64,000 nt of DNA from Mesostigma viride (Eukaryota; Streptophyta; Mesostigmatophyceae; Mesostigmatales; Mesostigmataceae), in the NCBI GenBank assembly GCA_009746045.1, contig RPFO01000156.1, positions 1,350,653-1,414,652 on the forward strand. Reading direction: 5' to 3'. Position 1 is the first letter of the stretch. Every line of letters begins with the position of its first letter. Below, one piece after another: positions 1-64,000 of this stretch. The position numbers were made by a program, and so were the translations under genes. The notes below the pieces were generated by a model, which saw only the letters and a program-made list of their open reading frames with translations, made no database searches and had not been told where the DNA came from.

Positions 1-171
1 CATGCATGGCGAGAACATACAACAATCAATGCAAGCATGTGATGATTATAGACAACTGATCCATTAATGCAAGCTGGATTGGTTATTGTAGACGATCCGT
101 GTCGGCAAACACATCGTCCCAAGTATGTGGATATCCCATGGTGCAAACTGTCAATGGAATGGTGCAACGAA

Positions 172-333
172 TCAGTGAAGATGCCTACTAAAAAAGATTG
201 TTCGGTAACTGCATATGATAAGTGAAGTAGGTACAGGCATCCTGAAAGTTTGTCTGCCTGCACACGAAGCATCCAAAATAACCGCAGGCATGTTTAGCTT
301 GAGACGACTCAATAGTAAACCCATTGTATATCT
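172..333 (-). CDS. DEG exon 16, C terminus (provisional end)
   Basis: Acceptor CTGTAG. Encodes [17 protein letters not shown], fitting the FLRFDL....VVLDA block, then FRMPVPTS and a further 16 residues to TGA. The tail after VPTS is not family-like, so a further splice to an exon outside the window cannot be excluded. Confidence 0.68.
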   Translation of the reverse strand, partial: RYTMGLLLSRLKLNMPAVILDASCAGRQTFRMPVPTSLIICSYRTIFFSRHLH

Positions 334-3300
334 CTACAGACAACTCGTTCTAAGACTCAGCAGCAACATTTTGCAAGCCAACACCCACCACACACCTCTG
401 TAGAAGCCCATATCACACATTAGCAGATGGCTGCTTACAGGCCTGGCTGGGACGACGTGATACCCATCATCCTTATTTGGGGTGTGTGGGGTGTGGGGGT
501 TGGGGAACCCTGACAGAAAGGGACACCCAAGCAAGGGTTGAAGCTTGGCAGCAGCGGTCATACTTAAACTGCATCAGACATAACCGTGGTCACAGTGGCT
601 GAGATAATCCTAGCCTGGCGCATCCAAGCTAGACATCTTTCAAAACACCTTTGTCATATGCGCAAGCTTTGCCAGCCACCAATCGAGCTGCCGCAAGGGA
701 GTAACAAATAACACCACAATACATAGTAGAGTAGATGGCTATGCAGGCAACAGTAGTAAGTCAGGCAAGTGGGGTGCACATTTCAAAAAACCATGCAATA
801 GTATTTACGCGTGATGTGCACATGGCAGGGTTTGATATTATTGGATGGGAAGTTGCATGGGCTGCTAGAATGGACAAATGTGAGCCTGAATCAAAATAGA
901 ATACGTCAGTGTCTACTCTAATCAAGAACAATTGTGCTTTTGGTTGTCTACGGGCATTGTTTGCTTTCAGAGCTGGTGTAGATAACTGATATGTAATAGA
1001 TTTCTGACGTGCGGGTATGCACGCCGCTGTTGGTAGACAGGATCACGGACAACATTTTTGGGGAAAAATGTGAGTGACATGTGGGAGGATTTGTGCATAC
1101 GAACAAATTGAGGATATGGGAGAGCCGTGAGCAATAAGCAGTACCTGGGATATCTCTCCAGCTGCCTTGTGCCTGTCCTCTCGCCTGCCTCCCTCGCCCC
1201 AGCACCATGAACTTCCCAGGCCCATATTTGCTCTCCGCAGGCCTATCGCCCCACTCTAGGTCAAACCGTCCTCTCGCTCACAACCAAGGTCGCCACTCAT
1301 CCCCGCTGCTGATCCTCGCCCCGGCAAGCGGAGCCAGCTATCTAACGCATTATGTGCACCACGGTTGATAGGGCCAAAGTGAGGCATGTTGAAGCATGAA
1401 TCCAAGGTGTTTTTGTAGGGCGTTTATGGAGAGTGAGGTGTTCCTTCACTTAACCCATTTCCATCCAATAGGGCGTTTCCGGCTCCTTCACTTACCTTAT
1501 CCACGATTGCCGCGAGGTCTCGCAGGTTTTCAAACGACTGCCCGCTGCAGGAGAGAACTTTGGTGGGCATCACCTGCGCGTCGTCACGCAGTGTGCCAGC
1601 ACGCACATCGGCACGTCAGAATGTCATCCCATCAGCGAATTCGCATGGCATCGGCAGGGAAAGCGGGCCAGCAGGCGCAGCCAATTGATTATCCACCCGA
1701 GACTCGTACGCTTGCTCCTGCATGTGCGTGCCTTCAGCCCTTCACTGCCTCGTACATTGCACGGGCCAGGGTGCCTAACGCTCATATGCTATGTCTTAAT
1801 TAGGTAATACCCGACCTGTAGGTGTGTTAGCTAACATTTCGGGGGCAGTGCCCTATGCGACAGGTTCAACCTTCCCGGAAAGAATGTTAAGCATTGGCGC
1901 ATGTTTAAATTTTGTTTTGATTTAGTGCAACCAGTGCTGTTGCAGAATGTTTCGCCCAACAAAGTGCGAAATGTAGCCTAAAGCCGCAGCGTCCTTAGAT
2001 CCCACTGCTGGCAATAATAATTAATAAGAATTACTAATAATCAATAATAAGTGTCTTATGAAAGACACGGGGTTGTGGGTGTACCCTGGGTGTGCCCCTA
2101 AAACCCCTCAGGCTCCGGGAGAGGCCTTAATATTCTCTCAAACCGGCAGCTCTCAAAGAGTTCCAAGCCTATCTGGGGCCACTGGACAATGGAAGTGGCA
2201 GCCTTATCGCATCCGCTATGCTTTTGCTACTTCCTGTTGTATTGCACCCGCAGTTGGGCCTGCACCATTTGATGCAAAGAAAGTCCTCTGTGGCCTGCCC
2301 ACATGCGGCAGTGAGAGAAGCTAGGACGCCCTCCCTCCTCGATGTGTATAAGGGTTGAAAGTTCCTTCATTGTTACCCATGTGCCACAGTCTACGTGCTG
2401 TTAATTAATTAATTAATTAATGAGAGACGCTCCCCCGAATATTCCTAAATGCTTTGTAACGTACACACCTCCTAGTGTCCTAGAGTCCACAACGGACTAA
2501 TCTTATGGCCAGAATCATGTCTGGACAGGCAGCTGATACCACGGATGCACATCGATGGCATCGTTATAGATACTTCTATCACAATAAGCCTTACCTTGTA
2601 ACCGAAGTTGATCTCAGCGGATAGTACTTGAAATAGAATGACAACCTGGTGCATCGCAGTCATATTGGAGTTGGGAGAGGGGGATCGAGGTGGGGAAGCG
2701 GGAAAAGGGGGGATTTAGAGGCAGACATCAGCCAGCAAGAAACATCAGCCTAAATCAAGTTCAGCTCACTTGCACTCATACTGCTGAATTAAATAGAAGA
2801 AGGTTTAATATGAAAGAAAATAGCACCAAAAGGCGCTATAGGCAGGCCATGCCCCCCCCATGAAAACGTCAAAACACTGCCATTGCACCACTGTTGACGA
2901 TATTGTATGGGCAGTACCACCAGTCAATCATTGTATTTGGCGCACAATCCGATCGCGCACAATTAAGCAGGGAGCGGGATTCTGGTTTCGGGAAGCCATG
3001 CTTATGGGTGCTGCCATACTTATGTTTACCACCAGTCCCTCCCTTTTAACTTCTACGGTACCAGACACAAAAGGGGATGCAGTCGCAGCAACATGCAATC
3101 AATGACCCAACCCCTTTAGGATCGGACCTGTTTAACACACACAAGGGCAGACCAGGTACGCTGCATTCTGAGTCAAACATGCACTTCTAGAACGAGAACA
3201 CAGAAGGGTGCATGGAAAACAACCAGAGAAAACCAACAGGCAAGGCATGCCTGTATTTGTCCCACTGTATTCGTGGGACTGTCATGAAACTTCAAAGTCC

Positions 3301-6300
3301 ATTCAGAACTAGCAGCTTGGATACAGCGGTATAGACAGGAGGGGAAGTCGGGAAGTTATCCAGATGAGCTAGCTTAGAGGCATGGCGCTATTTGCCCACC
3401 TTAGTAGTAGTAAAGGTTCTAGCTCAGGTGGACAGTGCTTCCCAATAAACAGCACACGTCAATCAACGCAACAGTAAAAGTTCACGACGAGGTCAAAGTT
3501 AAAATCTCGCTGGCAGCTTGTTCAAATATGCTTTGAAAAGTAGTTGTATAAGAATATTATACATTATACACGCTGTTGAATTCTATATTTAACATCTGAG
3601 AGATATGGTCTGTTGTCCATGTGCGCAAAGCATGCACTAGATCATAGCCCTGCAAGGCTGCCTTGGCAGAGAAACTCAAAGCTGTCCCGGGCCAGCTTTA
3701 CAGTCCTAACGAAAATACGTTAGGCCGCACCAAGGCTGCAGCAGAAGCCGTCTTCCATCCCATGGACGCTGCCACCCCACAAAAAGTTTACACCTCAACT
3801 AGATGATTACTATACAGCAGCAGTATACTACATTAATACATCTAGTAGGATTATGATAGTACTAGTAGAATAGTAGAATAGTATATACTAGTAGAATGGT
3901 ATATACAAGTAGATTAGTATATACTAGTAGAATAGTAGTATTATGCTTTTAGTATTGATACAGTTGAAGATATATTGAACACTCCACGTACCTGTTCCTC
4001 TGGTTTGGTGCGGTACTCTGGGATCTGTGGGGCACGGATAAGGGCCGCAGATAGCATAAATAACGTCAACAATTCGATGAGTTAGACATATCTAGACATC
4101 ACCTGCGGTGCACTCTGTGACTTCCCAACGAACGTGAGCTATTTACTTACCTGCGACACACTCTCTGACTTCCCAACATTGAATGCGAGCTATATAGTCA
4201 CCAGGGCATCATCATGACGCGCCGGCGCCGCATGCTGGTTGCTGGCGCTGTGGATGCATAACTTTCGTGCAATCCTGGATAGATTCAACCCGCCCCTCCC
4301 ACCCCCATTCCCCACCCCCAACGCCACTCCCAGCCGGGCCTAACCCCCCACCCCGCCCCACCCCCATTTTCATGATGGCAGACCTAGATGTATTTCGGCA
4401 GCCCCAGACGTACTATCTAGACCACATTCCCCATATTCAAGGTGTATCCGACATTACAAGTTGCCAATAGGCCGTACAACAGACAACCGTACTCCAGTGC
4501 AAGACCTACGTAGAGAGTTGAATAGGGGGACGTCTGCAGCCTCGAAACACAGGTAACCAACCTGAAATCCCCAAGGGCCATTTCAAGGTGCTGACAGTGG
4601 AGAGTATGCATGATAAGAACAGATAGCATTTTCAAACCTCCACAGGGCAACCACTGTTAAAAGGGAACACCAGCCCTACCAGGGACTCACCAGAGACAAC
4701 AGCGGCACCGGCGCCACTTTTCGCCTGGGAGGTCCGGAAATTTGTTTCTCAGCATGGCGGTACAGAGAGGCAAAACGAGCAAACTAAGATCGATGAATGA
4801 GTGGTAGGTTTATTTACACATGGTTGGAAGTAGTGACCAGACCTGCTGGTCACACGAGACGTGAGACAGCACCAGACTAAAGTAGTAGTAGTATACATGC
4901 AACATTCAGCTGGTGAAGTGGCTCACATGCGTGCAAGTGTTTTATACCCACCGCATGCGCACACACCGGCCGTGGCTTTGCAACTGCAATACTTGCCCGC
5001 CAGCACCGTCCGCACCAACGACAGCAACAGCGGCTTCTCTGGGCAAACACAATTGCACGACTACACAGTGACAAAATCCCTCTAGGAACCATTCATGGGT
5101 AGAAACTACAAACTGTATGTATCTACCAAACTGTATCCACCAAACTGTATCTACCAAACTGTATCTACCAACTGGTGCATACGCACCAAATGTGTTCTTG
5201 GAACCCTTTGGAGCCTGCACCAGCGGTGTTATTGCCCCGTGATGCAGCTGCACTGATTGCCCCTGAAGGTAGCCGCCACATCACCCCCTCGTTTGCCATT
5301 ACTGTAGAAGACAGCTCGGACGAGGACTATTAATTAATTAATTAATTAATTAGGAACATAACTCCGTTGGGAGTATCTGTAGCACATAGCCCTTGAGAAG
5401 GGGCAGATGGCCTATAATACATTCTAGGCTACTTCCTGCAAGGGTGGGAATGTAAACAACACTTGCTCTAGGTGCACTAGGGCACCTGCACCACCCAGAG
5501 TCTCGGGCACGAGGACTATATCCCTACATAATCTAGGGTTGGGGCATGATACGCATGACCTTTTTCTTTTAAGTTTAGTGTAATGTTAGTAGATTAGCGT
5601 AGTACTCCGTAACATGCCCCCCCGCACGGCACGCAAGTACTTACTGACTTATGCACCAGCTGCGGCAGCGTAAAAGTTTTGCACGCATCGGCTGTGGCCT
5701 TAATCTTGAAAGTCAGCGTTCAAGATATGCGACCGCAGGCACTAGCCTTGGCCGATTATAGATCAGCCCCTCGGAGCATGCACCAGCTGTGGCCAACCAG
5801 GTGCCACCAACAACTGTGCCTTACCAACAGCATGAGAACCCACCCACCCACTAGCGGTGCATTGCCTTGAAAAATATTCTTATTAAAACCTCGCGCTGCA
5901 CGCACCAGCTGTGTCCGAACGCATGCTCGATGAACGGCACGCTCAGTGGCACAAATACTAGGCCCCCAAAGACAAAGTAGCTTGGCACGCAGTCCACGCT
6001 GTGCATGATGGGCACCAGGGGGCGCCGGGGGGCCAGGGGGTACGATAGCTCCACCTCCTGCCAAGGGACGCGAAGTCACACGTAGTGTCAGTAGAAAAAA
6101 CGGCAGCAGAAGAAATGGATGCTCAAGAAGCGAGGGCACAAAGAAGCGGAGGCACAAAAATAGACAGGAGGGAGGCATGAGTCACGATGGGATTATAAGT
6201 TGAGGCATGAAGGAGGAGGGATCAAAGGTAAGAAGGGGAAGAGGCGAGGTTGGTGACTAGGGAATCCGGACACACAAGTCTGTGGCATGGTGAGCATAAT

Positions 6301-9300
6301 TATGCCGACGCTAAATGAATGAATAATAGTATAAAAGATATAGATAATGATAATAATAATATAATAATAATAATGATAATAATAATACTAGGAATAATAG
6401 GCCCTGGAAGGGATCAGAGGCCAGAGGGACACTCTGCGTGGCGCGCATGCATGCACCAAGGTCGATGGTCATGAGCTGTCTAGTAGCACAGATAATGGGC
6501 ACGCACCTGGACTAGGCATTGGCACTAGGCATGCGCCCTAGATATGAAATTACGCTGCAGATGGGCACAGCATGGCAAGGCTGGTGGTCATGAGTATCAA
6601 GCCACTGTATTCACGTACTAGTATACATGCACAAGGTATCGCTGATAAGAACCTTACCACAAGGCTGGCATGCGGCGTTGCACAGCTTCCTTTCCCATGG
6701 TGTTATTCCTGGCCCTTGTCCACTTTCCCACGGCATGCCTATAGGATGACTAAAAAGACGTGTTACGCCCAACCAGATGGCCACTAAATACTACTATATA
6801 GATGTGTAATGTAAGCCCCCATAGGAAGCCATTTGTGAGCCGTGACCCCTCCACAGGAGACAAGGGAAGAGTAACTTTTGCTCTCGCCCGTGACAATGAA
6901 CTCTTGCTGGTCCTTCCGGCAGGAACGAGTCAAAAAAAGATTTAGCCGAGTCACTTGGTAATTAGCTTATCATATCAATCCCCCGAGGTCACCACAGTCT
7001 ACCCAAGAGATCGATCCATCTTCCCAAGTGGTGGTATCTATGGTTACCTGGCCGTCCCTCCACACGACCACTCGAATGACATCCCCGATAAAGTGCGACC
7101 GGATGACGTGGCTGAACTCCACGCGCTCCTCATTCCTGCGGTTCGGGGACGATGTCGGTGTGTGTGTGTGTGTGGGGGGGGGGTGACAGTGGTGTGGGTT
7201 GGGTTGGGTTGGGTTGGGTTGGTTTGGTTTGGGTTGGTTTGGGTTGGGTTGGGTTGGGTTGGGTTGGGTTGGGTTGGGTTGGGTTGGGTTGGGTTGGGTT
7301 GGGTTGGGTTGGGTTGGGTTGGGTTGGGTTGGGTTGGGTTGGGTTGGGTCGGGAGTTATGGGGTTGTGGCAGTGGCGGGTGGATTGGTGAAAGAGTTGCG
7401 CACGCAGGTCATGGCGTGAGCCGGGCAGATGCAGCCACGTAATTTGCCGCAAGACAAACCTTTCAGGGTCCATGGTGTACACAACATGGCAAAAAGTAGG
7501 ATCGGTAAATTAAATTGGGTGGCAAGAGATAGTATGAGTTAATGTGGAAAAAGAGGAGAAGATGTAGAGCAGGGCAGGGCAGATCAGGCTATTTGAGTGG
7601 CAGGGAGGTGCCATGTGTGAGCTGTATGATAGTAATCACTCTAGCACGCCGAAAACGTTTGCACACAAGATGCTACAAAGTCTGGTTGCCAGCAGTAGAC
7701 CGGGAAAATTTCCAGCTTTATCCTAAATGCGAAGCAGATATAGTTCCCTTCTAACGGTCAGATTTGCTCAAGGCCACAAGGGTCAGATAAGAGGTACATG
7801 AAGGCAGCGTGTGCAAAGCAGCCCACTCTACCCCTGGGGTCAGCTTACTTAAAGAGTATAGCACGCTGCCGCTTTTTGAGCGGAGGCACACTACAATGTT
7901 GCGCGCTCCTACCTTGGCCGGAGGCACTCGAGCACTGGAATTCGATGGCGTGGGTACATAGCACATGCTCCTGATGCGTGAGCGAAGCTCGATGAACTCG
8001 GTGAGCAGAGGCATCCACCCCCACCACAGGATATTTCAAGGTAGCACCCTGAAGCCCACCACAGCATACTCCTAGTCACTTTCATATCTCACTTTCATAT
8101 TACGTAGCCACCACGGTGTGAGCAGAGTTAGCATAAACCGGCGCGATACCTGGTCACCAACGGGAATCATTAGCGACCACCCGATGGATGCGCTCCCGAT
8201 AAACTTTACTTGGTCGCCACCGGTAGTGGAAGCATCTTGCAGCAGTGCGCGCTATACCGGTAAACTATACTTGGACGCCATCGGTAGCGGAGGCACGCAC
8301 CAAAAGTCGATCGCACTCACCGAAGCTCGATGGTGCCATCATCCGCAACCGCGGTGCCGTCGACCGACATGATCACATCCCGTTCCTTCAGGTGGGCCGC
8401 ACAGGGTGCCAGGGGGTCGGTCTTGTACACCAGGACGCCGCTTTGCTGCGAGGACACCTGCATGGGTGGGTGTCCAGTATCCATACGGCATTTATACCGC
8501 ATACACTTGACCATTCATATGTCCGGTTGGCAGTCATCTATTGACTTTCTTCTTACCACCTTCCCCCCCCCCCCCCCCCCTTCCTCGTCAGCCCACCCAG
8601 CTGGTCACCACAGCAGGTAAGATTGATGAATGGCATGCGCAGCGTGTCTCCTCGACTTTCCTTAGCACTTTGAGGTATAAATAAACAATTAAGCAAAACA
8701 AGGACGCAAATTCCTCGTCACTCCCACCGGAGCCGTAAGCGCAAAGAGCTACCATGGCCATTATCTGTGGTCAGCAATTACTTTGTGGTCCCAGTGTACC
8801 CATTAGGTATAGCGACTATGACACGTGAGAGTGACTGCCGTGCGACGTGTGCAACAACAGCAGAGCCATTTATTGGCCCACAACTAAAGCAACACAGGAG
8901 CCACCCCTTTGTCACCCTGACCAACTTAACCCACCAGCAAAGATGAACTCTTGCTTGTTGCGGTGAAGTACATGCATGCACGGTTTGTGTCGTTGCACCC
9001 CGACCCACCCCTCTTATATCATGTAGTGCAAGTCGTGCCCTCTTATGTCTTGTGTCTACCTACACCCTAAACCCTAAACCCACCCCTCTTATATCATGTA
9101 GTGCAAGTCGTGCCCTCTTATGTCTTGTGTCTACCTAAACCCTAAACCCTAAACCCTAAACCCTATACCCTAAACCCACCCTCTTATATCATGTAGTGCA
9201 AGTTGTGCCCTCTTATGTCTTGTGTCTACCTAAACCCTAAACCCTAAACCCACCCCTCTTATATCATGTAGTCGTGCCCTCTTATGTCTTGTGTCTACCT

Positions 9301-11973
9301 AAACCCTAAACCCTAAACCCTAAACCCTAAACCCTAAACCCTAAACCCTAAACCCTAAACCCTAAACCCTAAACCCTAAACCCTAAACCCTAAACCCTAA
9401 ACCCTAAACCCTAAACCCTAAACCCTAAACCCTAAACCCTAAACCCTAAACCCTAAACCCTAAACCCTAAACCCTAAACCCTAAACCCTAAACCCTAAAC
9501 CCTAAACCCTAAACCCTAAACCCTAAACCCTAAACCCTAAACCCTAAACCCTAAACCCTAAGCCCTAAACCCTAAGCCCTAAACCCTAAACCCTATACCC
9601 ACCCCTCTTATATCATGTAGTGCAAGTCGTGCCCTCTTATGTCTTGTGTCTACCTACCGGCTCTCGTTTAGAACATCTGCCTGCAACTTGCTCCTCTTGC
9701 ATTTTTCCACGCAGCCTGTCTAGAAAGACCTGCCCGCAAGCTCTCCCACCTAGTCTTACCATTAATAAAACAACTAGCCTGCAGGCTCTCCCTCAGGTAT
9801 CCTTGAAAACAAGACCCTTGAAACAGACCCTTGAAACCAACTTGACTGAAGGCTCTCCTTCAGGTACGGTTTCTGCATGCCTTGGTTACAAAGCTTACCT
9901 GCAACATTTCCTTTTCACATATTAATTCTACAACACGTACCTGCAAGCTCTCCCTCTTACACTTCAACACTAGTATAGTAGTAAGACAACTTGCCTGCAG
10001 GCTCTCCCTCAGGTACGGGTTCTCCATGTCCTCCCACCGGAACCCCAGGCTGCACACGCCGCGGAACTGAGAGGTGTGGAGGCAGGTAAAAGCAAAGTAG
10101 TCACTTGTCAGGGTGCACACGCCATGGCTTGTGTATGGACACGCCGCTGACAGAGCTGGGACGTGTGGAGGCAGGCAAAAGCAACATAGTCTCGTGTCAG
10201 TGCGCATGCCATGGCTCGTCCGCACGTGCCATTGAACGGGCAGGTGCATTGGGGTGGCAGGAGAAGGCGTCTCGTGTGACCGGATCCGAGGCGTGAAGCC
10301 GTGCGGACCCAAATCCGTGTTCTTGCACCGCGGGATCTTGAACACACATTTGTGCCCTCACGGCTGCACACGTCTGATCTGGTCCAGCAAGTGTGAAACC
10401 CCAGTATTGATGTACTACTGGTAGTCTGTTGATAAGTCACCATTTACGTTAGAAACGCCGCGTATGTGTCAGATACCCGGTAGGGTGGGCACTTGTGTGC
10501 ACGGATACACAGGGGGGGGTGAAATGCACACGCACGGCAAAGTGTTGCAGGATACAAAATCCACTATACACAACAAGCCAGCCCACCAAAACAACAGGCA
10601 GCAGCAGTAACCACTTCTCATGCATGTTGCAGCGTGGGAATGGGAGAGACATAAAATGGGCATTAGGCATACGCCTTTAGGCAAGCTCGCCAGTAATCAG
10701 GAGCTCCCTCAATAAACTAGCGATCGGTGCATGGTTCGGTGGGGCATGACAGCCAAGTACTGCCCATAGCGCTCGTTACCAGCGTTTGGTGGGCCATGCC
10801 AAGTACCTGCCCATATCGCTCGTTCTCGGCCAAAAAGTGCTCGATGATCCTGAGAGTGGCCGGCAAAGGGTCCAACGTCCCCAGCCGTCCCCATTGCACG
10901 ATTCCATGCCGACCAACAACCGACGAATTCCGCAGGGAAAGAAACAACAACATCCGTCCCCAATTGATTAGGCATGAGATAAGGTGTATGAGATGCAGCG
11001 TAATGGATGGATGTGGATGCATCGTGACGGATGGATGTGGATGCAGCGTGACGGATGGATGTGGATGCAGCGTGACGGATGGATGTGGATGCATCGTGAC
11101 GGATGGATGTGGATGCAGCGCAACTGATGGAGGTGGATGCAGCATAACTGATGGATTTGGTTACCCGGACATCTCCTTAGGCAAGCGATAGACATGCACG
11201 TAAGGATGGATGATCATAGAAGGGGACCCAAGCATGGAGGTAGGCATCAGAGAGGCACATAATAAGGATGGATGAGCTTGGAAGAATCCGGAGAAGGGCT
11301 TACGGGCAGTAAGATGGACACATGCTTTGGGGGGGCAATCATCTAGTCTATGAGGCTCGCAGCCTGCTCAGTGCTGCTGCCGGGGCAGTAGGCAAGAAAC
11401 AGAGGACAACAAGGTAAGGGTGTTTGGCCTATCATTGGCTGAGCAGCAGGACAGGTGAACCCACATTATTTCCATGGAAGCGAGCGAGCTGTGCTGTTGC
11501 AAATTAGAGGCAACTCCCTGCTTCACGGATGCTAAAGGCCAACCCTGCTTGCCACCGAGGAGCCAAGGACGTTACTTGCTGGCATTAATGGGCAAAGCCT
11601 GCGTGGCATCCAAGGGAAACTCCTCGCTAATATAACTACTCATCTTAAAAAAAAATCTTCATAACAAATGTTTTTTCAGTTCAGATTGCCACTGGAAGGC
11701 ATACGTCACTGATTGAAATAAAAAGTGGGAAATGCCGTGGTAGGGCACTGTGTGTGAACTGGGGGTGGCAGTGGTGGGTTCAGTGGCCGTTGGTTGGTTG
11801 GTTGGTTGGTTGGTTGGTTGGTTGGTTGGTTGGTTGGTTGGTTGGTTGGTTGGTTGGTTGGTTGGTTGAACCTACCTGCATGGGTGTGTGTGTACGTGCG
11901 GGCAGGCAGGTGGGCGGGCGGGCGGGCGGGCGGGCGGGCGGGCGGGCGGGCGGGCGGGCGGGCGGGCGGGCGG

Positions 11974-12005
<32 letters not shown>

Positions 12006-12029
12006 CGGGCGGGCGGGCGGGCGGGCGGG

Positions 12030-12073
<44 letters not shown>

Positions 12074-12222
12074 CCGGCAGGCCGGCGGGCGGGCGGGCGG
12101 GCGGGCGGGCGGGCGGGCGGGCGGGCGGGCGGGCGGGCGGCGGGCGGCGGGCGGGCGGGCGGGCGGGCGGGCGGCGGGCGGGCGGGCGGGCGGGCGGGCG
12201 GGCGGGCGGGCGGGCGGGCGGG

Positions 12223-12310
<88 letters not shown>

Positions 12311-15300
12311 TGGGTGGGTGTGACCATGCCCGTGTTCAGTGAGGGCGATGGCAGAGAAAGCTGGTGTCTCGGGGGTCCCTAATGTAACGGGCAGATGGAA
12401 CCAAGCTCAACAAAATGACAGCAGGAACAATATAGGACAAGCAGGGCAGAGTCTTTCTTCCCCAAGTCTTTTTATCTTCGTTTGGGTGCGCACTGGTATG
12501 GGATGATGTGGCGTGGTGCATGTCATCCCAAGCATCATCAGCATTCAGCACGTGCCACACACTGGTGGGGGATGTGGCATGATGAGTGTTCTCTACCAGC
12601 GTGCCACGTGCCACGTACTGGTGGGGGATGATGTAGCCAATATTGTCTGCTTCGGTGAGTTTTGAGAACGCCACCCCTGCCACCTGCAAAGCCAGAAACG
12701 ATAGTGTGCATCAGAGTGCATTTGATTTGTACAACTAACGGTCACATGCCCACAACATGCGTCGTGCTGTGCCGCCGCTTCTGATATCGATGAGACAATA
12801 AGGGAAGGCCAGAAACCTGGAGAATGCCGTAGTCCTTGATATGTTTGGTTCACATGATACACCTTATAAGCAAGGCCTGGTGGAAGAGATAGTGACATAA
12901 GAGCGCTATGGGAATAAAGCAGAAAGGAAACAATAACTATGTATATTGAGAGAGTCATGGACTAGAGAATGCTTCAAGGCCTCCAAAAGCAAATAAATGA
13001 CTAGTAACAGTTGATTGGTTAATTGAATGGTCTACGAATGGTAAGCCCCACCATGCCAGTAAGACCCACCTTGTTCATCCACAGGCCACAAAAAGCTTTA
13101 GATAATGAAAGTCTTGTTATTAACCCAACAAATAGGGAGAGCCACCTTGCCCGTTTGCAGGTCGCAAAAGGCCGGCCCGCCGCTGTTCCCTGGGTTGATG
13201 GCGGCGTCGATCTGAATGGCGATAAGACGATTGCCGCCATGGCCGTACCGCTTCATGTCAACGCGCGAGACGACACCCTGGCAGAGGAGGGCGGGAGAGC
13301 CGGGGCGGCGGTGGTAATTGCGCGGGGGGGTGGGTGGGTGGGAAGGGGGGAGGTAGTTGGTTGGCGTGCGGGAAGGGGTTGTGCGGGGGGGCGGAGGTAA
13401 AGAAGGCGATACACACGTGTTTGGGTGCAGTTGCAGGCGCAAAATGGTGGCAAATATAGACAGAATGAGTACGTCTGGCACAATTGCAGTTGCATGGACT
13501 GTTGGGCTGATTCTGGATCAACCTCCTGGCCCCCTTCAAACCCCAGCCCCCACAACAGTAGCTGTACAAAGCAGGCAGCCGTTGTAAGTACTATATGTTC
13601 AAACAGGCATGAGTGCTTTCCCATGAGTGCACCATAGAAGACCATGGGCTCTGTGATGACATCGCTGGCTGTAAATGGAAAAGTTTTGAATTGGTGCACC
13701 CATCCTGTCCCATTCCATTCTCAGAGGCGCGGAGCTCCATCGCACTCCAACAAACGAGCCGTGCACCCCACTCTCATTTTGCTGCATTCTATAAAAAATG
13801 TGCCTCCGCACCTTTGTGACACTGATGCTGTCGCCGCCCCTTGGGTACCCCACCACCACCACGATGTCCTGCAGGTGAGGCACCGGTGCAAACTCCAGCG
13901 GCACCAGCCCATCCCAAAAGTTCTCATCCGCCACCTGTTGTGGGTGCAGAGGCCACATGCAGGGGCAGGTGGCCGCATTTGGGGGGTGGGGGGGAAGACC
14001 ATGGTAAAAAAAATAAATCCAGAAACTGCGCCAACACAAGATTACAATATCTTAGAAATTCATAGATACTTTAGATATTCAATCCAAGTAAACTCGGAAT
14101 TGGTTCTAGCAACGACATATATCTGAGACACAGCTGTCCACGGCTTGTGGCTTGCGGATTGGGGTTTATTGTACAACTTAACTCCAGCGGCTTACACACG
14201 AGCACCACTTGCTACTCCAGTACTTACCGTAGTGGTCAAAATCACTTTGCAACAAAATATTTTGTGACCCCAAATAATATAAAAGTTTAGATTTGCGAGG
14301 CAAAACTATTTCAACAGGGCAATTGCGATGCAGCGCTTTCGTAGTAGTATCCAATGAAATCACTACAAAACCTAGTAGACAAGTACAGTGGCATGCTTGT
14401 GAGCCAAAAAAAAGCAAGTTAATAGAAGTTTGCGAGGTCGATTTGCAAAGAATTTGTCGCAAAGTGATTTTAACCACTAGGGCAATCATAGTGACCGTAT
14501 GTGCGGCGTGAAGTAGTAAATCCAAGTTACCAGAGGTATCCGATCTGCCTAGCTGGCCAACACACAATTGCAAAGCCTTCCCTTTCTTAACGGCATTGCA
14601 TTTGCCAGCATGCATGGGGAGATGACAGCATGCATGGGGAGATGACAGCATGCATGGGCAGATGCCAGCACGCATGAGGAGATGACAGCATGCATAAGGA
14701 GATGCCAGCATGCATGGGGAGATGCCAGCATGCATGGGGAGATGCCAGCGTGCATCTGGGATGGTATCAATGCAACGTGGCGAGATCTCATTGAGTAACT
14801 GGCAAGCAAGGACCAGACAAGCCACAATTATCACAAGCACAAGCATAAGGAAAACATAGCACAAGGAGGAAAAGAGCAGCAAAAAAGGTTGTTTGGATGA
14901 ACTGATGCGACCACGTAGATACTGGTTGTCTCCTTGATACTATACAGGGCACAGTATGCAGGGCGAATACACCTCAGTGGGCGATGGGCCACTCACCGAG
15001 AGCAGTGCCAGGTCGCAGATGTGACCGATGGAGATGACTGTTGTTGGTGGGTCTCGTTGTCATTTTTTGTGAGAGTAGTGGGCAGGTGGGGGCAGAAAGA
15101 GAGGGACATCAAGAGAGGGAGAGGAAGGGAGGGAGGGGGGAGCGGGGGGGGGGGGGGGGGGGCGAGCCAGCAAGCGAGCGCGCGGCAAGAGAGAAAGTGA
15201 GTGAGATAAGAGACCGAGAGACATACTGAGAGGGAGAATGAGAGAGAGACAGAGTGAGAGTGAGTGAGTGAGTGAGTGAGTGAGTGAGTGAGTGAGTGAG

Positions 15301-18300
15301 TGAGTGAGTGAGTGAGTGAGTGAGTGAGTGAGTGAGTGAGTGAGTGAGTGAGTGAGTGAGTGAGTGAGTGAGTGAGTGAGTGAGTGAGTGAGTGAGTGAG
15401 TGAGTGAGTGAGTGAGTGAGTGAGTGAGCTGGGAGGGAGGGAGGGAGGGAGGGAGGGAGGGAGGGAGGGAGGGAGGGAGGGAGGGAGGGAGGGAGGGAGG
15501 GAGGGAGGGAGGGAGGGAGGGAGGGAGGGAGGGAGGGAGGGAGGGAGGGAGGGAGGGAGGGAGGGAGGGAGGGAGGGAGGGAGGGACGGAGGGAGGGAGG
15601 GAGGAGGGAGGGAGGGAGGGAAGGAGGGAGGGAGGGAGGGAGGGAGGGAGGGAGGGAGGGAGGGAGGGAGGGAGGGAGGGAGGGAGGGAGGGAGGGAGGG
15701 AGGGAGGGAGGGAGGGAGGGAGGGAGGAGGGAGGGAGGGAGGGAGGGAGGGAGGGAGGGAGGGAGGGAGGGAGGGAGGGAGGGAGGGAGGGAGGGAGGGA
15801 GGGGGCAGAGAGAGAGAGAAAGGGGGATGGGGTGGGGTGGGGTGGGGTGGGGTGGGGTGGGGTGGGGTGTCGAGGTTGCACATGTGATTGTGACCAAGCG
15901 GGACAATATGATACAAGAAGGGAGAAAGCAATGGCGCATGTCAGGTTAGCCGCAAGCATGATGAGAGGGGGACAGCTGACACCCAGCGTGCGAGTCACAA
16001 CAGTAAGAGTACGATACAGAGCATTAGAGAGACACATAGCAACACCCAGATTCATGAGAGGCTCTAGCTGGGTTCACAAGTTGCACTCTGGGGTCAACAG
16101 GTCAACGGGTGACTATCCAGTGGAGCGATGAGCAATGAGCGTACAACAGGACAAGCTTCATTTTTCGTGCAAGGTGAGAAGAAGCGTCGTTGTTTTGTGC
16201 AAGAGGATAAACTTAGCTATTTGTATGAGTAGAGCCTGCTTGCCTACCTGCATGCTGAAGGTATCCAATCTGGCCTATGCACGAACAAAAGCTGATGCCG
16301 GAAAAATAGGTCTACCCTGATACATAGTGTTCCTGGAAAAGTAACCAGCCAAACCACCTGGCAAAGCTGCTGCAGTGATGAGTGATTGCATCTTTCTGGA
16401 AGCGGTGATGCCAGTACTGAGCACGCAGAGCAGTTGATAAAGATGGAGTGTAGTCAGTACCAGAAGTAGATGGAGTTGCAAACAAGCTGTTAGGTAAGAA
16501 TATGGGCACCTCTCGTTGGCAAACAGCCAGGCTAAAGCAAATTGCAGCTTTCTAACTGCTCTATGTCGAGGAGCTCGTCATGATTTTGCATGGGCGGGAG
16601 TGAGTCTTTGCAAACATCGCAAAGCAGTTGGCGAGCTGCAATTCGCTTAAGTATGGCTTCTTGCCGACGATACGTGCCCATTTTCCCATATAAAGAGCCT
16701 GCTCGCCCCTCATCCACTTACTGATTCCCTTCCAGCTTCATCAACTGCTCTGCTGGCATCTGCACCACGTTGCTGAGTGCAATGCACACCCTTGCGAGGG
16801 TCAGCGAGGAAACCTTCCTCTTTCAAGGGGGATCCAGAGGCTGGTACTGCCCCTCAAGTTCAAGGTGGATGCACTACCTCTGAGTCAGAGGACGGCGATG
16901 TCATGAGATTGACGACGCCTGATGCGTTGTTCATTGTGTCATTGTGTCACATGACGAGATCCTTGATGCTGCAACCACGATTCTGCATCAACCTGATTAT
17001 CTTTGTCATAGTGTAATGTAGTGGAATGTGGGTGTGCTTTGAGCGGGAATGGAAAGTTTTAGCAAAGTTGTCCTTCAGAATCTAATATCATCTGAGAAGA
17101 CCATTGTAAATTCCACAGCAACCATTAGCCTCTTTCCTTCCCATCCCTTCCCTCAACTCTATCCTTTTCCTTCCCTTCCCTTCCCTTCCCTTCCCTTCCC
17201 TTCCCTTCCCTTCCCTTCCCTTCCCTTCCCTTCCCTTCCCTTCCTTCCCTTCTATCATCACCACGACCAGGGTTGATGCTAATTAAAAAGCTTGGTGGTT
17301 CCCCCCAGGCCCCATGTACGGGATCGCTCAATGTATTCAATGAAACAACTAGAATAAGGTTTCTCAGTTCAACTTACTTTCCTCGATCACGTGCCTTGGC
17401 CTGTCGGCCATGCATTGGGAGGCGGGTGCCTTATCCGTACAAACTATACCTAGGTAGGTACTGTCCATCCTGGCGGCTCATACGACTGATAATCACAACT
17501 AAATTAGATCAATGCACACACTTAGTTACCGTATGCGGCCGGTCCCGCTTGGGAGCAACAGACATCGGATTTATGAAAATCAAAGAGCCCATACTGATGC
17601 ACGTAATGATGCACAAGCAGACATATTATTATAAGTAAAAATATAATTTCATACTAATAATATATATTATGGTGGACATGCATTGGGTACATTAGTACAT
17701 AACTAATGGTAACCCGGTTATTGCTGAGTGCTGACCTTTGCCAGGGTACTGATGCCAGAATTAACAATCGCCCGGCCGTGTTGACGAGGCGTTCACATAG
17801 CCAGTGATGAACAATGCATGGGCATGAAACGCGGACAAAAACCGACGATTGGCATGAAGGTTGGACGATCATTGCAATTTGCAACGCACGTACGTCCATA
17901 GGGTTTAGGTGCACAGCTGGGCGTTTACAAGTTAGCACTGCAGCAAGAATGAACCAGGCAGCAAGAATAGCAAGGCAACACGAACTAACGAGGCAGCGAG
18001 AGTTAGCAAGGTGGCACGGAGCCAAGTACGAAGGGCATATGCCTTATCGGTATTAGGGACGGCAAACTAGTTTACGGGGATTTTAAAAAGAATTAATGAA
18101 GGGGAAAATCCAGAAGAATTTCATGCTCAAAGCGGGAAGAGACTTCTGCTGGACCCATGCACTAGCATGCATCATTGGGTAAATCGAAACGTATATAAGA
18201 AATAATGAAGCTTCCAAATGATTCATCGATAAGAAATACCGAAGTCTCCAGAATATTTCAAAAGAGTACAAACGAGTTCAGCACAATGAAGTCCAAACAA

Positions 18301-20856
18301 AAGGGCCAGTGACAGCAGTAGATAACAATGTAGCTAGACTCGCGCGGTGAAGTTGCCATAGTGGCAGATGCGTTGGGACCATCCACTGAGGTTGCATGTC
18401 ACTAGACTGAAATCATGTCACTCATCATTGGTTACATCAGCAACAATCCTCACGGCCAAATTTTTACGACACTATAGACTGTCACCATTATGCATCCAGC
18501 GAACATTGTGTGCTGAACCAGCAGGCATGCGCATATTGCCACAGGCACATGCATTGTTGCCCCCCAGACCCATTCCGTGCAAGCGGCAATTAAGACTTTA
18601 GACATATTGGGACACTAAGGACAGTACTAGCTATTAAAGGTGAGTAGGAGAGATTGGGGGGGGGGGGCGCGGAGGGGAGGGGACCAAGTGCAAATACACC
18701 GCCTTTGTCAATCGGTGGAAGGCCCTGCCAACGGCTACACACTTGAAACCAAAATTGTGACCATTGCAGTTTTTCATAGCCTGGCAGATGCACAAATGCC
18801 AACGCCACTTTTGATGCTGCAGTCAGCCCGTTGACACGGCCCGCCCAGTCGCGCCATCCATACGTTGATATGGTGTTCGCATTACTGCTGAGTACCTTCT
18901 TGGCGCTGCCTGGCTTCCGGACATGAACAGTCGTGCTGCAGGCCACAACCTGCCCGGACGGGAGGCAACACATGTATATATATGCACATACATGCATACG
19001 TGTACATGTACACACAATATATGATAAATTCTGTCAGTTGTTGGATAAAGCGACATGGATACATTTCATTCAGAATGTTATGTTAAAAAAAATCCCAAGG
19101 CAACCAAACAACCCAATAGAAAGGGAATCACTAAGCAAAGAAACTAGCGACCTTAGTAGACTTATATATGATGATCAATTGCATAGATCATCAAATTAAC
19201 CCTATTAATTAATTAATTAGTCTCGCGTCCCCGTTGGGGGACAACAGTGGGGCCTCCAAACCAAATCCCCCATGAAGTGGACGTCTCCCCATGACGTCAA
19301 TATGTACACATATGTCCACATCAGCTAGTCTAAAATATGGGCCTCAAGTAAGGCCTCGAGCTAACCTTGCACACAAACTTAATTAATGCCTACCATGCTT
19401 TTTATATGAATTCCTAGGACCAATTGCATTAACGACCCATGAACGATGATCGAGCCCGGACTGACAGTGCCAGAAAATTTGAAATTGAACACGCCGACCT
19501 GACACCGTGTTGTCACGTACTTCTAACCCCCGACGCATTTACACGTATTTTCACGAATGAAAGGCCTGAGTTGCCGTATTTCACTAAAATGCTTCCAACT
19601 CCAAGTCATGAGGCGCCAGAAATTAGACCATTGGACCCTTATATATTTAGTCAGGCAACAAAGCCGTTCGAAAGAGTGTTTGTGCCAAGGCTGCGTTTTA
19701 CAAATTGTAGTATATATGTTGACCTTATATATTTAGACAGGCAACATGCCCCATGCAACTAGTATAGCAAGTTACGCTTTAGTAATGCTCTATTTTACAG
19801 CTATTCTCTCGTATATCCTTCAAGAAAGTTGCACGAGTAGTACGTGCATCCACACAATTAAATGCTGCACATGGTTGTAGCAACAGCCAGCATACTCAGT
19901 TGCCAAGCCGACGGTATCATAGCCGTATGAATGGCAGGGCCACCATATCTACCTGTGTGGATGGAAAGGTTAGCCGTATGAATCACGTATGATTTAAGTA
20001 CGTAACAACAAGGACCTGACACATGCATAGAGGCCGTGAGTCACATGCATATGTCATACTACTTCAGTGAGGCGCTGAACAGTTGCATCATGCATATGAT
20101 GATGTGGCGCAACTAATATACTATGGTAGATCATATGACCATATATGGCATGATGAATAATGTCGGACTGCATGCAATACGACGCCAATGATGCTTGCAA
20201 ACTAAACTTAGTTAAGCCTTAGAAGTTTCAGTAGCCTAGCTTAATATAAGGAACGTGCATGGCATTATTATATATAAACAAGTCCACACATGAATATGAT
20301 CATATATATAATAACAGATCAAATCATCTAAGATAAATGTGTTGTCCTTACATGCGCGGTGGTGATTATCCTTCGCCCAGATATAACGAATCCACTGCCT
20401 GCAGCACGGGCAAACAGTATACCGCGAGAAATTAATATAATATTAGAAAGAGTATTATATTGGATTAAAATTGGCGAGCTGCTGCATGAAACCAAAATCA
20501 AAATAAAATCGATTATAAACTTACAGCGTCTATCCTGGAAAAAGCGCATGATGAGGACAAGCTAGTAGCGCGCGTAGGAAAGATCATGTAGTACCTGTTG
20601 CGCTTCTTTGTGGCCTCATCTGCCAGGGTTGAGCGTAATTGGGCTCTGTTTTCACCACAAACAGCTTGACCACTGATCCGAAATTCTTTCTTACTTGCAG
20701 CGAAGAGACCAACGGGGCCTCCGGCGCCGTTAATTTTGGGAAGGGCGTCTGCGGAGGAGTTTCATGATCTAGTCTTAACATGGTATCCACCCCAATAAGT
20801 TCTCTATCTTCCGCCGCCTCCATGCAGCCGACAGACACACTAGCATGCGCACGCAT
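172..20856 (-). CDS. DEG/HtrA-family serine protease, plant DEG2/DEG9/DEG10-like (16 exons)
   Basis: ATP-independent serine endoprotease with a trypsin-like fold followed by PDZ domains. Exons, 5' to 3' on the minus strand: 20856-20595, 20398-20352, 18949-18886, 15037-14997, 13934-13812, 13277-13146, 12683-12619, 10849-10807, 10066-9995, 8457-8321, 7135-7048, 6057-5906, 4724-4691, 2645-2595, 1573-1496, 333-172. All phases join and sum to 517 codons, a little shorter than plant relatives (about 580). Triad seen: His in ITTAH (exon 2), Asp in HICDLALLS (exon 4), Ser in NPGNSGGPA (exon 6). The first PDZ is in exons 9-11. The C-terminal half (exons 12-16) follows the plant DEG9-type extension. 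The N terminus shows no clear transit peptide, so a nuclear or cytosolic site is inferred. The start may instead be the Met at 20823. A small exon between 4691 and 2645 may be missing. Family call is firm; exact clade is not. Confidence 0.88.
1496..1573 (-). CDS. DEG exon 15
   Basis: 26 codons, [20 protein letters not shown] then AAIVDK. It matches the V..LNG..V.NL.HL..LV block of the second PDZ-like domain. Acceptor GCGCAG, donor GTAAGT. Confidence 0.88.
2058..2345 (-). repeat. Dispersed repeat, copy 1 (partner at 41.0 kb)
   Basis: The segment around 2240-2345, read on the minus strand, matches 41024-41150 (GAGGAGGGAGGGCG, CTTCTCTCACTGCCGCA, GGGTGCAATACAAC). It lies in a DEG intron. No coding potential is evident. 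Confidence 0.6.
2402..2421. repeat. (TTAA)n tract
   Basis: A perfect TTAATTAA tandem of about 20 bp in a DEG intron. Similar tracts occur near 5331, 19203, 40805, 40942 and 57797. Confidence 0.8.
2595..2645 (-). CDS. DEG exon 14
   Basis: Encodes [17 protein letters not shown], matching VVVLSQVLA.E.N.GY of plant DEG C-terminal domains. Acceptor CACCAG, donor GTAAGG. Confidence 0.87.
3790..3965. repeat. Degenerate AT-rich minisatellite (TAGTAGAATAGTATATAC)
   Basis: Five or so imperfect units built on AGTAGAATAGTATATACTAG, in a DEG intron. Confidence 0.6.
4691..4724 (-). CDS. DEG exon 13, 34-nt micro-exon (probable)
   Basis: Encodes [12 protein letters not shown] after joining to exon 12. The APV.LL..L pattern agrees with the plant segment APVKLLDKLL. 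Acceptor CTCCCAG, donor GTGAGT, and both phases fit. Short, so less certain. Confidence 0.65.
5359..5505 (+). repeat. Dispersed repeat of about 150 bp (partner inverted at 60519-60655)
   Basis: Shares ACTCCGTTGGGAGT, TACATTCTAGGCTAC, AAGGGTGGGAATGTAA and GGGCACCTGCACCACC with the reverse complement of 60519-60655. It starts next to a TTAATTAA tract. Located in a DEG intron. Confidence 0.75.
5906..6057 (-). CDS. DEG exon 12, start of C-terminal domain
   Basis: About 50 codons with [34 protein letters not shown]. It matches the plant block PLVP.......PSYYIF.GFVFVPLT.PY. Donor GTGCGT. The junction CACAGCTG/GTGCGTG is echoed three times downstream. Confidence 0.93.
7048..7135 (-). CDS. DEG exon 11, end of PDZ 1
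   Basis: Encodes [20 protein letters not shown] and RVVVWRDGQ, matching the RE.I.F.H.........V.V.R.G block. Donor GTAACC. A (GGGTT)n array (7196-7350) ends just upstream of its acceptor, in the gene direction. Confidence 0.92.
7196..7350. repeat. (GGGTT)n microsatellite in a DEG intron
   Basis: About 30 pentamer units with a few GGTTT variants. On the DEG sense strand it is (AACCC)n and ends about 60 bp before the exon 11 acceptor. Confidence 0.95.
8321..8457 (-). CDS. DEG exon 10, PDZ core
   Basis: 46 codons with [29 protein letters not shown] and ADDGTIELR. This is the GV.V..V.P.S.A...LK.GDVI...DG..V..DGT core of the PDZ fold. Acceptor ATGCAG, donor GTGAGT. Confidence 0.94.
9005..9655. 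repeat. Interstitial telomere array with a spacer unit, inside a DEG intron
   Basis: (CCCTAAA)n, the plant-type telomere repeat, runs nearly unbroken from about 9300 to 9596. Shorter blocks lie at 9061-9080, 9134-9176 and 9231-9250. Five copies of a 50-57 bp spacer (core CTCTTATATCATGTAGT, end TTGTGTCTACCTA) separate and flank the blocks (near 9006, 9084, 9179, 9256, 9603). The DEG reading order of exons 9 and 10 on either side is intact, so this is not a chromosome end. Confidence 0.95.
9995..10066 (-). CDS. DEG exon 9, start of PDZ 1, GC donor
   Basis: Encodes [18 protein letters not shown] followed by LRESLQ, matching the G.P.LG...Q.LENP.LR..L block. The donor at the position given by homology reads CTGCAG/GCAAGT, a GC-AG type site. 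At least four degraded echoes of this junction follow. Confidence 0.85.
10807..10849 (-). CDS. DEG exon 8
   Basis: Encodes [14 protein letters not shown], matching V..HFL.DYER.G at the linker to the first PDZ domain. Its 3' end with the donor is echoed about 60 bp downstream. Confidence 0.88.
10995..11165. repeat. Minisatellite, unit about 24 nt (GGATGGATGTGGATGCA)
   Basis: Seven units of GTGACGGATGGATGTGGATG in the intron between DEG exons 7 and 8. Confidence 0.85.
11789..12318. repeat. Microsatellite chain (GGTT)n then (GGGC)n/(GGCA)n
   Basis: (TTGG)n at 11789-11868, then about 410 bp of alternating GGGC and GGCA blocks from 11903. The long open frames across it are artefacts of repeat composition. 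In the DEG intron between exons 7 and 8. Confidence 0.95.
12619..12683 (-). CDS. DEG exon 7
   Basis: Encodes [21 protein letters not shown], the G.AF......NIGY.IP block that closes the protease domain. Donor GTACGT. The last 20 nt recur twice downstream in the intron. Confidence 0.92.
13146..13277 (-). CDS. DEG exon 6, catalytic serine
   Basis: 44 codons with [15 protein letters not shown] and [15 protein letters not shown]. The Ser in GNSGGP is the nucleophile. Acceptor CTGCCAG, donor GTGGCT. It is the strongest single match to the family. Confidence 0.95.
13812..13934 (-). CDS. DEG exon 5
   Basis: 41 codons beginning [15 protein letters not shown] and containing [17 protein letters not shown], the conserved V.GYP.GGD.ISVT block that precedes the active-site serine region. 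Acceptor ACAACAG, donor GTGCGG, phase 0 at both ends. Confidence 0.93.
14606..14760. repeat. Minisatellite, unit about 18 nt (GCATGCATGGGGAGAT)
   Basis: Nine units of CATGCATGGGGAGATGCCAG with small changes, in the DEG intron between exons 4 and 5. Confidence 0.85.
14997..15037 (-). CDS. DEG exon 4, catalytic aspartate
   Basis: A 41-nt exon encoding [13 protein letters not shown], the IGHECDLA block with the catalytic Asp. Acceptor CAACAG, donor GTGAGT. It lies about 200 bp downstream (in gene direction) of a 0.6 kb microsatellite. Confidence 0.88.
15250..15868. repeat. Microsatellite chain (GAGT)n, (GGGA)n, (GGGGT)n
   Basis: Three different purine-rich arrays abut one another: 15260-15428, 15431-15802 and 15826-15868. 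They sit in the intron just upstream of DEG exon 4, so the transcript there is almost pure pyrimidine. Confidence 0.95.
17164..17252. repeat. (TTCCC)n microsatellite
   Basis: About 17 pentamers in the DEG intron between exons 3 and 4. Confidence 0.92.
18886..18949 (-). CDS. DEG exon 3
   Basis: Encodes [18 protein letters not shown], matching the VVAD.T.V.VRKHGS..K block that directly follows the His motif. Acceptor GGGCAG. The donor is taken as GTAATG because it alone gives the phase needed by exon 4; GTACTC ten bases earlier is the alternative. Confidence 0.75.
20352..20398 (-). CDS. DEG exon 2, catalytic histidine
   Basis: Acceptor CTGCAG, donor GTAAGG. It encodes [15 protein letters not shown], the GFVI.GRRILTNAH block holding the catalytic His. 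Phases 1 to 0. Confidence 0.88.
20595..20856 (-). CDS. DEG protease exon 1
   Basis: Carries the start of the protease domain, [19 protein letters not shown], which matches the conserved SVVKI..NY..PWQ block of plant DEGs. It ends with ACAG before donor GTACTA (phase 1). Two in-frame Met codons (20856, 20823) could start translation; the second has the better GCATGG context. Confidence 0.8.
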
Positions 20857-21690
20857 GCATGCGCGAGCCAGCCAGGGCTGAGCTGGCCTGAAGATAATAT
20901 ATACAAGTACAATACTTGCAGAAATTGATGCTCACAAACTGTCCCACATCCAGCGCCTAGTAGCTGCAGCGATGGCGGCCTGCACCAAAATCGATGTGAG
21001 CAAAAGATATGAATTATATATCACGCGTGCTGCATGCAGCTTTCGCTGTGCGCCCAATGATAATATGAATTAAACTGGCAGCTACGTACTAGGTACGTAC
21101 GTCCCGACGTTACAAAGTTTGTGGTCGTGTATAAAATATCGCAAATCCGCAACAGATATTGTTCAGTCGGCAACTATCCATGTGTTGACCAGTGACTTCA
21201 GTCGCGCGCACTCTACTTTCCGATTAGCCCTGGCAGGAATAGCCGACTAAATTGCTGAAAGCTGAGTAAATTGCTGACCATCCATTTATGCATGCCAGAT
21301 GTGGTTTGTAATTGTTTAGTCGCGGGCTCGCGGCCCAGTATCCGTCATTATGTCGTGCCAATCTCTGTCCTAATAATGGCGAGTAGATTGCTGAGTGCTG
21401 AACACGGTATCAGATATGCATGCCGCTGGTATCGACTTCCATTCTGTTTCGTACTCAGGGGATTTTTATTACAGTTCTGTAAAGTTAATAGGGCCCGGAA
21501 ATTACATATAGTTTTCCACGTTACGGAACTGTGTATTTTCTTATTGATCTAGCTGTACCGTGTACGTAAGCTCTGGCGTAAGAGTTACGTGAGTTCGCTT
21601 ACGTGAGTTACGTTGTGCCGGCTGCCGCAGTGGGGCGCTAGCCCAGGATAGTGACTATACATACACTATGGTGTATATGGACCGGTACAG
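20857..21690. promoter_or_regulatory. DEG upstream region
   Basis: Intergenic DNA from the DEG start to the transposon at 21693. No TATA box or other element can be assigned. It presumably holds the DEG promoter. Repeated TTACGTGAG and CGTACGT motifs occur near 21087-21105 and 21560-21612. Confidence 0.35.
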
Positions 21691-22422
21691 TACAGTCATT
21701 CACGCCTTAAGTTGGGTTGGCTTAAGTTGGGTTCACGCCTTAAGTTGGGTCGCAGTGGGCTGCATGGCGAACCCAACTTAAGGCTGATGGCTGTACTAGG
21801 AAAAACCCAACTTAAGGCGTGTAGGGGCTTCTAGCGCGGTGTGGCACTGATTTTTTACTGCCGCGACTTGAGTTTTTTCCCGCGCCGGTGGTCCGACAGG
21901 GTTTCCGCGCCATCCAACACGAAGCATCTGTAAAATTCACTGCATATCTTGGTCAGTTGGGCGCTGAAATCAGTCTTCATTGTATTATATACATGGGCAA
22001 ACGGCTTGCTGTTCAAACGCGTTCGTCACATTAGAACCCATCATAAATGCGACACATTGTATACGTCATGCTCGCCAGGTGACCAGTTCCAACAAGCAAG
22101 CACTACGAACTATAGCTAGGGCAACGAATGAGCATACCGTACGGATTACATGAACTACATTTCGGTTGAGCCCAACCTAAGGGGTACCGCCATGCCTGTC
22201 GGCTCTACCACTACAGCAGTTCAATTTGTGCCCGACTTAAGGCAAGGCGCACATGCGCCTCCTTTTCTTCTTTTATGATGAAAGTAAATCTGAACATTTG
22301 GTACCGATAGCCCTCATGGTCCTGTGTAGCGACAACCTCTGCAACTTTCATGATGCCATTGTCTATGAACTGACGGGCTCAAGGCAGCAGCCTGCCGTTT
22401 GGCCACTCACCCGGCCCGGCCA

Positions 22423-22661
22423 ATATTCTGATCAGACACTCCGCAAAGGTGAAAACCTTTGCGTTCAGTGCCAGGCCGCGGAAAACGCGGAAAACGCGAT
22501 CTGCAAATGAATCCGACCTGAATCGAACTGGGGACCTCTCGCACCAATTTTGCTGACTATAGGACGGACGTCTCCGGTTACCATGGCATCGCCAACTTAC
22601 ACCTACAGTCATCCGCAAAAGTTCTCCTGTCCGGGGAGTGATGCAAGCCTTTCGGATTTGG
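22423..22661 (-). mobile_element. SINE-like element, copy A
   Basis: Over 90 percent identical by eye to 41408-41641. Read on the minus strand it contains GGTGCGAGAGGTCCCCAGTT followed by CGATTC, a tRNA-type B box (GTTCGATTC), with a weak A-box-like stretch about 30 bp before. It ends in a palindromic GCGTTTTCCGCGTTTTCCGC segment. No tRNA fold can be drawn, so it is not a tRNA gene. Confidence 0.65.
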
Positions 22662-22970
22662 TACTAGATAAATCACTTGAGATCTGTGTGTAGGAGTACT
22701 ACACACGTGTCTGCACGCCACGTGGCTGTGGTCAGCCTTTTGAACGGCGATGGCCTTCTTGTCGTAAGGGTTGCTGCGCTCTCTGACATGGCGACATATT
22801 TCGCCGGGATCAGCAACGTTGTTGGCATTCACGTGCAAACCGTTCACCGTTATTAGCGGACCAGTCGTGGTGACAGTGGCCATGGACGGGATTACTGTTT
22901 GAGTCGATGCTAGGGAAGACGAGGCTAGAGAGTAAATAGCCACGATTACCGCCGCGCATAGAACGCGCAT
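22662..22970 (-). pseudogene. HIRAN-like frame carried inside the TIR transposon, truncated
   Basis: The frame begins with a hydrophobic, signal-like stretch (MRVLCAAVIVAIYSLASSS). It then reads ICRHVRERSNPYDKKAIAVQ, which resembles the R..NPYD..AIAV core of HIRAN domains (DNA-end binding, found in HLTF/Rad5 helicases). The SINE at 22423-22661 breaks the frame. Domain call rests on one motif. Confidence 0.4.
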
Positions 22971-23251
22971 GCCCTATGCAGCACACCAAGTTTTGGCTAG
23001 CACGGTGGGGTGCTTCACCTACCCACAGCCGGTTTGAGGACTTGCATCCAAGTTACGACCCGAAATACGACTTTGATGGTGAATTCTTTAGTGCAGTTCG
23101 ATCGGCCTTGACGAGAGCTATCAAAAGACACCCTGAAGTCCTTCAGCAGGGCTGGGGGTCGTAAGTTATGGGGGCTTAAGTTGGGTTCACGCCTTAAGTT
23201 GGGTTGACCCCAAGAAACCCTCGAACCCAACTTAAGGCGTGAATGACTGTA

Positions 23252-23680
23252 CCTACATACGCATGCCACACAGGAGAAGAGAGCTGCCACAGGTGAGTTT
23301 GTAATGGATACTAGCAGCCAGCACAGGCACGCGCAGACGGCAGAAAAGTGTGTGTCGTTGTGTCATATGTCACGCACCACGTGGCCCCAATTTTGCAGCC
23401 TTGAACAGAAAGAAGACAAGCGCAATACTTGCGGCACCATGCTCATTTCGAGTAGTTTACCAGGCATTTACCGTCATGGCCAATGCCTGTGACATGGATT
23501 TATTCTGATATCTCAAAATTCTAGCCATGGGAGTATCAATACCACATTTGGGTTTACAGCGTGAATGGTTATGTTAGAAAAATGCCACCAGCAGAGAAAT
23601 GCAGCAAGTGAGTTTGCATTCCTACTCTGCAGACCTCTGTTTTTTCCATCCATTTGTGGCGCCTTGTTATTTTGTATATC
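23252..23680. promoter_or_regulatory. RPC5 upstream region
   Basis: Only about 430 bp separate the transposon from the RPC5 start codon, so the core promoter must lie here or within the transposon end. No named motif can be supported. Confidence 0.35.
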
Positions 23681-23812
23681 ATGGCGGCTGAAGATTTTTC
23701 CTATGATTGCGTTCTGGTGTTTGCGCCGTCCAGTGCCAGGGGGGTGGCTGAAAACGATCGAGTAGTTCGAACTATTGACGTTTTCTTCACGCCGAGAGAA
23801 TCCGACGTTAAG
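23681..23812 (+). CDS. RPC5: RPC5 exon 1 with start codon
   Basis: ATG in the context TATATCATGGCGG. The reading frame contains [12 protein letters not shown], the IDV.L block that opens the RPC5 dimerisation barrel. Donor GTACAC, phase 0, 44 codons. Confidence 0.88.
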
Positions 23813-24723
23813 GTACACTGTAGCATTTTATCGTCAGGACGCACTGTGACCCTTCTCTCATTCCCTTCTCGCCGTATTACTGTGAGTTAGCTGGCTGCTC
23901 CTAGGTTCCCTACATTCGGCAAGTAACTTAATGAGGTACTAGAAACCATGTTTCTCCCGCCCCCCCCCCCAGCACTCCTATCCATGTGCGCTGTATAGAT
24001 ATCTAACATCGGTAATTCTCAAATTCCGTCTGTTGTCCCCCGCATTTTGCTTCCAGCTCTACCTGTTACAATATCCGCTTCGTCCCCCGTGGAGGCCGTA
24101 CAATGACGGGCAATACAGCGAGGTAACGTTGTTTTCCCTGTCGATTCAAATGGTATTTCCAAGTGTGCGCCGCGCCTTGTTTTTCTTGTTTCAACCAAGT
24201 CAAGCCGCTGTAGCGTAAATGTGCAGTCACCAAACATTAATACGTGTTTGGTGATAACATCATACTTCCTGTGCGGTTGCCGGACCTGTCTTCAGGCTCA
24301 TCCCAACCTGTGCATTCATAGAACATAAGTAGGTGTGTGCTGTCTATGTCGCCGCCCCTCCTGTGCGGTCGCCCGACCTGTCTGCTCCAGGTGCGCGTCA
24401 AGCCCAACCAGGGGCGCGTGGAGGTGGACTGCACGCTGGACCAGACCAACGAGAACTATGACCAGGAGGCGAGCGAGCACCTGCGCATCAAGAAATGCGT
24501 GAGTGGTGTCATGCGATCGCCTGTTCATCAAGAAATGCGTGAGCGGTGTCATGCAATCACATGCGCGCTTCAAGAACTGTGCGCGTGGTGTCATTCGATC
24601 ACCTGCGCATCTTGACATGCGCGAGTGGCCGCACGCAAGCAGGTTTGCATCCAGTGTGTGTGTGGCCTTGAGACGCTTATATCATGATGGCTTGGGCATG
24701 CAGGATGGGGGATGGAGGAGGGG

Positions 24724-24758
<35 letters not shown>

Positions 24759-27700
24759 CTGGGGGGGGGGGGGGCTGGGGGCTTGGGGATTGAAGCATAT
24801 AGTGTGAGGCATGCGACATGTCACTGTGGCTCGTTTAAGGATTGTGTGAAACATCTCAAATTGCATCCTGAACATGTTTTAACAGTTTAACGCGCCAGTT
24901 CAGCGCGCTAAACCAGAAGCATGGACGAAGCCGTCGCTTCGATTTTTGTGACTCAGGCAAGAAGTGCTCTGTTTGGATGACGTTAGCAGCTTTCGTGGGT
25001 GCTGTGGCCACAGGGTAACTGGCACGAGGGCAGGGGGAATACAGGTGTCCCTGGCGACGTTGTGTGTGATGGTGGCTTGTGGTCTTGTCTCCAAAAAGAA
25101 TCTTCTCTATGCTATGCTCTGCCTTCTTCACTGCCTTCTTTGCTACCCTGAATCGAGAAACTCCCTTTTGGTAGCAAATGTGTGGCCATGATACGTGATA
25201 AGTGTCAAGTTGCACTCCTCAGTGGGTGCGGAGACACTGGCCCCTGGTCACTGTAGCTTCACAAGGCAATCGCTATAGCGTCCCAAGGCAATCACTATAG
25301 CTTCACATGGCAACCACTATAGCTTCACATGGCAATCGCTATAGCTTCACATGGCAATCACTAAAGCTTCACATGGCAACCACTATAGCTTCACATGGCA
25401 GCCACTAAAGCTTCACATGGCAAGCATTATAGCTTCACATGGCAATCGCAAAAGCTTCACACGGCAACCACTAAAGCTTCACAAGGCAACCACTATAGCT
25501 TCACATGGCAATCGCTATAGCTTCACATGGCAACCACTATAGCTTCACAAGGCAATCGCTATAGCTTCACAAGGCAACCACTATAGCTTCACATGGCACC
25601 ACTATCGCTTCACATGGCAATCACTATAGCTTCACAAGGCAATCGCTATAGCTTCACATGGCAACCACTATAGCTTCACATGGCAATCGCTATAGCTTCA
25701 CAAGGCAACCACTATAGCTTCACATGGCAACCACTATAGCTTCACATGGCAACCACTAAAGCTTCACATGGCAACCACTATAGCTTCACATGGCAATCGC
25801 TAAAGCTTCACATGGCAACCACTATAGCTTCACAAGGCAATCGCTATAGCTTCACAAGGCAATCACTAAAGCTTCACAAGGCAACCACTTTAGCTTCACA
25901 AGGCAATCGCTAAAGCTTCACAAGGCAATCGCTATAGCTTCACATGGCAACCACTACAGCTTCATATGGCAGCCACTATAGCTTCACATGGCAACCACTA
26001 TAGCTTCACAAGGCAACCACTAAAGCTTCACATGGCAAGCATTGTAGCTTCACATGGCAATCGCAAAAGCTTCACAAGGCAACCACTATAGCTTCACAAG
26101 GCAATCACTATAGCTTCACAAGGCAATCGCTATAGCTTCACATGGCAACCACTATAGCTTCACAAGGCAATTGCTATAGCTTCACATGGCAACCACTACA
26201 GCTTCACAAGGCATCGGTGTTTGGTTTCCAATACACAGCAGGGTTCCATGCGCAGGTCTAACCTTGAGGTCTAACCTTGAGGTCTAACCTTGATGTCACG
26301 TGATGTCACGTGAAACAAGTGGGTCATATTCTTTTACCTCGCCATGCCGCTCGCTGCCTGCGTGTTGTGACACAAGTGTGTCATGATTTATTTACCTCGT
26401 CATGTCGCTCACTGCGGGGGTACTTTTTGTCCAACTTGCCCTGCTGGCCAAATGGATGGACCCCACGGCGGGTAACGCGCGGTCGGGCACAGACGCTGAC
26501 CTCATCGCACACACCCCTGGTGTCCAGCTACGCGGTGGGGGTGCTGAGGGGCAACCAGGTGAGGCGCAGCCTGCGGCCGGCCATGCAGCCTACTAGAAAT
26601 TGGCTTTGCAGATATGTCCGCCCCCTAATACCTGGAGCCCACTAGAAATAGAAATAATGCTTTGCAAGGCGACGGCTAGGGGCTGGATAGGAGACCGGTT
26701 TCCTAGGCCAGATGACACGCATGCGCTGGGGAGGGCTGAGCTGGGGAGTACTGCAGGAGGTTGAGTCTACTAGCGAAGGCAGCATGGTCCGTGACAAGCA
26801 GCGGCCACCCTCGAGTTTCCTAGTATTATTTAGAGTTCCTTAGTGTATATTAGTGTAACTATATTATTTAGAGGTCCTTAGTGTATATTAGTGTAACTAT
26901 ATTATTTAGAGGTCCTTAGTGTATATTAGTGTAACTATATTATTTAGAGGTCCTTAGTGCATATTAGTGTAACTATATTATTTAGAGGTCCTTAGTGTAT
27001 ATTAGTGTAACTATATTATTTAGAGGTCCTTAGTGTATAGTAGTTTAACTCTGTTTGTGAGTATGGCAGCAGAGCAAACGCGTCTGTGACAGGCAGTTGG
27101 GCAACTGTTTCCTGTCCAGTGTGACAGACTCTGTTGGGGGGGGGGGGGTTCCCATGGAAGTCTGCACTGATGGCCAATCAGCCGCATGCTGATTTTGCTC
27201 ACGCGTGTGTCACGTGCCATTTGTGTGCTTACGTGCATGCTTACGTTTGTGCCATTTGTGCGCTTATGCATGTGCCATTTGTGTGCTGATGCGTGTGCCA
27301 TTTCCTTGTCGCCCTCTGCACCCATTTTAAACTTGCTGCTCCCTTGCTTCTTGCCCCTGTCCCCGCATGCTGCGTGGCGGCTGCTAGCTGCACCTCAACC
27401 CGATCCATGCGGCGGTGCAGCTGCGGCCGTCACTGCAGTACCTGGGCAATGATGCCAAGGGGAAGGCCAGCAACCGGGGGCTGGTCGAGGATTTGGAGGA
27501 CATGGAAGAGGGGGAAGATGACGCTGAGGCCCCGTCCACAGACCTCACGCCTCTACAGGTGAGGTTCAATACGGTTCGCGCGGGTAATAGGGAATGGGGG
27601 GGATGGGGACCGGGGCAATGGGGGGCAGAAGCCCCTTCCATTTACCTCACGCTGCTGCAGGTGAGGTTGCAGGAGTAGTGGGGGGCAGGGGTGGGAGGGG

Positions 27701-30700
27701 CCGGGAGAGGAGATGGCAGTATAATGGACCACGCATTATCAAGTTCCAGTACAAATTTCTTTTTCGTTTCCCCGAGGGGTGAGCAGTAACTTGACACTAG
27801 CATACAATGCGTGACCCGCTTTCCTCACGCCTATGATAGCAAGTGTGCATGTGGCCCCTTGCACAATGTGTGGCCTTGTCCTCAGCAATTGTGCATGTGG
27901 CGCCTTGCACAGTGTGTGGCCTTGTCCTCAGCAAGCATGCATGTGGCCCCTTGCACAATGTGTGGCCATGTCCTCCTGCAGGTGCAAATCCGGCGGAGAG
28001 AGACGGAGCGCCAAGTGGAGTCGCGCATGCAGTCGCACGCCTACCTCAAGCAGCAGGACGAAGCCGAGGTGAGTCTGAGTTGACAGCTAGTACCTGGCGT
28101 AATGAGTTAGTCATGCTATCTTCGGTCAGTATTAATACACGTTTCCTGTTTTATTATGCGCTCACAAACCAATTTTCGGCACGGTGGGGTAAAGCACGAT
28201 GTTGCGTCTGGTCTTCATGCCTAAGGCGTCCAGGGATGGCCCCGCTATCTCTGGCGATTTCCATGCAGACCTTTCTGGCCGGAGCAGCTGTTTGGTTACC
28301 GTTGGGTGCTTATTGTTCTCCTGGGTTTTGCTTTCTCCTGCCCAAAGGTCTCAGCGATGTGAAGGAAGTTGGTCATAAGGAATGGGGGTTAGAAGGGGTG
28401 GGTGCGCATGCACTGGCCACTCGTCAACGCATGTTGCTGTTTGCACATCTGTCATGGCTCTCTCCCTGCATCCTTGCGGTCTACGTGTTTGTCTGTATCA
28501 TTGATGCTATGGTGTGTATGTCTTGGTCGACTGCCTGATATAGTATGCTGTATCAGCCCTTGTCATGCACCGCGTGGTGTATCTGTCCTTACCGTCTGCC
28601 TTATTAACATCGTAACATGTCATACGCGCCTAGTTATCTACACGTCGTATCTGCTTTAATCATCTAGTTGCCCTAGTCAGGTACACCACAAATCTTGCAT
28701 TGTAACTGCATCTCTCCTTTGTCATCCACCCTTCAAATTTTGTTCTCTGGCCTTGTCACGATCCTCCTGTATCCTCTTCCTACACCCCTCGCAGCCGTGG
28801 CTGACGCTTCCCATCCATGACCGTGGCTCGGACGAGGCGCGAGACATCCATGAGAGCCTCTTTGCGACCACCAACTACCCAATTCCCTTCAACATGACCA
28901 GGTAGTGCCTGTTGGCCAACACCAAGTATGCGATCCCCTTCAACATCCCCGGGTTTGACTGTTTGTCCTTTACTTGCGTGGTGGCGGTGGCTTCTTGCAT
29001 AGTTTTTGGCTGGACATACAGGGATATATATATATATATATATATATTTTCTGTTGGTGGCAGTAGGTCTTTCCTACCCGACTCCCTGACTCCCCGACTC
29101 CCCGACTCCCCGACTCCCCGAACCTGACTCCCCGACTCCCCGACCCCGACTCCCCGACTCCCCGACTCCCCGACTCCCCGACTCCCCGACTCCTTGACTC
29201 CCCGACTCCCTGACTCCCTGACTCCCTGAACCCCTGAACCCCAAACCCTTCAGCCGTCTCCCTTTCTATGATTTGGCATATCCCTTTCCCTTTCTGTGGG
29301 GCAGTTTAGCCCGCTTTTCTCCCTCCACCCATTCAATGCACACCCTCGCCTCTCCTCCCCACTTAACCGATTTCGGATTTCCGCCCCCCCCCCCCCCCCC
29401 CCCCTTCTTTTATTCACGCGTTTTCTGTAACGACTGTGGCCTTCCTTAGTTGCTGGCAGTGGCTCTTAATTAGGTGATAGGTGGAGCGATTTCTTCCTGG
29501 CGGTGATTTCTCTTGTTGGACTACACCCACCGTGCCATGCCACTTGGGACGTGGGCAAACATCGAGCTCCCTTGAGCGATTGCAAGCCACGCTCTATCTT
29601 TCGGCTACATTTGGGCTCAGCGTGGGAGGAATGGAAGGTCAGCACGAACAATGCCAAGTTTCCCAAGCAATGCTTTTGTTGTGCTCACGGCTGGTCTTGT
29701 TGACCCTCTTTGTTTGTGGGCCATATGGCGGCATGGGATGATGACATGGCGTGCGCCTGGCTGGCGCGTCCACAGGAGCCAGTATCTGTCCAAGCTGTGC
29801 CCCCCACCCGGCTTGGCGGTGGATACAGGGGAGCGGGGCGGCCTGTCCAAAAGGTAGGCCTGGTCGCTGGGTTTAGTAAGGTATTAAAATTTTTTACGGA
29901 AACCTTTTGCCACTCGGCTTTCAAGGCAATAGGTTTCCGCACAACATTAACCTGAGTGTCATGCTTACTCTGAATGCTTTTAGTAAGTTCATGTGCGTCA
30001 TGTTATCGTGCTTGTTTCAGAAATAAACCCAAGTTGCCTCTAGGGTTGGGTTGCCGCGTGGTTTTGGGGTGCAAAACCGACTAGGGTTGATGTACGCATT
30101 TTGAATTTATTGATCGCTTTTAGTGAGAGGATTCGCTGGTTCCCCACTTCAACGTGAATCACCCGATCGATGATCTGAGGCTGGCATTTGTATAAATGAA
30201 TTTCCTGAGCGAGTTTGTGTTTATACCTTTTAAATGTCAACTTTGGAGATGGTATTTGCCTTGACTTTCCATGCTCTGTGTCAAAGCCTGCATAGATGGC
30301 TGTATCATGTAATTATGGCGGTGCTACCTGTTGCCCAGCGCCTTTTCATGCATTTGAAAATAGCATGCTGTGGCAGTTAACAACCCCCGCTGGTCAAAGT
30401 GAAGCTATGCCAGTGGCCCCCTTCCGTTGTACAAGAAGCATCGGCCTCGCCACTCTCGTTGCCACATGGTCCAGTGGCCAGTGTGCACGGTATGTATAGT
30501 GTTGCAATGTAACCTTCATTTAAGGTGCTAGAGTGTGCAGGTGTAAGACGCGAGGTCATGCACCGACCAAAGTTTCCGACTCTACGCCGCTCTTGCATGC
30601 CTCAAGCTGCCATGGATGTAATAACTTAGTTGTAATACTTTTAACTTAAATGAATCGCCACAAGCCTGGTTGCAAGAGCTTGATTGAATCGCCACAAACC

Positions 30701-32772
30701 TGGTTGCAAGAACTTAAAACGAATTGCCTCAAACCTGTTTGTGATAACTTTGATTCCTGCTATGGTCTGCATGCGCGTGCACCCATATCGGCGTCCGTGG
30801 CACCCTGGATGGCTCCCATGCAGCTATCTGGATGCTTTGCCATTGGAAGAAAGGATTCACGCGGTGCTGGTTGAGGTAAGGAACCTCGTTGTCAAATGTT
30901 CGCAAGGTGTGCTTTCTCAGGATAATTAAATGTTGGAAAGAACTGATTGTTAATTGTGTGGCGAACCGACAAATGCGCGGTCGTGCCAATGTTGCAGCGT
31001 CCCTTGATTTCCACAGTGTGAGTTTCATGTTAGGGAAATGTGTATGGGATTTTTGCCTTTCTGTAACTCCTGGGTTGCCTTTTGGGGGTTGAACAAACGG
31101 GGTCCCTTCTCCAAGAAAAATAAGCATCATCTGGCTGTGTTTCAGTATGGGGCTATGGAGGTGGAGCCAGTGGAGCACTCAGCGGTTGCCAGCAGAAGTG
31201 CTTGTTAGCCTCGGTGGACTCGGGCTACACTCCTCGACAGTGACCCGATTTTTTATCGGCGAGACCCTGTGAAAAACGTTTGCGATTCGCTCATACACGT
31301 GTAGGGGTTGGACCATCTTTCCCGCCTCCTGGCGCCGTTGCTAACGTCCAAGTTTTTTTCTCCCAAAGCCCCCTAATTGTCGATTCTACTGTCAACTCTC
31401 AAGTGACTTCCTTGTGTGGTTGAAAAAGGGAAAAGCTGAACCTTGTGAGAGTGCCATTCTCCTGCCATCGGGCCCTGCGTACCCACAGGGTGAGATCCAC
31501 ATCCGGCACTACCTGCGCATCTTCCGCGTCGCGCGCGGGGAGTACTCGGACCGTGAGATACTGGCCATCCTTGAGAAGAAGGCGCAGCTCATCGAGGGCT
31601 GCTGGGTGCGTGTTTTGGGGGGAACGGAGAGGTTTTTAAGGGGAAGGGGGGGAAGGGTGCAAGAGCTTCTTCAGAGGGGAATTCGGGCCATGCATGAGAG
31701 GGGACTTTGGGGGCACTGATTTCAAAGGGATATACTTAAGGTGGAGCCATGCTGTGCAGGGTCCCTTTAGGGCCACGCGTTCAAAGGGACCTTTGTTTGT
31801 TTGTTTGTTTGTTTGTTTGTTTGTTTGTTTGTTTGTTTGTTTGTTTGTTTGTTTGTTTGTTTGTTTGTTTGTTTGTTTGTTTGTTTGTTTGTTTGTTTGT
31901 TTGTTTGTTTGTTTGTTTGTTTGTTTGTTTGTTTGTTTGTTTGTTTGTTTGTTTGTTTGTTTGTTTGTTTGTTTGGTCGCTCGGTCAGTCGGTCGGTCGG
32001 TCGGTCGGTCGGTCGGTCGGTCGGTCGGTCGGTCGGTCGGTCGGTCGGTCGGTCGGTCGGTCGGTCGGTCGGTCGGTCGGTCGGTCGGTCGGTCGGTCGG
32101 TCGGTCGGTCGGTCGGTCGGTCGGTCGGTCGGTCGGTCGGTCGGTTGGTCGGTCGGTCGGTCGGTCGGTCGGTCGGTCGGTCGGTCGGTCGGTCGGTCGG
32201 TCGGTTGGTTGGTTGGTTTGGCTTGTTTGTTTGTTTTGTTAGTTTGTTTTATTTGTTTTGTTTGATTTGTTTGGTTGGTTGGGGTGGACTGGGCTGGGCT
32301 GGGCTGGGCTGGGCTGGGCTGGGCTGGGCTGGGCTGGGCTGGGCTGGGCTGGGCTGGGCTGGGCTGGGCTGGGCTGGGCTGGGCTGGGCTGGGCTGGGCT
32401 GGGCTGGGCTGGGCTGGGCTCGGCTCGGCTCGGCTCGGCTCGGCTCGGCTCGGCTCGGCTCGGCTCGGCTCGGCTCGGCTCGGCTCGGCTCGGCTCGGCT
32501 CGGCTCGGCTCGGCTCGGCTCGGCTCGGCTCGGCTCGGCTCGGCTCGGCTCGGCTCGGCTTTGTTTTGTTTTGTTTTGTTTTGTTTTGTTTTGTTTTGTT
32601 TTGTTTTGTTTTGTTTTGTTTTGTTTTGTTTTGTTTTGTTTTGTTTTGTTTTGTTTTGTTTTGTTTTGTTTTGTTTTGTTTTGTTTTGTTTTGTTTTGTT
32701 TTGTTTTGTTTTGTTTTGTTTTGTTTTGTTTTGTTTTGTTTTGTTTGTTTTGTTTTGTTTTGTTTTGTTTTG

Positions 32773-32819
<47 letters not shown>

Positions 32820-34326
32820 GGGGCACTTTGTTGTCCGGGCAGATATCTTAAAATTGGTACTCCATGATCCATCCTATTCAATACATCCATCCCATCTGAT
32901 ACGCTTTATAGTGTCTTCTGCGGAGGGCTGCCATGTTAGGCTTGCAGACGAGCGGATTTGGAAAGTGAGTGGAGGGATAGGGGAAGGGTGTTTGCTGGCA
33001 ATAATTGGCTTCCTGGCAGGGAGCCCGGGGGGATACAGGGGTCTCAACTCTGTATTCGTTGCTGCCATTGGACTTTTCGGTCTGCGCGAGCTTGGCTTTG
33101 GAATCAACGCCTGCTGGGAAGCATGCGTGTAGCACCTTCACTTACAGTGCTTGGCACTCTGCAGACAAAGCTGGTGGTAGAGGGCAGGCAGGACCCCAAA
33201 AGCTTTGATGATCCTCACAAAATATTCTGAACGTTTCAAGGTGGCCATGTCATTGTTTGAGGACAAACGCCTAGCTCTGCATTTGGGGATTTAAAATAAT
33301 AAGCTTGCTGCCTGCTGGGATACGTCACCTATCGACAGGGCTTGAAATCGTATGCGCTGGGCTTGCCATGTACCTGGAATGCTGCTTCCTTGTGGTGGAC
33401 GTTTCTTTTATTTAATTGACTAACACGATTGACCCACTCATTATGGATGATTGACCCACTTGCATACGCGTCTTGTATCTGGGGCATGGTGCACCAATGT
33501 CCAGGTCACCAAGAGCGAGCTATTTTTGGACGAGAAGGCGGCGGCGCTTCGCGACTACCTGCTGTCCCGGTTTGCGCTCAAGTACGGCAGAGCAATCTCA
33601 CCATCGATGCCTGACATACTGGCCACGGAAACGTGCACAACTAGGCAATATGAGGAGCTAGGCTATCTAGGGGTTCTTATTACTAGCTGTTCATCACACA
33701 TAACCGCGCTAGTGTTTTTTAAAGAAGTAATCATGCAAGAGCAATGACTGCTGTGGGGGGCTGTTCAGCTGTCCACAGAGCGTAGCTGACGATGGACTGT
33801 GTTATACGGAAGCCATGTAGAGTAGGACTGCTAGTCGTAGGAATCCTTAAACCCCTACACCCCAAGATGGCGTCATGTCTACACAAAGGGCTGGTACAAA
33901 GCAAAGCGGCATAATGCAGAGCAGAGTGGAGCAAAGAGCTACGTTCATGGAATGCAGCGGTTGGCACCACTGGCATTGCGGGCGTTGGAGCCACAACGCG
34001 TGGGACCAAGTCTTTGCGAGCACCAATGTGCCGTGTGTGGATGGCCAGGCGGCATTCCATTAAAAGCATGCAGACGGCATCACGCAGGTTCCAATAACGT
34101 GGACATGCCATATCAGATAGCGTCCGCAGGTTCCAATAACGTGGACATGCCATATCAGATAGCGTCCGCTTTGGTCACAAGCCTGGGTTTCACCTAGCCT
34201 TGATCTTGCTTGGCATAGTGTGTCGCTGTGGAGCCGGAGCCTGATCTTGTTCACTCTGCGCTGGATGGTTCCAGCTTGTGTCTGGGTCAGGCACTCACCA
34301 CACACACACACACACAACACACACAC

Positions 34327-34369
<43 letters not shown>

Positions 34370-34591
34370 GCACACGCACACGCACACGCACACGCACACG
34401 CACACACACACACAACACACACACACACACACACTACTATACTATAGTGACCACACACACACACACACACACTACTATACTATAGTGACCACACACACAC
34501 ACACTACTATACTATAGTGACCACACACACACACACACACTACTATACTATAGTGACCACACACACACACACACTACTATACTATAGTGAC

Positions 34592-34622
<31 letters not shown>

Positions 34623-37600
34623 CTATACTATAGTGACCACACACACACACACAGGCTTGGCAGATTGTATCACAAATCTCAAGAGGTTTACAAAATCTCA
34701 AGAAGGGCTTTTTCGTTTTGTGTTCCTGGCCTTGGCAGAGCCCGCCAAAGCTGCGGCCTAACCAGCTATTTGAAATCTGCCATGGGACTGCCACCGCCTG
34801 CCCTCCCCGCAGGCAGTGAAGGCGTCAGCGTTGCTGCATGCAAAGCCTGTCATTGTGACCTAGTTGAGAGTGTGGGTCATGCCTATTTATTGGTACCCAT
34901 GTAACTCAGTCACGTGCTTTGAATGGCCACTTCCTGGGCGATCATCTAATTTGTCAGCTGACATGAATCCGTTTCATTTCTTCGTTTCTTTCCTTCCCTT
35001 TCCCACGCCTCGGGGTGGCTTGCTGCAATCTACTGCTTGCAGCCGCATGCTGCACCTGTCCATGAAGGAGGAGCATCTGCCGCAGGTGCGCAGTCTGTAG
35101 CCCTGATCAACCGGCAGCAGCCTTTTTGTATGGATGGGGAGGGCATTTTTCTGTGGTCACTTCTGGGGATTTTTCTTCTTGCTCCTAAGGAGTGTCTGCA
35201 TTGCGAAGGCATAGTCTCAATAGTAGCCTGTATATTGCATGCCGCGGCCAGTCCAAGGGGCGGAAAGTTGTAATTTGATTCTTATTCTAATTTGATTATT
35301 TTAGGAGGGCAATTTGGTTAGGCAAGATGTCCTAATAAGAAACCAGCTTCATTCCCATGCCTTTTCCCATGCCGTTCTTTCAGTCACTGAGCTTATTAAC
35401 ATTATTGAGCTTCTGGCTTCTGTAGCTAGGCATGATGCATCCTTGGATACCAATGTCAAGAATAGTTTGTACGAATGCGGGCCAGCTATCTGTAGGGGTG
35501 CGTGTGGCCCTTTTTCCTGCTCTCTGCAGCTGTTTACCATCGTTGTGGGTGTTTAGGTTACAAGTGCTAGTATACCCATCCTTGAATTTCGGTATGGTGT
35601 GACGGTAATCTTAGGTTGAGTATCATTCGACGCAGGCGCATGATTCATCGTTTGTTTACTTCGTAAGTGGCTCATTCCACTGCATAGTGCATTTCCCAGG
35701 GACTTGGGGTATTCAAGGTGGTGTTGCATGAGCTTGCCAATTGATTACTTGCTAGCTAGTTTGCTAATTATTACTGCACTGTGCTTAGTCGCACCGTGTC
35801 ACCGTGTCCACTCACACCGCAATCAACCGCGTTGTGTTTAATCACATCTTGCTCCCCACCTGCAGGCAAAGGTGAAGGCGGCGCTGCAGGAGGTGGCCAT
35901 TTTGCGCAAGGGCGGCCAGTGGGAGTTCAAGATTGAGCGCGACGAGGACTTCATCAAGGTAGGGCTTGCCTCACCTGCGCAGCAAATCTCAACGATAAGT
36001 AGATGGAGCGCGACGAGGACTTCATCAATGTACGCCTAGCTTCACACCCTGAACATGAAACCCTACACAGCAAACATTAAATAGATGCAACACGATAAAA
36101 ACTCAATATCAAGGTAGGGCTATCCTAACATCCTAAACAAGCCCTACACCACAATACCTATGAATGTGGAGCACGATGAGGGCCTCTCCTCCCCGGTTAG
36201 GGCTGCCCTCAAACCCTTAACATATGGGTCATAGCAAAGGCTCCATGAAGGTAGGGGCGAGACTGGGACTGTAATGTGCTCATGTAAAGTTGAATAGCGC
36301 AGGACCGGTTTAGGGTGAAGTCTTTTTATCAAACTGAACAAGGCAGGGGTGGGCAGCAGAATGTAGAGGGCGCTCCTGCAGGTGCACGATGAGTAGGGTG
36401 CTCTCTGCAGGTGCGCACCCTGCAGGTTCTCTCTTGCTAGCATTACACGCACCCCTGCATACTCGTTTGTTCTCAGTGGGTGGCTTTTCTTCGGCAGGAT
36501 TGCGCCTTCCAAACATAGGGGAAATCCAACATATTTCTTTGAGAAATGTGTATGCTACTTGTGGCATAGTCCTAACCGAGGGGCATGGGTCATTCGGTGG
36601 GATATCCTGAACACCCCACCCAAACGCAGAAATTCCCCGACGTGGTCGAGCGGCAGCAGCAGCAATGGGCGGACGCAGAGCCCAGCATACGTGAGCGCAT
36701 GGCCACCCACTTCCCCTACAAGCCACACCCACACCACCACGGGCCCCACGCCAGCACTGCCGCCGCAACCGCTGCCACGGCTGGCCCCTCCTCTGCTTCT
36801 GGCGCCGCACCCGCGGCTGCCAGCTCGTCCGCGGCGGCGCCTGCGTCATCCTCAGGGGCCCCTGGTGCAGGGGCTGCGGCCAAGCAGGGACCGCCTGCCG
36901 CCAAACCGGCAGCGGGGGCAGAGTCAGAAGCCAAGGAAGGGGCTGCGGCCAAGGAAGGGGTGGATGTGGCCAGCAAGGCAGCAGCCAAGGGCAAGGGGGT
37001 GGCGATTGCGGCGGCGGTGGGTGGGGCGTCTGCCAGCAAGAGCACGGTGGTAGCAGCGCCGGTCGGCCCATCGCCGGTCGTGCCGCGGGCACCGGGGGCC
37101 CCCCTCACTGAGGATGAGACGGTGGTGGTGGTGGCGGCGCTGCGCAAAGTGTTTGAGAAGCAGAGCGTGTGCAGGTGGGTGTGCATCGGCGTGGCGGGCC
37201 ATGGGGTGTGCGCAGGTGGGCGGGCATGACTTTTGGGGACAAAAAGCATGGGCCTTAAACAGGTTGTACCCCATGACACTCCCAATGGAGCAATGTGGCT
37301 GAATGATTGTTTTTTGAAACATTTCGTCAGTTTCAATTGGAATTATAATTAGAAATATACTACTATATATGTTCGAGTATACTTAAAACATAAAATGCTT
37401 AATAATACACTACTACATATCAGTATAGATAGTAGTGTATATTACCTATGAATGAGGTTCTCGGGCCATTGGGGTGGGAACTGGTCACATGTGTGCCATG
37501 GTGTGTGCGTGGTTGCGAAGGCGCTTGGTGGAACGTTGGCCATGTGTGCTGTGGGGTGTGCGAGGTCCCATAGTCCGTGAAGCTGCCCCGTTCCCCATTG

Positions 37601-40020
37601 GCATGGTCATAATAAACAAGTAATGGTTATCCCCACGAACCGCAGCATGCTACGGCCTTGTGCCTCAACCCCCCCCCCCCCCCAGCGGCATGTGTTAGTG
37701 CACCGCTACATCCCTTCCTTTTGTGTGTTTACAGGCTGTATTTCCTCTAGCTCACATTCTTAGAACTTGAACATAGTAATATGGCCCCGGCCTGATGTAC
37801 CCTCCCTGGCTGCTTGCCCACCTGGCTGCTGGCATAATCGGTGCCCCGTGTTGGCTTTTTGTGGATAAACTTGTCCATCCTGATGTGCTCCCTGGCTGCT
37901 AGGCCTCCTGGCTCCAAGTTCTCTCCGCGCTCCTTGTTCGCATTTATGAAATTATGTACCTTGGCTGATTCTCCTGTCTGGTTACTTGCCCTCGCTCACT
38001 ACTAATGTGCATGGCTGCTGGCATCCCCGGCTATCTCGGGACTGCCACCCTCTCTGTATTCTGGCGTCTTTCCCCCCACACACACCATCCCGCCCCCACC
38101 CCACCCCACCCCACCCCACACCACACCCACCCACCACCAGCGTGAATGCTGTGCGCGGCCACCTGCGAAAGTTTGCGGCGGAGGGCAGCAAGGAGCATGC
38201 CGACATTCTGGCGGCTGCCGCCACGCTGGCAGGGGACAAGCTGGAGGCGCTTCTGGCCCAGGTGGCGTCCGAGATCAACCATGTGTACTTCCCCACCACA
38301 GTCGGCGATCCTGCAGTGGACCCTTTTCGGTATGTGTCTGTAAATAGCCCTTTTACTCTGTGCTTGTAACGTGCTTGACATCCTTAGGTCATGCGCTCCT
38401 ACACCAAATGCTTGCTTACCTAACTAGTACTACAATTATTAAGGGCTGGAAGTTACCTGTATAGTTATTGACAACATAGATCATAGTTGTATGATTGCAG
38501 CATAGTGGTGTGGTTGGGCTAAAGTAATAACATTGGCCAGGGTTTACTTTCATCGAAAATCAGGTTTAGGTGCGTAAATGTCCGTAGTGTGCTTGAAATT
38601 GTTGTGTCCATATACAGCTGCCGCGTCCTGTGGGAAGGGTACTGGCTGACCGTTACATCACCAGCTCCGTAATGTTTACCATAACCAAGTCCTTGCAATG
38701 CCATGAGGGCAAGCAGCACCATTTCAAAAAAAGCCTAATAGATGCTGCCTTGTTGCTTGGTAGCGTCCGCCTAAGCGGCATTCTATTATTATTATTTAAT
38801 TTATTTTATTAACCCACGTTTCCTTCCCTGCCGGTTTGTGCACATGCAGCAAGGTGGTTCTCGCGCTTCTTAAGATCAAGCCCACAGGCGTGCGCAAGAG
38901 CGACATCATGGAGGCAAGCAAGATCGCGTTGAAGATGGAGATCTCGGCCGCAATCTACAACAAGGTGGGTCACTGTAGTCACTATACTGCTGCCTGTGAT
39001 TCACTGTTTGCACCTAATGGAGCCCAGCAAGTCCGTGTAAACCAAGATGAGATCTTGGTCACAGTGTACAACAAGGTGGGTCACGATAGTCACTCAATTC
39101 TAACTAGTACCTTTGATTGCTAATTAGACATCATGGAGGCCAGCAAGAATGCGCTGAAGATGGACTTTGTGGCCGCCATGTACAGCAAGGTGGGCCAACT
39201 GGTCACTATAGCCATGATGCTGATAAGTTAGAATCGTCCCGGTCATTGTCTCGTGTTGTTTAGCTTTGACGTAGGGAGTTGCAGAAGGTTCTACCGGTTA
39301 CTGCCATGCATCATGCTGGCAGCTGGTAATGGTGTGTACCAGTCACGTCTTCCTTGTACCGGTCACTATTATGTCATCATGATTTTCATGGGGCTGTTGT
39401 CAGAAGATAAAAAGATTCGGAGCTGTGTGGATGCCAGTGTGGTCGGGCGATGGAGGGGCGGACGGGCTATATGGTTCACCCTGGTTCTGCCCATTGGTAA
39501 GGATCTCTCAATAAGGAGGATTCAGGCTCTTTTGCTATCGGCTGTGGGGATATTTGTGGCTTTTGCTGGTGCTCGCATGGTCAGACCTGTAACACTAAAT
39601 GGTTTTGAGTGTGCAGCTATCCCCACAGGTGCCTCGTTTGTAAACAACCATTCGCAGGCTAGTGCAAGGGTATGCTTGAAAAACATAACATAATACCTGG
39701 GACAGGTGATCTATATCTCCGCAACCTTTGACTTGCACTGGTGTTTTTCATTATTAGTAGCATAGTACAACCTTAACTATCAATGAAATATGGCTTTGCA
39801 ACAGCAATAACCTCCTACAGTCCGCCCTCACGTGATGTCAGACCTGTTGTGATGTTCATGTTGACGCAAGAGGCTGATTCTTTTTATGTGCGCTTTGGAT
39901 TGCTTTGCATGCACATCTACTGTGGTTCTTCAGGTGGTCAAGGATTTGTGTGTTGCCAAGAATGGCGCGTGGTTGTTGAAGTCCGGTGATGGGGACGCGG
40001 ATAAAGCGGCCAATCCCTGA
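23681..40020 (+). CDS. RPC5: RNA polymerase III subunit RPC5 (POLR3E/Rpc37 family, Sin_N)
   Basis: RPC5 pairs with RPC4 on the Pol III lobe and acts in initiation, termination and reinitiation on tRNA and 5S genes in the nucleus. Exons: 23681-23812, 24057-24122, 24391-24498, 26493-26558, 27388-27558, 27982-28068, 28795-28901, 29776-29853, 30824-30875, (31146-31187 tentative), 31489-31605, 33505-33581, 35043-35085, 35866-35958, 36630-37174, 38141-38329, 38850-38964, 39934-40020. Without the tentative exon they give 711 codons with the stop, close to animal RPC5 (about 708 aa). Diagnostic blocks are [52 protein letters not shown] joined to [13 protein letters not shown], and a terminal [17 protein letters not shown]. 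The long winged-helix C-terminal part is present, as in animals and plants and unlike yeast Rpc37. It runs divergently from the DEG gene. Confidence 0.93.
24057..24122 (+). CDS. RPC5: RPC5 exon 2
   Basis: 22 codons, [20 protein letters not shown] then SE. LYL.QYP.RP is the most conserved motif of the family. Acceptor TTCCAG, donor GTAACG. Confidence 0.95.
24391..24498 (+). CDS. RPC5: RPC5 exon 3
   Basis: 36 codons with [15 protein letters not shown] and NENYD, matching IKP.Q..VE.....D..N.NY. Donor GTGAGT. Both flanks carry echoes of its splice sites (see findings). Confidence 0.94.
24719..24783. repeat. Poly-G tract in RPC5 intron 3
   Basis: Runs of up to about 35 G, broken by single C, A or T. 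Likely G-quadruplex forming and prone to assembly error. Confidence 0.9.
25253..26212. repeat. Minisatellite of about 43 units of 22 nt in RPC5 intron 3
   Basis: Core AGCTTCACATGGCAACCACT with positional variants (ATGG/AAGG, AACCA/AATCG, TATAG/TAAAG). Units are co-linear and almost free of indels. Confidence 0.95.
26493..26558 (+). CDS. RPC5: RPC5 exon 4
   Basis: Encodes [20 protein letters not shown] followed by NQ, matching the T..SS......YA.G..R..E block. It joins in phase to [14 protein letters not shown] in exon 5. Acceptor GCACAG, donor GTGAGG. Confidence 0.87.
26832..27050. repeat. Minisatellite, unit about 38 nt
   Basis: Five to six units with core AGAGGTCCTTAGTGTATATT in RPC5 intron 4, nearly identical, so recently expanded. 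Confidence 0.92.
27388..27558 (+). CDS. RPC5: RPC5 exon 5
   Basis: 57 codons. [19 protein letters not shown] matches LHL.P.HGI.QLRPSF.YLD; an acidic stretch [14 protein letters not shown] follows. Acceptor CTGCTAG, donor GTGAGG. Confidence 0.95.
27982..28068 (+). CDS. RPC5: RPC5 exon 6
   Basis: 29 codons, [20 protein letters not shown] then YLKQQDEAE. It matches VRF.R.E.E..R.RR.QSY..L....AEE. Acceptor CTGCAG, preceded by three near-copies of the acceptor region. Confidence 0.93.
28795..28901 (+). CDS. RPC5: RPC5 exon 7
   Basis: [20 protein letters not shown] then [16 protein letters not shown]. It matches PWV.L..Y...S..S...R. Donor GTAGTG, phase 2. The exon end is duplicated about 50 nt downstream. 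Confidence 0.92.
29083..29240. repeat. (CTCCCCGA)n tandem repeat
   Basis: About 18 octamer units ending in GACTCCCTGA variants, in RPC5 intron 7. Confidence 0.9.
29776..29853 (+). CDS. RPC5: RPC5 exon 8
   Basis: Encodes [12 protein letters not shown] (family: YL..L.P) and a short variable region ending GGLSK. Acceptor TCCACAG, donor GTAGGC; phases fit both neighbours. Confidence 0.85.
30824..30875 (+). CDS. RPC5: RPC5 exon 9
   Basis: Encodes [17 protein letters not shown], matching LR.LPL.DQI...L of animal RPC5. Acceptor ATGCAG, donor GTAAGG. Confidence 0.88.
31146..31187 (+). CDS. RPC5: RPC5 exon 10 (tentative, 3' end unknown)
   Basis: After acceptor TTTCAG the open frame reads [14 protein letters not shown], which could cover the segment between LPLEERI and exon 11. 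No good in-phase donor is seen before the stop at 31206. Confidence 0.35.
31489..31605 (+). CDS. RPC5: RPC5 exon 11
   Basis: 39 codons with [20 protein letters not shown] then QLIEGCW, aligned with the ..LA..VQG.WVVKS winged-helix block. Acceptor CCACAG, donor GTGCGT. A 1 kb microsatellite chain begins about 190 bp downstream. Confidence 0.85.
31794..32818. repeat. Chain of five microsatellites in RPC5 intron 11
   Basis: (GTTT)n 31795-31974, (GGTC)n 31978-32205, (GGGCT)n 32288-32420, (CGGCT)n 32420-32560, (TTTTG)n 32560-32817, with short hybrid zones between. Long open frames here are artefacts. Confidence 0.97.
33505..33581 (+). CDS. RPC5: RPC5 exon 12
   Basis: [20 protein letters not shown] then SRFAL. 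Acceptor GTCCAG. The donor is taken as AA/GTACGG because it gives the phase that exon 13 needs. Confidence 0.8.
34298..34652. repeat. (CA)n with six interspersed 18-nt units
   Basis: CA runs alternate with ACTACTATACTATAGTGACC at about 34432, 34471, 34504, 34541, 34574 and 34620. A compound repeat in RPC5 intron 12. Confidence 0.93.
35043..35085 (+). CDS. RPC5: RPC5 exon 13
   Basis: Encodes [14 protein letters not shown]. Acceptor CTTGCAG, donor GTGCGC, phases fit. It bridges to [13 protein letters not shown] in exon 14. Confidence 0.8.
35866..35958 (+). CDS. RPC5: RPC5 exon 14
   Basis: 31 codons ending [16 protein letters not shown], matching GWEF.LP.D.EFIK. Donor GTAGGG. Three or four degraded copies of its 3' end follow in the intron. 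Confidence 0.95.
36630..37174 (+). CDS. RPC5: RPC5 exon 15 with Ala/Ser/Pro-rich insert
   Basis: The largest exon (181 codons). [20 protein letters not shown] matches K.PDVV.RQ...W. A low-complexity Ala/Pro/Ser/Gly/Lys insert (about 36750-37095) follows, then [20 protein letters not shown] opens the next winged helix. Confidence 0.93.
38141..38329 (+). CDS. RPC5: RPC5 exon 16
   Basis: [20 protein letters not shown] through [12 protein letters not shown] and VDPFR. Acceptor CACCAG after a C-rich tract, donor GTATGT. Confidence 0.9.
38850..38964 (+). CDS. RPC5: RPC5 exon 17
   Basis: 38 codons, [20 protein letters not shown] then [18 protein letters not shown]. Donor GTGGGT. A second, slightly diverged copy of its 3' two-thirds lies at 39127-39189. 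Confidence 0.92.
39127..39189 (+). pseudogene. Duplicate of RPC5 exon 17, possible alternative exon
   Basis: The frame reads [20 protein letters not shown] then K, against [20 protein letters not shown] then K in exon 17, and is followed by the same donor GTGGG. TTGCTAATTAG just before it could serve as an acceptor. It is either an intronic duplication or a mutually exclusive exon. Confidence 0.6.
39934..40020 (+). CDS. RPC5: RPC5 exon 18, C terminus
   Basis: [20 protein letters not shown] then eight residues and TGA. The V.K.........W.LKSGD pattern is the usual end of plant and animal RPC5. Confidence 0.92.
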   Translation: MVKDLCVAKNGAWLLKSGDGDADKAANP

Positions 40021-41407
40021 ATAGAAGAGAAGCGAACCGCATTGAACTGAACTGAGCTAGACTGAATCAGGGATCGGCATGGCCTAGAGTGCAGAGGCAG
40101 TCCTCCCTTGCACTTCCAAGGACCTTACGCTGGTTGCTTCATCAACTATTCAAACGTTAGAGCAGGAGCACACAACTCAAGGATGCCGATTGGTAAGTAA
40201 GTGCGTGAACATGCACTGAAGGCATGCCACGGAGACCCAATGAGGTACTTTTCCACGCGGATACTTCACCCGCGAACGCCGATTGGTGATGTGGAGTTGA
40301 GCGGAAGCCATGATTTTGCCCACTGAGATAAGAGTGGTCTTATATTATTAACAATTAATTAATCGATGAACATATTATTCATTAGGAGGGACGTATTTAT
40401 GCAGGAGCTAGGGACGTGACCCTCCCCACGTGCGTATGTCAATGAGACAAACCACGCATGTCGTACGTACCCGTCAGGGTAGTGTACCTCCGGACTGGCC
40501 GCCCGGTCTATAAACACGATGAGGAGGGAGGGCGTCGATTCATGCTGCCAAGTGACCTTCTCTCACTGGCCTGCGAAGCACGGCCGGCTGGGCATGTTGC
40601 ATGCAGTGCAGTATTAGCTCTTTCTGCATCATGGTGCATATGCATGCCACATGTGGCTGTACGCGACTTTGCAAACTAATATCATAGAGCAATCAAAAGT
40701 ATAGGTAATTTGCCGTCCGGATCGTCTATCGTGTCCGATTGCTGCTGTGGCATGCCTCTGGCATGAAGGAGAAAGGGGGTATCTGCCCTTTCTTCCTGTT
40801 GTGCATTAATTAATAAATAATTAATTAAGCGCGTGACTGCGCCACGTGGGTGCCAATAGAGAGTTAAGGCACCTTCAACCCTATATATTGATATATAATT
40901 ACTTACATCAGAGTAAAGGCACCCACTTAAAAATAAACAATTAATTAATTCATTAATAGACACGTGACTGCATCCCACTTAAAAATAAACAAAGCCAACG
41001 GTAACAAGAGATACCACCCTATATATACAACGAGGAGGGAGGGCGCCCTAGCTTCTCTCACTGCCGCAAGTGGGCAGGCCACAGAGCGCTCTCTCCACCG
41101 CATGGTGCCGGGGCACAACCCCGTGGGTGCAATACAACCAGTGCAATACCATAGGTAGGCCGACGCATAGCTTATGCTACAAAGGTGAGGTGGGCTCAAG
41201 ACGTCGGCTAAGGCACAAGCTGATGGCCACAAGTACGTGCCAGAGCTAGTTGAAGGTACTATAACGCTGGGCGCTAAGATCATAGTCAAGTGCTGTAATG
41301 CCTAAGCTATCCCATAATCGATTGCCCCCATCTAGACAACTATTTTTGAGGGCTCTATCCCGGGGTAGCCCCGGGGGGCTTCCACAGTTTCTTGTTGACA
41401 TAAAGGG
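40021..41407. other. Intergenic DNA downstream of RPC5 with dispersed short repeats
   Basis: No gene recognised. It holds a repeat shared with 57190-57275 (40200-40285: CGTGAACATGCACTGA, GGCATGCCACGGAG, ACGCGGATACTT). It also has TTAATTAA tracts at 40805 and 40942 each followed by a GCGTGAC/ACGTGAC motif, and at 41024-41150 the partner of the 2.3 kb repeat. No polyadenylation signal can be assigned. Confidence 0.55.
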
Positions 41408-41641
41408 TCCGAAAGGCTTGCATCACTCCCCGGAAAGGAGAACTTTTGCGGATGACTGTAGGTGTCAGTTGGCGATGCCTTAGGATCCGGAGACGTCCGT
41501 CCTAGTAAGCAAAATTGGTGCGAGAGGTCCCCAGTTCGATTCCGGCCTGGATTCATTTGCAGATCGCGTTTTTCCGCGTTTTCCGCGGACCGGCACTGAA
41601 CGCAAATGGTTTTCACCTTTGCGGCGCGCCAAATCAGAATA
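41408..41641 (+). mobile_element. SINE-like element, copy B
   Basis: Partner of 22423-22661, with the B box GTTCGATTCC at 41533-41542. It abuts the degenerate coding repeat that starts at about 41642. Both copies share the same start (TCCGAAAGGCTTGCATCAC) and end near ATCAGAATA. Confidence 0.65.
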
Positions 41642-42095
41642 AAGGTCCCCGCCCCGCCAGTACACTTGGGGCTTCTCGGGATTGGTCTTGTGGCGGATGT
41701 AGCCGGGCCACTGATTGCGGCATTGCTGCTGCTGGGCTGGCGTCAGGTCGTCGTCAAGCGACCAATACGTGTTCACCAGCTTTTTGCGGCGAGAGAGGAA
41801 CCGAACTCGGGCTGTGATGATGTTGCTGAAGGTGAGGACCACTGGAGGGCCGGGCCCAGCCTTGTCCCGTGGATGGGGCAGGGGCGGTTCAAGGTGCCAG
41901 TGTCGCACCTGGCAGCTCCATGCACGCCAAGAGTTGTTTCTTCAGCTCGTCGAGAAGAGAGTCTGGGGTCTCCTCCGGCTGCATGTCCAAGCGCCTGAGG
42001 ATGCGACGGTCGCGGTCAGCGGCCTCGCGGCGCGTGTCTTCCAGCTCAGGACTGGCCGGCTTGGTGGTAATGGTACGTGGTGGTGGTAGAGGTTG
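41642..42095 (-). pseudogene. Degenerate coding repeat, 3' part (split by the LTR element)
   Basis: Minus-strand frames encode SPELEDTRREAADRDRRILR, SLLDELKKQLLACMELPGA and, downstream, PEKPQVYWRGGDLYSD. Related text is found at 56.5-57.1 kb. The other half lies at 50795-51800. Probably the Gag-like or accessory protein of an old retroelement; the family was not recognised. Frameshifts break it. Confidence 0.6.
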
Positions 42096-42100
42096 TCTGG

Positions 42101-42835
42101 TGTAACAGTATTTTCTGACAGTGTGTATACTGTTACATCCAAGTGGACGCGAACTTTGTAGTTCAGCGTTCAGTGTAAATGGCCGAGTCCTTTGTACGGC
42201 CAAAGTGTTATGATTCCTGGCCTGACTTGACTTTTTGGGACTTATATGCGGAGTGCCCTTTTGATGGTCCTTTGTGGTGTTGGGCCCTGGACGGTACGGG
42301 ACAGTACCTTGGAATCTATGTGTAATCTGACTGATGTCAGTTAGTATCTTTCGTAAGTTAGGGGTGTAAAGCATATAGAGAGAGAACCTTACCGGTTCAT
42401 CTGTGTTCTGATTGGCTGAGACCTGTAGGATTGCGTTGGGCTCCTCTGTGTCGACGGGGACATAAGCTTTGCCTGTTTGTCACCATAGCCATCAGGCGGA
42501 TACCCCCAATTATGTGAAGTTATTTCTAATAACCAAACATGCTCACTTCAGGCCCTGTTATTGGACAGCCATATCCGATAGACACTGAAGTCTTGTGTCT
42601 GTATGAACAAGCAGAGAGACGCCCGACCAAAAGGGAACCACCGCTCTCTATCGCGTAAGTACCGTCTCGTAGGAGAGGCCTCTAGACGGGAAACGACCAC
42701 CCTCTACGATTCCTGGAGAGTGCTAGGAATCTTCCCTGTCTCTTGGGGTTTGATAAGTCCGTTCTGTCTTTAATGACAGGAGGTAAAAGATCTGTGCATT
42801 TAGTGGAGCAGAGACCACCATTTTATTCTGTTACA
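42101..42835 (+). repeat. 5' LTR
   Basis: Begins TGTAACAG and ends CTGTTACA, an 8-bp terminal inverted repeat with the usual TG...CA ends. Confidence 0.93.
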
Positions 42836-42856
42836 TTGGTAATCGGAGGTTTGACC
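42836..42856 (+). other. Putative primer binding site
   Basis: TTGGTAATCGGAGG directly follows the 5' LTR. The TGG start fits pairing with a tRNA CCA end; the tRNA was not identified. Confidence 0.5.
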
Positions 42857-45278
42857 TCTGAACAGACTTATCAAAGCATGGGACGAGTTTCCGTGTACCG
42901 ACTCTTTCAGTATACATCAACCATTTCCGCCTACCAACGTTTTTTCTACCGAGGGAAGAACAAGAACGATAGCATTCGTCCTGGTTGAGACATTTAGAAG
43001 AAAGCTTTCTATCTAGCTCAGCGGCCAGTCACTTGGCGGTTTCACCAACCCTGCTGAACTGTATAGAGTGCATTCTTCACTGGGCAGCGAATTTCTTTTT
43101 GCAGTCTGTGTTGCGGAATAGGCTATGCGTCTGGCATGGGACGTTCTCACGAACAAGCCGAGCCAGACCACATTTTCCTGAGCCCAAGCTAACGCACCAG
43201 ACCAGCCAACTCAAGTGATTCTGCTGCTGTCGACTATTCGACAGTGCGTCAATCTGCCCTACCCGCTGAAACGGCAACGAGCTCTACACGACAACAACAA
43301 TCAGCCGACACAGTGTGGTGGTGGCAACGAGTTCTTCCAGTCGTGACAATGCCTTCTTTTTCAACGACTACATCTGCCAGTTTTAGTGACAACATCTTCA
43401 TGTTTCGGCAACAACCTTTCGCTCTAGCGCCGCCGTGTGGCTGTAGCAGCGACTTCTGGTTGTGGCGACAGCGTCGTCTGCTGCAACGGCATCTGCTAGG
43501 CCAACATCTTGAAAAGCAGGTGGGCACCTGGTGATCTCTTTTGGTTGCAGAAGAGATGCCTAGGGGATGAGACATTTTTCTTTCTGTTCACCACCATGAT
43601 GCTAGAATGGAGAAGACCCAGTTCTGTAAGCAGTTTGGAGGAAGGTCTTTTCCCTGTTCTAGTCATGGCTTGTAAAAAGGGTGACAGTCCCATGTCTCTT
43701 AAGGTGTGCTGTAATACTGCTGACACCTTGACGGTGTTGTGCCTAACACCTGCGTGCCTAGTTAGGGAGTGCTGGCTTCTTCGCCCATAGGGTGGGAGGA
43801 GAACAACCTAGTTGTTCCCATCATTACATTATTCCATGCCTGTGATGCTGTTTTAGCATTGCTGTGTGAGTCTGAGCTTTTAGCACTCACCATAGGCTTG
43901 CGTGGAGTAAATGTTTTGATTGGTGCCTGTCACTGCCCTCTAGTAGTGTATCTGGTACGTTGTAGGGTCTCACCCACCGTAAAAATTTTCTGGGAGGGTG
44001 TGGATCTGACCAGACACCTTGTGCATGGTTCTGGCACGTACCAGCACACAGCCAGATAGTTAGTAATAGAAAGGCTATCTATTCCAGGATGGTTTTGATA
44101 GTCAGTAGTTTATTTAGAATACAACCAGGACTTGGGTCAGCCAGCATTCAATGTTATTTCTTGGTGCAGGCTGAAACTTGTACCCCTGTCCTGGGTAGTC
44201 ACGGACACTTGTATTATCTATGGATGGTGTGCTCTATTGCATCTATGGCTGTAGATGTGATAGAGTACTGCACTCTATTGATAGTATGACGTGCACCTCT
44301 TCAGTTGCATAGACATCTTGCAGCTGTAGGTAGCTACTGCGGTGCCTCTTTTGAGTGCATGCTTCTGCAGTGCCTCCTTGGGTGCATCCCTGCCATGTTC
44401 TCTGGTGGTCTTGCACACATAGGTGCCTTGATTGCGTGAACTAGCTATTTTGTTCACTGCTGAGAACATTGTAATGGGCAGGGTCAAGTCTTGCCTTTTC
44501 TTCTTTTTTTAGTAGAAAGGATGCTTGTTCACTGGGTCCCATAACACGTCGTACGTGCAAACTCAGTCCTAAAAATAGGACTGAGTATGCCAACTTTGAG
44601 ATCATGTAGCGGTAAGGGTAGGGGGGTACCCCATATGTTTGATATGCATAATAGCACTCAATATCATGCTAATGCTTGGGCATATGCATAAAAAATCATA
44701 CATTGACCAAATCATGTATAATTTTACTGGGGTGTGGACCCTTACTCGCGATTTTGCATTTTTGTGTGGAAGCACGATTGGGAAAAATTGAATAAATTCC
44801 ATATGCATGTTTAAAAAATATAGGCATGTAAAAAATATAGTTCTTGACCTGTAGAAAAAAACTGGACTCAATTTGGCCACAGGCACTGCCTGAAACACAC
44901 AAAATACTGCCAGTCCTATGATAGGACTGGGCCTTGCTAGCAAAATGCTAGCATGTAAGTGCGGTCATACTACACACCACCGTGGCCACCAACCATCCCA
45001 ATCAACTCATTTCCCTTCTAGCATAATAGGACAACATGCTTGCATCATCATATTGCAGTTATATGATACCTTAGTATGTGTGAGAGCCTATGCACGCACG
45101 TAGGGAATGGGTATGGATACCTACCTACAAAGGGTTGTATTATAAGTCTTAACCACCAATATGATGGGTAGGTTAAGCATATTTCAATTGTTTCTAACAA
45201 GAATAGACATGGCTAAAGCTGTTTTGCTTTGCCATGACATGGCCAACATACTTGCTGGCACATTATGACAGTGGTTTA

Positions 45279-45668
45279 TCACCAAGACTTTTCACTCACA
45301 AGTGTAAGCTCGAAAGCACGCTTGATGCAGCCCATGGCCACACAATCATGCAGTATGAACGTAGCAAAAGAAGAACTAACATCTATGAAGGTATTTAAAC
45401 CCATTAAGCGCCTAAAAACCTGCACAATTACACTAGGGTAAGGCAAATGCCTGGTAACATCATCAAAAAAGGGGGTTTTAGAGAGAGGCAGGCAACGGTC
45501 AAGAAAGCGCATCAAGACTCGAAACTGACAACGCCTCGCAAGCTTAAACTCATTCAAGAACATCAAAAAACGATGAGGCAACGATATTTCAGCTTTACCG
45601 TTCACGGATGGCGTTACCTTGGCCCAGGCGGTGCCCGCAAAAGTGACACTTGCCGGCACACAAACCAT
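45279..45668 (-). pseudogene. Conserved element-encoded frame, C-terminal block
   Basis: 129 codons. PLSKTPFFDDVTRHLPYPSV and LMGLNTFIDVSSSFATFILH align with PLPKTPFLDASLSLLTCHSV and GCMGLNTSIYVSYIFPTHIL in the element at 61.4 kb. Conservation across divergent copies suggests a former protein. Function unknown. Confidence 0.5.
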
Positions 45669-45795
45669 GACGTGACAGAGTGCTTGAAATCATCAAATCT
45701 TTACTGCCACTGACTTTATTCTACGAAAATGCATGATACTTAGTAGAAAGAAGCATATAAACCCTTCGACCTGCGCCGGAAAGCAGTTTTAGTCA

Positions 45796-46010
45796 TCAAT
45801 TCCGTCAGCCTGCCTGATCGCAGTTTTTTCCACCAAGAGCAGTGCCGACACCTGGTAAATCGCATCTCCGCGAGCTAAAATTTTGCCTGTGTCATCTTGA
45901 AGACATAAGAAATCTACTTCCTGAGTTTGACCAGCTAAATCGTCCGCAAACGTAAACTGCATGCATGGGCGCAAGCCGCCATGGCTAGGTCGTGCATTTC
46001 CGGAACTCAC
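45796..46010 (-). pseudogene. Conserved element-encoded frame, N-terminal block
   Basis: MQFTFADDLAGQTQEVDFLC and GKILARGDAIYQVSALLLVE have clear counterparts at about 62660-62835 minus, where stop codons interrupt them. Probably an upstream part of the same protein. Not recognised. Confidence 0.5.
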
Positions 46011-46544
46011 GTTTCGCGTGAAAAAGTACCCTTACCACCTGTACTTTGACCGCACATTTAGCCGCCCAAACAAAATCAAAAAAAATCCCAAAAATATGTC
46101 CAAGAAAGGTCTTTTCACGTAGTATTTGAATAAATTTTGAGAGAATTTTTTTGTCCAACACTCTGACCGGGGCGAATTTTCTACGAAACCCAAAAACTCA
46201 GTCCTAAAATTAGGACTGAGTTCAACTCAGTCCTAAAAATAGGTAGGGTTACGTACGACGTATGGTCATCAATAGGTAGGGTTACGTACGACGGAGTATG
46301 GTCATCAAGTTCGCTGCATAGGACGTACTTTACGTCTGCCCTTGATGACTCAGGTTGGCAATAGTGCCTTTGAGCAATCTGCTGTAGTCATAGTTTTATA
46401 GCTGGCTTGTCCTAGACGGACACGTGGGCTGTTACGTGTTGTCACCCCGTGTCTTGGTTAAGACCTGCTGCTTAGGGGAGCCACTAACAGTCTCCCTGTC
46501 ACCTGATTTAGGCCATACAGTATTATATAGTATTATAGGCCATC

Positions 46545-46832
46545 TGTTGGGAGAAACAGTTTGTTTGTCTCCTGACCCTGCCAAGGTTGCCTGTACTGTT
46601 TTGAGTTCTAGTTTTAGGTCGCCTGTTGGGAGACGCCAGCTTTGTTTGTCTCCTAACCCTACCAAGGCCGCCTATATTCTGCAGTACTAGTGAGGGCTGC
46701 CTGTTGGGAGAAGTTAGTTTGTTTGTCTCCTAACCCTGCCAAGGCTGCCGGTATTTTCTGTAACAGTTTTGGGCTGCCTGTTGGGAGAAAATAATTTGCT
46801 TCTCTCCTAACCCTGCCAGGGCTGCCTGTAGA
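46545..46832. repeat. Tandem repeat inside the LTR element, unit about 75-85 nt
   Basis: Four units sharing CTGTTGGGAGA, TTTGTCTCCTAACCCTGCCA and GGCTGCCTGT, with variable spacing. Confidence 0.75.
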
Positions 46833-49800
46833 TTCCTGCCTGTAGATGCCTTACTCTTACGTCAGTCACTCAGGTTTACATCTTTCTTGTGGCCATTGGG
46901 ATGGGGTAGACGTTGTGCTTATCATGGATGACGTCTATACAGTTGCCCCTGGTTGCCTTATTATGGAAAGATGTACAGTTGGTTGATAGATGCATGACAG
47001 TTGTTTTTCAGTCATGAAAGCAGTCACTAGCATGCATCTGTCCCAGTGTTGGATATACCAGAATCCCCACGTGGTTTTGGTTGTTTGCAGTCTTATAAGA
47101 GCTTGCCTGAGGGTAAATGATGTGCCAGTACGCCATGGCTGAGTTTTACTTATTTTGCTTTTTCCTCAGTGACCTGGACTTCAATCACTTGGGCTTTCTC
47201 TGCATGTAAGCCTTTCTTGTTAGCTGTCTGCTGACAACTGATGAAGTTCATATGGTCAGAAATAGTGGGAGTCATACTTCTCATGTGCTTCCCTGTTTTC
47301 AAGCTCTCTCTCTCTCCGCGTGCAGTCTGTGACTCCAGTGCACCAAGTATACAGACTGTGTGCATACCTAGAGTACTCACCTTCTTCGGTTCTCACCGTT
47401 ATGAGAGCTTTGAGTATTCGCACGGCCTATGGAGTGGCCGAATGGTGTGCATCTTTTGGAGCAGTGGACATCATGAACAGAGTTGCTAGGGTGTGTCAAG
47501 GACGTTTTGTGGCTATCATAACAGGGATGCAGACGAGCATTCATTAAGTGTGGAGTTTACCGGTGACTCTTGTTGCTCTAACTCCTCACTGCTTGTCAAT
47601 TGCTTGCCTTTGTTATTGATCCTTGTCACTGTCCTCTTGACCCCCTTCTGATCTTTCCTTGCTTGCTAATCCTTGTCTTGGGAAGCTCTCACCTCTCACC
47701 TCTGTTCATTTCTTTGTCTATCTTGCTGCCTCCCATGAGTGGACTTTGTGGTATCCTCTCATGTCTGTCTGAGAGCCTCTCTCTGATAGAGTTTTAATTG
47801 GGTACAACAGTATGCTGGCATCTGTACCCTGAGTGCCTACTCACTCACCTTCAGTTGTACATGATGCAAGGGGTCTTGCTACAGCTCTTGAGTATTTCTC
47901 TATGCTGACGGACCCTTCCGCCCTTGAGCTGCCCACAGTACAACAGCGTTCTGGATCAATGGACAATTTTTGTACCTAGGATGGGTTGTGATACTGTTGC
48001 TGAGAGTCTTAACCTAGGAGCTGTGAGCTCTCTTTGTGTTGACCTCGTCAGCCTTACCCGCTGCTTGACATCAATCTGCAACCTTATGGCTGTCAAGGAT
48101 TAATCCATGTTGTGTGGTCTCACAGGAACATCTTATGGAGGGAGCCTGTCTGACCTTGTTGTCTTGTGGGTTTGAGATGCCCTCACCCCTACACCTTGAC
48201 AGGGTTGGCTGGCCCCATCCCCCTTCCTGTGACTAACCCATGACTGTCCTGTGACCACGCCGTTGGCAGATTGTTGGCAGTATGCCTGCTGATTGCATCC
48301 AGTTAATCAGTGGCAGATTTGGGAACGAGTTTGTCTGCTGGTGGTATCCAGTTCACCATGCAGAGACAGTACCTCTGTTTGGCCAGTGCCTTCTGGTTGT
48401 TTCCAGTTTACCCGAGGCGGCCAGATGAATGAATACGCTTACGTGCTGGTTGTCTCCAGTTTACCAGCTGTTGAGTAATTGGACCATGGCTCTGCATGAT
48501 CAATGATGTGCTGAATTGCCTTGGTCTAAGGTGTCACTCACCCTTGGCACTGAGTGATGCATTGAGCCTTGATGATGGTCGCGGTCTTGGGTTACCTGAG
48601 TCGTTCCAAGACCGTTGGTTGCTTTCACCATTCCAGTTGCGAGAGACTGATGAGTGTGCCTTGTTCATTTAGGGCCACTTGTTTGTGGGTTGAGATGTGG
48701 CTGCAGGCTTTCCCTCACCCTCGCCCCCTGAGTCTTGTCTTAGAGGGGAGGAGATCTATGAGGTCTATGGCAGATGGACATCACTAATTGCCTGTGAAAC
48801 TGATTGGGATTTTCAATTTCTTCTTTTGTTACCTCGTAGATCCCATTCTGTCCTGGTGACCTGTGCCTTCTTGGCGGATATGCTGTGGTCACCTGAATGA
48901 GGGCCTTACGACATTTTCTGTCTTCCAGTTCTGGGCCTATGGTCTACATGACAATTGTGGTCAGAATGCTTTGGTCAACAAGTTATGCTTCCAGTGGTTG
49001 ACATCCGGAGTCTTCCTGCTGCAGTTTTCCTTCTTGGAGCGATCCAGTGTTGACATGCAATCCAGTATGTGGACCTTGGATGGAGAATCTGGAGTGGCCA
49101 GATTTGCATGGGATGGAGAATCTGGGGTGGCCAGATTTTGGAGATCAGTTTTTACTACGTGCTTGCACTGATCCAGTTGTGGGAGACCTTGTCTTGGACG
49201 CGTGGACTTGGTGCAGTCTACCTACCTTCTATGGATCCAGTTTGGGATGTGCAGATATGGCACAGTCTTTGTTGCTAGTGGGATAGGCAGAGAGAATCTG
49301 TTATGATGCTTACTGTGATGGGCATGGCGGATTCCATGAGTGAGCCCTCTCAACACTGTGGTTCCTTATTCTCTGCTTATGTGTCTTTTGAGGCCATACT
49401 TGCCTTTCTTTAGAAGACACTTCCTGTACCAGCATATCCAGTTCCAGTTGTTTTTCCAATTCCAGATCTGCTTCCAGTTGCTATTTCCAGTTCCAAGTTC
49501 CAGTTCCAGTCCTGTTTCCAGACTTTTTCAGTCTTCAGCTTTAAGGCGGCTGTTCCTTTCACCTGCCTTGTTTGATACCAGTTGTGATGACGTTGTACTT
49601 GGATAGTACTAGGGTCTTTTCTCTGTCATGAGTTGCAGGATGAGCCCAGTACCAGTTCGTCTTTTCTCTGGCTGGAGTCCCAGGAGAAGACAGTAGTTGG
49701 TTTTAAGTATATTTTGGGTTTTATTTTGTGTTTTTTCTGTGTTTTTGAGTTTTGTGGTAGTGTGACAACTTCCTCCCCAGATAGGATGTGTGTTATGTGT

Positions 49801-50048
49801 TCAGGCTGTGAGTCTTGCCCATGAACTCAGTTCCCAAGAGGGTTGATGACGCCTTTGTGGTCGAGACTTAAGGCCTGGAGGGATAACTGGGTCATGCGGC
49901 CAGCCTGTGATTTGCAGACCATTTCCTTTGTCCATAGACTCAGATCCTTGCAGGGTCAATGATGCCGTGTTGGCGGAGACTTGAGGCCTGTGGGGATGCT
50001 GGCAGTCATGCGACTGGTCTGTTTGGCAGAGCTGGTAGCTCTGTTCTT

Positions 50049-50059
50049 GGGGGGAGGAA
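50049..50059 (+). other. Polypurine tract
   Basis: GGGGGGAGGAA lies directly before the 3' LTR, the usual primer for plus-strand synthesis. Confidence 0.85.
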
Positions 50060-50789
50060 TGTAACAGTATTTTCTGACAGTGTGTATACTGTTACATCCA
50101 AGTGGACGCGAACTTGTAGTTCAGCGTTCAGTGTAAATGGCTGAGTCCTTTGTACGGCCAAAGTGTTATGATTCCTGGCCTGACTTGACTTTTTGGGACT
50201 TATATGCGGAGTGCCCTTTTGATGGTCCTTTGTGTTGGGCCCTGGACGGTACGGGACAGTACCTTGGAATCTATGTGTAATCTGACTGATGTCAGTTAGT
50301 ATCTTTCGTAAGTTAGGGGTGTAAAGCATACAGAGAGAGAACCTTACCGGTTCATCTGTGTTCTGATTGGCTGAGACCTGTAGGATTGCGTTGGACTCCT
50401 CTGTGTCGGCGGGGACATAAGCTTTGCCTGTTTGTCACCATAGCCATCACGCGGATACCCCCAATTATGTGAAGTTATTTCTAATAACCAAACATGCTCA
50501 CTTCAGGCCCTGTTATTGGACAGCCATATCCGATAGACAGGAAGTCTTGTGTCTGTATGAACAAGCAGAGAGACGCCCGACCAAAAGGGAACCACCGCTC
50601 TCTATCGCGTAAGTACCGTCTCGTAGGAGAGGCCTCTAGACGGGAAACGACCACCCTCTACGATTCCTGGAGAGTGCTAGGAATCTCCCCTGTCTCTTGG
50701 GGTTTGATAAGTCCGTTCTGTCTTTAATGACAGGAGGTAAAAGATCTGTGCATTTAGTGGAGCAGAGACCACCATTTTATTCTGTTACA
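50060..50789 (+). repeat. 3' LTR
   Basis: Matches the 5' LTR with about seven substitutions and three small gaps by eye. Confidence 0.93.
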
Positions 50790-50794
50790 TCTGG

Positions 50795-51804
50795 CTCTTG
50801 AGCAGCTAGGTCAGCCCAGGAGGCGCAAGTCGAGGGGTCATCGCTAGCTAGCTAGGCCTACCAGCCTAGGTTGGGCAGCTGGTGGCCGTTCGCTCGGCGA
50901 TCTCGGGGACCTGCGTGGCCAGGGCGTAGTACCTTGGTAGCAACTGCCTCAAGTTTCACGGTGCCTTGCATGGCCGACTCGGCCTTCCACCTGGTTAAGG
51001 CGGGCGGTAAAAGTGGCTGTGGCCTCGGAAACTATGGTGACAATGTACTCTTGCGTAGCAGTAAACTGAGACTCTGGCTTCAATGTTGTTGACCTTGGCC
51101 GAGAGAGTGTTGAGTGGGCCGTCAGGCGCGTTCTGGGCGCCGGCAAGCAGTGCTCATGCCATCGGCGCCGGCTGCTCCGCCACTGCAACTCGGATGGAGT
51201 CCCTGCTAGGGGAGGTGCCGCTCTGCGCGGATGCTGCAGAGCTCTGCTGTGCATGCATGGCTGCCCGTCTAGCTGCGCTCATGCAGGAGGCTCCTGAGGC
51301 CAGCGTAGCCAATTAATTGGTTGAAGTCCTGGGCGTCGCAGCGCAGGTAGCTGCACATGATGACTGCCTTCAAGTACGCCTCTGGTTCTTGAAGCAGCCA
51401 TTCCCAGTTGGGCTTGGTGACCTTGTCGCCAGCCAGGAGTAGGCAGAAAAAGTTTGTCATGGCGGGCCAGGAACTTGATGACATCGTCACATTGTTCCTT
51501 CGCGGGCGTAAAGATTTCCAAGATGCAAAAATCCCACTGGCCGGCGCCGAAGCGGCGGACATCCCATTTGGTATGGGAAGTTCGGGTTTTCTTGGGAATC
51601 GGCGACGAATTTGGTGTAGAGCATTGCGTCGAGGGAGGCAGACCGGGGTGGAAAACTGGGGTCAGCGCGAGAGGGTTGGCGTCGATCCGCAGGAGTTGAT
51701 GTCGCACGAGCTGTTGTTGACTGGAATGCCGACAGCAGCTCGATTTGTTTGTCGAGGCTGCCTGTTGTGCATATACAGGGATTAAAAGCACTGGCTGATT
51801 TCAA
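50795..51804 (-). pseudogene. Degenerate coding repeat, 5' part
   Basis: Overlapping minus-strand frames carry LGNLYAREGTM, DDVIKFLARHDKLF, GDKVTKPNWEWLLQEPEAYL and ATQEYIVTIVSEATATFTAR. The frame shifts several times. It continues across the LTR insertion into 42095-41642. A Gag-like coat or nucleocapsid role is a guess based on the context. Confidence 0.55.
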
Positions 51805-54110
51805 TATAAACTTTTATAAAAGCAGTGCAGACCGGTGCTCCGTGACTCCCCAACGGGAGCACGTGTTTAATTAATTATAAAAACAAACTTTTAAAACTAT
51901 ACAGTAGGCTGATTGACGCATATTTGGTGGATGTTCGTAGGCTGACAATTTTAGGGGATTGCGGAACGGTGAGCGCAGATCCAGTGCGCGAGAGGAGATC
52001 CAGTGCGCGCGTTTAATTACATAACGGCCCAGAAGTGATGGGCATTAACCCGTAGTCCGGAAACAGTGCGATATATCGCACTGTTTGACTCCCGGTGGCG
52101 CGGCGCTCAATTCCCGGAGCGCCGCGCCACTTGTGACGGATGTCAGTGGTCCGGTGGGTCTGGGAACACTTAAGGACGAAGGTGATGCACAGGTTTGGGG
52201 GTAATATTCGCCATAGCCTGGTAAATACAACGTGTATTGAGACAGTATCACGTGACTTTGGCGGGAAATTTTCACTCGCGCGCGCGCGTAACGAGATATG
52301 GCTGCTAGCGTGCCGTTATCAAGGAAATTTTGCGTCTCGCGGCTTGTAATGGTTCAGAATGTTGCTCAGAATGATGATGCGTGATTTTCGTAGGTCAGGG
52401 GTGGCCAGATGTATAGCATTGGTAAAATACAGGTAGGACATTACTGCTTTCTTGGTCGTCAGTACCAGATGAGTAATGGCATGCCATATTTCGATTTTCT
52501 TCTTATGGCCCGGCAGTCTGCGCCAGCCCGAGCACCCAGTTTTGGTACGGGACATCCGCAGCAGCGTCCCTGTGAATTCGGATGCGTTTATAGGTCATCT
52601 TTGCACAGAACATCAACCTGGTAATCATGTCGGATGCATGCATTATGCGGCTATGGCGGCCTATGCCTGGAAAGCATTAGCCAGTGTGAGATATGAGGGT
52701 CCCGGCCAGCAGAACCCGGAAAGGTCGTGATCAAGCCAGGTACGGCAACGTGTTTGCATGTCGTTTGCACGGGAATCTGTCGTTTATACATCCATTTTAC
52801 ACGAGTGTATCAGTGCCTCTTGCAGCAGGTTTCCATGCCTGCTGTATGAGTGCTATTAGCCCCAAATCTGCTCAGTTTGTGGTGTTTCTTTGGAGGATGC
52901 CATTCCGTTAGTGCTGGTTTAGCACTTCTTTGTTTCCCAGCACTTTTTACAGTCCTATGTGGCTGTATACAATGCATAAGTGTGTGGCATTTCATGGATG
53001 GCTGCTTACGCGCGCGTAACCCACACACGTAAGTGAGCGCATTATATAGGTCAGATGGGCTATCCGTGCGGTCTGACCCAAGGAAAGCATGGTGGCACTA
53101 TCTATTGACATTGTCCAACCCCAGAATAATTTTTTAGAACCCTCCCTGCAGGGGTAAACTACTAAGGGGATTTCCCTTGCCTGAAAATGATCGTCTTTTG
53201 TCCAACTTTGGCAGTAAATATCTTGCCAAGCACTGAATGGACTCGGGATATTATTGCATTTTCTGAAAGCCCTTGAAGTGTAGATACTCCTAGCACCTTG
53301 GTTGGGGGTATTTGGAGTTGTGGCCTATGAGTTATGATTTTTTCCATTTTCAGGGGTCTAAAAATGCCAAAAACCCATTCCCGGACTATGGGTTAATTGA
53401 GCATGGCGGTTTGGTATTCGAGCAAGTAAATAATAGAGCGTCACTGAGGCTGAAAAGTTGGGCGTATGCTCCGACGACTTTCGTTGTTGCAGGACAAGTT
53501 TTTTTCTGCCATATACTTGGCGGAATCAGGTGACATTGTCGTCATTAAAGGGTAGGTGCCCGTTCCGTTCTGTCGACCCCACGTATTCCCGATCCCGAGT
53601 TACTCGGGATTTGCACCCGATCTTAGGGGCTGGCCAGGCGGTCGGCACTTGTAATAAAGTTAGAGTATTCTTCAACCTCGAAATCGAGTTTCGTGCAGGG
53701 TTCCTTGTTTCTGAAGACACAACGTCTGGGGTCGTGACGGACCTGTGAACGCGGAAACGATTTCACGAACAAGCCAATCCCGCAACCGATACTGTCGAAT
53801 GTTCATCGTTCCACCCCGGCTTGAAATTCGAGGCCGCCATTGACGTTTTCGAGCGGTATGTGCGCATCAAGAGCTTGCTTGCTGCTTTACTTAAGTGAGC
53901 AGACATATATTAATCAAGATTCCGCTTTCCAACGTCTGGTTTTACCGCTAAGGCCCTGACTGCGGCTGAAGCGCGCCGAGAGTGTGACACATCGCTATGC
54001 ATCATGCTCGTATCAGGATCGCCCGTCTTATCCACGAGCCAGGCAATGTCAAGAAATTATTGCCAAAGAGCCAAGTGGCTGAGCTGACTATTAATATGAA
54101 ATCCTGGACA
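51805..54110. other. Non-coding region with hairpins, no gene recognised
   Basis: Contains a 26-bp perfect palindrome at 52061-52086 (core GTGCGATATATCGCAC) and a 14-bp stem at 52095-52108 with 52117-52130. Frames up to 96 codons (for example 53312-53533) show no family features. Confidence 0.5.
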
Positions 54111-54114
54111 GAAG

Positions 54115-54285
54115 GTGTGAACTGGGGCAGATAGATAATATGAACTGGGCAGGTAGTTAATGTGCACTGGGCAGATATTCAATGTGGACTCCTGGGTAAA
54201 TAGTTATTTTGGGCTCCTGGGAAGATGGCTAATAATTATGGACTAGGCAGATAATTAAGATGGACTCCCGGGCAAATAATGATGT
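54115..54285. repeat. Degenerate minisatellite (GAACTGGGCAGATA type)
   Basis: Five or six imperfect units of 30-40 nt built on TGGACTCCTGGGCAGATAAT. Confidence 0.6.
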
Positions 54286-54556
54286 AAACGATGGCCATTT
54301 CTTTTACCTTGGCACCTGGCCGTCGCCGCATGCCAGACTATGCTACCTGTTGGGGAAAGAATTTCATTACCCAAGACATAGCCATTCTTGCTCCACATGA
54401 CTGGACGCGGGGTGTCCTTTGTTAGACGGAGTGCATATCTATGCAACCACCACCTAAGTCCTTCCCCCCCTCTCCCCCTGCCCCCCCCCCCCCTCTCTCT
54501 CTCTCTGTGTCTGTGTATGTGTGTGTGCGTGTGTCTGCCTCCTTTCTTCTACCTTC

Positions 54557-54796
54557 GCCACCACCACCACCACCACCACCACCACCACCACCACCACCAC
54601 CACCACCACCACCACCACCACCACCACCACCACCACCACCACCACCACCACCACCACCACCACCACCACCACCACCACCACCACACCACCACCACCACCA
54701 CCACCACCACCACCACCACCACACCACCACCACCACCACCACCACCACCACCACCACCACCACCACCACCACCACCACCACCACCACCACCACCAC
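54557..54796. repeat. (CCA)n microsatellite
   Basis: About 80 triplets with two ACACC interruptions (54683, 54721). Poly-His, poly-Pro and poly-Thr frames across it are artefacts. Confidence 0.96.
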
Positions 54797-55005
54797 TAGC
54801 ACCAGTAGCAATCACACTGCCACTACAACGAGTATTGATGCCCATCCCCAATCCCCTGCCGCATCATCTTCGTCTTTCCACCGCGCTTCTCCCCCTTTTC
54901 TACCGCGGTTCCCAACCCATTCCAACCAGATAATCCAGGGAAGCGGCGGGGGGCGTCCGGTCGACGCAGTCGGCGGGGCAAGTCACTACTGGCGGAGCCA
55001 GCTCT

Positions 55006-55443
55006 ATGGAGCCACCCGTGAAGAACAAGCAGCCATATGCACAATTAAGCGAGACAACGAACACGTCCCAGCCAGTAGCATCCCAGTATGGTGCCCCGCA
55101 GTATGGAGCAATGCAGTACCCCCCCCAGCAGTACCCATACCCAACCGCTGCCCCCCCCCCTGCCCAGGCCATGCTCCCCCCAGAGCCAGGGGTCATGGGG
55201 TACCCGAAAGCCCCACTGGTCGCATTGCAGCCTTTGGTGCCTCCGGGCGCGCCACCTGGCGGCAAGTGGGACGACACCAAGTACTGGGGCGGGAAAACGT
55301 GGACGTGTTTCGGGGTCATGTGCATGTTCATGATGCCCTGCCCGCTGTGCCTGTGCCCGTGTGACAAACGGCGGGTGTATTTTGCGCCAGATGGGCAGAA
55401 GTACTTTGCAAATGGCAAGATCGCCGGCATGTGTACCCCATGA
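55006..55443 (+). CDS. Small Pro/Gln-rich protein with a C-terminal Cys cluster, unknown function
   Basis: An intronless 145-codon frame starting MEPPVKNKQPYAQLSE. Residues 25-85 are rich in Pro, Gln, Tyr and Ala, with repeats of the type SQYGAPQYGAMQYPPQQYPY. A Trp/Gly segment (KWDDTKYWGGKTW) leads into a short hydrophobic Cys-rich stretch (CFGVMCMFMMPCPLCLCPC) and a basic turn (DKRR). It ends VYFAPDGQKYFANGKIAG. The pattern suggests a small membrane-anchored or palmitoylated protein, but I do not recognise the family. Its sense composition differs from the repeat artefacts around it, which supports a real gene. It could also be the last exon of a longer gene. Confidence 0.6.
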   Translation: MEPPVKNKQPYAQLSETTNTSQPVASQYGAPQYGAMQYPPQQYPYPTAAPPPAQAMLPPEPGVMGYPKAPLVALQPLVPPGAPPGGKWDDTKYWGGKTWTCFGVMCMFMMPCPLCLCPCDKRRVYFAPDGQKYFANGKIAGMCTP

Positions 55444-56370
55444 ATGGTCGAAAATGGTCACGGAGCATGCGCCGAGAGGCCCAAATATGTCTTGGATTGA
55501 ATCTCTTTTTATACATGCAACGTGACAGCGTCACCGAGCATGGCTCCCCATGGGAGTGGGGCCGAGGCCACGATACCAGCTGTATCATAAAGCAGAGCAA
55601 AGCCACTGCTAGTTGCAAGGAGCTGTTGGCAAGCTCCGGAATTGTGGGCAAAGAGCTGTAGGGGTCTACAACTCCCACAGCTAAAAAGGGCGTGGGGTAT
55701 AGCTAGGTAGTAAATGCTAGTTTTATAGCTGGACGGCGCCATGAAGTATATTTCATGTGCAAGCAGCAATTGGCCCCAATCATGCCTCTTATACACACTA
55801 GCTAGTTATCGAGGCTAGCCCTGGCCGTCAGTGACATGGACACATGCTTGCCACCTCATAGCCTGCCCTGGGCGCCTCCATTGTACATAATATAATCTGA
55901 CGTGCCCTGCATCAGTGAGCAAGCACGTGCTTGTGTGCCATTCCATCATGCCTTCATTCACTGATCCGCACGCCTCCGTTGGGAGAGTCATGGGGTACAA
56001 ACTTAGGTACCTTTCATCACTTATCAGTGATGCACGCAGTAAGTAAGTACTTGCGTTTCATGCGCACCGGCATGCCACATGCGGCGTATATTGCTAATCT
56101 CATCGATCAGAAAAATAATTACACGACGTAAAAGTTTAACAAGCAAAGATCTTCTGCATCATGTCCCAATCCTAGCGCGCACTACATAGATAGGGATTTA
56201 CCTCTACCTGAGGACGTCTACCGTGGCTAGCAATGCATGGGCTGAGGGGGCCCCGCGGGGAAACAGCACGGCCTAGCTTTAATTAGGGAGGTGCCCGTCG
56301 CAAATCAAAGAGACAACCAGCTCATGCTATGGCAGCTGGCCCATGCATGAGTTCTCCTTAATATTGTCAA
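55444..56370. other. Intergenic DNA after the small gene
   Basis: No gene recognised. 55973-56004, read on the minus strand, repeats 37260-37290 (TTGTACCCCATGAC, CTCCCAA.GGAG). Confidence 0.5.
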
Positions 56371-57072
56371 TCATGCGGGTGCGGCCCTGGCCACGCAGGT
56401 CCCCGAGATTGCCGAGCGAACGGTCACCATATGTAGATCGCTGGCCGCAATCTGCCGGTAGGGCCAGCAATGACCCCGGTTGACTCGAGCCTCCTGGGCT
56501 GACCTGCTCAAGAGCCAGGCAACCTCTACCACCACCGCCATTGATCGCTACCAAGCTCCAGGCCGAGCTGGAAGACAAGCGCCACGCGAGCGAGGCCGCT
56601 GACCGCGACCGCTGCGGGCGCCACGCGAGGCCGGGTCATCCTCAGGCGCTCCGACATGCAGCCGGGGGATACCGGCTCCAGGTCTACTCTCTTCTCGACG
56701 AGCTCAGGATCCAGCTCTTGGCACGCATGGAGCTGCAAGGTACAACACTGCAGGGCGCCTACCCGCCCCCTTCCCCATCCACGGGGCAAGGCTGGGCCCC
56801 CATGCACCAGTGGTCCTAGCTCACCTGCAGGCTTCGGCCACGTCATCGCCGCTTGGGAGTTCGGTTCCTCTCACGCCGCAAGAAGCTGGAGAACACCCCC
56901 TGGTCGCTTTGACGATACCGGCTGGCGCCGGCCCGGCAGCAGCAGTGCGACGATCAGCCCAACTACATCTGATAGTGGCCCGACTACATCTGCCACAAGG
57001 CCAGCCCTGAGAAGCCCCAAACTACAACTTGTGTACTGGCACGGCGGGGACCTTTTATGCGATCAACATTGA
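56371..57072 (+). pseudogene. Degenerate coding repeat, paralogue with empty LTR insertion site
   Basis: Plus-strand frames carry KLQAELEDKRHASEAADRDR, SLLDELRIQLLARMELQGT and LVYWHGGDLLCDQH, each matching a minus-strand block at 41.6-42.1 kb. At 56504-56530 it is continuous where the other copy is split by the LTR retrotransposon. Frameshifts are present. Confidence 0.65.
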
Positions 57073-57189
57073 ACATACAAACTGTGGAAGCCCCCCGGGC
57101 TTCCCTGGGATAGAGCATTCAATCTATTGTAGATAGATGGGCCCGGCAATCGTAAAATGATAGCTTAGGCACTATAGCAGTAATTGAGT

Positions 57190-57275
57190 ATGTGCGTGAA
57201 CATGCACTGAGGGCATGCCACGGAGTACCCCATGAGGAAAGTACTTTTCTACGCGGATACTTTACTCGCGAAGGC
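57190..57275 (+). repeat. Dispersed repeat (partner 40200-40285)
   Basis: Shares GCGTGAACATGCACTGA, GGCATGCCACGGAG and CACGCGGATACTT-like text with 40200-40285 in the same orientation. Confidence 0.75.
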
Positions 57276-57482
57276 AAGTGGCACGACTCACTCGCCCAGG
57301 TCTGGAGTCGGAGTAGCAACTCCGCGTCATCCAGACTTAGATCGACCCATGCAAGGCGAATGTACGCTCGGGCATGATGCATGACGGGCCGTGGGGGTAG
57401 GTTGCATGCTAACCGGCCCAGATAGCCCAGGATAATATAAAGGATAATTAATACAAAGGCGTGGACTTTTCGTGACAGACTC

Positions 57483-58262
57483 GGCATGGACATGTGCTAC
57501 ATGCACTAGATGTGACGGGCTCACACCCGGGCAGCTAGCCTCCTGGTTTGTCTGTAATATGGAGGCGGATGGTACGTGCAAGGATAGATGGCAAGTAGTG
57601 ATGAAGGAGACCACCCCCAAGTCTGTGGGGGCTCCGCGCGTGACCGCGTATGGCATTCATAGCGATTCGGGCCGTGGTGCCCACAACCCTGTAACTAGGA
57701 CCTAGCTAGATAACTTACACCATCCATTCCATCCCATGTTCCCCTCCCACTGAGGACTTAAGTGCTCACGTGACGCAGCCACGTGTCTATATATTAAATA
57801 ATTAATTAATTAATATAAAGGCTTCTAGCCCGGAGCCTGAGAGTTTTAAGGGGAATACTGGCCCATGGTTCACCCACTCTGTCCCCCATTGTCCATTGAT
57901 TAACTAATTAGTGTACACGTGACATACTGCGTCACGTGAGCAAAAGTCCTCTGACAGTGCCAGGGCGGGAGGGGAACATGGGATGGATGATGCTCGCTAT
58001 CTAGTTCCTAGTTACAGACAGGGTTGTACGTGGCCTTGTGGGCACCACAGGGCTCCGAATCGCTATGAATGCCAAACCGCGGGGTCACGCGCGGAGCCCC
58101 CAGTGATCGCTTGGGGGTGCCAGGTCTCCGTCATCACTACTTGCCACCACCTACTATACTTGTGAGCCATCTGCCTCCATACTACAGACAAACCAGGAGG
58201 CTGTTCGGGCGCGTGAGCCCGTCCCGTCTAGACTCTAGCCGGTATAGCACATGTCCATGCCT
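57483..58262. mobile_element. Foldback element with arms of about 300-350 bp
   Basis: 57483-57787 is an imperfect inverted copy of 57914-58262. Paired blocks include GGCATGGACATGTGCTA, ACAAACCAGGAGGCT, ATTCATAGCGATTCGG and CTCACGTGACGCAG. The loop is AT-rich with TTAATTAA. No coding frame is conserved. Either a foldback transposon or two head-to-head repeat copies. Confidence 0.8.
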
Positions 58263-59770
58263 ATAGCATATCATGTACTGAAAGTCCACGTATGGCGCGC
58301 GGCCCGGCATGCAGCCCGCAGCCTGGGCGGGGGCACGCCATTTGAGGACAAAACGCCCCGGGGCTGTGCGGGCTTGGTGCGGCCAGCTTAGTAGTCTATC
58401 CGATGTGTCTACCTAGCTGATCAGACTGTGCGGCCAGGCGCCAGGTGCCCGGCTATAGGCCCAGGCGCCTAGTGCCTAAGAATGTGGGAAACAAATGCCA
58501 GCAAATTGAAGCGTACAAATCCTTCTATTGGTAATGTGAAAACCCGAAAGGGGATATGAAGTGCCTTGCGCAGCATCTTGGTGACGTTGCCCTCGAGTCG
58601 TTACTCCAGCTCAGGACTGCCGGGCGTCAGTGTCCACGTACGTCTCCGCGCCGTAGGCCTAGCTCCGGGAATATCGGCAGAATGACGACTTTGAACAGGT
58701 CGCCGGCTTGACGATCCGGGGTAGGGCGGGGTTGCTTCGCGGTGGTGGTCACGGAGTTGTGCCCTGGCACGCCATGCCTATCCGGGACCGTCGTCATCAT
58801 GTCGTCCTCGCAGTCGGACGGGAAGCCCACTGCCTAGCTAGCAACTTGAAGCGGCCTGAAGCCAGGCCGGTAATCAGTGACGCACCTCGGTGTCGTCTAA
58901 TAATAAGAGGCGGAGTGGGGGCCCGGCCAGACCGAGGGCCGGCATGCAGGGCGTCCATTAATTAATTTGGGGCTGATTTTCAGACCATGACAGCACGAGC
59001 CTCAACTAAGCGCCAGGCCGGCATGCAGTCCAGCCAAAGTTGGTCAGATGACTCTGGCTTCTCAATGAGCGTGATGTCGTCAGCATAAATGTGGTCCGAC
59101 AGCTAGTAGTAAATTCTGCTGGTTGCCAGTCGGCCCCCCTTCCCCAATTCGCTCATTCATGATCATTAGTAGGCCAGGCCGGTGCGCGGCCAGCCAGCAG
59201 CAGAGCAAAGCGGGCACGTGCCGGCTCAGCAGTGGCGTATATGTTAAGACATACTGATATCCACTACGCGGCTTCCTCCACACCACCCATCCAACCTGGA
59301 ATATGTGCTACATGATCTCCCAACGGAGACATGTTATAATTTAATTTAATTTAATTTAATTTAATTTAAGGGGTCCGGACGGACCGGAATTATTTCGCGC
59401 CAAAAAATTCGCGCCGGTACCCGTCACGTGAAATTGTGGTGCACGATGCGCGTAACCCTTGCGCCAAGTTGGCCATGGCGACGTGCGTTAGGTAATAAAT
59501 TCAGTAATATGGCAATAAGACCGCAGAAAATTATGCAGATGCGTCCAATCAAAGTTTCATCATGATCTTGCGTAGCCGAAGATGCATTATTGACGAGATC
59601 GATGCCACTACAATAAAAAACAGGTACGGTGACAGGTCACGCAACTCGTCCAGACGCCGGTCTGCAGTGGACATGGCGCGGTAAATTAAGCCGTGTTGAG
59701 TGCCCACCGATTTGGTCGACCCCTCGATCAAACAGCATGCAGATGACAGTGATGAGTGATATATAAGGGG
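58263..59770. other. Repeat-derived intergenic DNA
   Basis: No gene recognised. Contains a (TTTAA)n tract at 59341-59368 and, near 58600-58900, fragments that resemble the degenerate coding repeat (GCTCAGGACTG). Confidence 0.45.
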
Positions 59771-60018
59771 AGCGGGGGACGCGAGCTCGCGCAAGCAAGG
59801 ACAGCCGGCCAAACAGCCGCACAGAGCTTGGACAGAATCAAAAGCCTTCAGACTGAAGCAGTTGCCATAACACCCTGTGTTGCTAGCATTCACGAGTATC
59901 TTGGTAGTAGTTTTTTTTTTGCCTGTCTTGACCATACCCTAGCCACGTTGGGCGGTGCCTTGGGCCGGCCCGTCGGCGGGTCACTGGTCCTAATAAAAGG
60001 GTCACCTTAAATTGTCTG

Positions 60019-60237
60019 GTGGCATAGTTGGGTTTTTCTCGCTACTTATTACATCACTCCCTGGCGCAGCAACAACGGCGACGGGAGCTATGGCCGACCT
60101 ACCTCCAGCTCCGGCAGACCAAGGCGGGGCAGCCGGTGTACTGGAAGGGGGCGGCCATCTACGTTGGCCACAAGCCCTGGCAGGCGACCCCCTCGGCCCC
60201 TGCGACTCCAGACGCCCCAGCTTAGGGGAATACAGCA
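60019..60237 (+). pseudogene. Fragment of the degenerate coding repeat, C-terminal end
   Basis: The frame reads QQQRRRELWPTYLQLRQTKA then GQPVYWKGAAIYVGHKP and stops at 60225. It corresponds to QQQQCRNQWPGYI and PQVYWRGGDLYSD in the 41.7 kb copy. Confidence 0.55.
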
Positions 60238-60518
60238 GTAGTAGTGTAGAATAGATAGACCGTGGCCATGTACATGTACGCCTCCTACAGGCACTATACC
60301 AGCTGATCCACGAGCATTATTTAACCATGTACATGTGTGCCTATGATGTGCCACACTCCAGATGATGCCTAGTTTTATTTAGTTATGCTGTGCCCATGCA
60401 GAGAGTTGCTCTCTGCTGAGATGCCACGCTCTAGTTTTTGTATAGCCATGATGATCTTCCTCCCCCGTGCCAGGATCCCCCCCTTAGGCGGGTTGAACCT
60501 GAGACAGCATGGTGGTGC

Positions 60519-60655
60519 AGGTGCCCTGGTGCACCTAGAGCAGGGGTAGCTTACATTCCCACCCTTGTATGAGGTAGCCTAGAATGTATTAAAAGCCATA
60601 TGCCCATTCTCAGGGATATGTGCTACATTAATTTACTCCCAACGGAGTGATGTTG
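60519..60655 (-). repeat. Dispersed repeat (partner 5359-5505)
   Basis: Inverted relative to the copy at 5.4 kb. Shared blocks are listed there. It again ends at a TAATTAAT-rich stretch. Confidence 0.75.
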
Positions 60656-61425
60656 ATAATTAATAATTATTACATCAGTATTCATGTGTGATCACAAGGG
60701 CACGGGTCGATACCGTGGTGATTTTGACGGCCTTGAGGCCCCCTTGAGTTCCCTACCTTAGAGGGTTTTGTATGGTCTGCATTTGATGTAATTATTTTGA
60801 TAATTAATCAAAGAACAAAAGAGTATGTCGGAGTTGAGTAACTCTAGAGCCCTAGCATCTGGCTCTTAGTTCCCCATGTCCGTCCGCACGCCTTCCGCTA
60901 GCGTCCGCTAAGCCGCCAGCTATTATCCGGCGGTCCGATGCGGTCGACCGGTCTAAGGGCGGCGCCTAGGGCCGGCGCCACCTAGGCCCCAGTCCGGGGC
61001 CTTATCCGGGTCGGTATACGGACAGCTAGCCGGTCCCACGGTTACGGCTAACCGGATAGGCTTTGCTGGCTAGGACATAAGCCAGTGGTTGGCCAGCTCT
61101 GACAGCAATTCTCTGTGTTCACCTTCTCCCAAGCTCAACGTGACCGACCGCCATAGCTTAGCCGGTCGGGGGCTTTAACTGAAGCCAGTCGACCAAGATC
61201 AGCCGATGGCCAGAAACTCACCATGCAGCCAGAGTTGCAGGCTTAGTAGCGCGATTTCCTCGAAGAGTCTGACGGCGCCCGCGCAACGAAGATGGACATG
61301 CGGCATGACGGTATTGCGCCCAGGACGAAAGCCCATTTGACTCTCCCCAAGGTACCGCCGAGAGCAGAACGAAGGCGGTTGAGGATCATGCGCATGAACA
61401 ACTTGAGCCGGTGACAGTGGCGCTC

Positions 61426-63126
61426 TAGCCCCTAAATGGGCAGGATTGCTGCCGAAAAATCGGCTGTAAAATCACTATTTTGTAAACCACCCCATAACCA
61501 ACATACCAACATCCAAGGGCTGTCCTTGGGAGTCAAGCATGTCCATGACTTGCCCTTTGCCATGAGCTATCACAAGCCCACATATCTGCAGGGCAGGCCA
61601 TAGAAAACTACCGTCAAAGTTAGGGGGGTCAAGACGCGCGCTTTCATTCTTGGTATATTGTGCATTTTCAATTATATAACTAGACCTAGACACCTACCAC
61701 TTCAGGGATGATAAATAATTAGTTGCTGAACAGCTTGAGCCATTGGGGCCATCATTTGGGTGGGTATACCAGTAGTTACACCCAGTGCAGCCTATAGGTG
61801 TACCATTGGTAAAAAGCAACCAAGAGGGTAGGGGTGGGCATACTACCTACTAATATGGCCACCAACCATGCCATACAACACATTTCCCTTCCGCAATGAT
61901 GGGAAAACATAGCTGGATCATCACACTGCCCTTATGTGGCACCTATGTGCAGGTGCCACCTTGTCCATGCACGTAGGTAACGCGGTACGGATACCCTACT
62001 ACGCAAGGCATGCATTGTAGGAGGCAGCCACCAACAAACTGGTGATGTTGAGCCTATTTCAGCCTGCCCTAGCAAGGATAAACTAGGCCTAAGCTGCTAT
62101 AGCTAGCTTGCCAGGTGATGGCCAGCACACCTGGTGGCACATGCTGACAATGGGAAGTTTTTACTCACCATTACATGCTTGATGATGCCACAGAGACCAG
62201 CCAACTGCCTCACACTCATGCAATATGTGTGTGGGAAATATATAAGAAACATATATGGAGGTATTCAAACCCATACAGCCTCTAAAAATCAGCACCAGCA
62301 CACTATGGCAGGTCAATAGACTAAGGGAAGCATCTAAGAAGGGTGTTTTAGGAAGGGGCCAGGCCATGGTCAAGAAAGAGCATGAATAATGCAAAAAGAA
62401 TGTGCTACACAAGCTAGGACGTATATATAAATGTCATACATCGATAGGAAAACGATGCTGAAGCTTTACGTGGCATGGCTGGCGTTACCTTGGCCCAGGC
62501 GGTGGCCGCAAAATGGCGCATTGCGGCACACCAAAGTTGTGCAGCATGGTCACTAGATTGGGATATTTCTGGCCAGCCTTGCACGTTTACGACTACAATG
62601 CATCATAAAAAGTACGAAGCAACCGATATATCCCTTAAAATACGCCGGAAAGGTATTGCTGTCAACGTTTCTATCGTCCTGCCTGATCCCAGGTTTTTCC
62701 AGCAAGAACGCTGCCGACACCTATCAAATGGCCTTCTCGCGAACCAAAAACTGGAATGTGTGATCTTTAGGACATATAAAATCTATTTCTCAAGTTTGGC
62801 CAGCAAATTCGACCGCAAACGTAAATGCCATGCGTGTGCGCAAGCCGCCATGGCCAGGTCGTCGTTTTCCGGAATGCACGTTCTACGTGAAAAAGTACCC
62901 TGACCCCTTGTACTTTGACCGGCCAGAACACCTCTATAACTTTGTCAGAAGTATGCAAACCCTAGTACCATGCTGTGAGGAAAACTATAAACTTTCGATC
63001 TTCTCAGCTAAACGTTTCCTAATTCTCAATAGTATTCGCGGCATTTGGTCCCCCGCGGAAGTGCCGATATATCGGCTGTAAGTCGATTTTTGGCGGAAAA
63101 TCGGCAGCCAGACCATTTAGGGGCTA
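61426..63126. mobile_element. Inverted-repeat element, copy 2
   Basis: Ends TAGCCCCTAAATGG (61426) and CCATTTAGGGGCTA (63113-63126) form the terminal inverted repeat, continued imperfectly by CTGCCGAAAAATCGGC-type text. The interior is related to 44.9-46.0 kb (GGCCACCAACCAT, CTCATTTCCCTTC, GTTACCTTGGCCCAGGCGGT, GTGAAAAAGTACCC). Coding blocks run on the minus strand and are broken. No target duplication could be confirmed. Confidence 0.65.
62161..62412 (-). pseudogene. Element-encoded frame, partner of 45279-45668
   Basis: 83 codons with PLPKTPFLDASLSLLTCHSV and GCMGLNTSIYVSYIFPTHIL, then HECEAVGW. See the nested copy at 45.3 kb for the alignment. Function unknown. Confidence 0.5.
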
Positions 63127-63329
63127 GGGATGGCACACTCCTGATGCGGTAGTTGGCGGGGTCGTCAGTGAAAGGCAATTTGTTTTTGTACTGTCACCGA
63201 GCATATTAACACGGTAGCTGTGCTGCCACTCAGGATCGAAGCTCGTCGGCAAGCTAGCACTGGATCCCGGGTTGCCGGCCGCACGTCAAGCAGGAACCCG
63301 GCCCGTGAGCGCCATATCAGTTTTTCACT

Positions 63330-63960
63330 GCATGGGGCGGGGAGCTGGTCAGGTCCTTATACGGCGGCGTAGAAGCGAAGTTGCTTCTTGGCGGCGGTGC
63401 GCAGCTCGTCTCAGTGAACGGCGGTAGCTCGTCGCGGTCGGCCCGAGGGGTTCCGACAGGGGTGGGTACGTGTACTCCGGACTCCTGCTCAGCGGCGGGC
63501 GGCGCACGGGCGGCGCAGGTATTTTCGCCCGCCGCAGGTGCCAGGCGGGCTGGCGGCCGCCATGCAGGGGGCCAATTATAAGCGGCGGATCGGGCGGCGG
63601 GGGGGCGCCGAGCCGCCGGGGCTGGGGCCTTAGAGGAATTCCACCGGTCAAGTTGCTGCTGCGCTGATCCAGAGAGCATCCGCGGCGCCGGCTGCGCGCC
63701 GCTGGCCGGCTGGCCGTTGGTCGTGGCGCATGCAGGTGGATCCAGGCGGACTTGCCGTCACCATGTGCTGGTCTTCGAGGTGGGCGAAGTATTCGCAGAC
63801 ATGGCGGTCCTCCAGCTCCTTGGGGCGCCTGCCGGATGGCCAAGTGGTATTCTTCCCTGAGGCGGGCGTAGCGGGCGGGGTTGCGGTTGTCTCGCAGGGC
63901 TTGCCGGGTCTGGATGACGGCGGGGAGCCGGTGCAGGCCCGCGGCTGGTGAAGCGCGGCG
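63330..63960 (-). pseudogene. Fragment of a retroelement-type coding repeat
   Basis: Two minus-strand frames are needed: DNRNPARYARLREEYHLAIR then ELEDRHVCEYFAHLEDQHMV. The helical, charged character fits a Gag-like segment. It is GC-rich and frameshifted, and runs toward the window end. Confidence 0.4.
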
Positions 63961-64000
63961 GGCGGCGGGGGGGCGTGGGCAGCTTGCCAGCGAGGTGACT

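Follow-up and report, generated by a model that had tools for sequence, protein, structure and literature searches.

Ends of exons, together with their 5' splice sites (donors), are copied into the introns directly behind them in Mesostigma viride, as was found at 31 of 81 donors (38%) from three unrelated gene sets. We consider it likely, with a probability of about 0.62, that short tandem duplications arise repeatedly across exon-intron junctions and that the donor copies land in the intron, where they decay as decoys. Our results directly support the presence of copies within the donor's own intron in each gene set, of regular arrays in some introns, of an excess on the donor side and of a decay that looks neutral. 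In this study, a copy of the exon end plus donor found downstream within the same intron was regarded as an echo when its score was at least 45.

Host genes and echoes in the window

The window, which is the whole 64,000-nucleotide stretch analyzed, contains the following host genes.

1496..15035, minus strand: DEG protease gene, 14 in-frame modelled exons (15035-1496), 3' end outside the model
23681..40020, plus strand: RPC5 gene, in-frame model of 17 exons, hosting six of the echo sites named in the original prediction

The RPC5 model had an intact frame of 710 amino acid residues and matched the Pfam family RPC5 (PF04801, E = 5.1e-102). The closest solved relatives of the DEG protein were Protease Do-like 2/9 (E values of 5e-88 and 2e-87), and the protein, which contained Trypsin_2, PDZ_2 and PDZ_3 domains, was Deg9/Deg2-like. 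Further 5' exons of this gene were found at about 20.6-18.9 kb. Exon numbers refer to our own models: RPC5 exons 14, 15 and 17 of the original prediction appear to be model exons 13, 14 and 16, respectively, and its DEG exons 7, 8, 9, 10 and 12 are probably model exons 4, 5, 6, 7 and 9. The copies identified at donors and acceptors were as follows.

24473..24628, plus strand: tandem array spanning the RPC5 exon 3 donor (exon end 24498); TRF unit of 40 nt, about 3.8 copies; score 90; echoes at +40, +82 and +122
27595..27668, plus strand: echo of RPC5 exon 5 end and donor (exon end 27558); 52/74 identical; score 78
28922..28963, plus strand: echo of RPC5 exon 7 end and donor (exon end 28901); 32/43 identical; score 65
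36001..36060, plus strand: first echo of RPC5 exon 13 end and donor (exon end 35958); 47/60 identical; score 96
36108..36129, plus strand: second echo of the RPC5 exon 13 donor; 19/22 identical
37208..37227, plus strand: weak echo of the RPC5 exon 14 donor (exon end 37174); 17/20 identical; borderline score of 42
39012..39118, plus strand: first echo of RPC5 exon 16 end and donor (exon end 38964); 78/108 identical
39127..39210, plus strand: second echo of RPC5 exon 16 end and donor; 70/86 identical over a longer source
13062..13096, minus strand: echo of DEG exon 3 (exon end 13146); 25/35 identical; score 45
12549..12574, minus strand: first echo of DEG exon 4 end and donor (exon end 12619); 24/26 identical
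12489..12512, minus strand: second echo of DEG exon 4; 20/24 identical
10718..10777, minus strand: echo of DEG exon 5 end and donor (exon end 10807); 48/62 identical
9743..9956, minus strand: three aligned echoes of the end of DEG exon 6 with its GC donor (exon end 9995)
5680..5797, minus strand: two echoes of DEG exon 9 end and donor (exon end 5906); 25/32 and 17/20 identical
4101..4129, minus strand: echo of DEG exon 11 end and donor (exon end 4151); 25/29 identical; score 63
24269..24309, plus strand: upstream copy on the acceptor side of RPC5 exon 3 (acceptor 24390); score 59; coordinates by eye
27838..27975, plus strand: 46-nt tandem array with 3 copies, its end directly ahead of the RPC5 exon 6 acceptor; found by TRF; score 68
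10136..10184, minus strand: upstream copy on the acceptor side of DEG exon 6 (exon start 10066); score 87; coordinates by eye

At DEG exon 6, echoes lay at +54, +150, +216 and +261, the fourth (about +261) being at the far edge, and their identities were 0.81-0.94. With a 60-nt anchor, the second echo of RPC5 exon 16 (0.77) was less similar than the first (0.83). For 14 of 30 donors in the window, the donor's own intron gave a better match than each of 29 others, where about 1 such donor was expected. At a score of at least 45, echoes were found at 11 of 30 donors and at 0 of 30 in the reverse-complement control. The original prediction had named 11 donors followed by copies, and 9 of them scored at least 45; RPC5 exon 14 (42) and DEG exon 7 (36) fell below. 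DEG exons 3 (45) and 11 (63), absent from that list, also carried echoes. The three additional 5' DEG donors were all negative, with scores of 17, 26 and 24.

Echoes in other genes

Chaperonin and kinesin genes, picked irrespective of echoes, were added from elsewhere in the same 440-Mb assembly. Introns were kept at a model score above 4, which retained 26 of 29 modelled introns for chaperonin and 26 of 28 for kinesin. Of 58 chaperonin hits 53 were used, the omitted ones being the intronless C2011, three in C1641, which is a second contig of one chaperonin gene, and an isolated one in C1106. Kinesin hits (60 of 129 used) were chosen by position within the fetched stretches.

Echoes were present at 11 of 29 donors of the window, 9 of 26 chaperonin donors and 11 of 26 kinesin donors, consistent with the earlier suggestion that the process is repeated and general. 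The three late-modelled 5' DEG donors are outside the pooled 81; counting them gives 31 of 84. The reverse-complement control yielded no echoes in any set. When exon ends were compared with introns of other loci, only 0.8% scored at least 45. The copies adjoin their source and vary between introns, in line with the original description. Echo and non-echo donors were alike in donor strength, GC, CpG and G content, phase and acceptor strength (all p>0.17). The claim that copying lengthens introns found no support, as median intron lengths with and without echoes were similar (822 vs 761.5 nt, p = 0.78).

Structure and decay of the copies

By anchor, echo spacing at donors was mostly 40-120 nt with a median of 88, and the median in the intron interior was 95. 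Family periods were shorter in the interior (median of 44 vs 70 at donors). The proposed arrays of decoy donors were also observed: of the 36 donors having any echo with a score of at least 42, 18 carried two or more. Some introns contained regular arrays, such as +88/+171/+254 and +70/+140. The period was nearly constant in, for example, RPC5 exon 3, L021, L035 and L045, and irregular in others. TRF detected 6 of 31 echo donors. Decay with distance, which the original prediction had described, held as a tendency: at 14 of the 18 donors with several copies, the nearest copy had a higher similarity than the most distant one.

Identities of the best echoes ranged from 0.71 to 1.0, and four were exact. 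GT was retained in 27 of 31 copies and in 78% of interior duplicates, and the best-kept echo position was the G of GT (0.97). The spacer test took 19 of the 31 echo donors, and its simulation 17 of those 19. Within the repeat unit of the 19 donors, the exon and donor part was 0.83 identical and the intron part 0.57 (0.49 when shuffled); the latter had no detectable similarity in 12 of 19. Simulated neutral tandem copies predicted an intron-part identity of 0.66 (17 pairs), and for 15 of these 17 pairs the observed spacer similarity was above the lower 5% limit of the neutral simulation. L045 (3506) had an exact copy with an unrelated spacer. Given such diverged or unrelated spacers, simple tandem duplication may not account for all of the copies. 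The left edges of the units clustered at -40 to -10 beyond the simulation, a weak effect (medians of -29 vs -41, p = 0.015). A 43-nt intronic unit of one gene was present in 3 copies in C1641 and 2 copies in C887; it lies in the intron interior, about 700 nt from the donor. At a donor, no copy-number difference was found in the one allelic-looking pair compared.

If used, 26 of the 31 copies would shift the reading frame or introduce a stop. The used donor outscored its echo in 18 of 31 cases and tied in 6. Echoes as in-frame alternative donors were rejected, as their spacing was a multiple of 3 in only 8 of 31 (remainders of 0, 1 and 2 in 8, 14 and 9, respectively) and most would disrupt the frame. 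Given this neutral-looking decay, in which most copies keep GT and most would shift the frame or bring in a stop if used, the echoes are probably passive decoys behind a donor still in use. Judged from protein continuity only, the original upstream donor would be the spliced one.

The excess is on the donor side

Counted as independent families, duplications crossing the donor were found at 26 of 81 donors, where 4.7 were expected from the intron interior, or 7.5 when the slower-decaying coding source was allowed for (P = 1.2e-7). The original prediction implied an excess of copies at junctions over random intronic positions, and the 81-donor sample contained one: in the intron-matched test, 30 of 77 donors had copies, compared with 11.2 +/- 2.6 random interior anchors (maximum of 20 in 5000 draws). 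By strict event count, 10 nearly identical copies (at least 90%) were observed at donors and 1.3-2.0 were expected. Families at acceptors numbered 5 of 81, against 4.7-7.5 expected. The predicted acceptor copies were confirmed individually at RPC5 exons 3 (59) and 6 (68) but not as a general pattern, and since copying at acceptors is at background level, the phenomenon belongs to donors.

Mechanism and alternative explanations

In the proposed mechanism, recurrent short tandem duplications, mostly with 40-120 nt spacing, would hit the exon-intron junctions of this genome. A duplicated stretch spanning exon end, donor and intron start would place a new copy within the intron. The original donor upstream would keep working, so that the mRNA would be unchanged and the copy free to decay, and more rounds would produce short arrays of decoy donors. 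Copying may proceed by slippage or microhomology-type tandem duplication, and the donor excess may reflect more frequent duplication at exon ends or donors, plus tolerance there. More tentatively, it is possible that, in this lineage, the 5' splice sites in use act as mutational hotspots where short tandem duplications arise, perhaps through an event at the donor that is coupled to transcription or U1, with introns growing from their 5' ends by repeated copying of exon end and donor, and with strings of nearly identical donors tolerated because the first is always taken.

If duplications occurred everywhere without targeting, donor copies might stay visible longer because the exon half is immutable and the duplication harmless. 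Consistent with this, local duplications were found at 148 of 839 interior anchors, such pairs covered about 17% of intron bases, nearly identical copies counted by anchor were about as frequent at donors (10 of 81) as at interior anchors (74 of 839), and donor copies were skewed older relative to interior anchors at least 300 nt away (p = 0.004). However, source constraint alone gave a 1.5-fold donor excess in simulation, compared with observed values of 2.1-2.2-fold by anchor, 2.7-fold when intron-matched (30 vs 11.2) and, for corrected event counts, about 3.5-fold (26 vs 7.5), which makes untargeted duplication unlikely. It is rather unlikely that coding exons duplicate more than introns everywhere, with copies within exons and across acceptors purged while those across donors survive. 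No fully exonic family was found in the 80-nt exon flanks of the 81 introns, and nearly identical copies were found at 0 of 81 acceptors vs 8.9% of interior anchors (45/15 anchor, p = 0.001; 0 or 1 of 81 with other anchors), both as this explanation would have it. Yet acceptor families occurred at the level expected from the interior, so that purging is not needed, several acceptor copies retained an intact AG, and the only stop-codon junction tested, that of RPC5, had no echo (score of 32). A mixed account, in which acceptor copies are merely purged and donor copies untargeted, was suggested by the anchor counts and dropped as the main account on the event counts.

U1 binding sites can guard long introns from premature polyadenylation, and echo donors might be held by selection as such extra sites or as regulatory decoys. 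The retention of GT, above all of its G, the persistence of the exon and donor part beyond that of the spacer and the unexplained share of older copies at donors would fit. GT retention is, however, near the interior background, the spacing keeps no frame, and the used donor is mostly stronger than or tied with its echo, as neutral decay would lead one to expect, so that selection appears very unlikely. Repeats are known to cause assembly errors, and such an artefact, or else insertion of a dispersed element (introner or transposon) in the vicinity of donors, could in principle produce such copies. Both are extremely improbable: each echo resembles the end of its own exon, whereas matches with other introns are very rare in the cross-intron comparison, so that a shared element or introner was rejected, and most identities are too low for assembly duplication, the four exact best echoes apart. 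A kinesin donor echo was also present in both contigs C2 and C622, which were identical over the 260 bases compared and hence are weak as independent evidence. Recurrent tandem duplication across the junctions is the reading that we prefer.

Comparison with known systems

Intron gain by tandem duplication of AGGT has reportedly been described by Hellsten. Similar to the echoes, it involves tandem duplication of gene sequence that holds a splice site; different from them, the duplicate there makes a new intron with a copied acceptor, whereas here the intron pre-exists and the copy lies behind the donor. The link to this model drawn in the original prediction was not borne out, as the exon end before the donor matched the intron end before the acceptor in 0 of 81 introns at a score of at least 42, and the mean similarity of donor and acceptor regions was 20.1 within the same intron vs 20.5 with other introns. 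Internal gene duplications, said to have been treated by Gao and Lynch in 2009, involve larger units with exons. They are likewise partial duplications within genes that possibly include intron sequence, but the units here are mostly 40-120 nt and the copied exon part is inside the intron. Intronic minisatellites are tandem units within introns, and the tandem units, some regular arrays and the intronic copy-number difference between two contigs resemble them; echoes, however, have no common unit, are each seeded by their own exon end and are mostly too decayed for TRF (6 of 31). Different from introners, no same sequence recurs across many introns here. A tandem duplication across an intron-exon boundary of the potato RdRp gene, on the acceptor side, made a new intron (PMC4974935). 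The duplicated piece spans an exon boundary in both cases, but the potato case concerns one gene, the acceptor side and a new intron (PMC4974935), whereas many genes and the donor side are involved here and no new intron was seen. Our searches of the PMC literature, which lacks most subscription papers, listed no paper on donor-side junction copies.

Tandem duplication is a known source of new introns; here it would act on existing junctions, at about 38% of the donors sampled (81, from a single genome), and only the donor side shows an excess. The echoes offer natural experiments on how the spliceosome selects a donor when nearly identical ones are separated by only tens of bases, and suggest a possible route of intron growth at the 5' end. 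Because coding constraint holds one of the two copies in each pair, the duplications may also be datable. Moreover, echoes resemble exon ends with good donors, which is a warning for gene predictors. At L016 (5109), another copy of the array probably precedes the modelled donor.

Genes and Introns Compared

Echoes, the degraded copies of an exon end and its donor inside the downstream intron, are hosted by two genes in the window, which were modeled from the sequence as follows.

RPC5: 23681-40020, + strand, 17 exons with an unbroken frame of 710 amino acid residues
DEG (Deg9/Deg2-like protease): 15035 to 1496, - strand, 14 exons joined in one frame

The RPC5 product matched Pfam RPC5 with E=5.1e-102. 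Relatives of the DEG product were Protease Do-like 2 and 9, and its trypsin and PDZ domains were present. Further 5' exons of DEG were found beyond the 14-exon model at about 20.6-18.9 kb. DEG exon 6 apparently uses a GC donor (CAG|GCAAGT, window 9995), and GC was retained in one of its echoes, whereas another reads GT.

To sample introns outside the window, the 439.9-Mb assembly containing it was searched for chaperonin (PF00118) and kinesin (PF00225) domains, and genes were selected by family, blind to echoes. Their introns were placed between adjacent exon hits by GT/AG signals, frame and domain continuity, on the last of which these models depend. The pooled set comprised 81 introns, of which 29 were from the window, 26 from chaperonin genes and 26 from kinesin genes. 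The Deg9-like protease, the telomere-type repeats and the presence of flagellar motor genes suggest that the genome is that of a green alga.

Echoes at Donor Sites

For each donor, an anchor made up of the final 45 nt of the exon and the first 15 nt of the intron was aligned with the next 500 nt of that intron after short-period repeats were masked, and a score of at least 45 was taken as an echo. Such echoes were found at 11 of the 30 window donors, and 14 of the 30 matched their own intron better than all 29 other introns. The reverse-complement control yielded 0/30 window donors, mirrored anchors at window acceptors yielded 1/30, and the background of exon ends against other introns was 0.8%. 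All 19 printed window alignments crossed the junction, most with GT retained; thus, the echo includes the donor position. Three additional DEG 5' donors had no echo in the same test. Outside the window, echoes were identified at 9/26 chaperonin and 11/26 kinesin donors, bringing the pooled count to 31/81. Given that these genes were taken by family and not for their echoes, the pattern is, within the limits of an 81-intron sample, general in this genome, as the original prediction of a repeated and general process had it. One kinesin donor echo was found in both contigs C2 and C622, which were identical across the 260 bases compared.

With anchors of 30+30 nt, copies were found at 32/81 donors and 13/81 acceptors; with 45+15 nt, acceptors fell to 6/81, against the 31 donors. 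Interior anchors in the same introns gave 148/839. Because anchors overweight long arrays, alignments were grouped into independent families, which crossed the junction at 26/81 donors and 5/81 acceptors, with 56 in the interior. A uniform process would be expected to give 4.7 families per side, or 7.5 when multiplied by 1.6 to account for the coding source being held fixed, a factor based on a simulation giving 1.5-1.65. At a stricter threshold there were 23 donor, 4 acceptor and 45 interior families (expected, 3.9 or 6.3), and the intron-matched comparison gave 30/77 donors vs. 11.2 ± 2.6 expected. Nearly identical copies (at least 90%) were found at 10/81 donors, 74/839 interior anchors and 0/81 acceptors (45/15 anchor); older copies were found at 21/81, 70/839 and 6/81, respectively. 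Among strict ungapped events, however, 10 crossed donors vs. 1.3-2.0 expected. For the youngest copies the anchor and event counts therefore conflict, and more weight was given to the event count. A donor hotspot for duplication is a possible reading of these counts.

Form and Decay of the Copies

Of the 31 best echoes, 25 were spaced 37-122 nt and 6 more widely, and the arrays at some donors were regular. Half of the 36 donors having any echo of at least 42 (18/36) possessed two or more. The copies had been proposed to decay with distance: the nearest was closer in sequence than the farthest in 14 of these 18 multi-copy donors, a tendency in that direction. GT was retained in 27/31 echoes, a level near the 78% of interior pairs. 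Echo spacing was without frame preference, and use of the echo donor was predicted to cause a frameshift or stop in 26/31. In 19 testable pairs, mean identity was 0.83 for the exon and donor part, 0.57 for the intron part and 0.49 for shuffled sequence; the intron part had no detectable similarity in 12 of the 19. Simulated neutral tandem duplication, with the exon held fixed and the indel rate set to that between two contigs, predicted 0.66 for the intron part, and 15/17 pairs were not under its 5% bound. Judging from GT retention, frameless spacing and these spacer identities, the copies resemble remnants of tandem duplications decaying free of constraint, although some may have been produced by another copying mode.

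On visual inspection, the second RPC5 exon 16 echo (window 39127-39189) has an open frame of 21 codons, a good donor and AG at its start; it might pass for an alternative exon or actually be one.

Relation to Known Cases

The echoes had also been linked to intron gain by tandem duplication of AGGT-bearing exon sequence, which predicts similar donor and acceptor regions. This link was not upheld, as the two regions of the same intron were alike in 0/81. In a potato case, the duplication spans the acceptor and creates a new intron (PMC4974935), different from the donor-side copies found here. A comparative study of Chlamydomonas genomes treats long introns, and nothing similar to donor echoes was seen in the passages covered (PMC8226300). 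The literature search (PMC) found no paper on donor-side junction copies.

Contig Differences and Other Repeats

No second copy of the RPC5 region was found in the assembly with a 2.5-kb query. The same chaperonin gene was present on contigs C887 and C1641 (L023 and L025), with ~2% divergence over aligned stretches. An intronic tandem repeat with a 43-nt unit, some 700 nt away from the donor, had 3 copies in C1641 vs. 2 in C887, and the two contigs also differed by an 18-nt tandem-like indel. BLAST hits indicated about 3.1 kb more sequence in C1641 in that gene region.

Two direct repeats in the window (42101-42839 and 50060-50794), each ~740 bp, were 98.2% identical and about 7.2 kb apart; they may be the long terminal repeats (LTRs) of a retrotransposon that inserted recently. 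A DEG intron contained a telomere-type CCTAAAC array of about 43 units (9298-9600), adjoined by a 69-95 bp unit interleaved with CCTAAAC, the whole tract spanning 9003-9600. Very long tetra- and pentanucleotide arrays were also found in introns (31792-32820, 15258-15803, and 11898-12318), some of which change unit abruptly, from TTTG to GGTC, next to GGCT-type and finally to TTTTG.
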